DNA of 64,000 bases from a virus (IMGVR_UViG_3300028654_000001:1-64000), one strand, 5' to 3'; shown: positions 1 through 64,000, counted from the first letter of the stretch. Notes: generated by a model from the letters alone, not told the origin. Program-made: numbers and translations.

Positions 1-235
1 TTCCTTGAGATCCTTGAGTACCTTGAGTTCCAGATCCTACGTTTCCTTGAGCTCCTTGATTACCCTGAGTTCCAGATCCTACGTTCCCTTGAGCTCCTTG
101 ATTACCCTGAGTTCCAGATCCTACGTTCCCTTGAGCTCCTTGAGCTCCTTGAGTTCCAGATCCTACGTTCCCTTGAGCTCCTTGAGTTCCAGATCCTACG
201 TTCCCTTGGTTACCCTGAGTTCCGGATCCTGTTGA
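1..235 (-). repeat. Tandem ~42-bp repeats encoding collagen-like units
   Basis: The string agatcctacg recurs at about 32, 74, 116, 158 and 191, giving spacings of 42, 42, 42 and 33 bases. Each 42-base unit encodes a 14-residue block of Gly-X-Y triplets with one interruption. Near-identity at DNA level implies recent expansion or contraction, so copy number may vary between isolates and the array may be collapsed in assembly. Confidence 0.85.
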
Positions 236-640
236 CCCTTGAAACCCTTGTTTACCTTGAGGGCCTTGAGTACCGCCGCCACCGCCACCGCCACCGCCTT
301 GAAAGCCTTGGAACCCCTGTGTACCGGCACCACCGGAGGAGGTTGGGTCTAATCCAACCCTCAATTGTTCAAACAGAGTGTTAATTGCTGATGCAACGGT
401 AGAGTAGTTCGGATCAAGTGAGGGTATCATCGGGTTGGTTGAAAACAACCCACCGACTATTGACTGAAGAAGCTCTGCCTCAGCATCTACATTACTACTA
501 GCTGTGCTAATAGCCCCATAGATTATCCCAGCAATGTGTGCTACGTAGCTACTACTAAGGGATCCGGTGCCCCAGTGATCCTGACTACTACTGATACCAG
601 CCACGATAGCATCGTAGAAGTTTGGGTTACTGTGTGGCAT
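1..640 (-). CDS. Collagen-like fibre protein, 3' end outside window
   Basis: The frame is open from ATG at 638-640 to the window edge with no stop. Residues 1-100 are non-repetitive (starting MPHSNPNFYDAIV). A Gly-rich hinge with about nine consecutive glycines follows, then Gly-X-Y triplets such as GTQ, GNQ and GAQ running off the edge. Interruptions of the type GNVGS break the triplets about every 14 residues. Collagen-like stretches in phages usually form trimeric stalks of tail fibres or head fibres, so a virion surface role is inferred. A GAAGGA ribosome binding site lies about 10 bases upstream. The C-terminal tip domain that would reveal the ligand is not visible. Confidence 0.85.
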   Translation of the reverse strand, partial: MPHSNPNFYDAIVAGISSSQDHWGTGSLSSSYVAHIAGIIYGAISTASSNVDAEAELLQSIVGGLFSTNPMIPSLDPNYSTVASAINTLFEQLRVGLDPTSSGGAGTQGFQGFQGGGGGGGGGTQGPQGKQGFQGSTGSGTQGNQGNVGSGTQGAQGNVGSGTQGAQGAQGNVGSGTQGNQGAQGNVGSGTQGNQGAQGNVGSGTQGTQGSQG

Positions 641-684
641 AGAGGTAGTTCCTTCTCTATGCTGGGTGTTATAGACAGATAACC

Positions 685-873
685 TCAAGCACCCAAGGAT
701 TCTTGCCCCCATTGGATTTGGTGAGAATCCTCAAACTCAGCCGCTGGGTATTCCAAACGAACCCTATCTTTCAGGGTTTCAATGAACGAACCCTTGTATG
801 TGCGTCCATCTCCGCGAATGAGATATTTCACAACTTGAGTTCCCGATACAACCTCGTGACAAGTAAACAACAT
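685..873 (-). CDS. Small hypothetical protein (62 aa)
   Basis: A 62-residue soluble protein with no family I recognise; it has mixed charge and one Cys. The start is supported by a GGTGTA element 16 bases before the ATG and an AGGT stretch just upstream. It lies 44 bases beyond the start of the collagen-like gene on the same strand and may be co-transcribed with it. An overlapping opposite-strand frame looks less protein-like. Confidence 0.55.
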   Translation of the reverse strand: MLFTCHEVVSGTQVVKYLIRGDGRTYKGSFIETLKDRVRLEYPAAEFEDSHQIQWGQESLGA

Positions 874-883
874 AGGTTACCTG

Positions 884-889
884 TACACC
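884..889 (-). promoter_or_regulatory. GGTGTA start-proximal element
   Basis: Reads GGTGTACAGGTAACCT and then ATG of the gene ending at 685; distance 16 bases from the first G to the start codon. Confidence 0.45.
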
Positions 890-912
890 CCCAAGGATAA
901 GGAATAACTCGT

Positions 913-1377
913 TTACACAGATTTACGGTTCTGCGCTAGCTGATACCCCCCACGGAACCCAGACCGGGAGATGAGTACCCCACGGTTGACTTTAGAGTTC
1001 ATTACCTTCCGAACTTGATCTCGAAACACTTCCCAGTGTTCACGCCTAATGACACCCACGGATACGGCCTCCTCTGCAAGGGTAGTAGCATTTACCCAAG
1101 GGAATTCTCCTAGTATCGACTTTCTGACCAAGTCGGATACGGTCTTGCGAGCCTTATCCTCCGCCAGTATTCGCACATCTTTGATGGACATCACTGGGGG
1201 CTCAACCACAAGTGGTTTTGCTTTAGTTACGAATTCTTCTGTTGGGCCGGTTAACAGGTGGTGCTTCCGGATCAGGGTCAGGGCATTGACCGCCGCTGTT
1301 CGGGACTCCTCGGTTCCCGTCTGCTTATCCAGAGCCAAGGACATTAAGTCCAATACCTTGTCAATAGGCGATATCAT
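913..1377 (-). CDS. DUF2786-like N-terminal protein with winged-helix-like C-terminus
   Basis: The first 45 residues (VLDLMSLALDK...ESRTAAVNALTLIRKHHL) resemble DUF2786, a short helical domain found in phage and bacterial proteins, in which Lys-Val-x-x-Leu-Leu and His-x-Leu positions recur. The C-terminal half (about 75-154) is helical and basic, ending in a Gly-rich turn (SRSGFRGGYQL), compatible with nucleic-acid binding but unproven. ATG at 1377 follows a GGTGTA element by 18 bases; the divergent gene at 1428 has its own element. Confidence 0.65.
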   Translation of the reverse strand: MISPIDKVLDLMSLALDKQTGTEESRTAAVNALTLIRKHHLLTGPTEEFVTKAKPLVVEPPVMSIKDVRILAEDKARKTVSDLVRKSILGEFPWVNATTLAEEAVSVGVIRREHWEVFRDQVRKVMNSKVNRGVLISRSGFRGGYQLAQNRKSV

Positions 1378-1389
1378 TACTTAATCTGG

Positions 1390-1395
1390 TACACC
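1390..1395 (-). promoter_or_regulatory. GGTGTA start-proximal element (minus strand)
   Basis: Minus-strand CGGTGTACCAGATTAAGTA precedes ATG at 1377 with 18-base spacing and no recognisable Shine-Dalgarno sequence. It forms a divergent pair with the plus-strand copy at 1410. Confidence 0.5.
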
Positions 1396-1409
1396 GTGTC
1401 TAGGGGTTT

Positions 1410-1415
1410 GGTGTA
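1410..1415 (+). promoter_or_regulatory. GGTGTA start-proximal element (plus strand)
   Basis: GGTGTAGCTACCCTAGGA precedes ATG at 1428 by 18 bases; an AGGA touches the start codon, too close to be a usual ribosome binding site. Confidence 0.5.
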
Positions 1416-1427
1416 GCTACCCTAGGA

Positions 1428-1622
1428 ATGGATCGTAAGAGATTATTCGACGAGCACAGAAGCCTCGCTGGAAAGTTGGTCGAAGGTGGGTTGACCCCTA
1501 ATGAGGCTCAACGGCTATCCATGGTAAGAGCTGAAATAGATAAGTTACAGGTTGAGGAGATCAGGCAGGGGCAGGGCTCTCTAGGGAAAGAACTTAGAAA
1601 AAACCCTAGGGTGAAACTTTGA
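1428..1622 (+). CDS. Small helical hypothetical protein (64 aa)
   Basis: Charged, mostly helical, with heptad-like Leu spacing (KLVEGGLTPNEAQRLSMVRAEIDKL) suggesting a short coiled-coil hairpin. No family recognised. It opens a plus-strand run and its stop nearly coincides with the extended frame of the next gene, so the two are probably transcribed together. Confidence 0.6.
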   Translation: MDRKRLFDEHRSLAGKLVEGGLTPNEAQRLSMVRAEIDKLQVEEIRQGQGSLGKELRKNPRVKL

Positions 1623-1672
1623 GTGGTGTACTTGAACAATGCTGCGCAGCCGAGCAGGGGGTACTTGAGTGC

Positions 1673-2569
1673 ATGAACCTAGTATTTGACTTAGAGACCA
1701 GTGACCCGGACGATATATTCGCCCTGGCCCTTCTTGCCACCCATCCCAGATCGAATCTTGTAGCGGCAACCGTGTACCCAGGAGGAAAGGATCAAGTCGG
1801 CTTAGTCAAGCACGTCCTTGATATGCTTGGGAAGGGTTCAATCCCAGTTGGCTCAGGTCAACCTAAAGGAGAGAAGCTAAGGGTATCGAGGTTCCACACC
1901 GAGTGGCTAGGAGACATCCAACCTCGGGAGGCTGATGGTTCCGCGGTAGAGGTCATCAGAAGTGCCCTGACAGCATTCCCAGACGCTCAGCTTGTCACCG
2001 GGGCTGCCCTGAGTAACATCGCCAAGGCAGCCCTAGAGGTCACACCTTACTTCCAATCCTGGACTTGCCAGGGCGGGTTCGCAGGGGACAATATTGTACC
2101 CCCAGAGCATCGACTCGCTAAGTTTTCAGGTAAGGTTACCTGCCCAACTTTCAACTTAGCTGGGGACAGGCGAGCTGCAGGCGAGCTTCTGTGCAAAAAA
2201 CCCCTTCCAATTCCAGTAGTTAGAATGGTTGCCAAGAATGTGTGCCATGGGATGTTCTACTCACGGGACGTCGATTGGCGAGTACCTTCAGGGGCTCACC
2301 CAGGACTGGATTTCATAAAGAAAGGGATGGGCCACTATTTTCAGAAACATCCCGGAGGTAAGGCTCTTCACGACGTTGTAGCGGCCGTAGTCGCTATGAA
2401 TCCTCATATTGGCACCTGGGCCAGGGTTTTGCCTTATTGCGAGAAAAATGGGGAGTGGGGTTGTCACTCCTATGACGAAGTGTCACACACTGATCAAGAC
2501 CCCGAGAAAACCCCGGTCATCCTAACTTCCATTGATAAAAAAGAATTTGAGCGATATCTAGCAATGTGA
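1673..2569 (+). CDS. Nucleoside-hydrolase-like protein
   Basis: I chose ATG 1673 because the product then begins MNLVFDLETSDPDD, aligning with the N-terminal Asp cluster (DxDxGxDDA) of inosine/uridine-preferring nucleoside hydrolases that binds Ca2+ and ribose; an in-frame TTG lies at 1619. It retains an NIAKAALE helix (about 125) and KALHDVVAAVVAMNP near residue 250, where the family has its His-Asp pair. At 298 aa the length fits. Known members cleave the N-glycosidic bond of ribonucleosides; here a role in salvage or removal of a nucleoside signal is inferred. The Glu in the first motif replaces the usual Asp, so substrate or activity may differ. Confidence 0.75.
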   Translation: MNLVFDLETSDPDDIFALALLATHPRSNLVAATVYPGGKDQVGLVKHVLDMLGKGSIPVGSGQPKGEKLRVSRFHTEWLGDIQPREADGSAVEVIRSALTAFPDAQLVTGAALSNIAKAALEVTPYFQSWTCQGGFAGDNIVPPEHRLAKFSGKVTCPTFNLAGDRRAAGELLCKKPLPIPVVRMVAKNVCHGMFYSRDVDWRVPSGAHPGLDFIKKGMGHYFQKHPGGKALHDVVAAVVAMNPHIGTWARVLPYCEKNGEWGCHSYDEVSHTDQDPEKTPVILTSIDKKEFERYLAM

Positions 2570-2639
2570 AATTCAAGTTGACTCTTGTGTAGAAAGTGAT
2601 TAGGTTTAGCTTACTTATGGTTCCAAGTGGAAGTAAACG

Positions 2640-3455
2640 ATGAGAGTTTCCAGAATTCAGTTCGATGATTCTGAGCCCACCGAAAGTATTGTCAGCCGGA
2701 TAGCTTGTGCGTTCGACCCTGGTAACATCTTGAAAGTACGTGGTAATTTCTTCAAGATGTCCCCTCAACGGGTTATGAATCAGACCATTGCGGACAATGT
2801 AGTAGGGGACAATTATACCCTGATCCTGAACCCAGGTGAGCCTATCCCTGAAGGTCTGGTGAAGGCACCACCACCTCCCCCTCCGGTGGTACAGGATCCA
2901 GAACCTGATGAGGAAGCCGACTGGGATGACGAAGAGCCCGTTGAAGCTGTAGAGGACCCAAATCCGATCATTCAGGAGCCAATCACGGTTCTAGCAGACC
3001 CAGAACCCCTAGCTGTTCCTGAAAGCCCCCAGGGAGATCTTCCTGAATCTTCTGTCTCGGCCCAAGTTAGTATCGATTTCGGCCGCCTTGCCGCATTACC
3101 CCCTGACTTACCCAGTCAGGATCTTGCAGAAGCTGAACCTACTGCAGAGGTACCCGACTCGGTACCGCCACCACCCACTTCCGAAGTGTTCATATCGAAA
3201 CCTTCTCCGTCAATTGACGGGAAACCACTCACCGTTGACGACTCGGATACGCCAACCTCAAAGAGTGGGGAGTACAGGATCGAGATCCCTAGGTCAAGGG
3301 TTAGTGTAGAACCAGGACAAATCTGGCAGAGTAAGGATACTCGAAGAAAAACCCCACCATTTGTTGTAAAGAGTGTAGACAGTGAGTTTGTCTATCAAGA
3401 CAATGGTAGGAAGATTTCCATCGACAGAATGTTTCGTTACAATAGAGTAAGCTGA
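2640..3455 (+). CDS. Pro/acidic-linker protein with C-terminal GQIW-type domain
   Basis: 271 aa in three parts: a folded N-terminal region of about 65 residues, a long Pro/Asp/Glu-rich linker (about 75-215, including six consecutive Pro), and a basic C-terminal domain (VEPGQIWQSKDTRRKTPPF...) resembling a small beta-rich domain common in actinophage and other phage proteins with GQIW and DxR motifs. Function unknown. A GGAAG ribosome binding site sits 8 bases before ATG. A similar Pro-rich layout occurs in the protein at 38073. Confidence 0.7.
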   Translation: MRVSRIQFDDSEPTESIVSRIACAFDPGNILKVRGNFFKMSPQRVMNQTIADNVVGDNYTLILNPGEPIPEGLVKAPPPPPPVVQDPEPDEEADWDDEEPVEAVEDPNPIIQEPITVLADPEPLAVPESPQGDLPESSVSAQVSIDFGRLAALPPDLPSQDLAEAEPTAEVPDSVPPPPTSEVFISKPSPSIDGKPLTVDDSDTPTSKSGEYRIEIPRSRVSVEPGQIWQSKDTRRKTPPFVVKSVDSEFVYQDNGRKISIDRMFRYNRVS

Positions 3456-3483
3456 CACTAAGCTACTTATAGATCGATCAGAG

Positions 3484-4545
3484 GTGATCGATCCCCTCAT
3501 CCTTCGAGTCGCTGGCCGTTACCGGACAGCTCAAGACGATGACTTTTGGGATAAGGCCGTTGAAGATCTGGCTAGGTTCAACAGCAATTATGCCAAAGTC
3601 CAACGAAAACCGGAGGACACTAAGACCCTACGAAGTACTCTCGTTGGAATAGACAAGTCTATCGGATTCCAAGTCTGGGCTAAGAAGTGCTTGGATTCTA
3701 GGGTATACGACTCAGTGCTTGCAATACTGAGAAGGGTTGTAGCTGCAGTAAAAAGCAAGGTAACCACTGAACCAGAGATGTTAGGTCTCATCAACGAGTT
3801 CAAGGATATAGCTCAAAAAGCGCTATCCACCGCAGCTCCGGGATCCTTTGAGTACAGTGGTTTCAAGGTTCTCAATTCCCAACATATCGATGAGGGTAAG
3901 TGTCTTAGAACACTTGAGGGTATTGATTACCTGAAGGCGCTGTTCAAGAAGCGTTTGGTTGAAGACATCTTGGATCAGAGTCTGTCCAAAGTCATCTTGG
4001 TCTTGGATGCGGGATCCACAGCTTTCCTTCACAGTGGTACTAGAGAACTGACACTATCTGTTGACCAACTGTCTACCGGAAAGAGTGGTAGGTTCATCAA
4101 GTGGGTGAATGAGACACTTCTCCACGAACTTGGGCACTACATCCATAGAAACTACCTCTCGGATGATGCTAGAAGATCTTGGGATACTCCCTGGGATGAT
4201 CAGGGTCTTGAATCTCTTGCCAACCCAAACTATCGAGCTCCAGGTGACAGAGATGAGAAGCTCAAGGATCTCGACATTGTCACCGAATACGGCAAGGTTG
4301 ACAAGTACGAGGACTTTGCTGAAACCTTCCTAGTCTTCATGGTGGCCCCGGAGAAGTTGACTCCAACAGCCAAGTTCAGGATGCAACGAGCCCTGTCTCT
4401 CTCGGGTCTCTACGGTAAACCAGTGATGAGACTTGCGGGAGAAGATCCTATTGTTCGAGCAGTAGTCACTCGCTACTCACTCTCCATCCCTAGCATCATG
4501 TCGAAGGCAGATTCCCCTCCTCTGCGAGATTCCTCTCGCTTGTAA
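3484..4545 (+). CDS. Putative zinc metallopeptidase with RVA N-terminal tag
   Basis: GTG start; 353 aa. HELGH at about residue 214 is an HExxH zinc site and DFAETF at about 278 supplies a likely third Glu ligand, a gluzincin-type arrangement. The N-terminus (LILRVAGRYRTA) matches the N-termini of the unrelated-length peptidase at 22318 and the protein at 59326, so a short targeting or cleavable leader is inferred. No signal peptide is apparent. The 3' end overlaps the convergent methyltransferase gene by about 70 bases. Possible roles are virion-borne host-entry protease or effector; the sequence does not distinguish these. Confidence 0.75.
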   Translation: MIDPLILRVAGRYRTAQDDDFWDKAVEDLARFNSNYAKVQRKPEDTKTLRSTLVGIDKSIGFQVWAKKCLDSRVYDSVLAILRRVVAAVKSKVTTEPEMLGLINEFKDIAQKALSTAAPGSFEYSGFKVLNSQHIDEGKCLRTLEGIDYLKALFKKRLVEDILDQSLSKVILVLDAGSTAFLHSGTRELTLSVDQLSTGKSGRFIKWVNETLLHELGHYIHRNYLSDDARRSWDTPWDDQGLESLANPNYRAPGDRDEKLKDLDIVTEYGKVDKYEDFAETFLVFMVAPEKLTPTAKFRMQRALSLSGLYGKPVMRLAGEDPIVRAVVTRYSLSIPSIMSKADSPPLRDSSRL

Positions 4546-5765
4546 GCATTCTCAACCCGATTCTGCAAGATGGATAGGGACTCAGGATCATTCTCAATCC
4601 CAATGCAATCGAAGTCCTCTTCTACGGCAGCTACGAGGGTTGTTCCGGAGCCGGCGAATGGATCGATCAACACACCACCAGACGGGGTCACAAGCTTCAC
4701 GAAGTAGCGCATGAGCTTCAAGGATTTTACGGTTGGGTGCTCATTGACGAGACCGTCATCGAGACCGTCATTCTTCTCTTTCGTGGAGGGTTTAGATTGG
4801 TAGAGAAATGAATCTTCATAGTCTGGTTCGAAGACTTTGAAGAACCTAGAAGCCCCTGGTTCTTGTCTCTCTAGGATCCCTATAGGGCACCTTGGGGCGC
4901 ACTCGTAGATGGGGAGATTCTCGTTCCCATAGACATGGGCATTTGGTTTCCCATCTCCAGCATCAGAGCCAGTGTTGTAAAAACCTCCTGGACGTTTCCC
5001 TCCTGGGTTCCCACGCTGGTCTCCCTTGATCACCTTGAAACCAACTCTCTTGCAACACAAGTTGTGGGAAAGAACAATGTTTGCAGGCCATCTTCCTAAT
5101 GGATGGCACTCAATCCCAGTACCTGGAGGGGCAGCCACTTTAGCCGCTTCGGGCTTAGCCGTATGCCCACTTTTCTTCCAGGACTCTGGTCTGTCCGGCT
5201 CATCCCAATCTGTGTAGACTCTGGCTGAATCAATATTGAGCGCCCCAGTACCGTACTTGAGGAGATTTTCGATCACTCTCCCACTGATTGGCTTTCGAAT
5301 AAGCCACCAGTCCTCTACCGCCGGCTTTAGTCCGGTATGGTGACCTGACCACCTCTCAGCTTCTTCAGGGAAACCTTCCGCTAAGAGGGCCTTTCTGATA
5401 TCCAGTCCCTTCTTGTAACCTTGCGAAAACACGTGAGTTACGCGATCACGTATCTCGAATCCGGATCTTTCAAGGGCCATTCCTGTATGATGACTCGTAC
5501 GGGGAAGCGCCCAGACCAATCCAAAAGCCCCGGGCTTGAGGATTCGGTAGACCTCGACGAACACCTCTACAAGGAAGTTCTGGAAGGCCATGAGTTCAGC
5601 ACGCTCAGCGGCTAACTCATCCTCAGTATCTGGTTTGAAGTGATCCCACTTTCGGCCCATCATCCGAATCCCACTTGGTGGATCAGTAACCAATGAGTCG
5701 ACAGAGGATTCTTGGATTGACTTGAGAACCTCCCGACAATCCCCAGGGATGATCTCGAACTTCAT
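4473..5765 (-). CDS. DNA methyltransferase (adenine-N6/cytosine-N4 type)
   Basis: Motif IV appears near the N-terminus as TDPPSG (about residue 27) and motif I near the C-terminus as DPFAGSGTT (about 378), the beta-class order; HPTVKSLKLM precedes motif I as in many phage enzymes. The fourth catalytic-loop residue is Ser rather than Tyr/Phe. A large insert (about 150-330) contains several Cys and could form the target-recognition region. Probable role: methylation of phage DNA against host restriction. Its ATG overlaps the upstream gene's TGA. Confidence 0.85.
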   Translation of the reverse strand: MKFEIIPGDCREVLKSIQESSVDSLVTDPPSGIRMMGRKWDHFKPDTEDELAAERAELMAFQNFLVEVFVEVYRILKPGAFGLVWALPRTSHHTGMALERSGFEIRDRVTHVFSQGYKKGLDIRKALLAEGFPEEAERWSGHHTGLKPAVEDWWLIRKPISGRVIENLLKYGTGALNIDSARVYTDWDEPDRPESWKKSGHTAKPEAAKVAAPPGTGIECHPLGRWPANIVLSHNLCCKRVGFKVIKGDQRGNPGGKRPGGFYNTGSDAGDGKPNAHVYGNENLPIYECAPRCPIGILERQEPGASRFFKVFEPDYEDSFLYQSKPSTKEKNDGLDDGLVNEHPTVKSLKLMRYFVKLVTPSGGVLIDPFAGSGTTLVAAVEEDFDCIGIENDPESLSILQNRVENAYKREESRRGGESAFDMMLGMESE

Positions 5766-6022
5766 CAGCCTGCCCGAGGGGGGAGACTCGAGTTCCTCCC
5801 AGTTGGCTCATATTGGGCCAGCAATTCCGGTATTGTGAGTCTCAAGGTATCCCCGAGCCCTATCCTGAGAACCCTCACAATAGTATCCTCTTCTCCATCT
5901 CCATCTTCGATGGACTTCACCCAGTAACCTTTACCTTGGTTTGAGTTTGGTGACCGATCTCTAAGATAGATCCCAGCACGAAGCCAGTTAGGATAGGTGT
6001 AAACTATTGGATCTTCAGACAT
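5765..6022 (-). CDS. Small hypothetical protein (85 aa)
   Basis: Soluble, acidic in the middle, with an IPELLAQYEP helix near the end. No family recognised. Its stop overlaps the methyltransferase ATG (TGATG), implying translational coupling. A GGTGTA element lies 19 bases before its ATG. Confidence 0.65.
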   Translation of the reverse strand: MSEDPIVYTYPNWLRAGIYLRDRSPNSNQGKGYWVKSIEDGDGEEDTIVRVLRIGLGDTLRLTIPELLAQYEPTGRNSSLPPRAG

Positions 6023-6035
6023 ATTGTCACTCTAC

Positions 6036-6061
6036 TACACCGGATACCTAACCCCGGTGTA
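6036..6061. promoter_or_regulatory. Divergent GGTGTA promoter-like pair
   Basis: Minus-strand CCGGTGTAGTAGAGT (6041-6036 core) faces the gene starting at 6022; plus-strand CCCCGGTGTAGTATAAT (6056-6061 core) faces the TPM/LemA pair. The plus copy continues into TATAAT, the canonical -10 hexamer preceded by TG, which is the best hint that GGTGTA is part of an extended -10 promoter. Confidence 0.55.
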
Positions 6062-6077
6062 GTATAATATGAACTTT

Positions 6078-6110
6078 TTTGTTGAGATCCAGGTCCCTCA
6101 AACGTAGTAA
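6078..6110 (+). promoter_or_regulatory. TTGAG/CTCAA inverted-repeat element upstream of TPM-like gene
   Basis: TTGAG, ten bases, CTCAAACGTA. The same arrangement, with the arms and the trailing ACGTA conserved and the loop only partly so, occurs at 58438-58465 before another plus-strand gene. It could be an operator or a hairpin in the leader. Confidence 0.4.
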
Positions 6111-6120
6111 AGAGAAAGCT

Positions 6121-7338
6121 ATGACGTTTCTGTTATTTCTCATATGTCCGCTAGTAGTAGCTGTAGGGGGTTTTCTACTCTTCAAGGAAATTACATGGAA
6201 GGAGATGGGGCTTCTCGTCTTGGCCGAACTCATCGTAGCAGGAGTTTCAGTGGCCATAGTGTACAACCTGAATACGTCGGATGATGAGGTATGGAACGGT
6301 TGGGTCACCAACAAAAAGCAGGAGTGGACTTCTTGCTCTCACTCCTACTCATGCAACTGCCACCAAGTAGAAACCTGTTCTGGATCTGGAAAGAACAAAA
6401 CCTGCTCTTCTTCGGAACACTGTGATACCTGCTACGAACACAGCAACGATTGGAACTGGGTTATTTACACGTCGAACAAGGAGTCGATCGACATAGACCG
6501 AGTTGACCGACAAGGTGTTAGTACCCCTCCTCGATGGGCCTCAATTAGAATTGGGGACCCTACTGCTCAGATCCACAGCTACACGAGCTACATCAAGGCC
6601 GCCCCTGATACTCTATTCAGGCACCAAGGTATTACCGAAAAGTATGCCAACAAGATTCCAAAGTACCCGGGGAGAGTCTACGACTACTACCACATCAATC
6701 GATTGGTCACGCAGGGACTCTCAGCTACAGATCCTCAAACTTGGAACGAAGGGCTCGAGAAGATCAACTCTGATCTAGGAGCAAAGAAGCAAGCGAACAT
6801 GATCGTGGTCCTAACCACCGAAGCTGATTCCTGGTACTACGCCTTGGAACAATCTTGGGTCGGCGGAAAGAAGAACGACGTTATCCTGGTCATCGGCATG
6901 GATGCCACCACAGGCAAAACCCAATGGGCTCAGGTCATGTGCTGGACAACAGCAAAGATCTTCGAGATCAAGCTCCGGGATGCCGTGATGGATCTTCCAT
7001 CAATCACCCCCGAAGCCACTCTCCGAGTTATGCACGACAATGTGGATCAGTTCTTCAAGCGCAAGCCCATGAAGGACTTCGAGTATCTGCAGGCGAGCAT
7101 TACACCTTCAGGAACCGAGTATACCATCTCCATACTCATCAGCCTCATCATTGCTGGACTTCTCATCTGGCTCTTCGAGGTGAGGGATATCTTCGGAGAT
7201 GAAGGAACTGCTAGTGCATTTGGTAGATCCTCTAAGAACCGGTGGGATGTCCCTCCTTGGTCTGATACCAATGATACCGGTGGTTTCAAGGTCCTATCAT
7301 CGAGAAACCAAACTAACCATTTCAAACATCACTTTTAG
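6121..7338 (+). CDS. TPM-like membrane-anchored Cys-rich protein
   Basis: ATG 6121 follows AAAGAG by a few bases. Two N-terminal membrane helices (about 2-20 and 28-48) are followed by a Cys-rich stretch (about 70-105, nine or more Cys). A soluble region carries ANMIVVLTTEADSWYYALEQ and NDVILVIGMD, the pattern of TPM domains (YgcG/Psb32 type), and another membrane helix lies at about 340-360. TPM proteins are often encoded beside LemA, as here. Their biochemical role is unsettled; membrane protein quality control or phage-envelope remodelling is inference. Confidence 0.7.
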   Translation: MTFLLFLICPLVVAVGGFLLFKEITWKEMGLLVLAELIVAGVSVAIVYNLNTSDDEVWNGWVTNKKQEWTSCSHSYSCNCHQVETCSGSGKNKTCSSSEHCDTCYEHSNDWNWVIYTSNKESIDIDRVDRQGVSTPPRWASIRIGDPTAQIHSYTSYIKAAPDTLFRHQGITEKYANKIPKYPGRVYDYYHINRLVTQGLSATDPQTWNEGLEKINSDLGAKKQANMIVVLTTEADSWYYALEQSWVGGKKNDVILVIGMDATTGKTQWAQVMCWTTAKIFEIKLRDAVMDLPSITPEATLRVMHDNVDQFFKRKPMKDFEYLQASITPSGTEYTISILISLIIAGLLIWLFEVRDIFGDEGTASAFGRSSKNRWDVPPWSDTNDTGGFKVLSSRNQTNHFKHHF

Positions 7339-7377
7339 ACAACTACTACAACAACAAAGGAGTGCAATAGCACCAAC

Positions 7378-7938
7378 ATGAGCACCGCCGTCAAAATCAT
7401 CCTAGCCTGTGTAGGAGCCTTGTTCTTAGTTACCCTCATCAGCATCTTCTCTATCATTGGAATCCACAACGATTGCGTGCATCAGGAGAGCGGACTAAAA
7501 GCTCAGTACTCTCAAGACCAAAATAATTACAGCTCGTACTTCGACAAGATCAAGGAGATGGCCCAAGTTCCTGATATGGCCGCTGACAAGCTGAAGGAAC
7601 TCTATGACGGTGCTATGAAGGGCCGCTACGGGGCTGATGGCTCCAAGGCTATGTTCCAGTTCATTCACGAGCAGAACCCTAACTTCGATCAGTCGATGTA
7701 TACCAAGCTGCAGCAAGCCATCGAAGCGGGCCGTAACTCATTTGAAGCTGATCAGAAGACTCTCCTCGACAAGAAACGCGTCTACGAGAACGTCTTGGGG
7801 TCATTCCCCGGTAGCTTCTTCGCCGGCATGATGGGATTCCCGAAGCTTGACCTAGCAAAGATCGATATTGTTATCAACGACGCTACTGCCGAAGCTTTCA
7901 GAACTAAGCGAGCAGGCCCGATCAATCTGAAGAACTAA
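7378..7938 (+). CDS. LemA-family membrane protein
   Basis: 186 aa: an N-terminal membrane helix (about 7-27), then long helices with the LemA-like order (IHNDCVHQESGLKAQYSQDQNNYSSYFDKI, later TLLDKKRVYENVLGSFPGSFFAG). Together with the TPM-like gene 39 bases upstream it forms a recognised bacterial pairing; LemA members have also been noticed in large phage genomes. An AAGGAG lies about 17 bases before ATG, rather far. A strong terminator-like hairpin follows. Confidence 0.75.
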   Translation: MSTAVKIILACVGALFLVTLISIFSIIGIHNDCVHQESGLKAQYSQDQNNYSSYFDKIKEMAQVPDMAADKLKELYDGAMKGRYGADGSKAMFQFIHEQNPNFDQSMYTKLQQAIEAGRNSFEADQKTLLDKKRVYENVLGSFPGSFFAGMMGFPKLDLAKIDIVINDATAEAFRTKRAGPINLKN

Positions 7939-7958
7939 GCCCCGTTTGAGCCACTAAA

Positions 7959-7990
7959 GAAGGCCACTCGCTGAAAGGCTGGTGGCCTTC
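7959..7990 (+). terminator. Terminator-like hairpin after LemA gene
   Basis: GAAGGCCAC (7959-7967) pairs perfectly with GTGGCCTTC (7982-7990) around a 14-base loop, followed by TTGG rather than a long T run. Confidence 0.65.
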
Positions 7991-7994
7991 TTGG

Positions 7995-8072
7995 TTACAG
8001 CTCTGGGATCTCGTACACGAAGGTGTTGTTCCCCTTCACCGTGATCTTGAGTGAATAGAGATCGATGATCAA
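7995..8072 (-). CDS. Possible 25-residue ORF
   Basis: A TTG-started minus-strand frame (MIIDLYSLKITVKGNNTFVY, then EIPEL) with AGGA four bases upstream. Its alternating pattern looks protein-like, but the start is weak and it may be the remnant of a longer gene. No other gene occupies 7991-8144. Confidence 0.25.
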   Translation of the reverse strand: MIIDLYSLKITVKGNNTFVYEIPEL

Positions 8073-8144
8073 GATCCTAGAAGCGTCGGGTCACTTTACT
8101 TTGAAGGCCACCAACAGATGCATACATAAGTACACTACTGATTA

Positions 8145-8975
8145 TCAAGTAGCGACTCTAACGTCTGCCACGTAAATATCGTCAGCAACTGCTACAAATT
8201 CTTCTGTTGCTAACCAGAATCCTTGATCTCCCCATCTAGTAGTCCAACTATTAGGACCACCGAAGATAGTGCTACCATTTGAGAGGGTATCATACGAGGT
8301 TATGTAAATATAGTGACCACCCAGCAGATTATTTGGATCTGGGGCTCCGAGAGGATTCTTACCATCCCAATTCTCGAAGGCACTATCAACTTGAATAGCA
8401 ATGGCGATGGGAAACCCATTTGCCAGAGCCGTCTTCATGGCAGCAATCCTAGATGTCCCTACACTATCAATGCGGAACGCTCCTGTCAGGATGAGCTCAG
8501 AGGCGCTTTCAACAAGCCCTAGCTTAGGTTCATCATTGGCAGTCGAGTTGCTTGTAGGACGATCCTCGTAAGCTGCAACACCCCATTTGGCGATACCAGT
8601 CCAAGCATCTGAAGGCATCGAACCAGTGTCCTCCAGAGGAGGGAGAGATTGGTTGGGGATCCCCATATTGACCCGAGCACGCTCGATACAGCGAGCTACG
8701 TCGTAGATCCACACAGGAGATCGATGAGAGATTGGGGTACCTGCGATGACTAGCCGAGTCTCACAAGCCCCACCGGCCGAATGGCCAACACAAGAACCTA
8801 CTTGTCCCTGATCCATAATCCCAGGTCCTGCCAAGACTTGCTCTCGGTAGTCCACAGCACTTGGGATAGTCACAAGCTTGAACTTGTGGGATAGCCCTTT
8901 GATGTCTGGCATTCCGTGGTCAGCACGGTCTTTTTTGTATCCGTAATTTGCAAACCCACCAAATTGTCGAGCCAT
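8145..8975 (-). CDS. Papain-like cysteine protease (C1 fold)
   Basis: Starts at ATG 8975 because AGGGAG precedes it at good spacing. DQGQVGSCVGHSA (Cys at about residue 60, with the oxyanion Gln before it), GGHYIYITSYD (His at about 221) and NSWTTRWGDQGFW (Asn at about 242) reproduce the papain catalytic order; the residue after Cys is Val instead of the usual Trp. There is no signal peptide or long propeptide, so it acts as a mature-like enzyme. It sits 10 bases after a lipoprotein gene; cell-surface proteolysis or defence against host proteins are both possible. Confidence 0.85.
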   Translation of the reverse strand: MARQFGGFANYGYKKDRADHGMPDIKGLSHKFKLVTIPSAVDYREQVLAGPGIMDQGQVGSCVGHSAGGACETRLVIAGTPISHRSPVWIYDVARCIERARVNMGIPNQSLPPLEDTGSMPSDAWTGIAKWGVAAYEDRPTSNSTANDEPKLGLVESASELILTGAFRIDSVGTSRIAAMKTALANGFPIAIAIQVDSAFENWDGKNPLGAPDPNNLLGGHYIYITSYDTLSNGSTIFGGPNSWTTRWGDQGFWLATEEFVAVADDIYVADVRVAT

Positions 8976-8985
8976 AGCTATCTCC

Positions 8986-9312
8986 CTAATTACAAGTAGC
9001 CCCACATTTGTCGGCCGCTTTTTTGGTAGATGCACCTAAGACACAATTGACCGGGAGCCTAATTAGATTTGACTGAATGACTTCCTTGCAAGTCTCCAGA
9101 CACTTCGGATCCGGAGCACAGGGGATACCTGCTAGGTGGTCACAATACTTGATGCAGGTGTCGGCACCGGCATCAATATCAGGAAGAGGAGGGGGACCAG
9201 CATCAACAACCACTAATGGAACTGGAGGGGTAACCGGGGTTGGCTTATTGCAGCTACCCCCAGTGAGAAGTGTGAAGGTGAACGCTACGAGTATGGATTT
9301 GATGATCTTCAT
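8986..9312 (-). CDS. Small Cys-rich lipoprotein
   Basis: From ATG 9312: a basic start (MKIIK), a hydrophobic segment, then the lipobox-like LTGGSC, so the mature protein would begin at that Cys with a lipid anchor. A Pro/Val/Asp-Ala-Gly linker and a Cys-rich domain (eight Cys, e.g. CIKYC, CLETC, CGATC) follow. The DAG-rich linker is typical of myxobacterial lipoproteins, a weak host clue. An in-frame TTG seven codons upstream is less likely. Downstream protease and lipoprotein may form a secreted pair. Confidence 0.7.
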   Translation of the reverse strand: MKIIKSILVAFTFTLLTGGSCNKPTPVTPPVPLVVVDAGPPPLPDIDAGADTCIKYCDHLAGIPCAPDPKCLETCKEVIQSNLIRLPVNCVLGASTKKAADKCGATCN

Positions 9313-9345
9313 GGGGCCACTGCTAATGACCAATAAGGAGATCCG

Positions 9346-9567
9346 TCAGAGCTCCCAGTCTTCAGCTAATAAGTCCTCATCGTTTGGGATCCAACGAAAA
9401 CCATCTTCCGCCCCACCTGACTTTAGTATAAACATCGTTGGAATACTGAGATCTGGTTTGGATACTCGAAAACCAGATTGCTCAACAAGCTTCAGCTTGT
9501 AACTCCAAAAAGGACGCTTAATAGATTTCCCAAGCTTCAACAACTTGAGAGCATTTCCAAAGTCCAT
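9346..9567 (-). CDS. DUF2829/Tad2-like protein
   Basis: 73 aa from ATG 9567: MDFGNALKLLKLGKSIKRPFW at the start and WIPNDEDLLAEDWEL at the end are the signature ends of DUF2829. The best-known member, Tad2, is a phage anti-Thoeris protein that sequesters the gcADPR signal. Sequence shows only the family; sequestration of a signalling nucleotide here is inference. A longer relative with extra C-terminal sequence lies at 10102-10578. Confidence 0.75.
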   Translation of the reverse strand: MDFGNALKLLKLGKSIKRPFWSYKLKLVEQSGFRVSKPDLSIPTMFILKSGGAEDGFRWIPNDEDLLAEDWEL

Positions 9568-9619
9568 ACCCGAGGGGGACCACAAGTAGTAATTCCATTA
9601 TGACTCCTTTATTGTAGGT

Positions 9620-9883
9620 ATGTCCCCTACCAAACAAGGACTCAGCGAGTTCCCAGACGAAGAAGTCTTGACTGGAAAGCAAGAGGTTCTTACCAAGGTT
9701 TTGGTACTTATCTCTGAGCTTGGGTCAGAGTCTGAGAAACTGTTCGCACTTCTTCAGACCGGTGGACTAACCCAAGGTATTAGTGGAAAGGTCACAGATC
9801 ACTTGTTCAACATCAATCAGATCGTCCAGAGCATTGAGGGTTTCTTGGGGGTTTACCACCAAGTCTACTCAAGAGACGAATAG
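9620..9883 (+). CDS. Small helical hypothetical protein (87 aa)
   Basis: Acidic and helical (VLTKVLVLISELGSESEKLF); no family recognised. GTAGGT abuts the ATG. The last 71 bases overlap the convergent zinc-ribbon gene. Confidence 0.5.
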   Translation: MSPTKQGLSEFPDEEVLTGKQEVLTKVLVLISELGSESEKLFALLQTGGLTQGISGKVTDHLFNINQIVQSIEGFLGVYHQVYSRDE

Positions 9884-10112
9884 GATTCACGCTAAGATCA
9901 ACCTCACCTGTCACTGGATGCTCATACCCGACTATCTCTTTACATGTAGAACATATGAGTGTGCAATAAGGTCTAATCTCTAACCTAAGTAAAGACCACC
10001 TCCACCTCTGAACTTGTCCACGTAAGAATGGGTCAAAAGGAGAGGCACCGCAATGAGGACAGCTCTCGATTGGTGAGGGTTTGTCTAGAAGAACAGCGCA
10101 TTCAATCGGCAT
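9813..10112 (-). CDS. Zinc-ribbon protein
   Basis: 99 aa from ATG 10112, which lies inside the end of the upstream DUF2829-tag gene; GAGAGG ten bases before it is the ribosome binding site and at the same time encodes Glu-Arg of that gene's C-terminal tag. CPHCGASPFDPFLRGQVQR and CSTCKEIVGYEHP provide two CxxC knuckles. This pattern recurs in phage proteins of unknown function. Confidence 0.65.
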   Translation of the reverse strand: MPIECAVLLDKPSPIESCPHCGASPFDPFLRGQVQRWRWSLLRLEIRPYCTLICSTCKEIVGYEHPVTGEVDLSVNPIRLLSRLGGKPPRNPQCSGRSD

Positions 10113-10578
10113 CGTCAAGAACCCTCTCGAATCGAGTTCGGGGTTCAACAATAATCCCGTCAGCGATCAACTCAGCTTTGAATGGAGATCCATAGGGGGT
10201 ACTGATAAGAAACTCCTTCAAGGCCTTCAAGATCCGTACATCATTGTCGATCAAGTTCCCTCGAACGAACACATCACCATTGCCCCTAAACCTCAATACC
10301 TCAATACCCTCGGTGACACAGAAGATGAGATCACCGGGGGCACTGAAAGCTTCTTGTGACTGAATTAGTAAACCCTCTGGAGCAGCTAGTGCCTCCACTT
10401 CCCAGGTATCTGCCAACAAGGCCTCTGCTGTTGGAAACCACCTCTCATTTCGAGAGGCTGAAGCTTCCCATATGAAGTCAGGAGGTTCACTCCGCGTGAG
10501 GCTTATCCAGAACTTATTCGGATCTTGCCGCATGCGGCGCCCAGCTTTTAGATATCCTAGAGCTTGAGAGAAGTTCAT
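10102..10578 (-). CDS. DUF2829/Tad2-like domain fused to extra domain and C-terminal tag
   Basis: Residues 1-63 (MNFSQALGYLKAGRRMRQ ... WFPTAEALLADTWEV) are a second DUF2829 copy. About 65 residues of beta-rich sequence resembling phage virion surface repeats follow (GDLIFCVTEGIEVLRFRGNG, VRGNLIDNDVRILKALKEFL). The protein ends RTRFERVLDDAD, the shared C-terminal motif. If the first domain binds a cyclic nucleotide as Tad2 does, the tag could direct the sponge to a site or partner; that is inference. Confidence 0.65.
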   Translation of the reverse strand: MNFSQALGYLKAGRRMRQDPNKFWISLTRSEPPDFIWEASASRNERWFPTAEALLADTWEVEALAAPEGLLIQSQEAFSAPGDLIFCVTEGIEVLRFRGNGDVFVRGNLIDNDVRILKALKEFLISTPYGSPFKAELIADGIIVEPRTRFERVLDDAD

Positions 10579-11099
10579 GAAGCTAACCTTGAGTACAATG
10601 CATGAAAGAGAGTCTCTATGTACAACCTCTGGTCTTCTGTTACAGCTGGGTACCCGTGCAAATTAACATGCAACCGTACCGCCCGGACCATCTCTAAATC
10701 GGCCCCCCCATTAGGCAATGGCCCAATTTCATCATTTAGTACATTTAGTAATCTCTCACAACCTTCAAGCATCTCTCTGAAGGTTGCTTTCCCACTCGAG
10801 TACTCTTGCCCATACTCCGAACAAGTTCTGCATCTGTGGGGGACTGGTCCGTAGGGCCCCTGACACTGAGGGGCATCTTTAATACAACCTACCTGCAAGG
10901 TTCGTTGTTCTGAAACCTCCCTTGCCTTTGGACCCTCGATTGGACGTCTCCAAAGAACCGTAACACCTATTGTGGTAAGCGTTATCTTGGACTTGTAGAT
11001 CCTCCAATCACCTCCAAGAGGGGGCTCTAACTTCCCCGTTGCTGAATAATACAGGAGATGGTATTCGTAAATGGGCTCTGGCATGGAATCATCAATCAT
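10575..11099 (-). CDS. Hypothetical protein (about 174 aa)
   Basis: Contains a central Cys/His cluster (GCIKDAPQC, HRCRTCSEYG) that could bind metal and an otherwise alpha/beta sequence. No family recognised. ATG 11099 overlaps the ung stop; an alternative ATG at 11084 gives MPEPIYEY. It ends overlapping the next gene's ATG. Confidence 0.55.
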   Translation of the reverse strand: MIDDSMPEPIYEYHLLYYSATGKLEPPLGGDWRIYKSKITLTTIGVTVLWRRPIEGPKAREVSEQRTLQVGCIKDAPQCQGPYGPVPHRCRTCSEYGQEYSSGKATFREMLEGCERLLNVLNDEIGPLPNGGADLEMVRAVRLHVNLHGYPAVTEDQRLYIETLFHALYSRLAS

Positions 11100-11844
11100 T
11101 CAGGTCACTTAGGTCAAGTTTCAGATCTTCGTTTAGTGGGTTTGGAGGTGGGGTAGTAGGGCGAGGGACTTCCTCAAATGGGTTCGTTGGGAGTTGCCAA
11201 TCAATTGGGGCGAGGTCTTTCCGAAGCAATGCTTGATTGGTTCTTGAGAAGTGTCTGCAGCCATAGAATCCTTGATAGGCTCCTAGGGGTGATGGGTGGG
11301 ATGATGCTAGCACTACATGGTGTTCTGTACTGATCATCTCGGCTTTTGACTTTGCATCGTTTCCCCACAACAGAAATACGATCCTCTTCTCTCGAGCGGC
11401 CAAGACCTTGATCACCCTACTAGTAAAGGTCTCCCACCCTAACTTGCGATGAGATCCAGGCTCTCCTTGACGGACAGTTAGTACGGTGTTCAACAAGAAC
11501 ACCCCTTGTTTAGCCCAAGCCATCAAGTACCCGTGGTCGACTGGCTTCACTCCGAGGTCGTCTCGAAGCTCCTTGTAGATCCCGCGCAGTGATGGTGGGG
11601 GGTTTACCTTGGGGAGGACTGAGAACGCCAACCCATGAGCTTGACCTGGACCGTGATATGGATCCTGACCCAAGATCACTACAGAAACCTCGTCGAGTGG
11701 AGTCATATCAAAAGCTGTGAACACCTTCCCAACAGGCGGGTAAATGACAGACTTTTCTCGTTCAGCTTTGATGAAGGAAGTCAACTCAATGAAGTATGAC
11801 TTCCTCATCTCATCAGAGAGAGCTTCAATCCAGGACTCGTGCAT
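11092..11844 (-). CDS. ung: Uracil-DNA glycosylase, family 1
   Basis: GQDPYHGPGQAHGLAFS (residues 59-75) contains the catalytic Asp and water-activating loop; LLWGNDAK and HPSPLGAYQGFYGCRHFSRTN (about 183 on) give the uracil-binding and Leu/His intercalation loops. Excises uracil from DNA to start base-excision repair. At 250 aa it carries about 35 residues beyond the usual end (PTTPPPNPL, then acidic). A phage gene of this kind could exclude uracil from its DNA or repair deamination. GTG at 11847 is an alternative start. Confidence 0.93.
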   Translation of the reverse strand: MHESWIEALSDEMRKSYFIELTSFIKAEREKSVIYPPVGKVFTAFDMTPLDEVSVVILGQDPYHGPGQAHGLAFSVLPKVNPPPSLRGIYKELRDDLGVKPVDHGYLMAWAKQGVFLLNTVLTVRQGEPGSHRKLGWETFTSRVIKVLAAREKRIVFLLWGNDAKSKAEMISTEHHVVLASSHPSPLGAYQGFYGCRHFSRTNQALLRKDLAPIDWQLPTNPFEEVPRPTTPPPNPLNEDLKLDLSDLND

Positions 11845-11846
11845 CA

Positions 11847-12125
11847 CTAATTCAATCGAGTGTCAGTTGGATTTTCGGGTATGTCAAGAAGCCCTATAGC
11901 GAACTTGTTGAATCGATCACGCTCTTCTTGACCCCTAGTTTGGAGGTGTTGAATGTACTCTTCTTTTATTTTCAGGATGTTTTTGGCAAGACGGGCCTCA
12001 GAGCGGTAGAGCTCTATCTTCTGCCAGATGAACAGTACTGGTACTAATCCGAATAAAACCCCGCATCCTACGAGGAAGACTTGGGCTATACCTGGGGTGA
12101 CCCTCAAGGCCTCATCAAAGTTCAT
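11847..12125 (-). CDS. Membrane-anchored coiled-coil protein (92 aa)
   Basis: One membrane helix (IAQVFLVGCGVLFGLVPVLF, about 13-32) followed by a charged helix of about 50 residues, likely a cytoplasmic coiled coil. The size and topology recall phage spanin or small inner-membrane proteins but no lysis neighbours are visible. ATG overlaps the upstream stop (ATGA). Confidence 0.6.
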   Translation of the reverse strand: MNFDEALRVTPGIAQVFLVGCGVLFGLVPVLFIWQKIELYRSEARLAKNILKIKEEYIQHLQTRGQEERDRFNKFAIGLLDIPENPTDTRLN

Positions 12126-12391
12126 CGGTCACCAGCGGCGAAGTCTGAGTAGAGCATTTTGGTGTCAGCCTCGAAAATGTCATAGTAGTCGATATTCGCG
12201 AATCGAGTCTTGCAGGTACCGCCTTCAGTACTCTCTTCCCACACTCGACGAGCAACTTCGTAAGAAACGTTAGCTTCGATGTCGATCCAATTGTTGTCGA
12301 ACCCGTCGTAAAGTCGTACAGTGTAGAGCTTTCCAGGCAAACCAGCAGCACAGGTCTTTGGCTTATTGACTGGCTTCTCAGGTTCAGACAT
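12122..12391 (-). CDS. Hypothetical protein (89 aa)
   Basis: I chose ATG 12391 (MSEPEKPVNKPK) because a GGTGTAGTCTATAC element lies 21 bases upstream with AGG near the start; a longer frame would contain that element. Two Cys; no family recognised. Confidence 0.55.
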   Translation of the reverse strand: MSEPEKPVNKPKTCAAGLPGKLYTVRLYDGFDNNWIDIEANVSYEVARRVWEESTEGGTCKTRFANIDYYDIFEADTKMLYSDFAAGDR

Positions 12392-12406
12392 AGCCTGAGT
12401 ATAGAC

Positions 12407-12412
12407 TACACC
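12407..12412 (-). promoter_or_regulatory. GGTGTA element before 12391 gene
   Basis: CCGGTGTAGTCTATACTC on the minus strand; TATAC could serve as -10. Spacing to ATG is 21 bases. Confidence 0.5.
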
Positions 12413-12417
12413 GGGTA

Positions 12418-12810
12418 CTAACGGCAAATGCTTTCAACAAGCCGAGATCTCAGGAAGTTCTGATACGAAGCACGATCGGTCAGGCGCTCATCAAGTACCC
12501 GCTCTGGATGATCTAAGTGAGCACAATCAAGTACTTCCAGATACAAACCAAACTCCTTAATGAACCTCAAATTGATCTTGGTTAGGGCCCCTCCTACCTC
12601 TAACTCAAGAAACTCGTTGAAGTCACCGGTGTTTTTTGGGTGTTCCTGAAAGGACATCTTTGCTATTACCGGTTTCTCACCTGAAAGCGACTCAACCTCT
12701 CTCAGCGACTGCAGCATAAATTCCCAGGCTTCTTTATGAGTAAGTGAGTCAACTTTAGGCCGGGTAGGTGGTACAGTAAGAGCTCGTAGGGATTGCATCT
12801 GATTGCCCAT
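12418..12810 (-). CDS. Hypothetical protein (130 aa)
   Basis: Alpha/beta sequence with an acidic middle (FNEFLELEVGG) and a helical end rich in Arg. No family recognised and no clear ribosome binding site. First gene of the minus-strand run that reaches 7995. Confidence 0.5.
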   Translation of the reverse strand: MGNQMQSLRALTVPPTRPKVDSLTHKEAWEFMLQSLREVESLSGEKPVIAKMSFQEHPKNTGDFNEFLELEVGGALTKINLRFIKEFGLYLEVLDCAHLDHPERVLDERLTDRASYQNFLRSRLVESICR

Positions 12811-13137
12811 TACGGTCTAACAAGGAATTCCTCCTTTAGTACCAACTTCAAGTATTCGGCAAGTTAGGTTGAAGATCTATGTGGCACTCACACAACACCC
12901 GGATCTATTATGGATGATTCTTAAGGTGTGAGTTCGAACAGGTAGAGGGTACTCCAAACCCTAAACTTGATTTCAGCATAAGTCTCTGGCTCAACGTCGT
13001 ATCGGTTGTGTGGATTTGGGTGCCAATGGCGCAGTTGCCAAACAAGTCTCACACTTTCCTAATAATTAACCGGCTATACTAAAACCCACTAGACCTAATA
13101 CACTTTGAGAAAGACCTTATGAGCCATTCCTAAAAAC
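12811..13137. other. Intergenic region between divergent genes
   Basis: No credible gene. It contains an 8-base inverted repeat, ACTCACAC (12886-12893) and GTGTGAGT (12926-12933), with 32 bases between, and an A/T-rich stretch before the fibre gene. Probably holds the late promoter and leader of the plus-strand fibre operon; I see no tRNA fold. Confidence 0.4.
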
Positions 13138-14634
13138 ATGACGGTCGAGAGATTCTCCAATCAAGCCTCAACCACATTATTTACCTCTGTAGGTACTGGA
13201 GATCTTAGTATCTCAGTTCAGGCTACAACCAACTTCCCAGGCTCACCCGAGTTCAGGATCAGAATCGGTCAAGAACTCATGTTGGTGACCGGAGTCTCTG
13301 GTACCACTTGGACGGTAACCAGGGGGATTGAAGGAACAACCCCAGCTTCACATGCACCAGGTTCGATCGTCGTAGCGGTACTGACCTCGGGTGCACTTAC
13401 TGAGATGAGGGCTGAGATCGAAGCTGAGATCCCTTCGGGTACAATTCAGACCACTGATCCTCGCCTGGCCGATGATCGAACAGCTTCAGGAATCCGAACA
13501 GAAACAACCGTTGTAGCTATCTCTTCAGCAACAGCACCTACTCCTGGACAAGTCCTGACTGCTACGAGTGGAACTGCTGCTGACTGGAAGACCGTACCGA
13601 CACCACCAACCATCACTAGCCATGGTTCTGCAGCAGCCGGTGATGTTGTTCGACTCGTCTCTGCCGAAGTCCTTGCTCAGGCCCTGGCTGACTCTACTAG
13701 TCATGCTTCCTCGCTAATTGGTGTGTGGAATGGTGTTACTCCAGTTTCATTCTCTACTCAGCCTGTTGTAAATTTTGATTCTTCCCCAATCGTTGGAGCC
13801 CCATGTTATGTTTCAGCATCCGTTGCAGGAGCATTAACCTGCACAATCCCTGGCGTAGGCTACGTTAGTGTACCGCAGGACTTGTTGGTACTCGAAGATA
13901 AGTCTGTTGGGACAGCTTACGCAGCCAGGGTTGGGATCAATAAAGCTATGACAGGATCTCTGTCGGCTCGTGATGATTTCAAGCGCTATGCAGCACAACT
14001 AACTGGAATGAACCTAGCCAAGGCTGAGTTTTTTGGAAGTGACTTTACCGCAAGTGAACTACAAGATACTGGTACTGGTCCGATGCTCCCTCTTACATTT
14101 GGAACGTGGACTCAGCCGTGCCTACCCAGTTCTCAATATTCTAGTATTTATACGAACACAGCTGGAACAGTATTGTCCGTCAAAAAAGTTCTACCTGCTG
14201 CAAATCTAGCAACACAGAAGTGGGCAATGAGTGTGCGCTTTAGACAAGATGTTGCTGGCTACGAATTGATCCTTGCTCTTCGCCGAGCGAATGTCGATGG
14301 GGTAACTTTCACGGAGACTGCCCAAGTTGGCTTCAGTGCGTACGTAGGACATTCAACTCAACTCCTCTTTGGTGCTGGTAACTTTGACCCAGCCGACGGG
14401 GTATGGGATGTTAGGACTCCGACTGCTGCATACGGTACAATTGGCGTAACTTGGCATCAAGGCGTGATGTACTCGAAGGGTGATGGCAACATTTATTGTA
14501 ATTTAGATAATGCTGGGGTACTGTCTTTGCCGATAGCTCCATCGGCGGCTACAGGAATGGTGGAGCTCTGGTGCAATACCAACAGCCTGCAAATGGATTG
14601 GCTGTACCTGGTCAACGAGAGAGTGGACTACTAA
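13138..14634 (+). CDS. Tail fibre/spike protein, lectin-like C-terminus
   Basis: 498 aa. Residues 1-100 (MTVERFSNQASTTL ... EFRIRIGQELMLVTGV ... ALTEMRAEIEAEI) are nearly the same as the N-termini of the proteins at 19699 and 61132, marking a common virion attachment domain. The DPRLADDRTASGIR block (about 107-120) is typical of phage fibres. The rest is beta-rich with a possible jelly-roll-like end (KWAMSVRFRQDVAGYELILALRR, GMVELWCNTNSLQMDWLYLV). No catalytic motif seen. It ends with TAATG shared with the next gene. Confidence 0.85.
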   Translation: MTVERFSNQASTTLFTSVGTGDLSISVQATTNFPGSPEFRIRIGQELMLVTGVSGTTWTVTRGIEGTTPASHAPGSIVVAVLTSGALTEMRAEIEAEIPSGTIQTTDPRLADDRTASGIRTETTVVAISSATAPTPGQVLTATSGTAADWKTVPTPPTITSHGSAAAGDVVRLVSAEVLAQALADSTSHASSLIGVWNGVTPVSFSTQPVVNFDSSPIVGAPCYVSASVAGALTCTIPGVGYVSVPQDLLVLEDKSVGTAYAARVGINKAMTGSLSARDDFKRYAAQLTGMNLAKAEFFGSDFTASELQDTGTGPMLPLTFGTWTQPCLPSSQYSSIYTNTAGTVLSVKKVLPAANLATQKWAMSVRFRQDVAGYELILALRRANVDGVTFTETAQVGFSAYVGHSTQLLFGAGNFDPADGVWDVRTPTAAYGTIGVTWHQGVMYSKGDGNIYCNLDNAGVLSLPIAPSAATGMVELWCNTNSLQMDWLYLVNERVDY

Positions 14635-15707
14635 TGCAGGTCCTAGCACCAAATCCATCGCATAGTCGTTGGAACCTGACTAGTTCCCAGTGGGCTGCTG
14701 CACAAGCTGCTTGGGTGACCTATCTATACCCTTCGGGTATACCAGCTACTGGGGTGTCAACAATTACGAATAATTATTTGGTCAACCCTCTACCCATAGG
14801 CTGTGCATCCATTACCCAGTATTCGATTGCAAAACCTGGTGGTCGTGTATGCACAGAACCAGGGTTAGCTTATCTGTTGCACCCAATAACTTCACCAACC
14901 GGAACATGCCTATCATTGCAAGCGGGCCATGGGGGTTGGGTCAACTACACACCAGATGCCGGAGTTGAGACAGTCGATAATAGCATCATCTGTAGAGCTC
15001 TAGCACTTGGCTGGCGTGTTCTTGTAATGCCCATGCCAGATTGTGATTACGGTAATGACCTGCTACCTCAGCACATTACAATTGGTGGGGGACTGACCTC
15101 GATATCGATGCACGCCTATGGGGCCCTAGATACAGATGGTGGTCCACCAGCCGCACGGATGTTCATAGAAAGCTCAATATTAGCTGAGAATCAAGTGCAG
15201 GCTGACTATGCTCCAATACATTGGATTCATGCAGGACATTCGGGTGGGTGCTCAAGTCAGGCGATGAAACTTGCATGTCGTGTGATGGGTACCCTAGCTT
15301 ATCAATTTTGTGGCAAGCTGCCGGACTCTTTAGATACCCAACAAGCGTTGTGGGGACCAGGTGACCTTGATAATTACCCTGGAGCTGCCATGTACCTGCA
15401 CAATCTGCCCTGGGCTGGTGATACTCGTGGTTTTGTAGGTTTGGCTGCAGCTAGACCTGGGTTCAGGTATGGGGTGATGAATTCTCGGTTTGATAATACA
15501 TTCCCGGTCAGTGACCATAATTGGGGAGCATGGTTTGAAGAGTACGCAACATTGGATGCATGTGTGAAGAGTGCTGGTGGAACGGTGTTTGCATTTGAGG
15601 ACCTTACCGGTGGAGACCCTGTATCCCGCACAGGTGGGCATGAATTCACAAAGGTTCGGCTAGACTGGATGTTCAACGACATTAATACCCAGCTGGGGGA
15701 AATCTAG
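14634..15707 (+). CDS. Alpha/beta-hydrolase, probably virion-associated esterase
   Basis: 357 aa; ATG overlaps the fibre stop (TAATG). HAGHSGGCSS (about residue 200) contains a GxSxG nucleophile elbow, QAGHGGWVNY (about 98) resembles the oxyanion strand, and SDHNWGAW near residue 295 offers the catalytic His. Such enzymes hydrolyse esters; next to a fibre, removal of acyl groups from the host surface polysaccharide is the likely job. No signal peptide, consistent with delivery on the virion. Confidence 0.75.
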   Translation: MQVLAPNPSHSRWNLTSSQWAAAQAAWVTYLYPSGIPATGVSTITNNYLVNPLPIGCASITQYSIAKPGGRVCTEPGLAYLLHPITSPTGTCLSLQAGHGGWVNYTPDAGVETVDNSIICRALALGWRVLVMPMPDCDYGNDLLPQHITIGGGLTSISMHAYGALDTDGGPPAARMFIESSILAENQVQADYAPIHWIHAGHSGGCSSQAMKLACRVMGTLAYQFCGKLPDSLDTQQALWGPGDLDNYPGAAMYLHNLPWAGDTRGFVGLAAARPGFRYGVMNSRFDNTFPVSDHNWGAWFEEYATLDACVKSAGGTVFAFEDLTGGDPVSRTGGHEFTKVRLDWMFNDINTQLGEI

Positions 15708-15760
15708 CTGAGTACTAAAAATGATAGTGCAGTCAGTATTTTGAACAAGCACAAGTATTG

Positions 15761-15791
15761 GATATCTCTAGTCCTGTGAGCTAGAGATATC
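15761..15791. terminator. Bidirectional terminator-like hairpin
   Basis: GATATCTCTAG (15761-15771) and CTAGAGATATC (15781-15791) form a perfect 11-bp stem with a nine-base loop between convergent genes. Confidence 0.7.
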
Positions 15792-15792
15792 T

Positions 15793-16077
15793 TCACCCTG
15801 TTAGCTTTGGTGATTCCGCTGGAATCAGTTCGTTGATCCACCCACTCAAGATCGGTAGTAGTGCGGTGACTTCCTCGCGTGTGAGACGCTTGGCATCGGA
15901 GTTCCATGCTTTCCCAAGAGCTGAAACCCCATGCCGGCGAAGAGACAGCTTCGGAGGGCCTTGCTTGTAGCTGTAAAGCCCAGCTTTAATTACACTACTT
16001 CCCCCAGTTGATTGGACCTCTCCTAGCTCTCTTACAAGCTTGTCATCGTTCGGATCATAACCTTTTGGACTTGGCAT
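15793..16077 (-). CDS. Hypothetical protein, possibly PC4-like
   Basis: 94 aa. The middle ([20 protein letters not shown]) followed by [18 protein letters not shown] resembles the beta-sheet plus helix of PC4-type single-strand DNA binders, but key residues are not decisive. No other assignment. Ends directly at the hairpin. Confidence 0.5.
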
Positions 16078-16080
16078 TAT

Positions 16081-16656
16081 TCAACCTCGAAGCTTGAAGG
16101 GTCTCAATTCTACATGGAGCTTACAGATCACCTTAAACGGGGTCTCTGGCTCTATAACTCGTTTTTTGTTGTTCGGGTCTGGCCGCCAATGGATCTCTGG
16201 GATTCGATCACCCTGGTAAAACATCCCAACTGGGATAGCTCGAGACACGTAAATTGGAGCTCGTTCTAGGTAGATTCCAACGAGGCCCATCATTAACTCA
16301 TCCCGCCTAGTGCAGGGGTCAAGAAACTCTCGCCCCATATTACGGATCACCGCAAAGTCCTTTACGCTGATCGTAAATGGCCCATCTCGATATTCCCAAG
16401 AAGCCTTGATCTCCTCGGGGAGAGTCTCAAGAGCGTCAGGGTCCTCCGGACAGAGAGCTTGCCACATCGCGATCTCTTCGTCGGTGGCATCTCTCCTCTC
16501 ATCCTCACAACAATGTGAAACTACTGAGAATGATTGAGGAAAGTACCCTGGGATCTTGTGAGCGAAGCCGTTGGACAAGTGGAAGCCCAGGTGATGCCGA
16601 GCTGCAATTCGTTCGAGGTTAGCCTCGTAGAGACCGTCAAACTCTATTGGTTCCAT
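16081..16656 (-). CDS. Hypothetical protein (191 aa)
   Basis: Mixed alpha/beta, with HCCEDERRD in the N-terminal third and a beta-rich C-terminus (IYVSRAIPVGMFYQG). No family recognised. Lies between the methyltransferase and the 15793 gene in a tightly spaced minus-strand run. Confidence 0.55.
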   Translation of the reverse strand: MEPIEFDGLYEANLERIAARHHLGFHLSNGFAHKIPGYFPQSFSVVSHCCEDERRDATDEEIAMWQALCPEDPDALETLPEEIKASWEYRDGPFTISVKDFAVIRNMGREFLDPCTRRDELMMGLVGIYLERAPIYVSRAIPVGMFYQGDRIPEIHWRPDPNNKKRVIEPETPFKVICKLHVELRPFKLRG

Positions 16657-16660
16657 GATA

Positions 16661-17533
16661 TTACTCGGTGAGCAGATCTAGTTGGTTGGATCTTACACCG
16701 GGTGTCGGATCCAACCTCTTTTGAGCCAAAGAGATGGCAACCGGGTTCTGGTCAATACCCACCCAATCACGTCCTAGGTTCTGTGCTGCCACCAGTGTTG
16801 TACCAGATCCGCACATTGGATCAAGAATACGCCCGCCAGGATTGGTGCCCAGTCGAACAACCCTATCCAGCAACTTCAAAGGCTTTTGAGTTGGGTATCC
16901 GGTGGACTCCGAGTTCAAGGGAGTGTTGGCCTTCATCGCCGAGCAATCAGTCCAAACACTCCCCATCCGGCGCCCCTTGTCTTCGTAGTACCGATAGGCC
17001 TTCCCATTGATGACTCGTTCCCGGTACCGCCTCCCTGACTCGTCGACGGACTTGAAGTGCATGTTCCGGCTGGTCTCGGCATACGGCTCTCGAACCTCTG
17101 GGTCATCCGAGTTGTAGGTGAACTCATCCCCGCGGGAGTAGACCAGGATCGTTTGGTGGGTGACACTCAGGCCCTTCTTGCCTCGAGCCCCATTCCCGGG
17201 AACCCAAATGATCTCCCCTCGAAAGTTTGGCTTGCCAAAGATATCATCCGCCAGAAGTTTGGCTTCGTGAACCCCCCTGAAGTCCAAGTGGAGCCACAAG
17301 CTACCATTGGGGTTGAGGGCAGAGTGAAGAACCCTCAACCGTGGCTCTAGCATCGAGCAGAAGCCCTCGATACCACCCCAGGAGTCTTGGTACATCACAT
17401 CACCATCCACACGTGCCCCAAAGCCACTACGAGCCGAGTGTGAGTATCCAGTATTGAATGGGGGATCAACGTAAATGAGGTCGAACAGACCCACCTTTGG
17501 AACCAGATCCAGGCAGTCACCATGGTACAACAT
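16661..17533 (-). CDS. DNA methyltransferase, beta-class
   Basis: VDPPFNTGY (about residue 21-29) is motif IV of N6-adenine enzymes; YPTQKPLKLLDRVV and LDPMCGSGTTLVAAQ (about 236-252) give motifs X and I. At 290 aa it is a compact stand-alone enzyme. No restriction endonuclease is visible nearby, so self-protection or regulation is more likely than a restriction system. ATG overlaps the upstream TGA. Confidence 0.9.
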   Translation of the reverse strand: MLYHGDCLDLVPKVGLFDLIYVDPPFNTGYSHSARSGFGARVDGDVMYQDSWGGIEGFCSMLEPRLRVLHSALNPNGSLWLHLDFRGVHEAKLLADDIFGKPNFRGEIIWVPGNGARGKKGLSVTHQTILVYSRGDEFTYNSDDPEVREPYAETSRNMHFKSVDESGRRYRERVINGKAYRYYEDKGRRMGSVWTDCSAMKANTPLNSESTGYPTQKPLKLLDRVVRLGTNPGGRILDPMCGSGTTLVAAQNLGRDWVGIDQNPVAISLAQKRLDPTPGVRSNQLDLLTE

Positions 17534-18024
17534 CAGATCACGTCTTTACGTTCGAATCGAGTCGGGACTTTGGCGTGCACTCGAGCCTCATATTCTTCCT
17601 TGTCATGAATCTGTCTTCGAGTCTGCACAGCTATCGCTGTAGTAGCCCCCTCCTCATCCCATAAGCTCTCGAGCTGGGAAACCTCCTCTTCTGGAGAGAG
17701 ATGGTTTGCACGAATAACTTCTCTATCCCAATCATTGAAGGAAACTGGTGGGGGTTGAGGAGCCCCTTTATTCAGTTCATTCACCAGCTGCATCCTACCC
17801 GCCAAACTTCTGAGTGAGTTCCAAAGTGGGTCATCTTGTTCGATAGTGGCTAGGAGTGATCGAAGGGCTATTACCCAAATTGTTTCAGTATTGGTACAAT
17901 CGGAACAAGCAAATCCAATAGTGCGATCCCTCGGATCATCACAACAGTACACAGAATGCCTGGTCTCCTGCACATGTTGGCGGGCTGCTTGGAACAACTC
18001 AGGGAAGTTTGGATACTCTGGCAC
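17533..18024 (-). CDS. Cys-containing protein with C-terminal tag
   Basis: The N-terminal 60 residues (ARQHVQETRHSVYCCDD, IGFACSDC) resemble part of the adjacent protein at 18032 (YRHVRENPEHTLTYADD, AFGFACKTC), so the two are paralogous there. A helical, acidic C-terminal half ends VPTRFERKDVI, the shared C-terminal motif. The neighbour carries the N-terminal tag instead. Function unknown. Confidence 0.65.
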   Translation of the reverse strand: MPEYPNFPELFQAARQHVQETRHSVYCCDDPRDRTIGFACSDCTNTETIWVIALRSLLATIEQDDPLWNSLRSLAGRMQLVNELNKGAPQPPPVSFNDWDREVIRANHLSPEEEVSQLESLWDEEGATTAIAVQTRRQIHDKEEYEARVHAKVPTRFERKDVI

Positions 18025-18031
18025 AGGTCAC

Positions 18032-18448
18032 CTAAAGATGCCCATTTTGAAAGAAAAGTAAAAGGGCTCGTCTACCCACCGGGTCTTTCAGGTAGTTCTT
18101 CAGTATCCCTGTTGCTTTATTGTCTGAATCAGAGGCCCTGGTATCTCTAGCCCTAATCTCCCAAGAAAACTCAGGTACGACCTGGATGTCTTCTCCCAGA
18201 GTGCCGCGCCTCTTGATGGTGCCCATGGTCGATGCATGAGCCTCACAACAAGTCTTGCAAGCGAATCCAAATGCAATCCCTACTACATCATCAGCATAAG
18301 TCAGAGTGTGCTCTGGGTTCTCCCGAACGTGACGGTAAGCACTCCTTGCCATTCTCTCGATATCTGAGTAGGGCTCCTTTAGCACGGGCTGGGGAAGTCG
18401 GTTGGGACGTATGTCAGCCCAGAATTCTTCAAGATCCTCAAGGGGCAT
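18032..18448 (-). CDS. N-terminal-tag protein, paralogue of 17533 core
   Basis: ATG 18448 has GGAGAG five bases upstream. Starts MPLEDLEEFWADIRPNR, a member of the YWEGIRP-type N-terminal motif. A core with FACKTCCEAH is shared with the next gene. Its start overlaps the end of the upstream gene. Confidence 0.65.
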   Translation of the reverse strand: MPLEDLEEFWADIRPNRLPQPVLKEPYSDIERMARSAYRHVRENPEHTLTYADDVVGIAFGFACKTCCEAHASTMGTIKRRGTLGEDIQVVPEFSWEIRARDTRASDSDNKATGILKNYLKDPVGRRALLLFFQNGHL

Positions 18449-18716
18449 AGACACTCTCCAACTGGGTGCTCTCGGCTATTTGAGCAAAGATGGCGGCATC
18501 CTCGATTGCACAGATTTCCTCCTTGGCCTTCTTGCAGATGGAGTCTACGATACCCCGCTCGGCCATAGCGAAGAGAAGATTCTGGACCAAGAGTGCCCGC
18601 CGGGCCTCCGCCTTGGAGCCCATTTTAACGAGCTCACCGAATTCGTTCTCACGCCAACCCATCAACCTGAGTCTGGCCTTGACAGCTTTTCGGTTATCTC
18701 GATGTTTGCGACCCAT
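18438..18716 (-). CDS. Small basic hypothetical protein (92 aa)
   Basis: N-terminal 25 residues are strongly basic (GRKHRDNRKAVKARLRLMGWR), then helical with two Cys (ICKKAKEEICAIE). Nucleic-acid binding is plausible. ATG 18716 is preceded by a GGTGTATTAG element at 15 bases. Confidence 0.55.
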   Translation of the reverse strand: MGRKHRDNRKAVKARLRLMGWRENEFGELVKMGSKAEARRALLVQNLLFAMAERGIVDSICKKAKEEICAIEDAAIFAQIAESTQLESVYAP

Positions 18717-18725
18717 GACCACTAA

Positions 18726-18731
18726 TACACC
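18726..18731 (-). promoter_or_regulatory. GGTGTA element before 18716 gene
   Basis: CCGGTGTATTAGTGGTC then ATG; 15-base spacing. Confidence 0.5.
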
Positions 18732-18767
18732 GGCGGCTCGGAACCAGAGCGGCCCGAAGCCCGAAAC

Positions 18768-18810
18768 ACACTGTTACTACAGTGTTCACGTAGGTGTGTT
18801 GTACAGTGTA
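18768..18810. promoter_or_regulatory. Operator-like dyads in divergent intergenic region
   Basis: ACACTGT (18768-18774) mirrors ACAGTGT (18779-18785) with four bases between; a related palindrome TACAGTGTA follows at 18802-18810. The repeated ACAGTGT half-site between divergent genes suggests a repressor-binding region. Confidence 0.4.
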
Positions 18811-18943
18811 CTAAGCACACAATTAATCAGAACATTCAATGACTGACTGGTCAATCGGATTGTATGGTCAGTAAATGGTTGCCACTGACGGCATTTCTGG
18901 AGTAGTGTGCTGAGAACCAAACCCCTCACGCGTAATATTGAAC

Positions 18944-19264
18944 ATGGCCGCGAGCAAAGCTATTGAAGAGCAAGCAGAACGCTGGGCCAGAAACTACCCT
19001 GACTCGAGAACCCGAATCGAGAAGGCCTTAAACCTCGTTGATGGTTGTACTTACATTGGGGAGGACACTTGGGAGGTCAAAGGATCTTCAGGGACCATCT
19101 ACTTTGTCGGCGCGGATCCAGTCAGAAGGGTCTCCACCTGCACGTGCCCGGATAGCATGAACGGCAACCGGTGTAAGCATCGAATTGCTTGTGCTCTTCT
19201 CTGGGCCACGCGAGGTGCAAATAAGAACTACCCTTTCACCGACGCGAACGGTGTAAGGTACTGA
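18944..19264 (+). CDS. SWIM-type zinc-finger protein
   Basis: 106 aa from ATG 18944. CTCPDSMNGNRCKHRIACAL (about 64-83) is the CxCxnCxH SWIM signature, which binds zinc and mediates DNA or protein contacts. The N-terminal part is helical (EEQAERWARNY). Phage relatives are usually unassigned. A TTG two codons upstream is an unlikely alternative. Confidence 0.8.
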   Translation: MAASKAIEEQAERWARNYPDSRTRIEKALNLVDGCTYIGEDTWEVKGSSGTIYFVGADPVRRVSTCTCPDSMNGNRCKHRIACALLWATRGANKNYPFTDANGVRY

Positions 19265-19268
19265 CATC

Positions 19269-19472
19269 ATGCTTCCTAGGCCAGCCCCACCCTCAGAAAC
19301 TCACCAGCTCCTATCAATAATCCGAACCAAAGGTGATAACCTCTGTGCCGATAATTGCACCAACAAGAGGGGTGGTACTTGCACAGCCAGAGAGGTTCCA
19401 GAGAATCTCAGGTTCAATGGTGAGTTCGAACTCCACCACCGAACCAACTTCTGCAAGCTCAACTCACAGTAA
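19269..19472 (+). CDS. Small Cys protein, group B (67 aa)
   Basis: Pattern CADNC, GGTCTAREVP, then ELHHRTNFC. The same order of four Cys, the CT-x-R and the F-x-L-x-x-R-x-x-C ending recurs in the protein at 23748, so these two are paralogues of a possible zinc-binding fold distinct from the larger CxxC set. Starts four bases after the SWIM gene. Confidence 0.6.
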   Translation: MLPRPAPPSETHQLLSIIRTKGDNLCADNCTNKRGGTCTAREVPENLRFNGEFELHHRTNFCKLNSQ

Positions 19473-19698
19473 GACTTTCTCACAAGCATAGAGACGAAGC
19501 AACTGGTCGATTGAAGAATCCTGAGTGGTTCCCTATTGACATCTCTGACGTTTTTCGTCAAGAGCTACATCTTCTTTGATTTAGTTGATCCAAGCATCGA
19601 ATTGAATCCGAGATTTTCTGGTGATCTGAGGGGGTCACCGCGATCAAGTTCTTGGGAACTAAACTGGCCAATAGAGTCTCTATGGGCCTGCTTCGGGT

Positions 19699-22167
19699 GT
19701 GACAACTGAACGCTTCGTCAATCAAGCAAGTACAGCTTTGTCCTCATCGGTTGGAGCTGGTGACCTAACCTTCTCAGTCCAGAGTACTACCCATTTTCCG
19801 ACTCAACCTGAGTTCAGGATTCGAATTGGCCAAGAACTCATGTTGGTAACCGGAGTCTCGGGTACCTCTTGGACAGTGACCCGTGGGATCGAAGGGACTA
19901 CCGCGGTTTCACATGCACCAGGTTCGACCGTTGTAGCTGTTCTCACTGGTGGTGGACTCGATGAGATGCGAACGGAGATCGAAGCTGAGAACAAGACTCT
20001 CAACTATGTAGCCATCGATGGTAGTGTAGATGACATGCCAGCATTTACTGCTAAATTAGCTTCAGCAGCAAGTACTGGGTATCGAGTACAACTGAATGCC
20101 GGGAATACAATTCAGTTCAAGACACCCCCTGATGGTAGTGGTACTTATGCTCCACCAAATTCTACTCCAAACCTGAGTAGTGGGGAGTACATGACGTGTG
20201 CTCCAGGTACAAATCTCAGGTTTGACATGACCTATCGCTTCGGGTTGTATGGGAGAGCTAACCTGTCCCCTGGGAGCACCGTTGCTTCTCCTCCTGCAAC
20301 CAGGGCTGCCAACAACAACATAATTATAGTCAACCCCTGGGGTATAACTCCTGCAGTTGGGTACGTTATCTGGGTTGAGCAGTACATGGGAGTTACCCCG
20401 CAAGTGAGCGGGTGTACATATACTATCAAGGAACTTGGTGTTTCCACCATAGGGATCACTGACGTAACGGCCACCACTCTCTATGGGGGTGGCGGGACTC
20501 TCAACGGACTGACCCTCAAGCTCAACATTGATGGGGCTGGAGAGCAGACACTTACGTTATCCGGAGCTGGGAATACAACAACCCTTATCACTCTCATTGC
20601 AGCGATAGTTGTTAAGTGGCCTTCTTTGCTGCAAGTGGGAACTGGTGGTGCATCAGGGAACAACCTACTCATCTCCTCGAAGTCGATTGTGATCGGAGCT
20701 GGTACCGCAAACACAGCTCTAGGTCTCACCGCTGGTGTTCCAACCTATGTTGCTGTTCTGCTCGACCGATCTATTGTGTGGGAGCATTCAATTGGCGACT
20801 CAGTTACCAGTGCCCCCGACTACCCGAAGGACATCTTACTTGACTTCACAGGAGCTAATGTCAGTGGGTACGCAAACCAGCTTATTGAGTTCACGCAGGC
20901 CCAAAGGGCTACAGTCAATGGACTCAACTATCAACTAACGAATGACCAGATCCCGTTCCTCGGTGGGACTGCTACTCTTGCATTTGATGTAGCAAGTCGC
21001 GAATGCACACTATCGAACTCAACGATTGAATTTCCGAATAACCCCTACTACATAGGGAGCAATGGCTTTTACGGTCAGTCAAATGAAGGAACCTTGCTGT
21101 GGAATAATCGAATCCGCAATGCCAGAGCGCAGGGGTACTCCTTCATGGACTGTTATGCCTGCAACGCCATTGGGAACATAACCTCTGACTGTGATTGGGG
21201 TCAAGTTGCACAAGTATTTGTGGATGGTACTTTTGGTTGTTTAGATTGTGCATTCGTTGCATGTGCTGACATTGGAAGTGAAGTAGGGCAGTGGCTTTGG
21301 GGTTCTAAAAGAACAAAAACCCTTGGGTTATCGAGCACTAAGAACCCCCAGTACGGGCTTCTAGTTGATCGCAATAATGAGACCGCAACATTTACAAATT
21401 GCAGCTATACCAAGGCTCCTATTGGTATTTATATCGACGCTACTGCAACTGGAACCTCATTCACCCAGCTGAATACTGACGAGTGTCTTACTGGAATTGT
21501 TATTGCTGGGGCAGCTACCATATCACAGTGGCATCACCACAGCACTCGAACTGATCCTGGTGCAACAGGGGTGTTTGTATCTGGAGTCGGCACTAACATC
21601 ATCCGCGACATAGATCTGAAGATGAGTGGAAGTGGAATCGCGGTTGATGTTGGTACTACGGGTACTCTACTACTGGATGGTGGGAGAATAGAGACGGGAC
21701 CTACAGGTTATTGTTTGCGTGTACAGACAGCAGCTCGTATCAGACTGTCCAACATAACCTTTGCTGGTGGTGTTGGGATCTCTTGCTCAAGTGGTACTAT
21801 TGAGATAGGGCCAAACTGTGACTTTAGTGCTATAACAGAGAATCAACAATTTCTCGTGATTGCCCCGGGTTTGGTTACATTTCAGCAGACCGGTGGGGTT
21901 CTCTCGTATGCTGGCAGCAATCGATTCATACTACTAAGTGAGTGCTACAATACCACCATAGAGATATCGGCCTCAGCCTCAGCGAGTGGTGTTGGCCTAC
22001 CTGGGATACCTGGACTTCAGTTCACGGTAGTAAATAACAACACAAACCCGATGTTCGTTATCTCTAGGGCGGCAGGTGATACCGGAGTTACGATTGCCGG
22101 AGGCAAGACAGCTATTGTTAGGGTAGACTCGACTAACCACTGTAAGCGGGTAACCGCTGATCTATGA
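19699..22167 (+). CDS. Tail spike, predicted right-handed beta-helix
   Basis: GTG start; 822 aa. The first 100 residues match the shared fibre attachment domain. After about residue 105 a segment like a pectate-lyase-type spike begins (YVAIDGSVDDMPAFTAKLA), followed by several hundred residues of short beta-strands rich in Asn, Gly and Thr (e.g. RECTLSNSTIEFPNNPYYIG, TFTNCSYTK). This fold is typical of phage depolymerases, but no catalytic pair can be named. The end overlaps a 50-aa gene (ATGA). Confidence 0.85.
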   Translation: MTTERFVNQASTALSSSVGAGDLTFSVQSTTHFPTQPEFRIRIGQELMLVTGVSGTSWTVTRGIEGTTAVSHAPGSTVVAVLTGGGLDEMRTEIEAENKTLNYVAIDGSVDDMPAFTAKLASAASTGYRVQLNAGNTIQFKTPPDGSGTYAPPNSTPNLSSGEYMTCAPGTNLRFDMTYRFGLYGRANLSPGSTVASPPATRAANNNIIIVNPWGITPAVGYVIWVEQYMGVTPQVSGCTYTIKELGVSTIGITDVTATTLYGGGGTLNGLTLKLNIDGAGEQTLTLSGAGNTTTLITLIAAIVVKWPSLLQVGTGGASGNNLLISSKSIVIGAGTANTALGLTAGVPTYVAVLLDRSIVWEHSIGDSVTSAPDYPKDILLDFTGANVSGYANQLIEFTQAQRATVNGLNYQLTNDQIPFLGGTATLAFDVASRECTLSNSTIEFPNNPYYIGSNGFYGQSNEGTLLWNNRIRNARAQGYSFMDCYACNAIGNITSDCDWGQVAQVFVDGTFGCLDCAFVACADIGSEVGQWLWGSKRTKTLGLSSTKNPQYGLLVDRNNETATFTNCSYTKAPIGIYIDATATGTSFTQLNTDECLTGIVIAGAATISQWHHHSTRTDPGATGVFVSGVGTNIIRDIDLKMSGSGIAVDVGTTGTLLLDGGRIETGPTGYCLRVQTAARIRLSNITFAGGVGISCSSGTIEIGPNCDFSAITENQQFLVIAPGLVTFQQTGGVLSYAGSNRFILLSECYNTTIEISASASASGVGLPGIPGLQFTVVNNNTNPMFVISRAAGDTGVTIAGGKTAIVRVDSTNHCKRVTADL

Positions 22168-22316
22168 AATTTATGACACCAGCCCAGAGAGACCTAATCA
22201 AACTGTACATTGCTATGGCAAAGAAACATTCACCAGGACCTTTCGAAGGCATTGATGAAGCAATAGCGGCTCTAGAAGAGCTCGTCAACGAACAAGATGA
22301 AGGTGATCATGACTGA
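22164..22316 (+). CDS. Small helical protein (50 aa) after spike
   Basis: ATG overlaps the spike stop (ATGA). Sequence MKFMTPAQRDLIKLYIAMAK continues into an acidic helix (EAIAALEELVNEQDE). No family recognised; the coupling to the spike suggests an assembly helper or simply a co-expressed gene. Confidence 0.6.
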   Translation: MKFMTPAQRDLIKLYIAMAKKHSPGPFEGIDEAIAALEELVNEQDEGDHD

Positions 22317-22317
22317 A

Positions 22318-23595
22318 CTAAAGATCTACTACCCGACGGATCTGATAGTGTCCACTACTAGAAACCAAAGGATATTCTTGGTTCCGCTCAGAGGATAGAA
22401 CTGATCGGAAAGACTCAAGTTGGTCTCGAGTGAGACCCCCTCCAGACACATAACCCTCAAACACTTCCGCGAAAGCCTCTTCAATGTTGGAGCTAGCGTA
22501 CTCACCCAATGGTGCAACCGGCTTAGGATTACCCTCTTCATCAGTAGGTCCCTGCGGGTAATCCCTGAATCTGTCTGTAGTCTTGGTTTGAACTAAGGCA
22601 TTGAATCGAGCTCGATTCGCTGGGGTCATGAACTTGAACCAGTATCGGTGCCCAAGCTCATGGATCACGATACGGGTAACGAAACCCTCTGGCTTATTCC
22701 TAATATAGACTTGGTCCAGATCGTGGTTATACTCCCCAGCATCCCCAGAACTACTGTAACCCCACTTCTGAGCAAGCTCAATCTCTTCTTGGGTTTTCTT
22801 GTGATTCTTGGCCTCAACAAACATCACCCCGTACCACAACTTTCCGAAACCATTGTTTTTCAACATCTGTTGTGCTCGGTTGATGTACTTGATGTAATCA
22901 CGAACGTCATTCCGACTCACTGAGTCATCAATGACAACAACCTTGGCGCTGTTGAGATCAAATTCCTTAGGAACCGTAGAGTAGAAGTCATCGATTGGAT
23001 CTTCCCCGTGTTCCTTCTTGTACTCAGCGGTAGCCTTGGCATCAGCGTAGAGGTGCTTCATCAAAGCATCGAAGACTCTGGTAGCCGGAGCCCACACCAC
23101 TTCTGGATGCCACCGATACTGATCAACAGCATCCATGGCCTTAGTCCACTTTGCGTGATATGGCTCGTATTCAGGGTATTTGCGAATGAACTCATCAGAT
23201 CCGTGAAGCTTTCGGATGTTGTCCCCAGTTCGCTCTTCGATCTCATCCAGGAACTTCTCGCGCTTCTCACTTACCTCTCTGTAATTACTGGCTATTTTTT
23301 CGTATTCTGTGTACACCTCGAAAACCTGACCTTTGGTCTTTGCCAAAAGGTTCTCGAACTTGATCCGCTCCCTAGAACCGGTGAACACAATGTTCATGCC
23401 ATGCCTTTGGAAGAGTACCTGATCCCCTAGGTTCCTCAGGAACTCAATGAGAGCCTTGTGCTTGTCATCCATCTCATGCGGGGACTTGATGACGGCAGTC
23501 CAGCCCCTCTTGACCCCCATGAGCCATTGCTTGGTCAAGATGTCTGCTTGAATGAAGCGAGCAGCTACTCGGAGAGTTAAGACGTCTTCGCGCAT
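22318..23595 (-). CDS. Putative zinc metallopeptidase with RVA N-terminal tag
   Basis: 425 aa. VIHELGHRYWF (about 309-319) holds HExxH; EEAFAEVFEGY (about 372) supplies a likely Glu ligand. N-terminus LTLRVAARFIQADI matches the tags at 3484 and 59326. The N-terminal 200 residues are helical and charged and differ from the 3484 peptidase, so the two share fold and tag rather than whole sequence. Transcribed convergently to the spike. Confidence 0.75.
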   Translation of the reverse strand: MREDVLTLRVAARFIQADILTKQWLMGVKRGWTAVIKSPHEMDDKHKALIEFLRNLGDQVLFQRHGMNIVFTGSRERIKFENLLAKTKGQVFEVYTEYEKIASNYREVSEKREKFLDEIEERTGDNIRKLHGSDEFIRKYPEYEPYHAKWTKAMDAVDQYRWHPEVVWAPATRVFDALMKHLYADAKATAEYKKEHGEDPIDDFYSTVPKEFDLNSAKVVVIDDSVSRNDVRDYIKYINRAQQMLKNNGFGKLWYGVMFVEAKNHKKTQEEIELAQKWGYSSSGDAGEYNHDLDQVYIRNKPEGFVTRIVIHELGHRYWFKFMTPANRARFNALVQTKTTDRFRDYPQGPTDEEGNPKPVAPLGEYASSNIEEAFAEVFEGYVSGGGLTRDQLESFRSVLSSERNQEYPLVSSSGHYQIRRVVDL

Positions 23596-23747
23596 CTACG
23601 AAGAAAACCCAACAAGAAGATAACTAAGAGCGAGCCATGCCTACGTTGAGGTCTGTAAGCCTCATGTATCAATGAATGAAGACTTGATTAATCGAAGGTT
23701 GCTTAAATGTCATTGAGTTTTATCATCTTATTGAGTAGAGTAATGGC

Positions 23748-23978
23748 ATGCCAGCTCTAAGAGTAATTATCCCGTTTGATACAAGGTGTTGTTCGATAAA
23801 TTGCGAGTTCAACCGAACGTACACTGGAAAGTGCACTGTTCGAGGAGCCACCCCAGATCTTGCGGAGACGATTGCTAGAGACGGTGACTTCTACCTCAGA
23901 ACAAGGTACTGTATTGAGAAGGCCTCGATCGTGAATGAACCTTCTAGGAAGGTCACCTATTTACCAACAGGTGAGTAG
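23748..23978 (+). CDS. Small Cys protein, group B (76 aa)
   Basis: CCSINCEFNRTYTGKCTVRG and later DGDFYLRTRYC follow the same Cys order as the protein at 19269. About 20 extra residues at the C-terminus. Function unknown. Confidence 0.55.
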   Translation: MPALRVIIPFDTRCCSINCEFNRTYTGKCTVRGATPDLAETIARDGDFYLRTRYCIEKASIVNEPSRKVTYLPTGE

Positions 23979-24019
23979 GAAGATCTAAGACAAAACGGCG
24001 TATTGAAGGTGAGAGTTCT

Positions 24020-24277
24020 ATGCCCTTAGTTTTGGTGAACCCAAGAAAGCCGGCTCAATTCCGAGCAGAGATCGCTAGCATTTGCCTGAATGAGGCGATG
24101 AATGCAGCTGAGCCTCTCAGAACTGAGCTATTGGATTCAGCTAGGTTACACCTTCGAGAGTTTCGCCGCTTGCTAACAGCTCAATGCCCAGAAGAGGCAT
24201 GGATGACATACAATGAGCTGATCGATCTACTCGAGCTATTTGACAACCCGAATCAGGTTCCAGCAACAGGTCTCTAG
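24020..24277 (+). CDS. Helical hypothetical protein (85 aa)
   Basis: GAAGGTGAGAG lies at good distance before ATG. Nearly all-helical (RAEIASICLNEAMNAAEPLRT). No family recognised. Confidence 0.6.
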   Translation: MPLVLVNPRKPAQFRAEIASICLNEAMNAAEPLRTELLDSARLHLREFRRLLTAQCPEEAWMTYNELIDLLELFDNPNQVPATGL

Positions 24278-24318
24278 AGGGGGAGGACAACTGTTCGTCA
24301 AAGTGGTAGTAATTGGTA

Positions 24319-24496
24319 ATGTCCGGTAAGAAGCTAACGTTGCTGAAGTGGTCCACAGCCCACGGAGTCCATTACCGGACGGCGTTGGCCTGGGTTCGGG
24401 AAGGCAAGAAGGACGGTCTATGCCGTAGACATTGTGGGAAGGAAAATGTGGTTCCTAGGATCTCCCTGCACACCAAACCCCTCGTTTTTACAGTAA
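24319..24496 (+). pseudogene. Excisionase/MerR-like HTH gene with apparent frameshift
   Basis: The first frame gives MSGKKLTLLKWSTAHGVHYR, then TALAWVREGK, a typical helix-turn-helix. At about 24401-24410 the reading frame should shift by +1: the other frame continues RRTVYAVDIVGRKMWFLGSP to TAA 24496, which fits the wing of this family far better than the Cys/His-rich continuation that ends at 24552. A lost repeat of GCAAG at GGCAAGAAGG would explain it. Alternatives are a sequencing error or a functional longer variant. Confidence 0.55.
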
Positions 24497-24735
24497 CCAA
24501 ACTTTTTAGTCGAGTCAACACCCTTCGTAACCACTGCAATTATACAGTATAGATTGAAAATAATTGTTTTTTCGACGTAATTCGCATGTTCAGTGTTTCA
24601 GGGGCCGCCCTTGAAATTGTTGAAAATCGTAATTCAACCTTAGGGCCTATCGTCTAATATCTGAACACCATCGTCGAGCTGGATATAGAAAGTGACACAC
24701 ATTGCGCCACTTCTAAATTACCTCTCCGGAGGAGT

Positions 24736-24846
24736 CTAGAACTGCTGGAACACCCAGTAGAAGAAAGACCCTACTCCGTATACAATTAGTACGAATACCG
24801 CCAAGAGGCACCTTACAGCGTTCGAAGGTTCCTGTCGGTGAGCCAT
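24736..24846 (-). CDS. Tiny membrane protein (36 aa)
   Basis: ATG 24846, stop 24736. Sequence begins MAHRQEPSNAVR and continues as one membrane helix (CLLAVFVLIVYGVGSFFYWV). A TATGGTATAAAA stretch precedes the ATG with almost no leader. It is the only gene-like object in 24553-24892. Confidence 0.5.
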   Translation of the reverse strand: MAHRQEPSNAVRCLLAVFVLIVYGVGSFFYWVFQQF

Positions 24847-24892
24847 GCTTTTATACCATAAGTGTAAGAATAATGGACACGACTCACCGTAC

Positions 24893-24910
24893 AGGCCTCG
24901 GGGGAGGCCT
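24893..24910 (-). terminator. Short GC hairpin
   Basis: AGGCCTC and GAGGCCT form a 7-bp stem with a four-G loop, just past the stop of the H1-like gene. No T run. Confidence 0.4.
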
Positions 24911-24915
24911 AGCTA

Positions 24916-25377
24916 TCAGATGTCTGACTGAAACCCCTCCCTCATACCTTTGACGAGAGCATCCGAGTCGAAGAACACTATGGCCACTGGAGGTCGCATG
25001 GCTACGCTCTGAGCTACCAAGGCCTTTACCGATGTCGGTGCTGCTTGGATTCCGAGTTCGACTGGGGGTTGAGTCTTGCGAGGTTTGGGTCCCCTTACCG
25101 CCGCAACCTTAGCCTTCTTCGATACCTTCTTCTTGACTGGAGCCTCCTTGACCTTGACTGGAGCCTCCTTGACCTTGACTGAAGCTTCAACCTTAGCCTT
25201 CTTCGATACCTTCTTCTTGGGGGCGGCGCCGGCAGCTATTCGATCCTTGCTTCGAATGTTGTAGATGTAGTTTTGAGTGATAACTAAGCCCTTTTTTGAG
25301 GCTTCTTGAATCAACTCATCGGTGCCCAGGTCTGGGTGGTTTCGGATGAACTCTGACAAATTCTTTCTTGAACTCAT
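24916..25377 (-). CDS. Histone-H1-like Lys-rich DNA-binding protein
   Basis: Residues 1-47 (SEFIRNHPDLGTDELIQEAS ... ITQNYIYNIRS) look like a small helical DNA-binding domain seen in deltaproteobacterial proteins. Residues 50-100 are repeats of KKKVSKKAKV and VKVKEAP, an H1/AlgP-like basic tail; then a hydrophobic-acidic C-terminal 50 residues. Binding and compaction of DNA, or silencing of host genes, is likely. The 30-base direct repeats inside make it prone to length variation. Confidence 0.7.
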   Translation of the reverse strand: MSSRKNLSEFIRNHPDLGTDELIQEASKKGLVITQNYIYNIRSKDRIAAGAAPKKKVSKKAKVEASVKVKEAPVKVKEAPVKKKVSKKAKVAAVRGPKPRKTQPPVELGIQAAPTSVKALVAQSVAMRPPVAIVFFDSDALVKGMREGFQSDI

Positions 25378-25507
25378 ATGTTTTCTCCAGTTAGCTTCAA
25401 TCTGAAGCGATTATTAGAACAATGGGAGTACTATGACTAGTACTCCAGGGAATATCAACACAAAATGTTAGTAGGTGATCCTTTTTTCTAATATAAGACT
25501 CCTTTTC

Positions 25508-26032
25508 TCAGACTCGAATCCATGTGAGAGAAGCTAGGATCTTGCGGAGATCCACGTAAGAATACCCGTCAATGACGAAGCTCAGGCCTTGACCTGGAAC
25601 TAGTCGAATGTGGGAGGAGAAATCTGGGAAGTCCCGTTGAAGGAAGGAGGCCGCCATTACAGGGTACATGAGGGCTGTCTCATTATCGCTGTCATCCTGC
25701 TCGACCCTGGCCAGGTAGTGGTACCGCATGGATAGGATGCTTGCCACCTCTCCAATGGAAGATTCGTTAGTACTTTCAATATGTTGGTGCTCAGATGGAG
25801 GGGCCAACACTTGAGACCTGCTCGAGAGGAGCTCGGGAAACTTGAAGTTCAGACTACCGGGTTGCTCAGCATCAGCCTGGATCTCCAGTACGATGGGCCT
25901 ATACAAACCTACGATGAACTCCAATCCGACTAACCTCTGTGGTGTGGCCTGGAGACTTTGAGCTACTATCCCGCGAGCTAGGCCCAAGATGTCTTTTAGA
26001 ACCTTTTCGGCTACTACTTCTAGGGTTGGCAT
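25508..26032 (-). CDS. Hypothetical protein (174 aa)
   Basis: Alpha/beta, no family recognised. The C-terminal YVDLRKILASLTW resembles VTLRDLAKILAWAD of the protein at 33481, hinting at a shared small domain. Leading stretch is helical (AEKVLKDILGLARGIVAQSL). Confidence 0.6.
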   Translation of the reverse strand: MPTLEVVAEKVLKDILGLARGIVAQSLQATPQRLVGLEFIVGLYRPIVLEIQADAEQPGSLNFKFPELLSSRSQVLAPPSEHQHIESTNESSIGEVASILSMRYHYLARVEQDDSDNETALMYPVMAASFLQRDFPDFSSHIRLVPGQGLSFVIDGYSYVDLRKILASLTWIRV

Positions 26033-26195
26033 GGGCTCTCTTTGCTAGGGTTTATAGGTTACGAACGTTTTTGACTGCTTCGGTACCAGTCATTCCATCG
26101 CGGAAGAGCCACGATTCCCAGCTGTCTTTCCAGCCCGTCATGCCCAATATTACGGATGAGGAACTAGGATCTCAGATCTTTTTCTCAAAATAGAT

Positions 26196-26234
26196 GAAGG
26201 CCCCCGAGAGATTATTATCTACTCGAGGGCCTTC
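26196..26234. terminator. Terminator-like hairpin
   Basis: GAAGGCCCCCGAG (26196-26208) pairs with CTCGAGGGCCTTC (26222-26234), one mismatch in 13. Lies beyond the 3' end of the minus-strand gene ending at 26262. Confidence 0.6.
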
Positions 26235-26261
26235 AAGATCTGTAACTGTATAAGATCACTA

Positions 26262-26738
26262 CTAAATTTTTGACTTCTTCTCTCTCACCTCAGGCCTAAT
26301 GAAGAGGGTGCGGAGATCATCCGCCCAGTTCTTGAGCTCCTGTTTCCATCCTGGATCGTGGTACATTTTGTCAAAAGCGAAAGCCCACGTAGCCACCCAA
26401 AGAGGATCCTTGGGCCACACTATCGAGGCCTCCTGATCCTTCGAGGGGGCAGTTTGCAGCCAGGTCTCCTTAGCGGAGATAGCTTGAGCCAGGCTCGAGT
26501 CAGCGCCGGCACAGGTCGTGCTGAGAGCTCTACGAGCTGTTAGAAGGATAAACTGGTGGTAGTTTAGATCCTTCGGGTGCCATCGGACTAGGAGCCAAAG
26601 AAGCCACCCTCCGTGTTCGCAGAGATCCCAGGCCTCCTGAAGAGTTGTAGTCTCGGACAGCTCACGAAGCCAGTCCAAGGCCGCATCACAAGCACCAAGT
26701 TTCTCTAATAGTTCTATGATCTTAGGGTTCATGATCAT
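26262..26738 (-). CDS. Phage-type hypothetical protein with WLLWLL motif
   Basis: 158 aa. KLGACDAALDWLRE, TLQEAWDLCEHGGWLLWLL near the N-terminus match a widespread phage/prophage protein family of unknown function in which AC, W and EAW..C..G.W.LWLL positions are constant. The rest is helical. Start overlaps the upstream gene's end. Confidence 0.65.
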   Translation of the reverse strand: MIMNPKIIELLEKLGACDAALDWLRELSETTTLQEAWDLCEHGGWLLWLLVRWHPKDLNYHQFILLTARRALSTTCAGADSSLAQAISAKETWLQTAPSKDQEASIVWPKDPLWVATWAFAFDKMYHDPGWKQELKNWADDLRTLFIRPEVREKKSKI

Positions 26739-27300
26739 CAGCTATGATCGGGTGACCACAGGCTCCATCTGGGAACAACTTCGAATCACACGGAACTCTA
26801 CTTAGGCTGCTCCACTTTTGACCCAAGACCTCAAAAGCTGTTTCTCGAGCCGCCGCGTCGGTATACGCGTAGATCACCACGTATCCGTCCCGTAGGGGGT
26901 GAAGTTGACCGAAGGTAACATAGAAGGGTAGCCGTCCTTGGTAGATACTGTGCTCGCCCGCTGGTACCGCTAGGGACTCTTCTTTAAGCCACCGGAAGAC
27001 AGCACTAACCACATCCATTAACAAGCGGATGTCCCCTGGAGGGGGTAGCCCACCGGGCAAAAAAGGTAGCTCCTCACCTCGCGGGTTACTGAAAAGAAGT
27101 CGGAAGTCAACCCGATCAAGGTAGGCTATTTCAACTCCAGTGGCCCTAGAGATCAACCGTTCCCCACCAGAATCAGAGGTTTCGATGTGGTCTATCTTGT
27201 TGCACCCAAGGTCTCTCAACTTGTCAATGATACGCCTCATGACTTGAAAAGCGATGGTCTGTATCTGGTAACTTCCGTAGTAATTCTCGAGTTCTGCCAT
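26722..27300 (-). CDS. Hypothetical protein (192 aa)
   Basis: Alpha/beta sequence without recognised domains; a DSGGERLIS segment and a Pro-rich loop (LPPPGDIRLL) are the only notable features. Divergent from the gene at 27383. Confidence 0.55.
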   Translation of the reverse strand: MAELENYYGSYQIQTIAFQVMRRIIDKLRDLGCNKIDHIETSDSGGERLISRATGVEIAYLDRVDFRLLFSNPRGEELPFLPGGLPPPGDIRLLMDVVSAVFRWLKEESLAVPAGEHSIYQGRLPFYVTFGQLHPLRDGYVVIYAYTDAAARETAFEVLGQKWSSLSRVPCDSKLFPDGACGHPIIADDHEP

Positions 27301-27366
27301 GGTCTTACCTAGTAGTACGTTCTGGGTGGCGGGATCTCAACAAAATAGTTGGGAAACTCTCAAACC

Positions 27367-27372
27367 GGTGTA
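27367..27372 (+). promoter_or_regulatory. GGTGTA element deciding the 27383 start
   Basis: CCGGTGTACTCAAGTGGT then ATG 27383, 16 bases. A longer open frame runs upstream through this element, so the spacing rule argues for the internal ATG as real start. Confidence 0.5.
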
Positions 27373-27382
27373 CTCAAGTGGT

Positions 27383-27892
27383 ATGACTCTAGACTTAATC
27401 TCCCGCGCACGTGAGTTATCTGAAGAGAATCGTAGGAAAACCCAAGAGGAGAGGGACCAGAAGTTGCGTGAACAGAAGGCTTTGGATAACCAACTCAAAG
27501 CCCTCTCCAGTCTAGTTTTGGTTGAGTTGGAGAAGATTAGCGGCCAGGAGACCAAACACGGAGTGATACAACTTACGCCCAACAACTCTCGTTCTCATAT
27601 AGTATTTGCCTATCTGGAAGTTGGGGCCAAGAAAATGGCTTGGTTCAAGGCTTACATTGAGAGCGGGACCTGGGACCCTTCGGATGACATCCGGAACGAA
27701 CCCTATACGGTTGTCAAGATTAAGTGCAGGTTTTACCCACCAAGTCCAACTCGAAACTTCGATGATGTCTGGGACGTTGAGGAAGTGAGGGAGAAGCTCA
27801 ACGGGGGTTGGGAGCTTACCTGCACGAATGAACAAGAACGGGTCACTCAATTCTTCGAGAACCTAGCTAAGTGCCTTTCATCCTGGATTTAG
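27383..27892 (+). CDS. Hypothetical protein with N-terminal coiled coil (169 aa)
   Basis: Residues 1-55 are a charged helix (RARELSEENRRKTQEERDQK); the remainder is alpha/beta with a beta-rich middle (SHIVFAYLEVGAKKMAWFKA). No family recognised. The 3' end overlaps the convergent nucleotidase by four bases. Confidence 0.6.
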   Translation: MTLDLISRARELSEENRRKTQEERDQKLREQKALDNQLKALSSLVLVELEKISGQETKHGVIQLTPNNSRSHIVFAYLEVGAKKMAWFKAYIESGTWDPSDDIRNEPYTVVKIKCRFYPPSPTRNFDDVWDVEEVREKLNGGWELTCTNEQERVTQFFENLAKCLSSWI

Positions 27893-28497
27893 ACGTTTCC
27901 TGAGAGCTCTTGACCACCTACCCGTTGGTGAGCTCTGGTGATCGCATCAGCCACTTGAGGCAAGTTGGTTCCGTCGTATCGAATGAGATTAGGGTGGGTA
28001 ACACCCTTGTTCCAAGGTTGAGCCACGGCTATGACCAAACCCCGAGGCCTTACCTTCAACCATGCGAGAAAGTATGGGGGGTAGTCATCCACAAGAACCT
28101 TTCCGTACGTTCCCGTCTTATCCTCGGTGAGAGTTAGCTGAGCATCAGGAAGGTTTTCAACACACCACTCAACCTTCTCTGTCCAAACCCTAGGGTTCTT
28201 CTTAGGGCACTTGGTCAGAACATTCAGTCTGAACCCGACGTCCCTCAAGATGGACACTACAGCAAAGCCTCGGTCAATTGTAGGGAGCCCTTTCCAGAAG
28301 CCAGGCTGCCTCTTGATGAGGTCTCGGCGAGCTTTGATGTACGCTGGCACGTCATCATAGTTGTCCCCGTAGTCGGGCTCACCGGGGCCACACAGGGGCT
28401 CCAACCGTCGCTTCATCTCTGAATCGAAGTCAGCTACCGTCCCATCAAGATCAACAAGAGCAATGTTGTCGTCGATTGATGCTTCGTAGTCAAACAT
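27889..28497 (-). CDS. HAD-superfamily 5'(3')-deoxyribonucleotidase-like
   Basis: 202 aa from ATG 28497, overlapping the upstream TGA. VDLDGTVADF (about 15-24) is the catalytic DxDGT motif; NVLTKCPKKN supplies motif II Thr and KVLVDDYPPYF motif III/IV Asp pair. This resembles NT5C-type phosphatases that dephosphorylate (deoxy)nucleoside monophosphates. With the nucleoside-hydrolase-like protein at 1673 it suggests nucleotide-pool remodelling. Confidence 0.75.
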   Translation of the reverse strand: MFDYEASIDDNIALVDLDGTVADFDSEMKRRLEPLCGPGEPDYGDNYDDVPAYIKARRDLIKRQPGFWKGLPTIDRGFAVVSILRDVGFRLNVLTKCPKKNPRVWTEKVEWCVENLPDAQLTLTEDKTGTYGKVLVDDYPPYFLAWLKVRPRGLVIAVAQPWNKGVTHPNLIRYDGTNLPQVADAITRAHQRVGGQELSGNV

Positions 28498-29108
28498 CAG
28501 AGCTTGATCTCGGGAACCATCTTGTTGGCCGTCCACTGATAAAGACCACTGAGTCGATCAAAGAAGAAGTTGACCAGTCTACGAATCGGACTATCCAGAA
28601 GAGTTCCGACAAGAGACGCTGGCCACCAGAGGCCCCAAGCTACGATCATTGCCTTGTACTCCTTGGCCTGAGGAGTATTCGAGAGATAGCCCCTCTTGTA
28701 ATTAACATTACCTAAGCTTCTGGTTATACTGTCAACAGTCAGGCCATTAGGGTAGTTCTCAGGTCTATCCTCCAGGTTCTTCTTATATTCTGCGATCTTC
28801 TTGTCGCGAGCAGTTCTGAAGTCCCATAGGTAGAACACCCACTTCCCGTATGACCAGACAATGGTTCCGGCCAAGTAGTACCCAACATACCGAAGAACCA
28901 TCCAAAAGTTATCTCGACTGAACAACTCACTGACTTTAGGCCACTTGAAGAAGTGTCCCAATATAGAGTAGCTGATTACGCTAAGGATCACCAAAGTGGT
29001 AGAGTACCCGAACTTTTCCAACTGAATCAAAAAGATCAGGGTTACGAACAAACCAACTTCGGCGGTCAACACCCACGGTAATAGCCAGAACATAAACGGC
29101 TCATACAC
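28497..29108 (-). CDS. Multi-spanning membrane protein (203 aa)
   Basis: Three or four membrane helices in the first 100 residues (e.g. FWLLPWVLTAEVGLFVTLIF, TTLVILSVISYSILG, YVGYYLAGTIVW), then a charged segment and a further hydrophobic stretch near 150-165. No family recognised. Coupled to the nucleotidase by a TGATG overlap. Confidence 0.6.
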   Translation of the reverse strand: MYEPFMFWLLPWVLTAEVGLFVTLIFLIQLEKFGYSTTLVILSVISYSILGHFFKWPKVSELFSRDNFWMVLRYVGYYLAGTIVWSYGKWVFYLWDFRTARDKKIAEYKKNLEDRPENYPNGLTVDSITRSLGNVNYKRGYLSNTPQAKEYKAMIVAWGLWWPASLVGTLLDSPIRRLVNFFFDRLSGLYQWTANKMVPEIKL

Positions 29109-29179
29109 CAGGATTCGAATTACTGGAAGTAAAAAAGAGACCGTCTGTCAAAAGTCATATAACTGTGGTACTAGGTGGC

Positions 29180-29545
29180 ATGGTCTGGGAAATCCCTCCT
29201 CGTATGGATCCTGAGTGCATCAAGATTTGCACCGCCCTCAATGAACTCCCTGGGATTCGAACTTTCGAGTCCTGCTGCGGTCACGGTGAGCATGGGTTCT
29301 GGATTTGGTTCGAGGTTACCGCTCCTATCGAGAAAGGACTGTTAACCCTTTCCCGATGCCTCTACAACAAGCAGGGTAGAGTACCAACTGACCTTACTCA
29401 AGGGTGGAGAGCAGTACTCTATCACTTGGATCGATGTACTAAGATTTGCTTCTTACTTGAGGGCCCAGTTGGTGATTACGCGGGGGCAGATGAGTTGGCA
29501 GAAGAGATCTTCAACCACATTGGTAATCGTAAGCTTGCAAGGTAG
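29180..29545 (+). CDS. Phage-type CCGHG-motif protein
   Basis: ATG 29180 with AGGTGG immediately before; GTG 29165 is an alternative. CIKICTALNELPGIRTFESC, CGHGEHGFWIWFEV match a phage family with invariant LPGI.T..SCCGHG..., function unknown; Cys/His placement suggests metal binding. Confidence 0.65.
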   Translation: MVWEIPPRMDPECIKICTALNELPGIRTFESCCGHGEHGFWIWFEVTAPIEKGLLTLSRCLYNKQGRVPTDLTQGWRAVLYHLDRCTKICFLLEGPVGDYAGADELAEEIFNHIGNRKLAR

Positions 29546-29553
29546 GGTTAGAA

Positions 29554-30003
29554 GTGCTCCTTCGCATCTATCAACTCCAAGATGACACGGAACCTTGGTT
29601 CCAGAAATCTGCAAAGGTTCCTCTCATAATCATAGCCAAAACCATGAGTGGTACTTTCAGTATTTCGTTACCTGAGCGTGCCAAAGTCCCACGAGACTCT
29701 ATAGGAGTGACTCCCGGGGAGCCCCCTTATGAAACCGCCAAGAGATCTATTCTTGAAAAAGCTCGAGAGATTTGGTCTTGTGTCAAAAAGAAGGGGTATT
29801 CGGATACTGGGTACTTCTATGGTACCTTCAATCCAACACATCAGTTGTCAACTCAAAGTAAGGGTATTGTTGGTAGCATAGGAATTTGCTACTGCCCACA
29901 GGAAGCAACACCTGGCTTCACCAGTGTATCCATAGAGGATATCGAATTTGAGGAGGAACCAAAGTTAGTCCCTACCAGGTTCGAACGTGAGGACGTGATC
30001 TGA
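29554..30003 (+). CDS. Hypothetical protein with C-terminal tag (149 aa)
   Basis: GTG start. Alpha/beta core without recognised domain; ends VPTRFEREDVI, almost the same as the end of the 17533 protein. The following gene's GTG is directly adjacent to the stop, with GTGAGG inside the tag as possible ribosome binding site. Confidence 0.6.
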   Translation: MLLRIYQLQDDTEPWFQKSAKVPLIIIAKTMSGTFSISLPERAKVPRDSIGVTPGEPPYETAKRSILEKAREIWSCVKKKGYSDTGYFYGTFNPTHQLSTQSKGIVGSIGICYCPQEATPGFTSVSIEDIEFEEEPKLVPTRFEREDVI

Positions 30004-30516
30004 GTGCCCGATGAAGAACTTCCCCAGGCGTACGTCAAAGAGGTCGACGGTCAACTTGTCTTGATTGACCCAGTTGCAGCCGGAGTCCTCCAAGCTATCA
30101 ATCAGTACAACGGTAGTAACTGCAGGCATACCCTAGAGATTCAGTTAGAACGGGTGGTTCACTTCACTCGCAGGATTAGAGAACTTAGGAAGAACCCTGC
30201 CGAGGTTACCATTGTACTCCTCAACGTGAATGACCCCTGGGGAGGCGCCATGGCAGAGATTCTGATGCCTGGCCATGACTGGAAACCCTATCGAGACCGA
30301 GGGGAGGTGCCCTTCGCTCGAGGGTTAGCCGGTCGCGAGGGGTTGCAGGGTGTCTTAGACGAAATAGACCCGAAAGAGGGAGCCAAGCTCCGTGAAGCGG
30401 GTCCAGTGGTTACCGTGGTCGTAATGGATCACGGAGTAGTAGAAGTCTTCAAGAAAGGTGACTGGGAGGACGACTACATTCCAACTCGTTTAGAGAGGGT
30501 TGCTGACTCAGAGTAA
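30004..30516 (+). CDS. Hypothetical protein with C-terminal tag (170 aa)
   Basis: GTG directly after the previous TGA. Alpha/beta core (EVTIVLLNVNDPWGG ... VVTVVVMDHGVVEVFK), no family recognised. Ends IPTRLERVADSE, a diverged form of the tag with Leu for Phe. Confidence 0.6.
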   Translation: MPDEELPQAYVKEVDGQLVLIDPVAAGVLQAINQYNGSNCRHTLEIQLERVVHFTRRIRELRKNPAEVTIVLLNVNDPWGGAMAEILMPGHDWKPYRDRGEVPFARGLAGREGLQGVLDEIDPKEGAKLREAGPVVTVVVMDHGVVEVFKKGDWEDDYIPTRLERVADSE

Positions 30517-30528
30517 CTTGAGGTCTCA

Positions 30529-30747
30529 ATGAGAGTATTCTGTAACAACTGCGCGTGTTCCCCACCAATAGGACTATACACTTGCCTTAAGGAGCACCCT
30601 ATTGTCTACGCAGGGTTAATGGATCCGGAGACCAAGAAGTTCAATAGACTAATGATTAGTGCGGATAGTAATGAGTGCCCTGACTTCGTGGACATGGTGA
30701 ATAGGCCAACCAGGTTTGAGAGAATCCTCGACGATGACATCCTGTAA
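30529..30747 (+). CDS. CxxC-family small protein 1 with C-terminal tag
   Basis: 72 aa. Order CNNC, CLKEH, CPDF then RPTRFERILDDDIL. First of five tandem paralogues. GAGGTCTCA precedes ATG. The Cys/His order suggests a single zinc site; role unknown. Confidence 0.7.
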   Translation: MRVFCNNCACSPPIGLYTCLKEHPIVYAGLMDPETKKFNRLMISADSNECPDFVDMVNRPTRFERILDDDIL

Positions 30748-30955
30748 CTACTGCGCCAACATCACTGGAAGAGGGGGAAAACCTAAGTGCCTCAAGGGTC
30801 ATCTCCTAAGGTCCACCCCAGTGTTTGTAGGGGAGTTAAGAACTGAGTTCCTGAACGTGCTAAGGTATGAGCCTGAGCCCTGTCCAGATATGGAATTCCG
30901 CCGTCTCTATCGACCAACACGCTTCGAAAAGATCCTCTATGACCCCGTCTTGTGA
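30734..30955 (+). CDS. CxxC-family small protein 2 with C-terminal tag
   Basis: ATG 30734 lies inside the previous tag (out of frame in its Asp-Asp codons), overlapping by 14 bases. CNYC, CLKGH, CPDM then RPTRFEKILYDPVL. 73 aa. Confidence 0.7.
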   Translation: MTSCNYCANITGRGGKPKCLKGHLLRSTPVFVGELRTEFLNVLRYEPEPCPDMEFRRLYRPTRFEKILYDPVL

Positions 30956-31169
30956 TCGATGTACCAAGAAACCTGCACATCCATCGGCAAGAAAACTGGC
31001 AGTTCAGTTCAGGGTACCTACGGTTTGTTCTAGGGGGCACGCGTTAGTGACCAGTAAGTTTACTCATACCTTCCTTCGAGTCATTGGAGAAGATATTGCT
31101 CCCTGTCCAGATTTCGAATTTGATGCCCCAAGACTAACTAGGTTTGAACGAATACTTAGAGAAGAATGA
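30939..31169 (+). CDS. CxxC-family small protein 3 with C-terminal tag
   Basis: ATG 30939 again sits inside the preceding tag. CDRC, CSRGH, CPDF then RLTRFERILREE. 76 aa. Confidence 0.7.
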   Translation: MTPSCDRCTKKPAHPSARKLAVQFRVPTVCSRGHALVTSKFTHTFLRVIGEDIAPCPDFEFDAPRLTRFERILREE

Positions 31170-31411
31170 GCACCATCTGCAACGATTGTGAGTACTTCCA
31201 TAAGTTAGGATCTGACGTCCTTGGGAGACTAGCACCACGAAAGTGGATCTGCGTGATGGTCCATCCAATAACACCCCTTCAAAAAGTCAGTAGGTCCTCT
31301 GAGGATCCACCGAAGTTCACCTACAAGAACGGTGATACTTGCAAGGAATATCGGTACGGTGGCCCGAGGCCGTCTCGACTCGAGAGGGTGGTTAGGGTTG
31401 ATATTCTGTGA
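31166..31411 (+). CDS. CxxC-family small protein 4 with C-terminal tag
   Basis: ATGA overlap with the previous stop. CNDC, a CVMVHP variant with the Gly lost, CKEY, then RPSRLERVVRVDIL. 81 aa. Confidence 0.7.
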   Translation: MSTICNDCEYFHKLGSDVLGRLAPRKWICVMVHPITPLQKVSRSSEDPPKFTYKNGDTCKEYRYGGPRPSRLERVVRVDIL

Positions 31412-31691
31412 TGATTGCCAGCACCACCCGCGCGTGTGGGGAGACTTCAACCCAGAGACAAGGGAGTGGTCTGGGATCTGTATGTGCGGGTGGAGAGTGC
31501 TAACCATCCTGTATATGGGCTCGGAACCCATCAAGAGAACTATAGCAAAGGGGAAGTTCACTAGTCCGACGGTGCGCCAAGACTATGATGACTGCAAGGA
31601 CTATGAGTTTGAGGGCCAGCGACTAACTCGGTTTGAAAGGATTCTGCTCCATAACTCATGCTTTCAAAAGTTCAGTGATTCGAACCACTGA
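31398..31691 (+). CDS. CxxC-family small protein 5, tag followed by extension
   Basis: I chose TTG 31398 because it gives MIFCDDCQHH, the same start as the paralogue at 32204, and lies inside the previous tag with GAGAGG upstream. CDDC, CMCGW, CKDY, then RLTRFERILLHNS plus ten residues; last gene before the hairpin, so the extension may reflect loss of the original stop. Confidence 0.6.
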   Translation: MIFCDDCQHHPRVWGDFNPETREWSGICMCGWRVLTILYMGSEPIKRTIAKGKFTSPTVRQDYDDCKDYEFEGQRLTRFERILLHNSCFQKFSDSNH

Positions 31692-31693
31692 AT

Positions 31694-31733
31694 AAGCTTG
31701 TACTTACTACAAGTTAGTAGTAAGTACAAGCTT
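31694..31733. terminator. 16-bp perfect hairpin between convergent CxxC arrays
   Basis: AAGCTTGTACTTACTA (31694-31709) and its exact complement (31718-31733) with an eight-base loop. Likely bidirectional terminator separating the plus array (30529-31691) from the minus array (31793-32607). Confidence 0.7.
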
Positions 31734-31792
31734 AAATGTAGCATAAAGTTCAAGAAAAAGTTGGTGTTACAGAGTCCGGTCAGTCGGTATTA

Positions 31793-31993
31793 CTAGATCT
31801 CTCGATCAGGACAATCGTCACAGTCCTTGCGAATCAAACCAGGATGCTTTAATTGAGGGACAGATCTCCCGTTCATCCTAAGAGCCCGTACCGAGTGGCC
31901 CTTGTCGCAAGTAATGACTAACTCGTTTCGATAGACTGGTTCAGCATTCTCTTGCGGTGGGAGGTTCTTGCATTCATCACAAAGTTTCAGCAT
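31793..31993 (-). CDS. CxxC-family small protein lacking the tag
   Basis: ATG 31993 lies inside the preceding gene's tag. CDEC, CDKGH, CDDCPDREI then stop: the protein ends where the tag would begin. 66 aa. Either a truncated copy or natural tagless variant, useful as an internal control. Confidence 0.65.
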   Translation of the reverse strand: MLKLCDECKNLPPQENAEPVYRNELVITCDKGHSVRALRMNGRSVPQLKHPGLIRKDCDDCPDREI

Positions 31994-32204
31994 TGAGGAT
32001 CCTCTCAAATCTAGTTGGATGTTCCGTGATATCCCTCTCCAAGCAAACTGAGGCATTTCGAACCAGACGAAGCTTAACTTTATGTCCTCCCGGGTTGATG
32101 TTGGTATACTTTATGAGGTGCCCACGTGAGCACATAGCTTCCCAGTCGCCCACGGTAACATCAGGAGGAGTGGGGCGCCACTTGCAGTTAGAGCAAAAGA
32201 TCAT
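31977..32204 (-). CDS. CxxC-family small protein with C-terminal tag
   Basis: MIFCSNCKW, CSRGH, then HPTRFERILNAETL. ATG 32204 overlaps the upstream tag; its own tag codons GAGAGG sit seven bases before the next ATG. Confidence 0.7.
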   Translation of the reverse strand: MIFCSNCKWRPTPPDVTVGDWEAMCSRGHLIKYTNINPGGHKVKLRLVRNASVCLERDITEHPTRFERILNAETL

Positions 32205-32607
32205 TCAAAACCCTCTCGAATCTGGTTGGGTGTGTCCCGTTATCATAGTCTGAACAGAAGTCTGAATTCTCGCGAATCAAACTTTTTAGAGGAGCATCAT
32301 AGAAGTAGTCTTGGGCTGCCAATAACTGATGCCCTTTATCACAGGCTAGAGAACGATTTCTGTGGAGTCTTTCAGTCAAAGGCGGCGGGGCCCACTTACA
32401 ATCGGTACAGAGGATCATTCTTGCACCACCCCCTTCAATATCTGGGCAAGGTGCTTGCCCAACAGGGTGTAGCCCAACACCAGAGGAGTTCTTACTAGCC
32501 CAAATTCTATGACGTTTTGCACAATCACCACGCCACTGATCTATATCGTAATCATCTAACCTAGGCCTACATAGAACGTGTTTGCACCCATTACAGATGG
32601 TATACAT
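32188..32607 (-). CDS. Two-unit CxxC protein with single C-terminal tag
   Basis: 139 aa from ATG 32607. First unit: CNGC, CAKRH, CPDI, EGGGAR; then directly a second unit starting MILCTDCKW, CDKGH, CSDY, HPTRFERVLNDLLL. The junction replaces the first unit's expected tag and stop, an in-frame fusion of two neighbours. A GGTGTATCCTAAAATTG element precedes the start by 17 bases. Confidence 0.65.
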   Translation of the reverse strand: MYTICNGCKHVLCRPRLDDYDIDQWRGDCAKRHRIWASKNSSGVGLHPVGQAPCPDIEGGGARMILCTDCKWAPPPLTERLHRNRSLACDKGHQLLAAQDYFYDAPLKSLIRENSDFCSDYDNGTHPTRFERVLNDLLL

Positions 32608-32618
32608 CAATTTTAGGA

Positions 32619-32645
32619 TACACCAGAACAATGCGAATCGGTGTA
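32619..32645. promoter_or_regulatory. Divergent GGTGTA pair
   Basis: Minus-strand core at 32624-32619 for the 32607 gene (17 bases) and plus-strand core at 32640-32645, 14 bases before a short leader ORF at 32654. Confidence 0.5.
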
Positions 32646-32653
32646 ACTTACTG

Positions 32654-32689
32654 ATGAACCTGACAATTCAACTAAGAAGTGCAGCCTAA
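32654..32689 (+). CDS. Leader peptide (11 aa) before N-tag gene
   Basis: MNLTIQLRSAA then TAA whose last base is the A of the next ATG (TAATG). It begins 14 bases after a GGTGTA element. Probably lets ribosomes loaded on a short leader re-initiate on the downstream gene. Confidence 0.4.
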   Translation: MNLTIQLRSAA

Positions 32690-33177
32690 TGCCCCCTGAA
32701 GATACCGATAGTATTGAAGAATCTTGGAAGATCTCCCGCCCCGATCGGAACACTGACTACCGTCAAACCGAGGACTCTGCAGAGTCGGAGAAGGTCATGG
32801 ACGAAGAAAGCATGGGCGTCACCAACCTTCTTCCAACCGAACCTTACGAGAGAAGTGTCATCTGGGTTGGTTTTCTATGGCGCGGACAAGAAATCCCTGG
32901 TGGTCGAACTCGAGTTCAGCTTCCAAATCTAACGGTGAGTAACTCAGAGGACCATCCAGAGGGGGAGTTTCAAGTTGAAGGTACCTTCAGACCCCCTCGA
33001 GATTGCTTCATTGACGCTATGAACCTCTACCTATGTGAAATGGGCGGCCCCTCTGTCGACAGGAATCGAAACGCAAACATCGTATTCCAGGTTTCACATG
33101 AGAGGGGGCTTGCATTCTCCTTCATGCTACGTAGAAACATGAGTGCCTCTAACTTAAGAATCTCGGTACTTGGGTAA
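32689..33177 (+). CDS. N-terminal-tag protein, diverged (162 aa)
   Basis: Starts MPPEDTDSIEESWKISRPDR, the most diverged member of the N-terminal motif (IEESW..SRP). An acidic linker follows and a beta-rich C-terminal domain (RSVIWVGFLWRGQEIPGG). No family recognised. Confidence 0.6.
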   Translation: MPPEDTDSIEESWKISRPDRNTDYRQTEDSAESEKVMDEESMGVTNLLPTEPYERSVIWVGFLWRGQEIPGGRTRVQLPNLTVSNSEDHPEGEFQVEGTFRPPRDCFIDAMNLYLCEMGGPSVDRNRNANIVFQVSHERGLAFSFMLRRNMSASNLRISVLG

Positions 33178-33178
33178 T

Positions 33179-33484
33179 CTACAAGCTAAATCGGTTGGCG
33201 TACCACGCGTCAACAATACTTCTGGATGCTATACCCCAGTAGCCTAGTCTAACAACTTTGCCTTTTTGAGTGATCTCAAAATCTTTGAAGTTTAGACTAC
33301 CATTACCCCCAATCTTCTTTTCGAACCACTCACGGGATACTGGTACTGGCTCACAACCAAGTCGATAAAGAACAACGCCCCCATCTTGATCAACTGTTCC
33401 ACAGAAAAACCGATCTGAGGAGCTCTCCAAACAGGAAAGCTCTTGGATCTCTTCAAGGGTAAGAGCCGAAAATGATTCAATCAT
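33179..33484 (-). CDS. Hypothetical protein (101 aa)
   Basis: Helical start then beta-rich; two Cys. No family recognised. ATG overlaps the upstream stop (ATGA). Confidence 0.55.
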   Translation of the reverse strand: MIESFSALTLEEIQELSCLESSSDRFFCGTVDQDGGVVLYRLGCEPVPVSREWFEKKIGGNGSLNFKDFEITQKGKVVRLGYWGIASRSIVDAWYANRFSL

Positions 33485-33819
33485 TTAGAGTCTATGCCCT
33501 TAAAACTCTCGAGGTAAGGTTTCATACTCTGTACACCCTTTTCAGAAGATTCGTCGGCCCAGGCAAGGATCTTAGCCAAATCCCTGAGTGTTACGTCGTC
33601 TTCGTTGACCTCGGTCAGAAGCGAGGGGTGAGACTTGAGCAAACTAGCGAGCAAACTTCGAGCATCCGCCCCTGTGATGAATAAACCCCTAGGACTGAAC
33701 TCAAACTTCATAGGCCCCGTGAACTCAAGTTTCTGGGGCTTCGGTGGGGGTCGTTTACTCGAAGACTTCCTAGGTGGAGGCGGATGGGTTACCTTTGACA
33801 TCATAGAACTATAGCTCAT
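33481..33819 (-). CDS. Hypothetical protein with Pro/Lys-rich N-terminus (112 aa)
   Basis: Basic Pro-rich start (PPPPRKSSSKRPPPKPQK) and a folded part whose VTLRDLAKILAWAD resembles the end of the 25508 protein. No other assignment. Confidence 0.55.
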   Translation of the reverse strand: MSYSSMMSKVTHPPPPRKSSSKRPPPKPQKLEFTGPMKFEFSPRGLFITGADARSLLASLLKSHPSLLTEVNEDDVTLRDLAKILAWADESSEKGVQSMKPYLESFKGIDSK

Positions 33820-33886
33820 AGACCTAACCCACGGTAGGTGTTAGTTAACAAGGGTTATGCTCCGTGTATTATGAGCAGGAGCTAGG

Positions 33887-33964
33887 ATGGAAGATCTGTA
33901 CGTTTCCGAGTACTTGCCTAAGAATGAGGTTAAACCCGTTATCCGGTGTACAGTACCGCCGTAG
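33887..33964 (+). CDS. Possible 25-residue peptide
   Basis: AGGAG five bases before ATG 33887; reads MEDLYVSEYLPKNEVKPVIR plus five residues. A CCGTGTATTATG stretch lies upstream. Its 3' end contains the GGTGTA element of the next gene. Ribosome binding site is unusually good for such a short frame. Confidence 0.35.
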   Translation: MEDLYVSEYLPKNEVKPVIRCTVPP

Positions 33965-33974
33965 GGACGTACAA

Positions 33975-34169
33975 ATGTATGAATGCAATCGGTGTGGTGA
34001 GAAGTATCAATCAGGTTCCAGATACTCTACTATCGAGTATTGTGGTACCTGCATATTTATCAACGGTAACCCAGATGAGGAAAAGGGTGCCCCTCCAACT
34101 ACCAGAAGCTCATTGACATATCAATCTGAGAGTGTCGATCAAACTGACGTTGGTGAGGTTACCGACTAA
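33975..34169 (+). CDS. Zinc-ribbon-like small protein (64 aa)
   Basis: MYECNRCGEKYQ and EYCGTCIF form two CxxC knuckles 17 residues apart, then a disordered acidic tail. Start chosen at ATG 33975, 30 bases after a GGTGTA element; a longer frame upstream looks non-coding. No C-terminal tag. Confidence 0.55.
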   Translation: MYECNRCGEKYQSGSRYSTIEYCGTCIFINGNPDEEKGAPPTTRSSLTYQSESVDQTDVGEVTD

Positions 34170-34426
34170 CTGCAAGCGGATAGCGCAGCAAGTTCACTAA
34201 ACTCGAGATGCCTACGGGCCTCAGTTAGTTCGGCCATCAACTTGTCGATCTGACCCTTAGTCAGGTTGGTTTGTAACATGCGCAGACTCAGATCCCGAAC
34301 CGTAATCCCAGCAATCCCATTGCCATACCCTACCGATACGGAACCCCTAGCCTGATCTAATTCACGGGTATAGGAGGCTTTCTTCTCAACTTCTTCTCTA
34401 TGAATACGAGCTTGGTAGGTGTCCAT
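34166..34426 (-). CDS. Helical hypothetical protein (86 aa)
   Basis: GAGGGA four bases before ATG 34426. Two charged helices separated by a Gly-rich loop (VGYGNGIAGITV). No family recognised. Convergent with the 33975 gene. Confidence 0.5.
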   Translation of the reverse strand: MDTYQARIHREEVEKKASYTRELDQARGSVSVGYGNGIAGITVRDLSLRMLQTNLTKGQIDKLMAELTEARRHLEFSELAALSACS

Positions 34427-34536
34427 GAGATCCCTCAATTCATAGATTATTACACGTGAGGGGTTTCAATCTCACCAATAAATCGACATTAGTACTGTTT
34501 TTTGGCCAATGGTTTTGTACTGATTCGGCCAGTTAT

Positions 34537-34542
34537 GGTGTA
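34537..34542 (+). promoter_or_regulatory. GGTGTA element before 34552 gene
   Basis: ATGGTGTACATTCCACT then ATG, 15 bases; decides the start against a longer upstream frame. Confidence 0.5.
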
Positions 34543-34551
34543 CATTCCACT

Positions 34552-34812
34552 ATGGTCACCAACTGCCTCCATTGTATCCATTGTCCTCAGGTCGATGATT
34601 CTGAGGACTTACGCGGGGGTTGGGCTGTCTGCAAGAAAGGGTTTGATGTTCAATATTGGACTAGACCCAAAATACCATCCGGGGGATCTGGGTTAAAACA
34701 CATGTCTGTCGTAAGGGATGGATCCGACTGCCCACTTTATGATACTGGGGAGTATGAAGGCCCAAGACCCTCCCGCCTCGATAAAATCCTGCAAGATGGC
34801 TACCCTCTGTGA
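34552..34812 (+). CDS. CxxC-family small protein with C-terminal tag
   Basis: CLHCIHC, CKKG, CPLY, then RPSRLDKILQDGYPL. 86 aa. The next paralogue's ATG (34796) lies inside this tag. Confidence 0.65.
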   Translation: MVTNCLHCIHCPQVDDSEDLRGGWAVCKKGFDVQYWTRPKIPSGGSGLKHMSVVRDGSDCPLYDTGEYEGPRPSRLDKILQDGYPL

Positions 34813-35018
34813 CCAGTGTCCCCCACAGGCCCCCCTTGATCGACGGTAGAGATCGATGCAATAAAGGTCATCCAGTTGTAGTGGTTAGAGTATACGAACC
34901 TGAAGGCTCAAAGTTTTCCAAGAGAGTTCTGCACCGAGATGACACAGATGAGGTCTGTTCTGATTTCCCACACGCGACAAGGTTTGAGAGAATCCTCCGA
35001 GATGGCTACCCTTTGTAG
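34796..35018 (+). pseudogene. CxxC-family gene with frameshift at a six-C run
   Basis: From ATG 34796 the frame reads MATLCDQCPPQAPLDRR and stops at 34847-34849. Dropping one C from the run at 34830-34835 joins it to DGRDRCNKGHPVVVV ... CSDF ... HATRFERILRDGYPL, a complete family member. Causes could be a sequencing error, a real mutation, or programmed +1 slippage. Confidence 0.6.
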
Positions 35019-35024
35019 CATTCC

Positions 35025-35030
35025 GGTGTA
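35025..35030 (+). promoter_or_regulatory. GGTGTA element before 35043 gene
   Basis: CCGGTGTACTAGAGTATCCC then ATG, 18 bases. Confidence 0.5.
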
Positions 35031-35042
35031 CTAGAGTATCCC

Positions 35043-35414
35043 ATGTTAATCGGCGGCTACGACCTTACTTTTCCAACACACCTCTCTGCCCAGGCTACCC
35101 TAGAGGCTGCGACTAATACCATCCTGGGGTTCTGGAAAGAGGGTCTGATCGAGGTCGAAATAGGGAAGAACGCCAAGGAATCTTCACTACTAGAACCCTA
35201 TGAGGGGAAACTTCCCGAGGGCTCCACGCACATCTTCATCTACCAAAACAAGAACTCCTACCAATCGTGGGAGGATGAGGGCTGGAGTGAAACTTGGGCT
35301 CACAGCATGATCTACCTATCCATGTATACAGAGGGGCTCAATTGTGTTCTGGAAAATCCAGAAGATCCTAAGCTAAAGCCAATTGTGGAGGCTATTCAAA
35401 AGTGTCTGGAATGA
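35043..35414 (+). CDS. Hypothetical protein (123 aa)
   Basis: Alpha/beta sequence with a Trp-rich middle (SYQSWEDEGWSETWAHSM). No family recognised. Its TGA overlaps the next ATG. Confidence 0.55.
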   Translation: MLIGGYDLTFPTHLSAQATLEAATNTILGFWKEGLIEVEIGKNAKESSLLEPYEGKLPEGSTHIFIYQNKNSYQSWEDEGWSETWAHSMIYLSMYTEGLNCVLENPEDPKLKPIVEAIQKCLE

Positions 35415-35764
35415 GAAGCAAGAAATTCAAGGAATTGAAAGGTTGGGAGCTATCAGAGCTACTGGAGTTTCTCAGTAAGATCCGACCTTCTCTTAGTAGA
35501 GCTGGGTTCGAGATAGGGGTTACTGGTTCAGTTCTATTTGAGGGTAAGTCAGAACATGATGGGGATGTCATATTATACCCCCGGGATGCCAGCTCATTTG
35601 ATCTAAGCCTCCTCTACACGGTCTTAGGGCAACTTGGCTTGAACCCAGAGTTTTCTCATGCTGACTTACTCAAGATATGGAGGACGCAGAAGTCCAACGA
35701 TGTTAAGCACGTAGAAATATGGTCATATCAAGGTAAGAGGCTAGACCTCTTCATTCTAAGGTAA
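35411..35764 (+). CDS. Minimal nucleotidyltransferase-fold protein
   Basis: 117 aa. GVTGSVLFEGKSEHDGDVIL fits the GS...DxD-like signature of polymerase-beta/MNT nucleotidyltransferases, with RLDLFIL as the third acidic strand. Stand-alone enzymes of this size often act with a HEPN partner, which I do not see. The second carboxylate of the usual pair is replaced (DGDV), so activity is uncertain. Confidence 0.55.
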   Translation: MRSKKFKELKGWELSELLEFLSKIRPSLSRAGFEIGVTGSVLFEGKSEHDGDVILYPRDASSFDLSLLYTVLGQLGLNPEFSHADLLKIWRTQKSNDVKHVEIWSYQGKRLDLFILR

Positions 35765-35771
35765 GAAATAG

Positions 35772-36074
35772 ATGCCCTCCAACTTCCCTGAAGTCCTCGT
35801 AGTTCCAGAGTCCACGACTCCCGATCAACTGGCTGATTACGTCACGGGAGGCTCATTCCCTGTTGGTGCAACAATCATGACCCTCGACGAGCTCATGGCA
35901 CGGGAGCGAGTAGAGGACTGCAACTGCGGACTCATTCAATGCATTTGTCAACAAGCACGGCAGCATAAAGAGGATTGCCTGCTGCGGCTTTCAATGACTT
36001 GTGCTATCCCTATTGAGTGTGCCGAACATGACCGAGACGTCTGCCCCATCTGCACCCCCTGCACCTGTACTTGA
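35772..36074 (+). CDS. Hypothetical protein with Cys-rich end (100 aa)
   Basis: N-terminal 50 residues soluble and acidic; the C-terminal half has ten Cys (CNCGLIQCICQ, CPICTPCTCT). Likely metal-binding; no family recognised. Confidence 0.5.
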   Translation: MPSNFPEVLVVPESTTPDQLADYVTGGSFPVGATIMTLDELMARERVEDCNCGLIQCICQQARQHKEDCLLRLSMTCAIPIECAEHDRDVCPICTPCTCT

Positions 36075-36258
36075 CCACTGTTGCGCGTGTGGCAAGGAAC
36101 TCTGGGTGCACCCAGAGATTGCTGGGCTCGAACTCTATTGCGATGACTGCCCATTTCCAAAGCCCCCTTGTGAGACCTGTGGCAAGGATGATTGTAACGG
36201 AGAGTGCTGTAACTGCGAAGGTTGTGTGGAGAGACGAGCTACTCAGGGAGCAGGGTGA
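36028..36258 (+). CDS. Cys-rich zinc-finger-like protein (76 aa)
   Basis: ATG 36028, overlapping the previous gene. CCACGKELWVHP and CDDC make one four-Cys site and CETCGKDDCNGECCNCEGC a second cluster; 14 Cys in 76 residues. Confidence 0.5.
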   Translation: MTETSAPSAPPAPVLDHCCACGKELWVHPEIAGLELYCDDCPFPKPPCETCGKDDCNGECCNCEGCVERRATQGAG

Positions 36259-36740
36259 ACTACCCTAAATCCTACATTCTCGCTGTAGTAACCGTTTGAT
36301 TCCCCAAACCATCGAACGGTTACCGTACCACGAACCGTAGAAAATCGGTAGAAAGTCCAAGTATAGCTTTCAGGTTGGTAGTCAAGATATGGATCTGGCT
36401 CAGAAGACAGTTCTTCAGCTTCGACTATCGGGTACCCGATTAGATCACTCAAGTCACCAATGATGTCTTCGATCTTCACGCTCTCACAGCAATCCTGCTG
36501 ATGATAGAGCTCGAAGCGAGTCCCATTTGTGGTAACGAACACCAGGGCCTCCTCACCAACACTTCCGATCACCTCCCTCAGGGTGATCCCAACCATGTCG
36601 CTAAGCTCCTCTGGGAGTCGATCTGGAGTTTGAAGATAGGAAGGGAGTTGAGCTCGCGGTGACTGCGGTTCAGATTCAATCTCTCTCTTAGGTCGCAAAC
36701 CCTCCCAGAATGATTCGATGTCGTCCAGGTCATTTGGCAT
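36243..36740 (-). CDS. N-terminal-tag protein with DUF7448-like domain
   Basis: Starts MPNDLDDIESFWEGLRPKRE (the N-terminal motif), then a Ser/Pro linker and a domain with YHQQDCCESVKIEDIIGDL, TWTFYRFSTVRGTVTVRWFG and ESNGYYSE, the hallmark of DUF7448, a phage/bacterial domain of unknown function. The tag is therefore appended to a recognisable domain that elsewhere lacks it. GGTGTA lies 17 bases before ATG. Confidence 0.7.
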   Translation of the reverse strand: MPNDLDDIESFWEGLRPKREIESEPQSPRAQLPSYLQTPDRLPEELSDMVGITLREVIGSVGEEALVFVTTNGTRFELYHQQDCCESVKIEDIIGDLSDLIGYPIVEAEELSSEPDPYLDYQPESYTWTFYRFSTVRGTVTVRWFGESNGYYSENVGFRVVHPAP

Positions 36741-36751
36741 AACCTGACGAG

Positions 36752-36757
36752 TACACC
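36752..36757 (-). promoter_or_regulatory. GGTGTA element before 36740 gene
   Basis: TCGGTGTACTCGTCAGGTT then ATG, 17 bases. Confidence 0.5.
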
Positions 36758-36774
36758 GAAATCATTATGAGACA

Positions 36775-37152
36775 TCAGCTCTGAGCTGAGCACAGCTCCT
36801 GAGAATAAGGCCCACTAGTAGCAAAGTAGCTGCAGGCAAAGTTCTGAGGCAGGCAAAAAAAGGCCGCAGATTTTCCATTGCAATCGACTATATCAAAGAC
36901 ACTATCCCCATCAACACAGGAGATACTGGACCTAGATACTCCATTGCCTGCTTGGTAGATACTCAAGGATTCGAAAGTACCGTCTGACATGAGGGCCGTA
37001 CCCGACGGTATCTGCCGAGTATCACAATCGAGCGAGATTGACGCATTGACAATGGTTGGCGGAGGTGTTGGATCGTCTTTAGGTTGTGGGTCTTTAGTGC
37101 CACCACCACTACAGCAAACCAGAAGGGGAAATAGGAGGTAGATCTTTTTCAT
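36775..37152 (-). CDS. Small lipoprotein (125 aa)
   Basis: MKKIYLLFPLLVCCSGGG is a signal peptide with Cys at 13-14 as lipid-anchor candidate; a Pro/Asp-rich linker and a domain with six further Cys follow. Function unknown; exported and probably outer-membrane anchored. Confidence 0.65.
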   Translation of the reverse strand: MKKIYLLFPLLVCCSGGGTKDPQPKDDPTPPPTIVNASISLDCDTRQIPSGTALMSDGTFESLSIYQAGNGVSRSSISCVDGDSVFDIVDCNGKSAAFFCLPQNFACSYFATSGPYSQELCSAQS

Positions 37153-37232
37153 TATCAGAGGTCGGTATCGCATGATCCATACTACGCTTCAGTTAGGTAA
37201 ATCTCGCGCAAATAAGTAGTACCCCCTACTAC

Positions 37233-37493
37233 TTACAGCACCAACCGAGGATTGTCCCCAGTTCCATTACAGATAGGGCATACCGCCGAGTACTCGTCGA
37301 AGTAGTACCCCAGTGCTGGCATAGGGAACCCCTTGTAACCCCAGCGGGGACGTACCCTTACTACATACCGCTTACCATCCCGAACAACCTCTGGTTGGAA
37401 TACAACGCCCCACCCCAAGCAATAGGAGCAAGCGATACTAGACCGAAGAAGCTGAAGAAGTTGCTGTCTAGGATTTACCCTGGAACCCATCAT
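37233..37493 (-). CDS. Two-CxxC zinc-binding protein (86 aa)
   Basis: CSYCLGWG and CPICNGTGD resemble DnaJ-type zinc knuckles, separated by a basic beta-rich segment. No family assignment. ATG overlaps the upstream stop. Confidence 0.6.
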   Translation of the reverse strand: MMGSRVNPRQQLLQLLRSSIACSYCLGWGVVFQPEVVRDGKRYVVRVRPRWGYKGFPMPALGYYFDEYSAVCPICNGTGDNPRLVL

Positions 37494-37729
37494 GCTGGGC
37501 CACCAGCATCCTCGCTCATCTCAGGGGTCTTGAGTAGCGTATTGAAGTCCTCCCTCGTGAGTTGAGCTCGAACCACATCCCCTGACGAGAGTCTAAGTTT
37601 GAGGAAGTACCTTTCGCTGCCGGGCCATGGTTTCAAGTCGGATAGGAATCCAGGCCTATTCGGATCTGGGATATGGTCAATATCCCTTGTTTCCTCATAG
37701 CTAACAACAGTGACTGGGAACTCTTGCAT
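37490..37729 (-). CDS. Hypothetical protein (79 aa)
   Basis: Beta-rich (YFLKLRLSSGDVVRAQLT), no family recognised. AGGAGGTGTAGAG lies about 25 bases upstream of ATG. Confidence 0.5.
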   Translation of the reverse strand: MQEFPVTVVSYEETRDIDHIPDPNRPGFLSDLKPWPGSERYFLKLRLSSGDVVRAQLTREDFNTLLKTPEMSEDAGGPA

Positions 37730-37811
37730 GGTCGGTACCTATTAAATCTCTACACCTCCTAATGGGTTGCACCCTCTTCAGTCATTGGTCGGTGTACACC
37801 AAAGGGTAGGT

Positions 37812-37946
37812 TCACTTTTTTGTTAGCAAGACAACGATGGTTGAAGTCATCAATAGCGACAACATTACGTAGAGGAATTTCAGTGTTGACCGAAGTTTTC
37901 TGTCAACCTCTGCATCTTCTGACGGGCCAGTCACTCGTTTCACCAT
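37812..37946 (-). CDS. Tiny membrane protein (44 aa)
   Basis: ATG 37946, stop 37812. Basic start (MVKRVTGPSEDAEVDRKLRS), then one membrane helix (LKFLYVMLSLLMTSTIVVLL) and KK end. A GGTGTAGTATAC element is 16 bases upstream, which strongly supports it. Confidence 0.6.
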   Translation of the reverse strand: MVKRVTGPSEDAEVDRKLRSTLKFLYVMLSLLMTSTIVVLLTKK

Positions 37947-37956
37947 GTGGGTATAC

Positions 37957-37962
37957 TACACC
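37957..37962 (-). promoter_or_regulatory. GGTGTA element before 37946 gene
   Basis: ATGGTGTAGTATACCCAC then ATG; contains TATAC as possible -10, spacing 16. Confidence 0.5.
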
Positions 37963-38072
37963 ATTGCTGAGTACTGAACAATCAATCGATCTATTGGATA
38001 CCAATTGACAAAAGTACTGAACCTGAAGTAACCAGAGAATTTCGCTACTGAATGCATGAGGATTAGATTTAG

Positions 38073-38924
38073 ATGGCTATCCATTTTTACCCGAAAGTCG
38101 GCGGACGCGTAGACTTTGACACCCCAGAAGAAGCAGCCAGGTTTTTTGAGATAACAGGTGGAGGTACCATCGAGGCCCCTAAGCCTGAAGCTCAAGTAGC
38201 CACGGTTAGCGCCCAAGCATCTGATATTGTTCCTCTAACCCCGAAGGTAAGGGCTAAGAGGAAGACCTCAAACCTCAAGCAGCGGTTGGAGGATTCGATA
38301 CAGATTGTCATGGGTAATCAGGAAGTTACTTCCCCTCAACTATACGGTAAGCTCAGTGAAAAAGGGTGGTTACCTGATAACAGCAAAGACCCTCTGAATT
38401 ACATTCGGTCTATTCTGTCCTCCAACAAAGGCATTTTCAAAAGCGAGAAACGGGGCTACTACCACTTAGACCCTAGCAACCCCTATACCAGTGGTGACCA
38501 TGAGGCGCCTATCGAGGGTCATGTGAACCCAAAGACAGCCAAGGCTCCTAAGGCCGAGCCTGTCGAGGCCCCTCCTGTAGTTGAAGAAGTGATCGAACCT
38601 CCAGAGTTCGTCGAAACCCCTGAACTTGAAGGGGTGACTACCCAGCCAGTGATTCAGCCTTCTATCGTCGAGCCCCCACCGGAGGTCGTCGAAACCCCTG
38701 TGTCAGATGACACCGAAACCTTGGTGGCTCAGCTCTCGCAAGATCCCGTTGAACCTCCACCGGTTGTCAAAGCCCCTCCTGTGGTTGTCAAACCTCCACC
38801 AGTGATTGTGGCAGCCCCACCCCAACCATCGGTCAAGATCGTGACCGAGTTCCCGAGAGTTCCTGAATCAGATGACCCAGTACTTGATATCCTGAATGAA
38901 TTTGCAGAAGTATTGGACGTCTGA
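38073..38924 (+). CDS. HARE-type winged-helix protein with Pro/Val repeats
   Basis: Residues 65-135 (LKQRLEDSIQIVMGNQEVTS ... NYIRSILSSNKGIFK ... GYYHLD) resemble HARE/restriction-type winged helices that bind DNA. A C-terminal region of Pro-Val-Glu repeats (VVETP, PPVV) extends about 110 residues, probably flexible. N-terminal 40 residues look like a separate small domain. Possible DNA-associated adaptor. Confidence 0.65.
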   Translation: MAIHFYPKVGGRVDFDTPEEAARFFEITGGGTIEAPKPEAQVATVSAQASDIVPLTPKVRAKRKTSNLKQRLEDSIQIVMGNQEVTSPQLYGKLSEKGWLPDNSKDPLNYIRSILSSNKGIFKSEKRGYYHLDPSNPYTSGDHEAPIEGHVNPKTAKAPKAEPVEAPPVVEEVIEPPEFVETPELEGVTTQPVIQPSIVEPPPEVVETPVSDDTETLVAQLSQDPVEPPPVVKAPPVVVKPPPVIVAAPPQPSVKIVTEFPRVPESDDPVLDILNEFAEVLDV

Positions 38925-38926
38925 CC

Positions 38927-39139
38927 TCATACAAGGTCGTCTTTGAGAACTCTCTCTAATCGGGTAAGTCTCTGCCCAGTATCATGATCTGGGCAGGACT
39001 CATCATCGGCTCTCGCCGCTATCCCTTTCTCACCGGTCTTACGATTCACCGGTTGAATAAGAGTGTACCCACGATTACAGGCTAATCCAAGCTTGGTGTG
39101 CTCGGAGCTCCACTTGCACTCGCTACACGATAATCTCAC
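38927..39139 (-). CDS. CxxC-family small protein with C-terminal tag
   Basis: GTG 39139 chosen because MRLSCSECKW matches family starts and it lies inside the preceding tag. CSEC, CNRGY, CPDH, then RLTRLERVLKDDLV. 70 aa. Confidence 0.6.
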   Translation of the reverse strand: MRLSCSECKWSSEHTKLGLACNRGYTLIQPVNRKTGEKGIAARADDESCPDHDTGQRLTRLERVLKDDLV

Positions 39140-39500
39140 CCTGAAGGATCCTTTCAAATCGAGTTGGATACAGGGTCTCAGCCTCTTCCTCGCGCTCAAC
39201 AAAACCTGGACGGCAGTAGGATAACTGAAGGAAGCCACCCTCTGGCGTAGTATATATGATCTTCCAATCATACAAGTTAAGGTGATCTATATTTACAATC
39301 CACTCAAGGCAGTACTTCATCAGGAAGTAGGGATCTTCTCTGACCCAAGCCAACCTAGGCCACTTAACAACGGCGCTCGTAAGCTCATTCTTCAGAGCAT
39401 GAACGAACTCAGAGATCCCAGCCCCAAGCCCGTTAACCTTGAATAGAGGGTGACCCGAATCGTCTTCCGAGACTGCTACGAGAAGTTCCTTGTAACTCAC
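39123..39500 (-). CDS. Non-CxxC protein with C-terminal tag (125 aa)
   Basis: GTG start overlapping the upstream stop. Core lacks the CxxC pattern (ISEFVHALKNELTSAVV; Trp-rich middle) and is unrelated to its neighbours, yet ends YPTRFERILQGEIIV, showing the tag is modular. Confidence 0.65.
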   Translation of the reverse strand: MSYKELLVAVSEDDSGHPLFKVNGLGAGISEFVHALKNELTSAVVKWPRLAWVREDPYFLMKYCLEWIVNIDHLNLYDWKIIYTTPEGGFLQLSYCRPGFVEREEEAETLYPTRFERILQGEIIV

Positions 39501-39742
39501 AGGACAACCCCACTCAAGATCCTATCAAACCTCGTGGGCCTAATATCTAGTTTGTCACCACAAATCTCGCTGTGGGTCATGCTGAGCACCCTTGGAACCT
39601 CTTGTGTTGCCTTATCGGGAATCCATATGTAGAACACATAATGCCCCTTGCAACAGGGGGCATACCCGGAGTAGTAAGTTGGGTCATCCTCCACGTGAAA
39701 CTTATGTGAACAATCCATGCAGTTGGTCAGAGCCATAGGCAT
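39497..39742 (-). CDS. CxxC-family small protein with C-terminal tag
   Basis: CMDC, CCKGH, CGDKLDI, RPTRFDRILSGVVL. Possible starts GTG 39745, ATG 39742 or ATG 39736 (MALTNC); undecided. Confidence 0.6.
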   Translation of the reverse strand: MPMALTNCMDCSHKFHVEDDPTYYSGYAPCCKGHYVFYIWIPDKATQEVPRVLSMTHSEICGDKLDIRPTRFDRILSGVVL

Positions 39743-39779
39743 CACTCATGCACGAGATTATCACGAACCATGCTGATCC

Positions 39780-39785
39780 GGTGTA
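39780..39785 (+). promoter_or_regulatory. GGTGTA element before 39796 gene
   Basis: CCGGTGTATGGATCAACA then ATG, 16 bases; argues for ATG 39796 over a longer frame. Confidence 0.5.
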
Positions 39786-39795
39786 TGGATCAACA

Positions 39796-40284
39796 ATGGC
39801 CGACGAGATCGAAGACTACTGGGAGGGGATTAGGCCCCAGAGACCAAATGACACCGTTCCAGCTCCGAAGATCGAGGAGTATCAAGAGCCATTTAGTTAC
39901 ACCCATGAAGACTTAGGAATTGGGCTCCGAGCTATTAGTCGTCTTCGAACGGAGTTGTCAACACGAGAAGATGCGGAACAGTTAGAAAGAACCCTGCGTC
40001 TGGGCCTTGGAATACCCGATAGTATCCCCTCTCTGACCCCCCTCAACTCTCTTCAATCTTGGATGGACACTTCTGAAGTCAGAGCGGCGCTTGGTCTACA
40101 ACAGTCACAGAATCAAGCCATAACGAACCTCATTAGGGCTTTCGAAGCCCTAGGGTATCGCTGTGAAGCGTCATTTAGCAACTTCAGGCTCTACGTGGCC
40201 CTACCTGCCATCACCCCAGATAATTGGTCAGCTCATCAATTAACTGAGGGTGGGGTTCAGTTGATCTTGAATTTACCAAGATAG
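39796..40284 (+). CDS. N-terminal-tag protein with shared C-terminal domain (162 aa)
   Basis: MADEIEDYWEGIRPQRP is a clean N-terminal motif. The C-terminal 55 residues (IRAFEALGYRCEASFS ... GGVQLILNLP) resemble those of 42243, 42709 and 43245. The middle is a variable helical linker. Confidence 0.65.
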   Translation: MADEIEDYWEGIRPQRPNDTVPAPKIEEYQEPFSYTHEDLGIGLRAISRLRTELSTREDAEQLERTLRLGLGIPDSIPSLTPLNSLQSWMDTSEVRAALGLQQSQNQAITNLIRAFEALGYRCEASFSNFRLYVALPAITPDNWSAHQLTEGGVQLILNLPR

Positions 40285-40309
40285 GGGTTTCTTGGTATAG
40301 GCCACCTTT

Positions 40310-40334
40310 CTGGTTTTGATACTCCTAAAACCAG
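40310..40334. terminator. 8-bp hairpin
   Basis: CTGGTTTT (40310-40317) and AAAACCAG (40327-40334), nine-base loop, after the 39796 gene. The rest of 40285-40548 shows no gene. Confidence 0.5.
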
Positions 40335-40548
40335 AACACACCCCATGAAACCCCATGACAGGGCATGGCGAGTCTGGAAAGTATACCACAAGAACCATCG
40401 GTTCTTAGATTGACCGACCATGTGGATTACTTAGTCAAAACACCACACAAACTGTCTTGACACCCCACTCCACCCCATGAATAACTAGGTACCTGGGTGT
40501 AACCATTTATTTTCGCGAGATTCCCCTAGTTGAAACGTAATCTAGGTC

Positions 40549-40791
40549 ATGAGACATCAACCACTGACAACTGCTCTGTTCTTTGCCGAGCTTTCACTTC
40601 GGATGTACCTGAACAACCAGATGAACGGGATTCGACACAGCGAGCAGGTTCTGAGTAGGGTTGGCCCAGGGGACAGATACCGCCATAATGGCCGGTGTTG
40701 CCGCTTGGACTCGAGAGTTCAACGTTCTATCTCAAACCGGAAGCAGAAGGTTGCCGTGGCTGAGATGAGATTGAACGCTCTTCTTGCATAG
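40549..40791 (+). CDS. Basic hypothetical protein (80 aa)
   Basis: Arg-rich helical sequence (HNGRCCRLDSRVQRSISNRK); AGGTC before ATG. No family recognised. Confidence 0.45.
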   Translation: MRHQPLTTALFFAELSLRMYLNNQMNGIRHSEQVLSRVGPGDRYRHNGRCCRLDSRVQRSISNRKQKVAVAEMRLNALLA

Positions 40792-40799
40792 GTTAGGTC

Positions 40800-41066
40800 A
40801 TGTCAAAACTAACTATTGAGCCTTCCCAGTACTCTAGAAGTGACGGCATTATCATGAACAAACTCCCTTCCGGGAGCTGGGTTATCTGTCGTGGAGGAGG
40901 TTGCTTCTTCTTCGACAAGACCAAGATGGATGTAGATCCTTGGGTATTCAAGGCAGCCAATAGCATTCAGGAGCTCGAAGTGTTAGGGATGTCATTTGGG
41001 GAGGCTTACCGATTCCTCGAAGTGATCCCACCTAAAGAACAAGTAAAGAGAGTGCCTAACTCATGA
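40800..41066 (+). CDS. Hypothetical protein (88 aa)
   Basis: GSWVICRGGGCFFFDKTKMD suggests a small beta-sheet; no family recognised. Overlaps the next ATG (ATGA). Confidence 0.55.
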   Translation: MSKLTIEPSQYSRSDGIIMNKLPSGSWVICRGGGCFFFDKTKMDVDPWVFKAANSIQELEVLGMSFGEAYRFLEVIPPKEQVKRVPNS

Positions 41067-41647
41067 AGCGGTCACCCTGGGGAAAAGTTGAACTCGAGCA
41101 CAAGATTCGTGAAGGGATGACTTCCGTCAGCACAGCGGGTCATGGTGGGATCAAACTCAGTGCAACCCTCAATGCCAAAATTCCAAAGATCTTCCGCTGC
41201 AAGGGCGGGTGGTACGAGGAAGATTGTGAGTGGGCTATAGTTGCCCTCATCTTCCCGGAAGCCTTCCCAGGTCAGGAGGGGCAAGTTCTCACCATCATCA
41301 AGAACAACTGGCCAGAAAGCTACACGATCTGGTCTGGAAAACCAGTAACCCTTGACGAAAGCTATGAGCTGCGTCGACAGCACTTCCGAGCGGTCACAGC
41401 ATCAAAGTTTGTGGTTAGGGCAGCCTGGGGAGACTGGCACCCCAACGTCCCTTCCGGAATGGTAGGGGTTCTTGCCCGTAAGTTTGAACCAGAAGAGGAG
41501 GCTTACTTCCTCATTAAAGTCGACGAATACGGGGATGCGGACAAGCCGTTCGGATTCGTAATCGACCCCAAACGTCACGCACCATGGGGCGGCCCCAACA
41601 ATAAGTCAACCACCAAGGAGAGTGCCTTAGGGACGCCGACTCGATAG
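41063..41647 (+). CDS. DUF7007-like protein (194 aa)
   Basis: VSTAGHGGIKLSATLN and GGWYEEDCEWAIVALIFPEA match the DUF7007 signature (S.HGG....., WYEED..WA....FP), a domain of phages and plasmids with unknown function. The C-terminal half is variable. Confidence 0.65.
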   Translation: MKRSPWGKVELEHKIREGMTSVSTAGHGGIKLSATLNAKIPKIFRCKGGWYEEDCEWAIVALIFPEAFPGQEGQVLTIIKNNWPESYTIWSGKPVTLDESYELRRQHFRAVTASKFVVRAAWGDWHPNVPSGMVGVLARKFEPEEEAYFLIKVDEYGDADKPFGFVIDPKRHAPWGGPNNKSTTKESALGTPTR

Positions 41648-41771
41648 CTGTCAGCTCTGCTCTACAAGCAGCAACTACGATCCTCGCAAGTATAGACGAC
41701 AAGAAGCTTAGCTGATTGGCCGAAGTTAATGTACTTGAAAACAAGCTCAATTTGGAATAATATTGAACCGG

Positions 41772-42218
41772 ATGTTACCTCTAACCCAGTCTCAACTTGA
41801 AGCTTGTGCTCATGCAGGCCATGAAGCTGTAAGAACCTTTTGTGCTCACAACTACAATCACCAGATTTGGCCTTGGAGTAGGGTTCCTATGGTTCTCCGG
41901 CGTGAGGTTATGATTGATGCTGGTAGCTTCATCACCGGCAGATCACCCGAGGAGGTACACAAGGCGTTCTTTGAAAGACTTTCTGCAGACGGATGGACCT
42001 TTGCACCAGAGATCAATCGAGAAAGTAAGAAGCACCCGAGAATGCTACCCTGGAGCAGGCTGTCAGCTCAACAGAGAGCTCGAGAAGTTGTCTTCGCGGG
42101 AGTTGTTAGGGTCATGGCTAAGGCTTTCGAAGTTGACTCGAAGAAAATTACTTTGAAACCAGGGGAGGAACCTCCTAGGGTTAGCGTATTAGATCACCTC
42201 GAGTGGATGGACTTATAG
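41772..42218 (+). CDS. RyR-domain-like protein (148 aa)
   Basis: AHAGHEAVRTFCAHNYNHQI, the Trp-Ser pairs, DGWTFAPEINRESKKHPRML and SAQQRAREVVFAGVVR follow the order of prokaryotic RyR domains (EANR.YC....W..A, GW.YG...D...K.HP...PY..L...Q...D). These have been linked to nucleotide-ligand sensing, which is only suggestive here. In-frame TTG at 41763 is an alternative. Confidence 0.65.
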   Translation: MLPLTQSQLEACAHAGHEAVRTFCAHNYNHQIWPWSRVPMVLRREVMIDAGSFITGRSPEEVHKAFFERLSADGWTFAPEINRESKKHPRMLPWSRLSAQQRAREVVFAGVVRVMAKAFEVDSKKITLKPGEEPPRVSVLDHLEWMDL

Positions 42219-42242
42219 AACTCTGGCTCGGGCAACTCTCTT

Positions 42243-42716
42243 TTAATCCTCTGGGAATTCCACTACAATTCCCACTCCACCGTTCTGGGTAACCCGAGTT
42301 CCAATCCTGAAGTGGGGCAGTTCATTGGGGACTGGCTCTATAAGGAACCACACTGCTCGGTTCCCATTTGAGAGTCGCTCTTGTCCAACAGAGCCGGTGA
42401 TCCCAAGAGCCGCAAGAGATGACATGAGACGGTTGAGAGGGCTGTTTCCATTAGGCTCTTCCCTATTACTAAGACCATCCATGTAGGCGTGATTTCTAAT
42501 CCTCTGCTCCCTCGTAGATAGGGGTTCGAACTCAGCCCAAGTGTCAGGAGGCCTCCTCCGAAGAGAGCTGATCGTTCTGAGCCCAGTATCTGGATTATGC
42601 TGGTCAATGAGCCCATGCGGCGGACCAGGTCTCTCAGCAGGCTCAGTAGGGGACCTGGGAGACTCTCTACGAGGTCTGATCCCTTCCCAATAGGAGTCAA
42701 TGTCATCGTCAGGCAT
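42243..42716 (-). CDS. N-terminal-tag protein (157 aa)
   Basis: MPDDDIDSYWEGIRPRRES is the N-terminal motif, followed by a Pro/Arg-rich linker and the shared C-terminal domain (LMSSLAALGITG ... NGGVGIVVEFP). Overlaps the upstream gene by eight bases. Confidence 0.65.
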   Translation of the reverse strand: MPDDDIDSYWEGIRPRRESPRSPTEPAERPGPPHGLIDQHNPDTGLRTISSLRRRPPDTWAEFEPLSTREQRIRNHAYMDGLSNREEPNGNSPLNRLMSSLAALGITGSVGQERLSNGNRAVWFLIEPVPNELPHFRIGTRVTQNGGVGIVVEFPED

Positions 42717-43245
42717 GACGATTCCTAATGGTTAGGCGGAGCTCACCACCCACGCAAGGAGAGGCCCAGCTTGGTTCAGTGAGCCCATGGAACTGTATGC
42801 ACAGATTCTCCTCTTCAGTGACCCAGGTCTCGCACGAGTAACCCAGTGTCTGAAGGGCCAGCTGGAGATCCCGCAAGGGGACAGCGTCCTCAAGGTTGTG
42901 AAATGACTGTGGGTTTCTGTTATTTAGGATTCCATCTGCCAAAGCATGACCACCCTCGATGGAGTCAAGATCTGGAACGTGCATAGCACGAAAGTCATCG
43001 TAGGTCTGCTGATTCATGATCAGAGGCCTAACTGCAGGATGGGACTGGAATGCCTCCGAGGAGCGAAAAGTTCGTGCGGTTCTGGCGGTAGAGGCCGGGT
43101 AGAGGCCGAGCTCTTGAGCCCTCCTGAACTGTTCTTCTATTGTGGTTGGACTGACATCGTCCCCACTCAAGATCACCTCGAGAGGTTCACTAACCTCTCT
43201 ACGAGGTCGGCTCACATCCCAATAGGATTCGATGTCTTCAGCCAT
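42709..43245 (-). CDS. N-terminal-tag protein (178 aa)
   Basis: MAEDIESYWDVSRPRREV; helical middle; C-terminal domain LQLALQTLGYSCETWVTEEE ... GGELRLTIRN like the neighbours. ATG overlaps the upstream TGA. Confidence 0.65.
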   Translation of the reverse strand: MAEDIESYWDVSRPRREVSEPLEVILSGDDVSPTTIEEQFRRAQELGLYPASTARTARTFRSSEAFQSHPAVRPLIMNQQTYDDFRAMHVPDLDSIEGGHALADGILNNRNPQSFHNLEDAVPLRDLQLALQTLGYSCETWVTEEENLCIQFHGLTEPSWASPCVGGELRLTIRNRHA

Positions 43246-43484
43246 CACGACCTCTTCGGTGGTAGAAACGCGAAGTGGACCGTACCATCAGAGAGGTTGG
43301 CTCCATACCAACTATCCATATGGGGAATATGAAAAACCAGATTCAGCTGGTTGTCCGAATCAAAGTTTACCTCACACTTGTACCCGAAGGCTGCAAAGGC
43401 CTTCTCGAGGTTTCGACTACGGACATTCCACCACTCTACAGGCGGACTTTCTTGCTCCCCCTCGAACGGATCTTCTTTGGCCAC
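43245..43484 (-). CDS. Free-standing copy of shared C-terminal domain (79 aa)
   Basis: GTG start, 15 bases after a GGTGTATAC element. LEKAFAAFGYKCEVNFDS and DGTVHFAFLPP align with the ends of 39796, 42243 and 42709, but there is no N-terminal tag. Confidence 0.6.
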   Translation of the reverse strand: MAKEDPFEGEQESPPVEWWNVRSRNLEKAFAAFGYKCEVNFDSDNQLNLVFHIPHMDSWYGANLSDGTVHFAFLPPKRS

Positions 43485-43493
43485 AAGGTAGTA

Positions 43494-43499
43494 TACACC
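43494..43499 (-). promoter_or_regulatory. GGTGTA element before 43484 gene
   Basis: TCGGTGTATACTACCTT then GTG, 15 bases. Confidence 0.45.
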
Positions 43500-43501
43500 G
43501 A

Positions 43502-43690
43502 TTAGCGCTGAGTAAACAGCCTAGTGTCAACGAAGAGGACGATATCACCAGGCTCCGAACTTTTTGTAATCATTACATTTAGCCCGAACTCAAACAGCTT
43601 CCAAGCAATGTACTGAGCAGTTCCAGAGGTGCCCTCGACCACCTGCTTATGCTGGTACGGAGCGTCCTTGAGTTGGGAGCCCCCATCCAA
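43502..43690 (-). CDS. Possible small protein (62 aa)
   Basis: TTG start; helix-beta sequence (YIAWKLFEFGLNVMITKSSE, DIVLFVDTR). No ribosome binding site; low certainty. Confidence 0.35.
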   Translation of the reverse strand: MDGGSQLKDAPYQHKQVVEGTSGTAQYIAWKLFEFGLNVMITKSSEPGDIVLFVDTRLFTQR

Positions 43691-43718
43691 TCAATGATCA
43701 TAATTTTCATAGAAACCC

Positions 43719-44099
43719 TCAATAAGTTCGTTGCTTTGGCGAAGGGGATCGTTGGCTCGTTCCAAAAAGGTAGAAACTTCTTTCATCGAACGGACTTACT
43801 TTAAACCCGAGCTTACTCACCAACCTCACCGCAAATCTAGGCTCTAGAACGCATTCCACGTAGATCCCCATCTCGGGATACTGAGCTCGTAGCCTTGCCA
43901 CTAGGCGGGTGAAGGTGCCTTTCCCTGGATGCCTAGCAGTGAGATTTGACAGGTCAATCATCAACCGTAGACCCCCTTCAAGAGATCTCTTGGAAAGGCG
44001 GACGTAGAGTTTGGTGAACCCGGGCTCCTTTACCCAGGAGTTCTTAGGCCATGCTTTCTCCCCTTGAACGAGGAACTCATCAAGGGTTGGTTCCTTCAT
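43719..44099 (-). CDS. GNAT-like acetyltransferase-fold protein
   Basis: 126 aa. LMIDLSNLTARHPGKGTFTR resembles the GNAT beta4-alpha3 region with a G-K-G-T loop for the CoA pyrophosphate, and VECVLEPRFAVRLVSKLGFK its C-terminal signature (VLN..A...L...GF). Substrate unknown. Confidence 0.55.
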   Translation of the reverse strand: MKEPTLDEFLVQGEKAWPKNSWVKEPGFTKLYVRLSKRSLEGGLRLMIDLSNLTARHPGKGTFTRLVARLRAQYPEMGIYVECVLEPRFAVRLVSKLGFKVSPFDERSFYLFGTSQRSPSPKQRTY

Positions 44100-44167
44100 A
44101 GCCTTCGGGTATTTTTAGGGGCATTGATCTTGAACTTACTATTTCTCATGTAATACTACGTTTCAGG

Positions 44168-44422
44168 TCAGGTAATTTCACCAAGCCCAAGATCTAAACA
44201 GAAAGTCGTTGCACTGGCCTCCCTAGTCTCCAGGATCTCCAACTGCTCTTGGGTCAGGGATACCGCCCGGAGATCAACCTTGACGCCAAACGGCGCCAAA
44301 GCATTCTGGGCCGTCCAGATAGCATCCTGTTCGGTACTGTCCCAGCCATGGACAGCCCATCGCTTACCCAAGATCATGTTACCGTCGATGTGGAGGATCT
44401 CTCTGCCGATTGCTGCGAACAT
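44168..44422 (-). CDS. Hypothetical protein (84 aa)
   Basis: Alpha/beta (VHGWDSTEQDAIWTAQNALA), no family recognised. 44423-44573 holds nothing I recognise. Confidence 0.5.
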   Translation of the reverse strand: MFAAIGREILHIDGNMILGKRWAVHGWDSTEQDAIWTAQNALAPFGVKVDLRAVSLTQEQLEILETREASATTFCLDLGLGEIT

Positions 44423-44573
44423 TACATCCTATTGTACTACATATTGGGGGATCTACTCAACTAAGTTAGTCAATCACCAGAGAATAGTCTATCGAGCCGA
44501 GTTTGATCACAGCACCACTGAATATTCTCCTGGTTCTTATTGGACACGGAGCCTGGAAGTATCTAGTTTAGGA

Positions 44574-44972
44574 CTACTCCATGGCCTTATCAATCCACGA
44601 GTAGTCCTCTTCTTGCTTAGGTTCAGGCCCTTCAAGAGTCAACAAGAGGTCTGACTCTACATCTTCTATCGACTTTGGCTTAAGGGACTCTTCAATCCAC
44701 GAGTAGTCATCATACTCATCCTCTGGAAGATCCTTTATGGTTAGGACCTGGATGGCTAACTTAACAGCTATATCAATAGGACTCAGGCCCTCAACTTCTG
44801 CCACTACACGAATATAGTCGAAAAAGTCGAAGTAGAACTCGCTACCCCACCTAAAGCCAGGTTTGTGACCAGCACTTGCTAACCTAACCAGAAGTCGACT
44901 AATCCACTTGGTAACGGTCTCGTTTCCGAACCTCTTAGCAAGTTGAGTCCTTGAAGTTCCTGGTCTAGTCAT
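44574..44972 (-). CDS. Helical protein with repeated DYSWI motif (132 aa)
   Basis: N-terminal TRTQLAKRFGNETVTKWIS-like helix-turn-helix character, then an acidic tail with DDYSWIEESL and EDYSWIDKAM, two copies of a short motif 35 residues apart that could be docking peptides. ATG lies inside the preceding gene's tag. Confidence 0.55.
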   Translation of the reverse strand: MTRPGTSRTQLAKRFGNETVTKWISRLLVRLASAGHKPGFRWGSEFYFDFFDYIRVVAEVEGLSPIDIAVKLAIQVLTIKDLPEDEYDDYSWIEESLKPKSIEDVESDLLLTLEGPEPKQEEDYSWIDKAME

Positions 44973-45165
44973 GTAGGATCCGTTCGAATCGAGTCAAGTG
45001 CACAAGTGGTCGGTACCGGGCACACTTGAAAACCTCAGCCGTGGAGGTCCAATGACGAAGACCCTCCAAGCAAACTAATTCCCACCACGGGCGATCCCCC
45101 GAGGGGAATGGCGACGGTGGGTTCACATTACTCAGGCATGATTCGCAGAGGTTGGAGTCAGTCAC
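44965..45165 (-). CDS. CxxC-family small protein with C-terminal tag
   Basis: GTG 45165 inside the preceding tag gives MTDSNLCESC, CLEGL (His replaced), CARY, HLTRFERILHD. 66 aa. Confidence 0.6.
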   Translation of the reverse strand: MTDSNLCESCLSNVNPPSPFPSGDRPWWELVCLEGLRHWTSTAEVFKCARYRPLVHLTRFERILHD

Positions 45166-45475
45166 CGGAGAGAATTCGTTCGAATCGAGTTGGGTAGGTC
45201 TCTTCGACTTTAGAGTATTCGTCCCGAAAGTCAACGCAGCGGCCATTCTCTACCGGAACTAAGTGGGCTCGCATCTCATGGTTGCCAACCCTCAGTGTGA
45301 TCTTGGCCACATGGTTAGCCTTGCAGGTAACTCGGTACATCTCAACCGCTGTCTTTGGGCGATGAGTTCTGAGAGTCGGATCAAGTGGCACCATAAACTC
45401 AGTTGATCTAGGAAAAACCCTATCCTTGTACAGATAGTCATCCGGGCAATGGTTGCAGTAGTTACAGATTGGCAT
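45158..45475 (-). CDS. CxxC-family protein with C-terminal tag (105 aa)
   Basis: MPICNYCNHC, CKANH, CVDF, YPTRFERILSGD; longer first loop than the other members. Confidence 0.65.
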   Translation of the reverse strand: MPICNYCNHCPDDYLYKDRVFPRSTEFMVPLDPTLRTHRPKTAVEMYRVTCKANHVAKITLRVGNHEMRAHLVPVENGRCVDFRDEYSKVEETYPTRFERILSGD

Positions 45476-45748
45476 TCAGATCCAAGATTCAATTGCTGGC
45501 AGATCCTGGGTACTTGGCTCAGCCAGGCATACCCGCCCTGGAGGGATAAGCTTCCTCGCTTCCTCCAAGGTATTAGTCAGTTGGTAGTCTACATGCATAT
45601 ATACCTTCTCATTCAACGCTGTTGACTCACGCACTACATAGTTCTCAGGGAAGTCGAATGGGTGCTTGTAGATCGTGAGGACACTAAGACCTTTAGACAT
45701 ATCCAAGTCTTGAATTATATTGGTGCTTTCTAGAACTACTCTAGTCAT
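45476..45748 (-). CDS. Hypothetical protein with KHPFDFPENYVVR motif (90 aa)
   Basis: Beta-rich; IYKHPFDFPENYVVRES reminds me of small phage proteins of unknown function. TAATG overlap with the upstream gene. Confidence 0.55.
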   Translation of the reverse strand: MTRVVLESTNIIQDLDMSKGLSVLTIYKHPFDFPENYVVRESTALNEKVYMHVDYQLTNTLEEARKLIPPGRVCLAEPSTQDLPAIESWI

Positions 45749-46257
45749 TATGTCCTAGAGGAATCGTCATCGAGAACCCTCTCGAACCGAGTTGGCCGTG
45801 GTCCTCTGTAGGACGCTGGCTTGGCATCAACACCTATCGGACCATGTTCTCGAACCAACTCACCTTCCAAATCAACCTCTCGAATGACCACATATGGTAG
45901 AAGTCGACTCAGGTCCCCCAGACTATTCCTTGCAAGCTCACGAACGTTTTCCGTGAGAAGTGGACTATCAGGACTGAGCAGAGCGAACTCAATCGTGGGG
46001 TTTACCTGGCCGGCACTGGCCTCAATTCGTAAATCTTGAATAAGACTTACTTGGTTTCCATTCGAGTAGACCTTAGTATTCTGAACCGACAAGGGTCTAT
46101 CGCCCTCATCACTCTCGGGGTGTGTCCTTTCAGATGTAATCACCAATGCGTCTTCACTTAGAATGACCACTTGATGAAGTCGGTTTGGCCACGAGGCATC
46201 TGTTCTACGCTGTATAATGAATACCCTATCGAACTCCCCCACTTCGATCGTTGGCAT
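45748..46257 (-). CDS. Hypothetical protein with C-terminal tag (169 aa)
   Basis: Beta-rich first half (FDRVFIIQRRTDASWP), helical second half, then RPTRFERVLDDDSSRT. The downstream start is after the stop, so the tag here cannot be explained by an overlapping gene start. Confidence 0.6.
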   Translation of the reverse strand: MPTIEVGEFDRVFIIQRRTDASWPNRLHQVVILSEDALVITSERTHPESDEGDRPLSVQNTKVYSNGNQVSLIQDLRIEASAGQVNPTIEFALLSPDSPLLTENVRELARNSLGDLSRLLPYVVIREVDLEGELVREHGPIGVDAKPASYRGPRPTRFERVLDDDSSRT

Positions 46258-46264
46258 ATACCCC

Positions 46265-46540
46265 TCAACTTAGTCGGCAGATGACTTCATCACAAAAGTC
46301 CTTCCCGAAGGTATCACTAATTGCCTCACTGAGCTTAGATAAAACTCGACCCCTGTCCATTCCAGACTTTACCATCTGGTCACAAAGCAATGTCCAAGCT
46401 GGAATCCACCCTTTTCTAAGGCAAACCTCGAAAATGACATCGAACGGCAAGCCAAAGGTCTCGAAGCATTTCCAGATGCCGTCGACTACCAGCCTACCGT
46501 CCGTTGTCCTTCCAACCACCGTGATTAGAGTTGGCTTCAC
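46265..46540 (-). CDS. Phage-type helical protein (91 aa)
   Basis: DGRLVVDGIWKCFETFGLPF and IPAWTLLCDQMVKSGMDRGR match a helical family common in phages, function unknown. Overlaps the next upstream gene by four bases. Confidence 0.6.
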   Translation of the reverse strand: MKPTLITVVGRTTDGRLVVDGIWKCFETFGLPFDVIFEVCLRKGWIPAWTLLCDQMVKSGMDRGRVLSKLSEAISDTFGKDFCDEVICRLS

Positions 46541-46728
46541 TTGTCCTTGGGAGGATCTTTGGGAGGGTCCTTCGGTGCTGTCTTGTGAAGCCAGTACCCA
46601 GTGACAGCCCCAGCAACCAAACCAAGTGGGATTAGAATGGGCACAGCAGCACAGGCTACTGCCCCGACCACAGACCCAACCACGCCTGCTGGTACCGACT
46701 TCTCGTCAACGTCAACGTCAATTTTCAT
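46537..46728 (-). CDS. Small membrane protein (63 aa)
   Basis: Gly/Ala-rich hydrophobic segment (about 15-45) and a DPPKDPPK tail. Directly downstream of the ABC cassette, in the same direction. Confidence 0.55.
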   Translation of the reverse strand: MKIDVDVDEKSVPAGVVGSVVGAVACAAVPILIPLGLVAGAVTGYWLHKTAPKDPPKDPPKDK

Positions 46729-46740
46729 GGTGACCCCAAT

Positions 46741-47553
46741 CTATGACATGTAATCTTCGATCTCCCGCACACACCTGACGAACTCAGGGCTCCGTTTCAT
46801 AGTCTTGTCACGTACTAGTGGCAGCGGTGAGGTGAAGTCCTTCGTGATATTACCAGGGTTGCGTCCCATCACATAGATGGTATCCCCAAGGTACACCGCC
46901 TCCGGGATGTCATGAGTTACCAAGATGATGGTAGGCTCAACGCTAACCCAGATCTTTGCAATCAATTCCTGCATCTCATTTCGAGTCTGAAGATCCAAGG
47001 CTCCAAAAGGTTCATCCATCAGAAGGACCTTGCTATCGTAAGCCAAGCTTCGAGCAAGAGCCACCCGTTGGAGCTGCCCACCAGAAAGGTTAGGGGCCTT
47101 AGCCCACTTTCGTTCCTGCCCCTCGAGGCCAACCTTGACGATCATCTCCATCGCCCTGGCATCCCGCTCTTTCTTTGACACACCACGGTATCTCAAGCCC
47201 AAACCAACGTTGTCCAACACCGTGTAATGATCGAGAGAGGAGTATGCTTGAAAGATCATTCCAATACGATCAGTGGGGAGCCGAGGGCGGCCACCAATCA
47301 AAACCTGCCCTTCCGTAGGGACCTGCAGCCCGCTGATAAAGCGTAGAATGGTTGATTTACCGCACCCAGAGGCGCCAAGGATTACAACGAACTCACCCTT
47401 CCCTGGCTTGTCTTCAATTAAGAGGTTCACATCCTCAAGGACAACGTGCTCCCCACCATCATCGTCCTTGTAGACTTGCTTGACACTTCGCAGCTCCAGG
47501 ATGTCCGGGAGCTCAGTGTTGATCATCTTCACGGCTTGAACAGCAGCAGGCAT
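46741..47553 (-). CDS. ABC importer ATPase, nitrate/sulfonate/taurine type
   Basis: Walker A GASGCGKST (about 59-67), Q-loop FQAYSSLDH, signature LSGGQLQR, Walker B VLLMDEPFGALD and the switch His in LVTHD are all present; 270 aa is normal for SsuB/TauB-like subunits. Hydrolyses ATP to drive the permease at 47557. Intact motifs argue for function. Confidence 0.9.
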   Translation of the reverse strand: MPAAVQAVKMINTELPDILELRSVKQVYKDDDGGEHVVLEDVNLLIEDKPGKGEFVVILGASGCGKSTILRFISGLQVPTEGQVLIGGRPRLPTDRIGMIFQAYSSLDHYTVLDNVGLGLRYRGVSKKERDARAMEMIVKVGLEGQERKWAKAPNLSGGQLQRVALARSLAYDSKVLLMDEPFGALDLQTRNEMQELIAKIWVSVEPTIILVTHDIPEAVYLGDTIYVMGRNPGNITKDFTSPLPLVRDKTMKRSPEFVRCVREIEDYMS

Positions 47554-47556
47554 ATA

Positions 47557-48426
47557 TCACGCGTACTTGTGGGGATTGGCGAGCCAATCGAGTCCAATAA
47601 ACAGCTTGTCTTGGATGAACCCTACCATAAGGATCACAGTCAATATAGCAAAGGTCTTATCAACCATTCCTTGCTTAGCGGTCGAGACCGCCATGGCCCC
47701 GATCCCTCCTGTGTCATGCTGCATCTCAGCAATGGTCACGTAAGTCCAAGATATTGCTACTAGAACCTTGATGTCTAGGATGACTTTGCTCTTAACATAG
47801 GGGAAGAACACCGTAGTGAACATATCCCACTTTGAGGCCCCGAGAGTGAATGCCGTCTGTTGATAGATTACTGGGGTTTCCCGAACCCTCATCACAACCA
47901 CGGGGAGCAGGTAAACTATGATGCCAGCTGCCAAGAACTGGACCTTCATCATATCATCAATCCCGAACCAAACCATGAAGAGCCCGGTTAGAGCCGTCAA
48001 TGGCAGGTATCGGATCGCGTCTACTTGTTTGGAGAACATCCCATCGAACAGAGGGAACATCCCTATTATGAATCCGAGGGGAAGACATACTGCTATGGCT
48101 TCTAGGTACCCCATCCCGTTCAGGTAGCAGGAGTAACCAAGGTTCCTAACCAACGCAAACTGGAAGTGTAGGACCGGATAGGCCTGAAGAACCTTCAGGG
48201 GCGGTGGAAGAAGGTAAGGTGTAACCCACCCAGTCCAACAGATGATTTGCCACAAGAGTAGTAGAAAGAGAATCCCACTCACTTGAAGAATGAGCGAGGC
48301 TCTCCTTCCTATCGACCCACGAATCTCAAGTAGATCAGTGTACCTGGCCAACGCGGCCATCAATGCTGTAGAAACGAATATGGAGATAATTAGGGTTACT
48401 ACTATCGAGATAAGATGTCCCTGCAT
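47557..48426 (-). CDS. ABC importer permease, SsuC/TauC-like
   Basis: ATG 48426 lies just after the upstream stop with AGAGAA before it. About seven membrane helices; the coupling motif region (EAIAVCLPLGFIIG ... AFTLGASKWDMFTTVFFP) has the EAA-loop pattern (A...GAS....F..V..P) of BPD permeases. The first two helices seem an added N-terminal anchor. Confidence 0.85.
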   Translation of the reverse strand: MQGHLISIVVTLIISIFVSTALMAALARYTDLLEIRGSIGRRASLILQVSGILFLLLLWQIICWTGWVTPYLLPPPLKVLQAYPVLHFQFALVRNLGYSCYLNGMGYLEAIAVCLPLGFIIGMFPLFDGMFSKQVDAIRYLPLTALTGLFMVWFGIDDMMKVQFLAAGIIVYLLPVVVMRVRETPVIYQQTAFTLGASKWDMFTTVFFPYVKSKVILDIKVLVAISWTYVTIAEMQHDTGGIGAMAVSTAKQGMVDKTFAILTVILMVGFIQDKLFIGLDWLANPHKYA

Positions 48427-48427
48427 G

Positions 48428-48706
48428 TTATTTCTCTGATGGCTTTTTCCGGATCCCATGCTTAGTGGCTAGATCATAGAAGTGCTTTCGATCCATCCTA
48501 AGAGCCTTAGCCGCTGCTGAGAGATTACCCGAGTACTTCCCAAGAGCAATCTTGATCAGCTGGGTTTCGAAGGAGGATACAACTTCCTCCTTCAACTCTC
48601 CAAAACTTTTAACTGGATCGACTTGAACTTGAACCTCAATGACTTCGAACTTAAAGTCCCTAGAACCTCTGAGTTTTTGGCTGTGAACAAGGTCGATTTC
48701 ATTCAT
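48428..48706 (-). CDS. Stand-alone Fis-type HTH protein
   Basis: 92 aa. The C-terminal 45 residues (FETQLIKIALGKYSGNLSAA, AKALRMDRKHFYDLATKHGI) are the HTH_8 DNA-binding end of NtrC-type activators, but there is no receiver or AAA+ domain. N-terminal 40 residues are beta-like. Located inside the ABC cassette, it probably regulates it or host sigma-54 genes. Confidence 0.75.
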   Translation of the reverse strand: MNEIDLVHSQKLRGSRDFKFEVIEVQVQVDPVKSFGELKEEVVSSFETQLIKIALGKYSGNLSAAAKALRMDRKHFYDLATKHGIRKKPSEK

Positions 48707-48707
48707 G

Positions 48708-50285
48708 TCATTTATCCAATAGTACGAAGTCCGTTCGGCGGTTCTTGGCTCGACAGGGTTCAATATCCTCTGAGCAGAGCGGATTATCAGGACCCGCACC
48801 CTCAGGCAGGAACTGGTTGTGATCAAACCCAAGAGTCGCCAGGTAAGAAACCACAGACGTGGCTCGAGCCTGACTGATCCTCTTGTTAGTAGCAGCGTTG
48901 CCAGTGTTGTCGGTATTACCAATGATCTTGAAGTGTTGCCCGGGGAACGCTTTGGCTTGCTCCACGAACATCATATCAATGATCCCCTTGGCATTCTCAT
49001 CCAAAGCAGTGCTGTTGGTAGCAAAGCTCACTCGAATGGCTTTGCTTGCTACCGCCGCCGCTTGTTGGACTTGAGTAGTAGGAGCCGTAAACACAGTCTT
49101 TGGGGCAGCCGCTTGTGCCTTGTCATTATCAAGTTTGAGATCCTTGATGAAGTCCAGATCAACGATTTGGCTATAGGGTAGTGTATTCTGGGCTAGGTTC
49201 AACTTCCCATATACTGTGGTCATCTTCTCGTAGAGCTCTTTTGCAGTCACACCCTTGTAAGCTGGGTCGAGCCCAAAAAATTGAAGGTTGTCCCCATAGG
49301 TAGTGAGTCGAACGTTGTTGATAGCCTTCAGACAGAACTCAGGTTGATACAGAGGACAACCCTCATGTAGGATGTTTGCTGCTTTCGACTTGGCTGCAGA
49401 GGACCCATTGATCTCAGCTGCGCCCTTCAACCAACCCCGGACCAACTTGAGTAAGTCATCCCGACGCCGATCAAATGTCGCTTGCTTAACGAAAAAGCCA
49501 TCAGCGATAATATGACTGGCCTGCTTTGTGCTGATCAAGACATGGGCTCCGGCTACCGCTGTAACAGCCTCGTCATCACCCGGGGACCAGACTACAGCTG
49601 CATCAACATTCCCAGACTTGAAGGTCTCGACAGCCGTAGCCGCGTCCTTCTGTTTGACAATAGTGACATCCATTGGAGAGACCCCAGCCGAGTCCAACAT
49701 CCACAGAAGGAGAGTATGAGAGGGGGTACCCTCTGCAACGGCAATCTTCTTACCTAACAAGTCAGCTGTAGTCTTGATCTTGGCGGTCACTACAATGGCA
49801 TCGCCGCCTTGTGACCAGTCCGTCTGGAAGAACATCTTGACAGTACCACCGTAGTTACCGCTCTCTGTCGGGAATGAGTCAAAGGTTCCCCACATGAGAT
49901 CCATGGCACCATTCCGGAACGCAGCCCTAGAGGCATCGTAGTCGTCCATGACTTCGAAGTTCACGCAGATCCCATCTGTGTGGTACCGGCTGCTCGGGTT
50001 ATCCTTAAACCCACCGTTCCAGTACTCACCGCCGACGTAACCACCCCAGGTCACGACTCCGATCTCAATGCACTTGTGAGGGCCGGCTGCAGCCACGGTA
50101 GCTGCATTCGGAGTGGGGGTGTCGGAAACGGATCCTTCCTTCCCACCAGCCATGAGGCCCTTCACATCCCCCTCTTTCTTACCCTCGGGAGCGACATACT
50201 TTCTAGCGGACCAGAGTCCGGTTAGGACCAACCCTGAGGCTATTATGAATAGACCGGCTTTACCGGCACCTGTGAGCTTTGCCAT
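48708..50285 (-). CDS. Periplasmic substrate-binding protein fused to OmpA domain
   Basis: 525 aa: N-terminal membrane anchor (about 8-25), an NMT1/SsuA-like binding domain (IGVVTWGGYVGGEYWNGG ... GKKIAVAEGTPSHTLL ... AAVVWSPGD), and a C-terminal OmpA domain (IRVSFATNSTALDENA, GNTDNTGNAATNKRIS, QARATSVVSYL, KNRRTDF) that binds peptidoglycan. Same architecture occurs in bacterial operons with TelA-like and coiled-coil proteins. Substrate unknown. Confidence 0.85.
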   Translation of the reverse strand: MAKLTGAGKAGLFIIASGLVLTGLWSARKYVAPEGKKEGDVKGLMAGGKEGSVSDTPTPNAATVAAAGPHKCIEIGVVTWGGYVGGEYWNGGFKDNPSSRYHTDGICVNFEVMDDYDASRAAFRNGAMDLMWGTFDSFPTESGNYGGTVKMFFQTDWSQGGDAIVVTAKIKTTADLLGKKIAVAEGTPSHTLLLWMLDSAGVSPMDVTIVKQKDAATAVETFKSGNVDAAVVWSPGDDEAVTAVAGAHVLISTKQASHIIADGFFVKQATFDRRRDDLLKLVRGWLKGAAEINGSSAAKSKAANILHEGCPLYQPEFCLKAINNVRLTTYGDNLQFFGLDPAYKGVTAKELYEKMTTVYGKLNLAQNTLPYSQIVDLDFIKDLKLDNDKAQAAAPKTVFTAPTTQVQQAAAVASKAIRVSFATNSTALDENAKGIIDMMFVEQAKAFPGQHFKIIGNTDNTGNAATNKRISQARATSVVSYLATLGFDHNQFLPEGAGPDNPLCSEDIEPCRAKNRRTDFVLLDK

Positions 50286-50311
50286 TTTTTAGTTCCTGTT
50301 GTGGTTAGTTA

Positions 50312-51349
50312 CTACTTACGTTCGAAAATCTTGGAGAAAGAACTTGGCCGATCCCCGTTTAGGTTTGCTTGTTGTTGCATCTCAGCCAACTCGAGCTCAT
50401 CGGTACCAGGTCGGTCACTGATGCGAACCTTGGTGCTTGGCTTAAGTGACCTACTATTCTCGTAGCTCAGGATTCCGTTCTTCTCCCAAGAGGATAGAAG
50501 TGCAAGGCCATCCTTGTTGAAAATGTCGTTCTGGAGATCCATGTTCGAGAATGTTGAGTGTGAGGCTTCGAAGAACCGATCCATCTCACCTAGCTTGTTG
50601 CCGATATCCGAAGCGATGTACTCACAATCCTGCTCGAAGATCGCCTTCTTGCGGTCACCTTCGATGAGTTCCTTAGCTCCACGCATCGCCTTGTAAGCCG
50701 CCTTAATAGATTCATACTTGGAAATTAGGAGGTCTACTCGATGTTCGGTATCATCTTTGAGTAGGTCGAGATTCCGCTTCATATGCTTGAGGATGGCAGA
50801 TGTTTGCTGCATCTGATCCAAGGTCTCAGCCATCTCCTCAACCCACTCCTTCTCACGTTGAGCCTTGTTCGCATTCAGAGTGGTATTGTCGAGATCCCCG
50901 TTTTTCTGAGCGGCTGCAGCATACTTCAGGAAGGTCTCAACATTCTTCCTCCTAGTGGCAATCTTCTGACTAAGACCTGTGATCTGCCCAGCTAGTTGCT
51001 CGAGATAACCTTCAATCTTCTTGAGCTTCTCTATCATATCGAGGATGTAGTTTCTCAAGATTCCGATAGGATCAATGGTAATCCAGATCCCAGTGAATTT
51101 GCGCATGGCGCTCTGGAACCCTGACTTGATCATCCAACGAAAGTTGTCATTCAACAGAAGTGCTACGACAGCAATTAGAGAACCTGCTAGGAATCCAGCG
51201 TAGAGTACATTCTGTAGAAGCTTGATGATTGCTTCTATGTTGTAGAGGATGACACCCCCAGCGACACAACCGAGTATACTGAGGATAGCAAGGCCCATAG
51301 TGCCTTCTGGCCTCTCGAGAAAACCTTTGATCTTTTGCTGTGTGTCCAT
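50312..51349 (-). CDS. Membrane-anchored long coiled-coil protein of the cassette
   Basis: Two membrane helices (about 18-40 and 45-65), then about 200 residues of charged helix (e.g. QREKEWVEEMAETLDQMQQT) and a disordered end. The topology recalls TelA/PspA-like envelope-stress proteins that accompany this type of binding protein in bacteria; I cannot assign it more precisely. Confidence 0.6.
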   Translation of the reverse strand: MDTQQKIKGFLERPEGTMGLAILSILGCVAGGVILYNIEAIIKLLQNVLYAGFLAGSLIAVVALLLNDNFRWMIKSGFQSAMRKFTGIWITIDPIGILRNYILDMIEKLKKIEGYLEQLAGQITGLSQKIATRRKNVETFLKYAAAAQKNGDLDNTTLNANKAQREKEWVEEMAETLDQMQQTSAILKHMKRNLDLLKDDTEHRVDLLISKYESIKAAYKAMRGAKELIEGDRKKAIFEQDCEYIASDIGNKLGEMDRFFEASHSTFSNMDLQNDIFNKDGLALLSSWEKNGILSYENSRSLKPSTKVRISDRPGTDELELAEMQQQANLNGDRPSSFSKIFERK

Positions 51350-51384
51350 TTTCGTCTTTTAGTTGACAGTCAGTGTTCGTCATT

Positions 51385-51432
51385 CATACTAGACAAGTTC
51401 AGTGGTTTGAATCACTGAACTTGTCTAGTATG
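51385..51432. repeat. 20-bp perfect inverted repeat inside the cassette
   Basis: 51385-51404 is exactly complementary to 51413-51432, eight-base loop. It lies between two same-strand genes with no T run, so RNA processing or attenuation is as likely as termination. Confidence 0.75.
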
Positions 51433-51433
51433 G

Positions 51434-52072
51434 TTAGTGGAGCAGGTATGTTTCGATCTTGGTTCGGTCAGAGGTGAGGTTGTTTGCAATAGCCGCTCGA
51501 GTTGCCTCGAAAGCAGACCTCTTGTTTTGGATATCTTGTTTCGCTTGGACGATCTCCAAGTTGATAGCATCCTGTTGTTTCCGATGTTCTTGGATGGATA
51601 TGGTGAGTCGATTGATCTCTGCAGCCTCACCCTCGATGGTGGTAGTCAGGTCAGCAACAGATTTCTCTTTAGCAGTTACCTGTTGAGTTTCGACTCCACT
51701 CACGAAGGATTCAAACTCTGCAGCCTTACCATCAACCACTTTGAGATAATGATCAACAGCATCAAGTAGGATCTGCTTTGTCACCCCCATCGACTGAGCT
51801 GTAGCAAAAACAGCCTGGAACTTCTGCTCCTCGGTCATAGGAACCCCAGCCATACGCACCAAGGAATCTCGGAACTCGATGTAGTCGAACCCAGGGAGGT
51901 TACTAGCTTCGATGGCATCTTGGATGATCTTGGCCATCTCCTGATCCGGTTGCCCAGGGATGATTGTAACCACTGGCTTTGAAGTAACCGACGGAGGTTC
52001 AGAAGCCTTTGAAGCCGCCTTTGGTTTATCAGACTCTGTATCCACAAATATGCTTGCGAGTTTTCCAAACAC
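51434..52072 (-). CDS. Coiled-coil protein of the ABC/OmpA cassette (212 aa)
   Basis: GTG start with AAGGAG eight bases upstream. Residues 45-110 (FDYIEFRDSLVRMAGVPMTE, FQAVFATAQSMGVTKQILLD) and a long coiled coil to the end resemble a conserved partner protein in bacterial binding-protein/OmpA operons. Probably first gene of the cassette. Confidence 0.65.
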   Translation of the reverse strand: MFGKLASIFVDTESDKPKAASKASEPPSVTSKPVVTIIPGQPDQEMAKIIQDAIEASNLPGFDYIEFRDSLVRMAGVPMTEEQKFQAVFATAQSMGVTKQILLDAVDHYLKVVDGKAAEFESFVSGVETQQVTAKEKSVADLTTTIEGEAAEINRLTISIQEHRKQQDAINLEIVQAKQDIQNKRSAFEATRAAIANNLTSDRTKIETYLLH

Positions 52073-52147
52073 AGGCAGTCTCCTTCGAGGTTAGCGCCGT
52101 CCGATGTACTCAAATCTTAGATGAATGTCAATAAATCTTGGTCTTAG

Positions 52148-52153
52148 TACACC
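52148..52153 (-). promoter_or_regulatory. GGTGTA element upstream of ABC cassette
   Basis: CCGGTGTACTAAGACC about 80 bases before the first cassette gene, with a separate TTGACA nearby; implies the cassette is under phage-type control. Confidence 0.4.
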
Positions 52154-52176
52154 GGAAGACAACTTTTAGTTAAGAT

Positions 52177-52410
52177 TCATAACGGCTCATTGTTCGGATT
52201 CAATTCTGGAACCCTTTCAACTACCCCACGACTCACCATCTCCCTCTTACCCTCTTCGGATAAATACCATGTGTTAGTGATTCGATGAAACATCTCTGGA
52301 CTTGCCTGTAGAAGGAGATTCTGCGCCAACATCTGGTCACATACTGGTAGGAACCCTCTAGTGACAATGCAATACTCAAAGGTTTTTTTACCATCCTCAA
52401 TCCGAAACAC
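52177..52410 (-). CDS. Hypothetical protein (77 aa)
   Basis: GTG start overlapping the E1-like gene by 14 bases. Possible winged-helix character (FHRITNTWYLSEEGKREMVS). No family recognised. Confidence 0.5.
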   Translation of the reverse strand: MFRIEDGKKTFEYCIVTRGFLPVCDQMLAQNLLLQASPEMFHRITNTWYLSEEGKREMVSRGVVERVPELNPNNEPL

Positions 52411-53152
52411 ATTGAGAGCAGACAGGGCAACTCGAATCCCTCGTTACGGGTAGTTCCTGGAACCTCATTTCTAAAGCATTGAAAACTAAGAGCCTTCCTA
52501 CCAAAGGCTCCCCAATCTCGAGGGTGACTTTGAGAGCCTCTGTCGCTTGAAGCATCCCGATGGTGCCAGGCACAACCCCAAGGACGCCTCCGGGGCGGTT
52601 GGGCTTATCCACAGCCACGGACACGTTTGGGTACAGACATTGGTAGCAGGGCCCCTTGCCACGAACAAGGGTCGTCACCTGCCCCTCGAAGCTGGACACA
52701 CTCCCATGAATCAACGGAATCTTGTAGTACATGCAGGCTCGATTCAGAAGATACCGAGTCCTCGCGTTATCACAACAATCCACGACAATATCCCACCCAT
52801 AGGTGAAAATTTCCTCAATATTATCACAGGTTAGCCTCTGAGGTAGGGAGATGACCCTCACATCAGAGTTCAGTTGAGTGATGACTTTCTCGGCACTCTG
52901 GGTCTTGAGGAGCCCAACCTTAGAATGGATAACCTGCCTCTGAAGATTCGACAAGGATACCTTGTCATTATCCAAAATCCCAAGGGTACCGAACCCGGCT
53001 GCAGCCAGGTAGAGAGCCACCGGAGAACCTAACCCTCCCAACCCAACAATCAGGGCTCGACTTTCAAAGAGCCTAGCCTGCCCCTCCTCCCCAACTTCTG
53101 GTAGAAGGAAGTGCCTCCCATACCGTTCTCTATGGTCATCGCTAATGATCAT
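52397..53152 (-). CDS. E1-like adenylyltransferase (ThiF/MoeB family)
   Basis: 251 aa. RYGRHFLLPEVGEEGQARL, GLGGLGSPVALYLAAAG (nucleotide-binding loop), LDNDKVSLSNLQRQ, DCCDN and two zinc pairs (CYQC, CPVC) match MoeB/ThiF. Such enzymes adenylate the C-terminal GlyGly of ubiquitin-like carriers. No carrier or JAB protease is evident in this window, so it may act on a host carrier or one encoded elsewhere. Confidence 0.85.
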   Translation of the reverse strand: MIISDDHRERYGRHFLLPEVGEEGQARLFESRALIVGLGGLGSPVALYLAAAGFGTLGILDNDKVSLSNLQRQVIHSKVGLLKTQSAEKVITQLNSDVRVISLPQRLTCDNIEEIFTYGWDIVVDCCDNARTRYLLNRACMYYKIPLIHGSVSSFEGQVTTLVRGKGPCYQCLYPNVSVAVDKPNRPGGVLGVVPGTIGMLQATEALKVTLEIGEPLVGRLLVFNALEMRFQELPVTRDSSCPVCSQCVSD

Positions 53153-53391
53153 AGAACATACCCAGCAGCGTGAAACAGCCTATTAATCATGGCTCTTCCC
53201 TCTGGGGTAACCTCAACCCGCTTCCAAGGTCCACCTTCGTCAGTGATCTTAACCCACCCGACAGCTGCTAACCTATCATAGATGTCACCGGGGTCATCTG
53301 AAGAACCACTCTTGTAATCGAGGTGGCCGGGATCCATCCTATCTAGGTTAAACAAGACTGGCAAGTCTTCTACGAACTCTTCTCGATTCAT
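53149..53391 (-). CDS. Small winged-helix-like protein (80 aa)
   Basis: DIYDRLAAVGWVKITDEGGP, then VEVTPEGRAMINRLF resemble a winged helix lacking the first helix. Coupled to the E1 gene by ATGA. Confidence 0.5.
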   Translation of the reverse strand: MNREEFVEDLPVLFNLDRMDPGHLDYKSGSSDDPGDIYDRLAAVGWVKITDEGGPWKRVEVTPEGRAMINRLFHAAGYVL

Positions 53392-53547
53392 AGCTATAAG
53401 TCTAGCATGGATCTAGCTATGGATTCAAGAAGTAGCTTCATACACGTCTGATTGAAACATCCCATTTTGCTCAGGAGCCTATCACATGAGAGCCAACCTT
53501 GTGCATAACTAATTGCTAAATTGGCCAAGTTTTAGTATAGTAAACCC

Positions 53548-54411
53548 ATGGCCGACAATGAGGACATCGAATCCTACTGGGAAGGACTTCGCCCACCTCG
53601 AGAGCCTGACCCTCCAATGACTGAGGAGCGGAGGCGAGCCATTATGGCGGGCCGCCAACTTGCCCGAACTCAATACTCCGAAGATGAGTTCAATGCCCTC
53701 TTCCGGGACTACGTTGATCCAGGCCGCGGACAATCAACTCTGACCATTGAAGAGCAACAGCAGCTTGAAAGGCACTCGATTCTTAGTTCCCCAGAGGCGT
53801 TGTCCCAAGAGGTGCTTGGTGAGAGTGCTCTCCGGATCCAACGAGAGGTTGAGCATCGACGTGAAAGGGGCCTCTCCCCCATTCCACTCGCTGTGGACGG
53901 GTATTCAATTCAACCGCATGAAACACTTGAACAATTCGCCAACAGAGCTCACCTAGTCTATGAGGTAGATCCTGACGAGGACCCTGATGAATTACGTACC
54001 CGAGCCTGGGAGGATACTCACGTACTCAACTCCCCCTTTGGCACTATGACCAGTGAGCAAATCCAGTTCGTTCAGTGGCTCTTTCAACACTGGGAGGGTA
54101 TGACGGAACCACAGCAAAACTGGTTCCAAGATCAGGTCACCTTAGCTCGAGGGAACCAATCTATCGATCTAACAGCACTGGGGATTGGAACCGAAGTCCA
54201 CAGACGGATTGAAAACTCGGTCAGTAGAGCTATCCAAGGGTATGTAGGGCAACCCAGCGATAGAACTCAACTAAGGCATACCGTTGAAAGAGCTGTGATG
54301 GAAGATCCCGAGTTGTTCAATAACCGAAGAATAGTAAGGGAAGCCTTTGAGCGAATGGCGGATCAAATAGATCTTGGGGAAGCCATTATGGCGGGCCTTC
54401 CCAGAAGATGA
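53548..54411 (+). CDS. N-terminal-tag protein, largest member (287 aa)
   Basis: MADNEDIESYWEGLRPPREP is the clearest copy of the N-terminal motif. The rest is mostly helical, rich in Arg/Glu/Gln, with no family recognised; no shared C-terminal domain. TATAGT precedes the ATG by about 13 bases. Confidence 0.65.
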   Translation: MADNEDIESYWEGLRPPREPDPPMTEERRRAIMAGRQLARTQYSEDEFNALFRDYVDPGRGQSTLTIEEQQQLERHSILSSPEALSQEVLGESALRIQREVEHRRERGLSPIPLAVDGYSIQPHETLEQFANRAHLVYEVDPDEDPDELRTRAWEDTHVLNSPFGTMTSEQIQFVQWLFQHWEGMTEPQQNWFQDQVTLARGNQSIDLTALGIGTEVHRRIENSVSRAIQGYVGQPSDRTQLRHTVERAVMEDPELFNNRRIVREAFERMADQIDLGEAIMAGLPRR

Positions 54412-54420
54412 ATCTATTGA

Positions 54421-54747
54421 CTAGATCACCACTCGGGTCATACAGACCCGGCTCCGGAACTCCTGAGATACCAGATGCTCACCATGAAAGTAGCACCCAT
54501 CGTCCGTGCTGGTTGCTTCGCAGACTTCCTTCCGATAGTGGAGCCGAAACTTACCCTTGGTCACGGAGAAATCTCTACTAATACTCGTTACGTCCCTCAG
54601 GTTAGCAACCTTCTCGCGGGTTGGACTTCGTCCTCTAAAGTTAGTAGGGTTGTGGTTCAGGTGATCATCGTGCCAGTAGATGATCACCTCACCGTCGACA
54701 ACCTTGACTCTGGCCTCCAATGAAGCTGGTTGCTTGAACCTACTCAT
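54421..54747 (-). CDS. Hypothetical protein (108 aa)
   Basis: Beta-rich, His-containing (YWHDDHLNHNP), two Cys; no family recognised. ATG overlaps the upstream stop. Confidence 0.5.
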   Translation of the reverse strand: MSRFKQPASLEARVKVVDGEVIIYWHDDHLNHNPTNFRGRSPTREKVANLRDVTSISRDFSVTKGKFRLHYRKEVCEATSTDDGCYFHGEHLVSQEFRSRVCMTRVVI

Positions 54748-55715
54748 GACTTCGTCTTCTTCTTTGGGGACTTTTTAGACTGTTGAGGTGCTTCATTCTT
54801 CTTGGCACCTCGAACAGAGAGCTTCAACTTATCTAGGGCAGCGGACAACTGAGACTTGATGTTGTCCCCGATGTTAGCCTCATCTTGTTCGAAGTGGCTC
54901 AAGAGCGAGACTGCCGCGTCACTGTCACCAAACCTGACTTGCTCCTCTACGCGCCTGGATACCTCATCAAGAGCAGCAGATCGGTCAATGTGGGACTTGA
55001 TGACCTCCACCACAGCGTCCGAAAGACCGGGGAGCCCAGAATACAATCGCTTGGAGATGATCTCCTCGAGTTCTGAACCTTCACGACCAAGCTCAGCAAG
55101 TTTGGTCAGTAGCTGCTTTCGCTTGGTATCCCTCTCCTTCACCAAAGCCCTGAACTCCCCAATGGACATGCTCTGATCAAGTTCAGCCATCAGAATTGGT
55201 TCAGAGATGGTCTCAACCTCATCTCGAATCTTGTCCCCTTGAACCAGAATGACTTCCTTACGATCGATCATCCTCGCTGTTTCCGGATCGATGATCTGCA
55301 CTGCAGCCTTCAGTGCAGGCAACTCATCGAGAACAGCCTTTGCTCTCTGCTCGGCTATATCATTTAGGGCACTTGGGTCGCGCCCACCTACACTAGGGTT
55401 AGGATAATCGTATTGCCCACTCTCAGTCTTCGCATAGAATCGATGGGGGTTGAAGTCCAAACCATTCCCATATCGACGAGTATCATTGTCATAGAGCTTA
55501 CGAAGATGTTTCTGGCTGATGAACTTCCGACTCTCAGCTGTACGGGAAATTTCATAAGCCGTCTTTTCTAGAAGGTATCGAGCCGCAATGACTCGATTAT
55601 GGAATAACTCAACAAACTCAATCTTCTTCCCCTCCCCCCAGTTCACTATATTTGAGTTCTGTACAGAGGATAGAAAGTCACCTGTCGGGGTATCCAGTAG
55701 CTGGTTGTCGTCCAT
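54744..55715 (-). CDS. Helical protein with Lys-rich tail (323 aa)
   Basis: Long helical segments (about 170-300) and a basic end (SKKSPKKKTKS). Could be a structural or DNA-associated protein; no family recognised. Confidence 0.55.
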   Translation of the reverse strand: MDDNQLLDTPTGDFLSSVQNSNIVNWGEGKKIEFVELFHNRVIAARYLLEKTAYEISRTAESRKFISQKHLRKLYDNDTRRYGNGLDFNPHRFYAKTESGQYDYPNPSVGGRDPSALNDIAEQRAKAVLDELPALKAAVQIIDPETARMIDRKEVILVQGDKIRDEVETISEPILMAELDQSMSIGEFRALVKERDTKRKQLLTKLAELGREGSELEEIISKRLYSGLPGLSDAVVEVIKSHIDRSAALDEVSRRVEEQVRFGDSDAAVSLLSHFEQDEANIGDNIKSQLSAALDKLKLSVRGAKKNEAPQQSKKSPKKKTKS

Positions 55716-55767
55716 GGGCGGGTACCGTATACCTAAAACTGCCTGACTGTAAACAGATAACGGATAC

Positions 55768-56202
55768 TTACGGATAGACCCAATTGGCTTCTACGTTGGC
55801 CCCACGCTTCTTAGCTAGGTGAATTCCACGACTTAGGTGATCTTGTAGCTTACCACTCTGACACAGGCTATCGACAATTTTAGCGATTATCTCTGGAGTT
55901 TGCTCGCCATAGGTGATCGGGTCGAAGTCCAAGTCCTGACTGATATCCACCAACATTCGTAGCTTCACGAGGATATCGTAGGGTTGGGACTCGAGCAGCC
56001 GCCTCAATTGAGTCGAGGTGCGTCCCGTATCCTTGCAACCTGAGTTCTTCAAGATACGATCCACGTCCGCCCACTCCTCATCAGTTCCCTGCAGCACATC
56101 CTCTGCCTCAGCCAACTCAGCAAGTCCAACAATCTTTCTGACTACATCTGAGAAACTGTTAGGGATACATGCTCGTTGTACAACTACTTCAAGGGTTTTC
56201 AT
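55768..56202 (-). CDS. Helical hypothetical protein with hairpin-masked RBS (144 aa)
   Basis: All-helical (VVRKIVGLAELAEAEDVLQG), no family recognised. TAGGAGG six bases before ATG is the strongest ribosome binding site in the window and lies in the 3' arm of a short hairpin. Confidence 0.55.
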   Translation of the reverse strand: MKTLEVVVQRACIPNSFSDVVRKIVGLAELAEAEDVLQGTDEEWADVDRILKNSGCKDTGRTSTQLRRLLESQPYDILVKLRMLVDISQDLDFDPITYGEQTPEIIAKIVDSLCQSGKLQDHLSRGIHLAKKRGANVEANWVYP

Positions 56203-56206
56203 AGAA

Positions 56207-56221
56207 CCTCCTAACAGGAGG
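56207..56221 (-). promoter_or_regulatory. Hairpin sequestering Shine-Dalgarno
   Basis: On the minus strand CCTCCT GTT AGGAGG folds on itself, burying the AGGAGG used by the 56202 start. Confidence 0.45.
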
Positions 56222-56370
56222 CTATCCTAACCATGAGCTAATATCAAGGAGATCCTAAGTGGTATAACTTAAGTACCCCTGTACAACCCAGTAACTTCAA
56301 TGATAACAGGATCTTGGTTGAGTTGAAGGGAAATGTAGATCATTCGTCAAGCCCAACCCTGGACTATCAA

Positions 56371-56643
56371 TCACGTGCCTGGGGGCAGATACCCCAGGAA
56401 AGGATCAGGAGCCTTCGGTTCTAGATCCACTTCGGTCATCTCGATCTCAGAAAATTCTTTATTTAGGACATCTTGAATGATCTTTATCAAGTTTTCTCTG
56501 GCCTCTTCAGGAGTATTACCTTCAGTCCGAAAGGGTTCCGTGTTAGACCAAGGAAAAGATCTACATGCAGCAATGTATAGGTTTTTCGACGAATAGGGTG
56601 GCCATTGCTTGGTCCTCCGGTAGGTAATAATCTGAAACTTCAT
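56371..56643 (-). CDS. HicB-like protein (90 aa)
   Basis: YIAACRSFPWSNTEPFRTEG, then TPEEARENLIKIIQDVLNKE follows the HicB antitoxin fold (strand, turn, EA..N helix). No HicA toxin neighbours it. GGTGTAATTT lies 15 bases before ATG. Confidence 0.5.
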   Translation of the reverse strand: MKFQIITYRRTKQWPPYSSKNLYIAACRSFPWSNTEPFRTEGNTPEEARENLIKIIQDVLNKEFSEIEMTEVDLEPKAPDPFLGYLPPGT

Positions 56644-56652
56644 AGAATAAAT

Positions 56653-56658
56653 TACACC
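56653..56658 (-). promoter_or_regulatory. GGTGTA element before 56643 gene
   Basis: CTGGTGTAATTTATTCT then ATG, 15 bases. Confidence 0.45.
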
Positions 56659-56699
56659 AGACTTTAGTGAGATCGGAGTTCCTCGTGCGTAGTACTAGT

Positions 56700-57005
56700 A
56701 TGTCCAGGAAGAATTCCAAGGTTCTCAGTGACCTACTCAGCAAGTTGAACCAAGAACTACTAACTGTAGGCTTGAAGAATGATACTGGAATATCAGGGTG
56801 TTTTCGCTTCCGGCTCCCCTTGGGTCAGTACCCGCTCATCGGTGTACTTCGGGACACTGGGCTCTACCTATGCCGTCAAAGCGTTGACTTCATTGAAGTT
56901 CTAGGTTCCGAGATTATTCCCCTGGACACCCATGTCCAGGACATGGTTTCCAAGATCAAGGATCGATACAACACCCTAGTTCGCTGTTACAGCCCAGAGA
57001 GTTGA
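56700..57005 (+). CDS. Hypothetical protein (101 aa)
   Basis: Helical start, beta-rich middle (GCFRFRLPLGQYPLIGVLRD). GTG 56667 is an alternative start with CGGAG nearby. Immediately precedes the IF-1-like gene. Confidence 0.5.
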   Translation: MSRKNSKVLSDLLSKLNQELLTVGLKNDTGISGCFRFRLPLGQYPLIGVLRDTGLYLCRQSVDFIEVLGSEIIPLDTHVQDMVSKIKDRYNTLVRCYSPES

Positions 57006-57006
57006 A

Positions 57007-57231
57007 ATGCCAAGAGAAGACCTAATTCAAATTGAAGGAACTGTAACCTCTGCCCTCGGAGGCGGTCAGTATGAGATCAAGCCACTCGACGGATCAGAAA
57101 GTATCAGAGCTCAACTCTGCGGAAAGATGAAGAAACATAACATCCGTCTGATCCTAGGGGACAAGGTGAGGGTCGGGGTACCCCCCTATGATACGAGCCA
57201 CGGCATCGTCACTTGGAAGCTCAGGAGTTAA
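57007..57231 (+). CDS. infA: Translation initiation factor IF-1-like protein
   Basis: MPREDLIQIEGTVTSALGGG, CGKMKKHNIRLILGDKVRV and SPYD-like PPYDTSHGIVTWKLR line up along the whole 72-residue OB-fold of IF-1, including the R(I)LxGDKVxV core. IF-1 occupies the ribosomal A site during initiation. A phage copy could bias initiation toward its own mRNAs, many of which appear to have very short leaders. Confidence 0.8.
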   Translation: MPREDLIQIEGTVTSALGGGQYEIKPLDGSESIRAQLCGKMKKHNIRLILGDKVRVGVPPYDTSHGIVTWKLRS

Positions 57232-57517
57232 CCTTCCGCTCGATACTTGCAACCGCCTGCAGCATCCGGGCTCGAGCTACCGTGTTGGCCGTATGTATTA
57301 GGATCTCCGGAGCTTTGAACTCTGGGTTCCGATAAACCTCAGCCTCGAGATAGGTCAGGACATCATACCCTGTCCCGGCATTTTCGCCCAGGTCGTGGTC
57401 GAGTGAGATCACCTCACAGGGAGCTCTACGAAGCTCCCTGAGTGCGTCCAAAGCAGTCCTGACCCAAACCCATTCACTTGAGGGTGGGAACCTCTCATCA
57501 TCAAGCCAGAGCTTCAC
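57221..57517 (-). CDS. Cyclic-phosphate-processing receiver-like protein
   Basis: 98 aa: MKLWLDDERFPPSSEWVWVR, VISLDHDLGENAGTGYDVL and ILIHTANTVARARM match the receiver-like domain found with RNA-repair enzymes (LDDxR, SLDHDLG, HSxN). Predicted to act on cyclic phosphate ends; activity not shown here. Confidence 0.7.
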   Translation of the reverse strand: MKLWLDDERFPPSSEWVWVRTALDALRELRRAPCEVISLDHDLGENAGTGYDVLTYLEAEVYRNPEFKAPEILIHTANTVARARMLQAVASIERKVNS

Positions 57518-57771
57518 CTATTAAGAGCCTCATACTCAGCTATCTGCTCCTTACGCTTTCCTCGAGCGGCAAGACTCATCATCTCCAAGATCAGATTCTC
57601 AGTAGCCTCCTGCTCGGTTTCTCCCCAGGACCCAATACTTCCGAACACGGCAATGAACCCATCAGGGGCATTCGGATAAAGCTCCCTCTCCCGCTTGGCA
57701 CCCTTCGAGTCCAAGACATCCATCATGGGCTTCTTCGCAGGGTAGGTATGAAAGTTGTTTTTCGTAGGCAT
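57514..57771 (-). CDS. HicB-like protein (85 aa)
   Basis: ATG 57771 with AAGGAG eight bases before. GFIAVFGSIGSWGETEQEAT, ENLILEMMSLA resembles the HicB fold like the 56371 protein. A GGTGTA element lies 30 bases upstream. Confidence 0.5.
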   Translation of the reverse strand: MPTKNNFHTYPAKKPMMDVLDSKGAKRERELYPNAPDGFIAVFGSIGSWGETEQEATENLILEMMSLAARGKRKEQIAEYEALNR

Positions 57772-57811
57772 CGGTGCAGCTCCTTGAGGGAAAGATACAC
57801 CGATGCTACTC

Positions 57812-58189
57812 TTAGAGAATCTCGAGTGGCCCCCACCAAGCAATGCTGCCAGACTTTGAATTAAGATAAAAACAACTAATTCCAGTTATAACATATAGCC
57901 CATTTGGTTCATTCCTGACAATGGCCAACTCAGGTTCTTGTACGCCACGCTGGACTATATACATCCCGGGCACCGTTGGCGTGCCACAATGGGGAATTGA
58001 GGTCACCACTTCCAGATCGGACACTGGTGCCCCAGAAATTGTTACATCTTTTCCCACGGTTGGAAACTCATCCCACTTCACCGTGGCTATCCTATCCGAA
58101 TCAGAACCCATCAAGGTTCCTTTCCGTCCTTGGTGGACACCCTCTCGTTTAGGCCCGATGTATCGTACTCGTATCGCTTCTTTTGTCAT
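57812..58189 (-). CDS. Hypothetical protein, KOW-like start (125 aa)
   Basis: IRVRYIGPKREGVHQGRKGT suggests a small KOW/SH3-like barrel; the second half (GMYIVQRGVQEPELAIVRNE ... WWGPLEI) recalls phage DUFs. No firm assignment. Confidence 0.5.
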   Translation of the reverse strand: MTKEAIRVRYIGPKREGVHQGRKGTLMGSDSDRIATVKWDEFPTVGKDVTISGAPVSDLEVVTSIPHCGTPTVPGMYIVQRGVQEPELAIVRNEPNGLYVITGISCFYLNSKSGSIAWWGPLEIL

Positions 58190-58437
58190 AATATAGGAGT
58201 ACGCGCCAGCTGGGTGAATCTCACCAAATTAAACCAACGAGACTTTGAACCACTGAGGCAAGGCCATTGGTCAGGTTATCCCAACTGATGTTCGTAATAA
58301 CTGTCATCAAACTCCATACACCAGGCGCCTAAAAGTTTGTGTGAACCCGTGATCCAACCTAGGGGTTTGTACTTGTACTCAAATACGTGATAATCATTAC
58401 AAGATAGCACCAATTACTTAAATAGTTGACTAACTTT

Positions 58438-58465
58438 GTTGAGATCTGAGACCCTCAAACGTAAT
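58438..58465 (+). promoter_or_regulatory. TTGAG/CTCAA inverted-repeat element, second copy
   Basis: TTGTTGAGATC, five bases, CCCTCAAACGTAATAT before the 58476 gene, matching 6078-6110. 58190-58437 holds nothing else I recognise. Confidence 0.4.
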
Positions 58466-58475
58466 ATGTAACATC

Positions 58476-58703
58476 ATGCCATACAGCAATAAGGAAAAGG
58501 CTTCTGAAGCTGAGGCTAAAGCGAGGGCAACCGCTCATCAACTTTACACTCAGGGGATGAGGCCATTGATAGGAATCAGCCCTGAGGGGAAATACAAGGG
58601 GCACTATCAGGTCAAGAGCAACAACTCCACCAATCTAACTCTGACTGTTGTAGAGACAGCCAATGGGAAACTCACAACACTTTGGGATATTCCGAGGGTA
58701 TGA
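58476..58703 (+). CDS. Hypothetical protein (75 aa)
   Basis: Helical start (ASEAEAKARATAHQLY), then a beta hairpin; no family recognised. ATGA overlap with the next gene. Confidence 0.55.
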   Translation: MPYSNKEKASEAEAKARATAHQLYTQGMRPLIGISPEGKYKGHYQVKSNNSTNLTLTVVETANGKLTTLWDIPRV

Positions 58704-59107
58704 TGGAACTCTCAACTCAACCTATTATTAGCACTTGCCTCAGTCACCTACCCAAGGACATCTGGGAAGCTCGCCTTAGTTTGTTCAGTAATTCTTTGGC
58801 TCATGAGTGTGTGGAGCGCCGCGGGTGTCAGTGGTTCATCAGTACGTCTTTTGTGGACTACTCAAATGCCTACCCTAGTGAGGAGCTTGCTTTTGAGGCT
58901 CTTAAGGAGATCATTAGCACTGAGTCACGCATCAGGGCTCTAAAAAACATCAAGGACCTTGCCAGGGCGTCCACTGTCAGTGTTCTCACCAAACGACTAC
59001 CAAACATGACTACAGCTCCCTGTCCACCACCCTGGAAAGAGGAATCCGATCTCAACCCAAAACTCCACAACCTATGGAACTTATACTTCAATGGAATCGG
59101 AAAATAG
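58700..59107 (+). CDS. Hypothetical protein (135 aa)
   Basis: Mostly helical, single Cys pair; no family recognised. Start chosen by overlap with the previous stop. Confidence 0.5.
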   Translation: MMELSTQPIISTCLSHLPKDIWEARLSLFSNSLAHECVERRGCQWFISTSFVDYSNAYPSEELAFEALKEIISTESRIRALKNIKDLARASTVSVLTKRLPNMTTAPCPPPWKEESDLNPKLHNLWNLYFNGIGK

Positions 59108-59109
59108 AC

Positions 59110-59295
59110 ATGGACAAGAACACTAAAGACCGGAGTGAGTTAGGATACCTATTAGCTGGGGACTTCATCCTCAACAGCAAAGGGCAAGCTTCTTGGAAAA
59201 CTAACTACCCAGTACTGAAGGAGATCAGAGAGGAGGCGCGTAGGCTAGGGTCATCCCGAATCTTCTACGACTCGATAACTGTCACGATGGCCTAA
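59110..59295 (+). CDS. Hypothetical protein (61 aa)
   Basis: MDKNTKDRSELGYLLAGDFI start, basic helix after; no family recognised. Confidence 0.45.
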   Translation: MDKNTKDRSELGYLLAGDFILNSKGQASWKTNYPVLKEIREEARRLGSSRIFYDSITVTMA

Positions 59296-59325
59296 GTGAA
59301 CTTCCTTTGATAGCCCTGAGTAGAC

Positions 59326-60663
59326 ATGGTCACCGACATTGTCATAACCCATCGGGTTGCTGAAAGATTCATCCAAGCTTCCTCCCCAATAGTGGTCAAG
59401 GAAGTGCAGGACAGGATTGAAGTTTCGGGACCTTACGACAAGATGAAGGACTTGATCCCGTACTTGAGGGGTAAGTTTGAGTATCGCGGCCAGGATCATA
59501 CTTGGTGGACACCAAGTACCAAGATGACCAACCTTAAGATGAAGAACCTTAAGAAGAAGGTTGATGAGGTCAATGGGAAGTTTGGTCCTGACCCTGTGAA
59601 GGTAGAGGAGTCCGCGGAAGCTAAGGCGGAAAGGCTTGAGGAAGCTAAGAAACTTCTCAGCAAAGCTGTTCACATGCGGGTGCCCGGACTCACCTTCAGT
59701 CCTATCGGGGTCGATGGAGCTCAGTTGACAGGGGCTCTCACTGACTTGAGGGTGGATATTAACAAGTCTGGCGGGAATTACGGACCTGAGTTCTCAAAGT
59801 TTCAAGCTCACCTAATCAAGCCGACGGAATTCGAAAATCTTTTGGAGGCGGTCGCGGATCAAGGGCGGCTTGTGGCCAAAGCCCAAGCTGACTTATCTAG
59901 CCTACTTCCACGCAAGTTCCCGAGTTTGAAGATTGATGTTGGAACCAACAATGGGAGTTACCTGCTAATAGTCTCAGGGAAAACCTACGACTTCAAGGAT
60001 GAAATCAAGAAGCGAGTACCAGTGACCTTCAATGGTCAGGGGAGCTTCTGGTGGGCTCCAATCCATCAAGTAAAGGAGGCTCAAGTAAAGGAATTAATTG
60101 AGTATCTTGAGGGTGAGGAACGGAAACTAGCCGAGAAGTGGAAGGCGGATCGGGAGCCAGCAGTTGAGAGAAAGAGGCCTAACCAAAGGGGTGAACATTG
60201 CATTAATTGTGGTGGTTGGGTAGACGCTGGTGAGGGTTATCTAGTCAACCACTACGATTCTGAAGAGGGTGACTTTGTTTGGAAGGTCAAGCACAAGGAT
60301 CCAGATGACTGCGCTAGGATTCGAAATGAGGTGAAGATTCGAAGTGAGGCAGCTAGGACTAAAGGCCAAGCTCGAAGGAACCTCATGCTCATGTGTGAGA
60401 AGTCCGAGTACTATGTGCAGGGTACTGGCCTCAAACCGCCTGGGGAGCAAGTCTGGATTGACAAGCATTCGCTTGGGTACGGCGGTGGGACCTGGGTAGT
60501 CATTGAACCCGGTGAGAGTTACTTCTGGTACGTCAACAACAATGGTGCCGACGGTGATGATTGGTCACGCAATAACGTCACTACGGGCGGAGCTGGTGCC
60601 ATTGGGTATCGACTCCCCTATACGGATGAAGCCAAAGTCTTGATTGAAGTGGCCAAAGAGTGA
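59326..60663 (+). CDS. RVA-tagged protein with duplicated WWxP domain (445 aa)
   Basis: N-terminus IVITHRVAERFIQAS matches the tags at 3484 and 22318. Two similar blocks (PYDKMKDLIPYLRGKFEYRG, TWWTP at 20-65; YDFKDEIKKRVPVTFNGQGS, FWWAP at 218-245) indicate a duplicated domain. A CINCGG...C zinc-like module (about 288) and a Gly/Trp-rich C-terminal domain follow. No enzyme motif recognised. Confidence 0.65.
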   Translation: MVTDIVITHRVAERFIQASSPIVVKEVQDRIEVSGPYDKMKDLIPYLRGKFEYRGQDHTWWTPSTKMTNLKMKNLKKKVDEVNGKFGPDPVKVEESAEAKAERLEEAKKLLSKAVHMRVPGLTFSPIGVDGAQLTGALTDLRVDINKSGGNYGPEFSKFQAHLIKPTEFENLLEAVADQGRLVAKAQADLSSLLPRKFPSLKIDVGTNNGSYLLIVSGKTYDFKDEIKKRVPVTFNGQGSFWWAPIHQVKEAQVKELIEYLEGEERKLAEKWKADREPAVERKRPNQRGEHCINCGGWVDAGEGYLVNHYDSEEGDFVWKVKHKDPDDCARIRNEVKIRSEAARTKGQARRNLMLMCEKSEYYVQGTGLKPPGEQVWIDKHSLGYGGGTWVVIEPGESYFWYVNNNGADGDDWSRNNVTTGGAGAIGYRLPYTDEAKVLIEVAKE

Positions 60664-60670
60664 GCCCTGC

Positions 60671-61015
60671 TCACTCCCAGTGTACCCCATCTGGGCTCTC
60701 AATTCGAGAAACAGTCAACCTCCCGCACTTACCACAGGGTACAGGCTCAACCTCGACCCCCTCTCGAACCGAGGTTAGGGGTATGTCGGGTACGGGTACC
60801 AATTCGTCAGTCAAGGTCACCGATCCTACACTATTCCGTTCCAAGTGACGAACATGGTGTTTGTTGAGGAGCAACCTTGATAGTTGTACACTAAGGCTAT
60901 TAGGTTGGAATGGGGTTGGAATGGTTGACCAATTAGGAGCAACCTTTGGTTTCTCCGGCTTCCATCCAGGACGAATGGTTTCCCAGTATCCTTCTAGATC
61001 GTATGTATCAGCCAT
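60671..61015 (-). CDS. N-terminal-tag protein (114 aa)
   Basis: MADTYDLEGYWETIRPGWKP is a diverged N-terminal motif. The C-terminal 40 residues contain CGKCGRLTVSR, a half zinc knuckle. Convergent with the 59326 gene. Confidence 0.6.
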   Translation of the reverse strand: MADTYDLEGYWETIRPGWKPEKPKVAPNWSTIPTPFQPNSLSVQLSRLLLNKHHVRHLERNSVGSVTLTDELVPVPDIPLTSVREGVEVEPVPCGKCGRLTVSRIESPDGVHWE

Positions 61016-61018
61016 CGA

Positions 61019-61075
61019 TCACAAGCTCTTGTGGTAGTTGGTTGGATTCACAATGACTGTGATCGTGTTCTTCAT
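61019..61075 (-). CDS. Leader peptide (18 aa) before N-tag gene
   Basis: MKNTITVIVNPTNYHKSL then TGA, four bases before the ATG at 61015; begins 16 bases after a GGTGTA element (61091-61086). Second case of a leader peptide ahead of an N-tag gene. Confidence 0.4.
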   Translation of the reverse strand: MKNTITVIVNPTNYHKSL

Positions 61076-61131
61076 AACTAAAAGCTACACCGAGGGACCA
61101 TCCGAGGATGCACTTATAAGTCCTCTTCAAC

Positions 61132-64000
61132 ATGACGACAGAGCGGTTCTCGAATCAAGCTTCAACCATCCTAGCATCCTCAGTTGGCCCTGGTGATCTG
61201 AGTATTACGGTTCAATGTACTGCTCATTTTCCGACTCAACCTGAGTTCAGGATCCGAATTGGTCAGGAATTGATGTTGATTACCGGGGTTGCCGGAACTA
61301 CTTGGACAGTAACCAGAGGGTTTGAGGGTACCACCGCACTTCACCATGCAACGGGATCCTTAGTAGTGGCAGTTCTTACAGCAGGGGCACTTGATGAACT
61401 GAGAGCTGAGATCGAAGCTGAGATCCCCCAGGGTACCGTTCAAACAAATGACCCACGCCTATCCGATGATAGGACGGCTTCTGGAGTTAGGACAGCCACA
61501 ACTGTAGTCTCACTAGCAGGGTCCTCTGCACCACAAGTCGGTCAAGTCCCTACTGCATTGAGTAGCACCTCAGCTCACTGGGGGAATGCAGACTCCCAAT
61601 CCTATGCCAGTGCAGGGTCAGATATTGACATGTTCGTCTACATCGACGGACTTAACGGTAATGATAACAACCCAGGAACTCAAGCTCAACCGTTCAAGTC
61701 CTACACTGGGTACATGCGGCGTAATCCGTTGTTAGGTGGTAGGACCTATGGGGCACCTTCCATTGTAGCAACCAACGAATTGAGTATCCCAGTATGCCTT
61801 CAGTCAGCCTCAGAGACACTAAGGCTCATCCCAAGCGGGTTCAGTGTCAACGGTGGCAACTATGCTCCTGTAGTCTTGCGAGGTACCGCTATCACTACAC
61901 CGCATGGTCAGGCAAGTTGGCTCAACGGTCCCGCTGCAACCAGTTGGATACTCAGCAATGGAACTGAAGTATGGTCTCATCTCGATGACCCGGAGTCCTT
62001 CCTCATCTGGCAATACCGAGACTTCGTTGCTAACGCCTCTCTTACTGACACAGGCACAACAGGATCCCAACCTGATCACAAGCTCACACTGAGTGTACTC
62101 GGAATTGATAGGAAGTTTGCCCCTTATGTGGAAGGTAAACTCGAGCTAGGAGCACGGGAACCAATCGGGACAGCGTATGTTCACCCATATTTCTGGGTTG
62201 CATGTCACCAAGACGCAACTCTGATAGCGATCAATCCGGTAACTATGAAAATTGAGAAGACAGTCAATATTGACTATCTTCCAACGCGTATCCAGGTTGG
62301 TGATGACGGGTTGTTATACATCATAGCAAGTGACACACCATCTGAAGTTGCTAGTAATGTTATTGATGTAGTAAATCCGGCGACTGGTGTAATTGTGCAT
62401 CGATTCATTGGGTATCGAGCAATTGATGTATTCGTGCATGGGGGGTACATGTACCTATCCACCGATGTGAGCAGCAATCTAGCTAAGCTCAACTCTACTA
62501 CCGGAGCGTTAGTAGCTACTGTTGATATTGGTGAGGGGGCGGGTCAATTTGCTTACGCGCCTGGAGGTCCGCTGTACATATCTACTCATACGGGTTGGGA
62601 AACACAATCATCCGTTCGGATTTATGATCTCGCGACTGATACCGTAACTCATGTGATCCCCAATGTTGGACTGACCACTTACGGCATTGCCATTTGGAAC
62701 ACTACCCTACTCACTGGTAATTATGGTGACGCTGGTGGGAAAGATGTGACCTTTATTGATCTAACTACAAACACCATCAAGAAGGCAGTAGCTATAGGGA
62801 TTGGAGCCAATGTATTCGGGATTACTCCGAATAACCTTGCATTTGTTGGTTGCGCTGACTCATCTGAGGTGGTGGTTCTAGATTGCGTGGAAGAGAGAGC
62901 AGTAGCTCGTTTTGCAGTAGGAACTTACATGATTGGTGGCGTGGCTTATGGTGGGGGTTACATTCTTGCCGTTGCTGATGGGAACTACCCTCCACCAGCA
63001 GGAGCCTATGCTGGTGGTAGAGCGACTGCGATCAAAGTAGCTTCCCGAGAGGATGTTACCATCACTTGGTCTGATCCAACCTACTGGGGGGCGGCTGATG
63101 CTGCTCCAACTACTAGCAATGGTGTGAAAGCTCTCCCCAAGTCAACACTAGGTGATCTACCTTCAGATCTTGTCTTCAATGCAACTGCTCAACACATGGT
63201 TGTAGCCTACCCTCAACGCGAGGGTTTAGTTGTACTATCCCAACCAGTAACAAGAACCTCAGTTGATGTGACCAATGCCAATGGAGTAGTTGAGTCCTAC
63301 GAGGTTTGTGACACTGGAGTTGTCACAGCTTCATTCGGGATTCAACATGTGTTCACGTACATCAGGGACTACGCAGATCTACAAGGCCTACTAGTTGATA
63401 TCGACCCTACAGCATTTAATAGACTGACTGTTGCTGCATCTGGGGGTGTTGCAGGAAGAGTGCAAGGTATCTTGGCAAGGCCAGGCACACTCTCTGGAGC
63501 TGTGTCCTACTCCTATGGTCCTATACTAAAAACCGGAGGTCTTGGAGGGCTACCTTACTTTGAATGCGGGCTTAGTGCAAACCCATTCAACGCTATGAAT
63601 ATCGGCACTTCCTGGGGGGATAACCCGATCTCGACCATAACAGCAGGGTGGGCTATCTTCGTCGGACAGATGAATACCGATCCTCCAACAGCTGGTAATG
63701 GTGCCTTGATGAAAATCGGTGGCGCTCAGGGTAATTGTTCATTCGTTCCGATTAGTACTGAATACGGTGGGCCAGGTATCTTTGATGGTTTTGGCACCAC
63801 AGTCTTTAAGAATACTGGGTATCTTACAGCTGGTGCTTCTGCACAACCGTTTGAGTATCAGGTTATGAGCAAGACAAATTCATGGCAATCACGATACAAC
63901 GACACTGTTACCCATGCTGCATTCACCCCAAACGTAGTGGACTTTGCGAGTACACCCCCGACAATCTTAGGGGATAACGCCAACATCTCTGCGTTTTTCT
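61132..64000 (+). CDS. Tail fibre with beta-propeller, 3' end outside window
   Basis: N-terminal 100 residues match the shared fibre domain (MTTERFSNQASTILASSVGP). DPRLSDDRTASGVR follows, then DGLNGNDNNPGTQAQPF as in phage surface proteins. From about residue 350 YVTN/NHL-like blades repeat (ATLIAINPVTMKIEKTVNI, VTFIDLTTNTIKKAVAIGI). Still open at the edge (over 950 codons). The propeller is a likely receptor- or glycan-binding head. Confidence 0.85.
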   Translation, partial: MTTERFSNQASTILASSVGPGDLSITVQCTAHFPTQPEFRIRIGQELMLITGVAGTTWTVTRGFEGTTALHHATGSLVVAVLTAGALDELRAEIEAEIPQGTVQTNDPRLSDDRTASGVRTATTVVSLAGSSAPQVGQVPTALSSTSAHWGNADSQSYASAGSDIDMFVYIDGLNGNDNNPGTQAQPFKSYTGYMRRNPLLGGRTYGAPSIVATNELSIPVCLQSASETLRLIPSGFSVNGGNYAPVVLRGTAITTPHGQASWLNGPAATSWILSNGTEVWSHLDDPESFLIWQYRDFVANASLTDTGTTGSQPDHKLTLSVLGIDRKFAPYVEGKLELGAREPIGTAYVHPYFWVACHQDATLIAINPVTMKIEKTVNIDYLPTRIQVGDDGLLYIIASDTPSEVASNVIDVVNPATGVIVHRFIGYRAIDVFVHGGYMYLSTDVSSNLAKLNSTTGALVATVDIGEGAGQFAYAPGGPLYISTHTGWETQSSVRIYDLATDTVTHVIPNVGLTTYGIAIWNTTLLTGNYGDAGGKDVTFIDLTTNTIKKAVAIGIGANVFGITPNNLAFVGCADSSEVVVLDCVEERAVARFAVGTYMIGGVAYGGGYILAVADGNYPPPAGAYAGGRATAIKVASREDVTITWSDPTYWGAADAAPTTSNGVKALPKSTLGDLPSDLVFNATAQHMVVAYPQREGLVVLSQPVTRTSVDVTNANGVVESYEVCDTGVVTASFGIQHVFTYIRDYADLQGLLVDIDPTAFNRLTVAASGGVAGRVQGILARPGTLSGAVSYSYGPILKTGGLGGLPYFECGLSANPFNAMNIGTSWGDNPISTITAGWAIFVGQMNTDPPTAGNGALMKIGGAQGNCSFVPISTEYGGPGIFDGFGTTVFKNTGYLTAGASAQPFEYQVMSKTNSWQSRYNDTVTHAAFTPNVVDFASTPPTILGDNANISAFF

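Follow-up and report, generated by a model that had tools for sequence, protein, structure and literature searches.

Encapsulin cargo is loaded through a short C-terminal extension that follows a linker on otherwise unrelated proteins, and interactions at the sliding clamp or the SSB tail bring many unrelated proteins to one hub by way of one short motif. The capsid-targeting sequence (CTS) of T4, a stretch of 10-20 residues, sits at the N-terminus, is removed by the prohead protease and marks a restricted group of head proteins (PMC5694885). For import in nucleus-forming phages a recognition surface has been proposed, no conserved linear signal having been found (PMC11087766).

The phage tag described here can be set beside each of these systems. 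Like the T4 CTS and the head propeptides of giant phages, it is a short peptide common to several phage proteins that may bring them to one place; unlike the CTS, it is carried by about 65 proteins, some of them membrane-anchored, gives no indication of being cleaved and lies mostly at the C-terminus, otherwise internally or in loops, near-N-terminal copies being confined to a single protein, 223751. Like encapsulin cargo peptides, it is a short C-terminal tag placed after a linker on unrelated proteins, but it also occurs internally, and no encapsulin-family gene was found: the shell family PF04454 is absent from the record in a search whose control was positive in 3 of 14 known genomes. As in phage-nucleus import (Imp1/PicA, Chimalliviridae), one phage-encoded system would pick many phage proteins; here, however, a strong linear signal is present, and the capsid is phage G-like. 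A search with the nuclear-shell protein (chimallin) gp54 of phiKZ was empty, a weak negative from a single divergent query run without a positive control. The resemblance to sliding-clamp and SSB-tail motifs lies in the many unrelated proteins that carry one short motif, although far more phage proteins are tagged here. To our knowledge the tag sequence is unlike the known hub-binding C-terminal motifs. A literature search for a protein end or address tag shared throughout a phage gave no precedent, its coverage being thin for subscription papers.

The window, by which we mean the whole stretch of 64,000 nucleotides that was analysed, comprises bases 1-64,000 of a 512,571-bp record of a virus that infects bacteria. 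Our gene survey takes in 721 predicted genes from stretches of the record that were read directly; roughly 114-120, 153.5-161.5 and 165-203.5 kb lie outside those stretches and are covered by a genome-wide pattern search. The peptide comes in two types, type I being [P]TRFERILx[D/E]..., usually 4-24 residues before the protein end, and type II PTRFER[ED][DP]VI, always at the exact protein end. A first-pass annotation had described such a C-terminal peptide on 19 window genes, and all 19 do carry it, one of them (34796) only by way of a frameshift:

10105..10140, minus strand: tag RTRFERVLDDAD, C-terminus of 10102-10578(-), 158 aa, with a Tad2-like (DUF2829) N-terminal domain
17536..17565, minus strand: type II tag PTRFERKDVI, end of 17533-18024(-)
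29971..30000, plus strand: type II tag PTRFEREDVI, end of 29554-30003(+)
30481..30513, plus strand: tag PTRLERVADSE, end of 30004-30516(+), 170 aa, without known family
30706..30744, plus strand: tag PTRFERILDDDIL, end of 30529-30747(+), four-Cys family
30914..30952, plus strand: tag PTRFEKILYDPVL, end of 30734-30955(+), four-Cys family
31134..31166, plus strand: tag LTRFERILREE, end of 30939-31169(+), four-Cys family
31370..31408, plus strand: tag PSRLERVVRVDIL, end of 31166-31411(+), four-Cys family
31623..31688, plus strand: tag LTRFERIL plus 14 residues, end of 31398-31691(+), four-Cys family
31980..32018, minus strand: tag PTRFERILNAETL, end of 31977-32204(-), four-Cys family
32191..32229, minus strand: tag PTRFERVLNDLLL, end of 32188-32631(-), tandem pair of four-Cys modules
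34768..34809, plus strand: tag PSRLDKILQDGYPL, end of 34552-34812(+), four-Cys family
34974..35015, plus strand: tag ATRFERILRDGYPL, ORF 34809-35018(+), tagged frame of the frameshifted four-Cys gene 34796
38930..38968, minus strand: tag LTRLERVLKDDLV, end of 38927-39271(-), four-Cys family
39126..39167, minus strand: tag PTRFERILQGEIIV, end of 39123-39500(-), unrelated core
39500..39538, minus strand: tag PTRFDRILSGVVL, end of 39497-39745(-), four-Cys family
44968..44997, minus strand: tag LTRFERILHD, end of 44965-45246(-), four-Cys layout
45161..45193, minus strand: tag PTRFERILSGD, end of 45158-45475(-), four-Cys family
45751..45795, minus strand: tag PTRFERVLDDDSSRT, end of 45748-46257(-), unrelated 169-aa core

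The same annotation had called the cores otherwise diverse. That description suits six of them (10102, 17533, 29554, 30004, 39123 and 45748), which are unrelated to the four-Cys set and, at the sensitivity used, to one another; the other 13 are short proteins with the layout CxxC...C...C and probably form one family, so that the window cores are less diverse than had been claimed. The Tad2-like domain of 10102-10578 matches PF11195 at E=1.7e-4, under the curated cutoff. Gene 34796 is not an intact ORF: its ATG frame (MATLCDQC...) needs a one-base shift at a C-run to enter the CNKGH...ATRFERIL frame, the intact ORF at the locus being 34809-35018, and the split within 34796-35018 may be an assembly error, decay or a programmed shift.

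The tag extends far beyond the window into the rest of the record. Searched with a degenerate DNA pattern encoding [TS]R[FL][ED][RK][IVM], it gives 57 matches over its whole length, against 7 with the pattern reversed. Within the last 25 residues the strict motif occurs in 52 of the 721 genes, as against 0.24 for shuffled proteins, an enrichment of about 200-fold at C-termini; it occurs 11 times elsewhere in proteins, and about six of these, roughly half, are real tags in linkers, loops or near an N-terminus. The frequency at protein ends is therefore well above that at internal positions. Variant ends add two proteins, with PNRFEREEVI (107402-107788) and FNRFSRILLDDDD (264224-264760), and the tagged proteins of the record number at least 65, spread over about 27-35 families. 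Their genes occupy 10-152 kb, 205-289 kb and 502 kb, and no strict motif was counted in the 300-480 kb bins, the region that holds the capsid gene. At record position 93735 the type II tag PSRFERDPVI stands on an ORF of 33 aa with a stop before it, which may be what is left of a tagged gene.

Iterative profile searches placed 63 tagged cores in 35 clusters, or roughly 27 once the remaining CxxC singletons are merged, and this clustering excludes a single homologous family as the source of all tagged proteins. The tag is found at C-termini, internally, near an N-terminus and doubled, two copies being present in the small protein 243801-244046. In the kinase-like protein 240283-241326 it lies within an insertion of about 30 residues, after GTY and before a VIV strand; the insertion with its tag is present in a relative (G003), and an untagged viral relative (L115, 37-44% identical) has no such residues. 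Protein 246657-247118 has its tag inside a cysteine-rich region, whereas its paralog 17533-18024 has it at the end. Multi-member families are almost all tagged, and the sole apparent exception, 107402, ends in the variant tag. AlphaFold models of the kinase and of a capsid-like family were both of low confidence (mean pLDDT 39), so that alignment and position are the grounds for taking the tag to be exposed, and Foldseek with the capsid-like family model returned nothing significant. To judge from the sequences, the best explanation is that the tag usually occupies an exposed protein end and sometimes a surface loop.

The coding of the tag indicates that it is the peptide that has been preserved. 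The first Arg is the same in all 64 aligned tags, one of which (468463) probably matches by chance, yet it is written with all six Arg codons; across the tag core the middle codon position holds 1.6-2 bits of information and the third 0.1-0.7 bits. Thirteen ortholog pairs are 85% identical in the tag, as against 53% in the preceding 25 residues and 60% in the rest, and 52 of the 88 identical tag residues are encoded by different codons. The proposal that selection acts on the peptide is thus borne out, and the sequence comparisons place the tag under strong purifying selection at that level. It outconserves its flanks and is independent of fold (27-35 clusters, the loop insertion), as is expected of a short linear motif. 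A relative keeps both the gene order and the tags on its contigs (3300037088_000682 and others), the relatives' loci being fragmentary metagenome contigs.

The tag is confined to this lineage. The capsid protein (403571-404440), itself untagged, is of the phage G type and shares 83.7% identity with its counterpart in LR745208, and the tag pattern is not enriched in LR745208, phage G, Tunturi_5 or the 252-kb record behind L115; in the approximately 400 of 485 kb of LR745208 that were read, neither tagged orthologs nor an alternative shared end was seen. In GTDB genomes of bacteria and archaea (257 Gb scanned) the type II tag had no match, and none of the five stretches that matched type I had a C-terminal tag. 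Mimicry of a known host C-terminus was rejected on the lack of any C-terminal match in those genomes and of any match in the PDB. What these comparisons establish is a tag that is portable over unrelated cores, independent of position, kept between relatives and restricted to one lineage.

Among the tagged proteins we recognise the Tad2-like protein (10102), the kinase-like protein, a RecA/UvsX-like ATPase (288798), the four-Cys proteins (a group of about 20) and a second Cys family with C..C-LATR. Three tagged proteins or families contain segments of the phage's own major capsid protein:

220848-221597: tagged, contains capsid residues 3-62; orthologs in L083
222714-223754: tagged, contains capsid residues 244-289 and then 84-140, in permuted order; orthologs in L083
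108542 family (with 29554-30003, 109102 and, weakly, 133881): tagged, matches capsid residues 54-98, more weakly (E=2.6e-4, hhalign probability 63%)

It is possible that the first two are decoys of a capsid-sensing defence or capsid-binding parts. The tagged proteins gave no match to the gene that precedes the capsid gene. A predicted membrane helix is present in the tagged protein 210444-210767 (hydropathy peak 1.92) and in four tagged proteins of the relative G004 (30476, 31303, 32355 and 42703; hydropathy 2.35-3.32); by their predicted topology, the tag ends a long soluble part. A set of NAD/purine-like genes, named by eye, is interleaved with tagged genes at 239139-246183 of the record (nicotinamide phosphoribosyltransferase-, nucleotidyltransferase-, Nudix- and adenylosuccinate synthetase-like).

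We think it fairly probable that the tag is a portable docking motif by which some 65 proteins of the phage, its clients, attach to a single common receptor; since the tag belongs to this lineage alone, the receptor would probably be a phage product too. The docking core would be [TS]-R-[FL]-[ED]-R, with I-L-x-[DE] after it in type I and a terminal [ED]-[DP]-V-I in type II, and it would be read independently of fold and place. A single receptor for all clients would be the simplest arrangement, and types I and II could also bind different partners. The receptor would presumably be cytoplasmic and could be tethered to the membrane via the membrane-anchored tagged proteins, and the clients (four-Cys, kinase-like, RecA-like ATPase, Tad2-like and capsid-derived modules) may gather in one complex during infection. 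More tentatively, the lineage may run a proteome-wide sorting system in which one linear tag, at any exposed site, directs about a tenth of the proteins to a complex or compartment built by the phage, membrane tethers and capsid-piece proteins included. Cells depend on linear address tags for their organisation, but no linear import signal is known for the phage nucleus, the phage compartment that has been studied best. A tag on about 65 proteins would be a handle for finding the receptor and, by association, would predict what dozens of uncharacterised proteins do. The tag and its receptor would also supply a new orthogonal peptide-receptor pair, and searching uncultured giant phages for shared protein ends can bring concealed networks of proteins to light.

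Because capsid-protein pieces are present in three tagged proteins, packaging into the virion remains the chief rival explanation: the tag would then be a C-terminal analogue of the T4 CTS and would fill the prohead with proteins that are ejected into the next host. T4 and giant phages do package many internal proteins via targeting propeptides (PMC5694885), but in the known cases the targeting peptide is at the N-terminus and is cleaved off; the capsid is that of a phage G-like giant phage, yet its gene is untagged and lies in the region without strict-motif tags, and LR745208 shares both capsid gene and capsid module yet lacks the tag. A Tad2-like counter-defence protein would gain from injection, whereas the membrane-anchored tagged proteins argue against simple capsid cargo, and on balance we regard this explanation as unlikely. 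The first-pass annotation had proposed a sorting or docking signal; selection on the peptide and its mobility between unrelated cores uphold that much, and the membrane-anchored members fit poorly with capsid cargo as a general rule. Rather less probable is a degradation signal, recognised by a phage or host protease adaptor that would clear this class of proteins at a set time. Many degrons are likewise C-terminal and follow linkers, and cytoplasmic degrons are possible on membrane proteins, but there are tags at internal sites as well, one of them in a loop insertion, and the free C-terminus of type I varies widely.

We give little credence to a by-product of shared ancestry, in which duplication or recombination spread a gene end without function; true gene families exist (the four-Cys group) and some tagged proteins share a longer stretch, Y-x-G-P-R-P, before the tag, but such spread would have had to reach unrelated clusters, the kinase insertion and the near-N-terminal copies, and purifying selection is strong on the tag alone. 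An element in DNA or RNA, whereby the tag codons of overlapping genes provide both a Shine-Dalgarno sequence (GAGAGG) and a start codon for the gene that follows, is scarcely credible as the main cause. In the window the next genes 30734, 31398, 32204 and 34796 do start inside a tag, and GAGAGG-like codons appear in many copies, but in fewer than half; internal copies exist, and the freely varying third codon positions exclude a start site or ribosome-binding site as the principal explanation. Service as a ribosome-binding site for the next gene is at most a secondary use.

Two classes of promoter-like motif are present in the record. Among the first two genes downstream of the extended early-region motif class, 1 of 58 is tagged, as against 36 of 263 (Fisher p=0.006), and that one is a false regex match, which says that tagged genes form an expression class apart from the extended early-region promoter class. 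A 34-bp promoter-like motif, TTGGTGAGATCC-N7-CCTCAAACGTAGTACTGAG, often stands immediately 5' of a start codon and is concentrated in the first 150 kb, and the first genes behind it do not include tagged ones; its sites include 6079, 18907, 34478(-), 56664 and 58436 in the window and about 30 more up to 148 kb of the record, most listed sites scoring above 25 bits where the reversed sequence also yields 17 matches above 13 bits. A second motif, (T)CGGTGTA, typically lies 16-20 bases upstream of start codons, those of several tagged genes included; about 60 sites are present in the record, among them 6042, 6055, 35024 and 36758 in the window.

Two other observations concern the window. At 48708-50285 it encodes a phage protein in which an OmpA domain is fused to an NMT1/THI5-like binding domain (phrog_25518), and the N-terminal parts of 13138-14634 and 19699-22167 match the same tail-fibre families, which suggests alternative or duplicated fibres.
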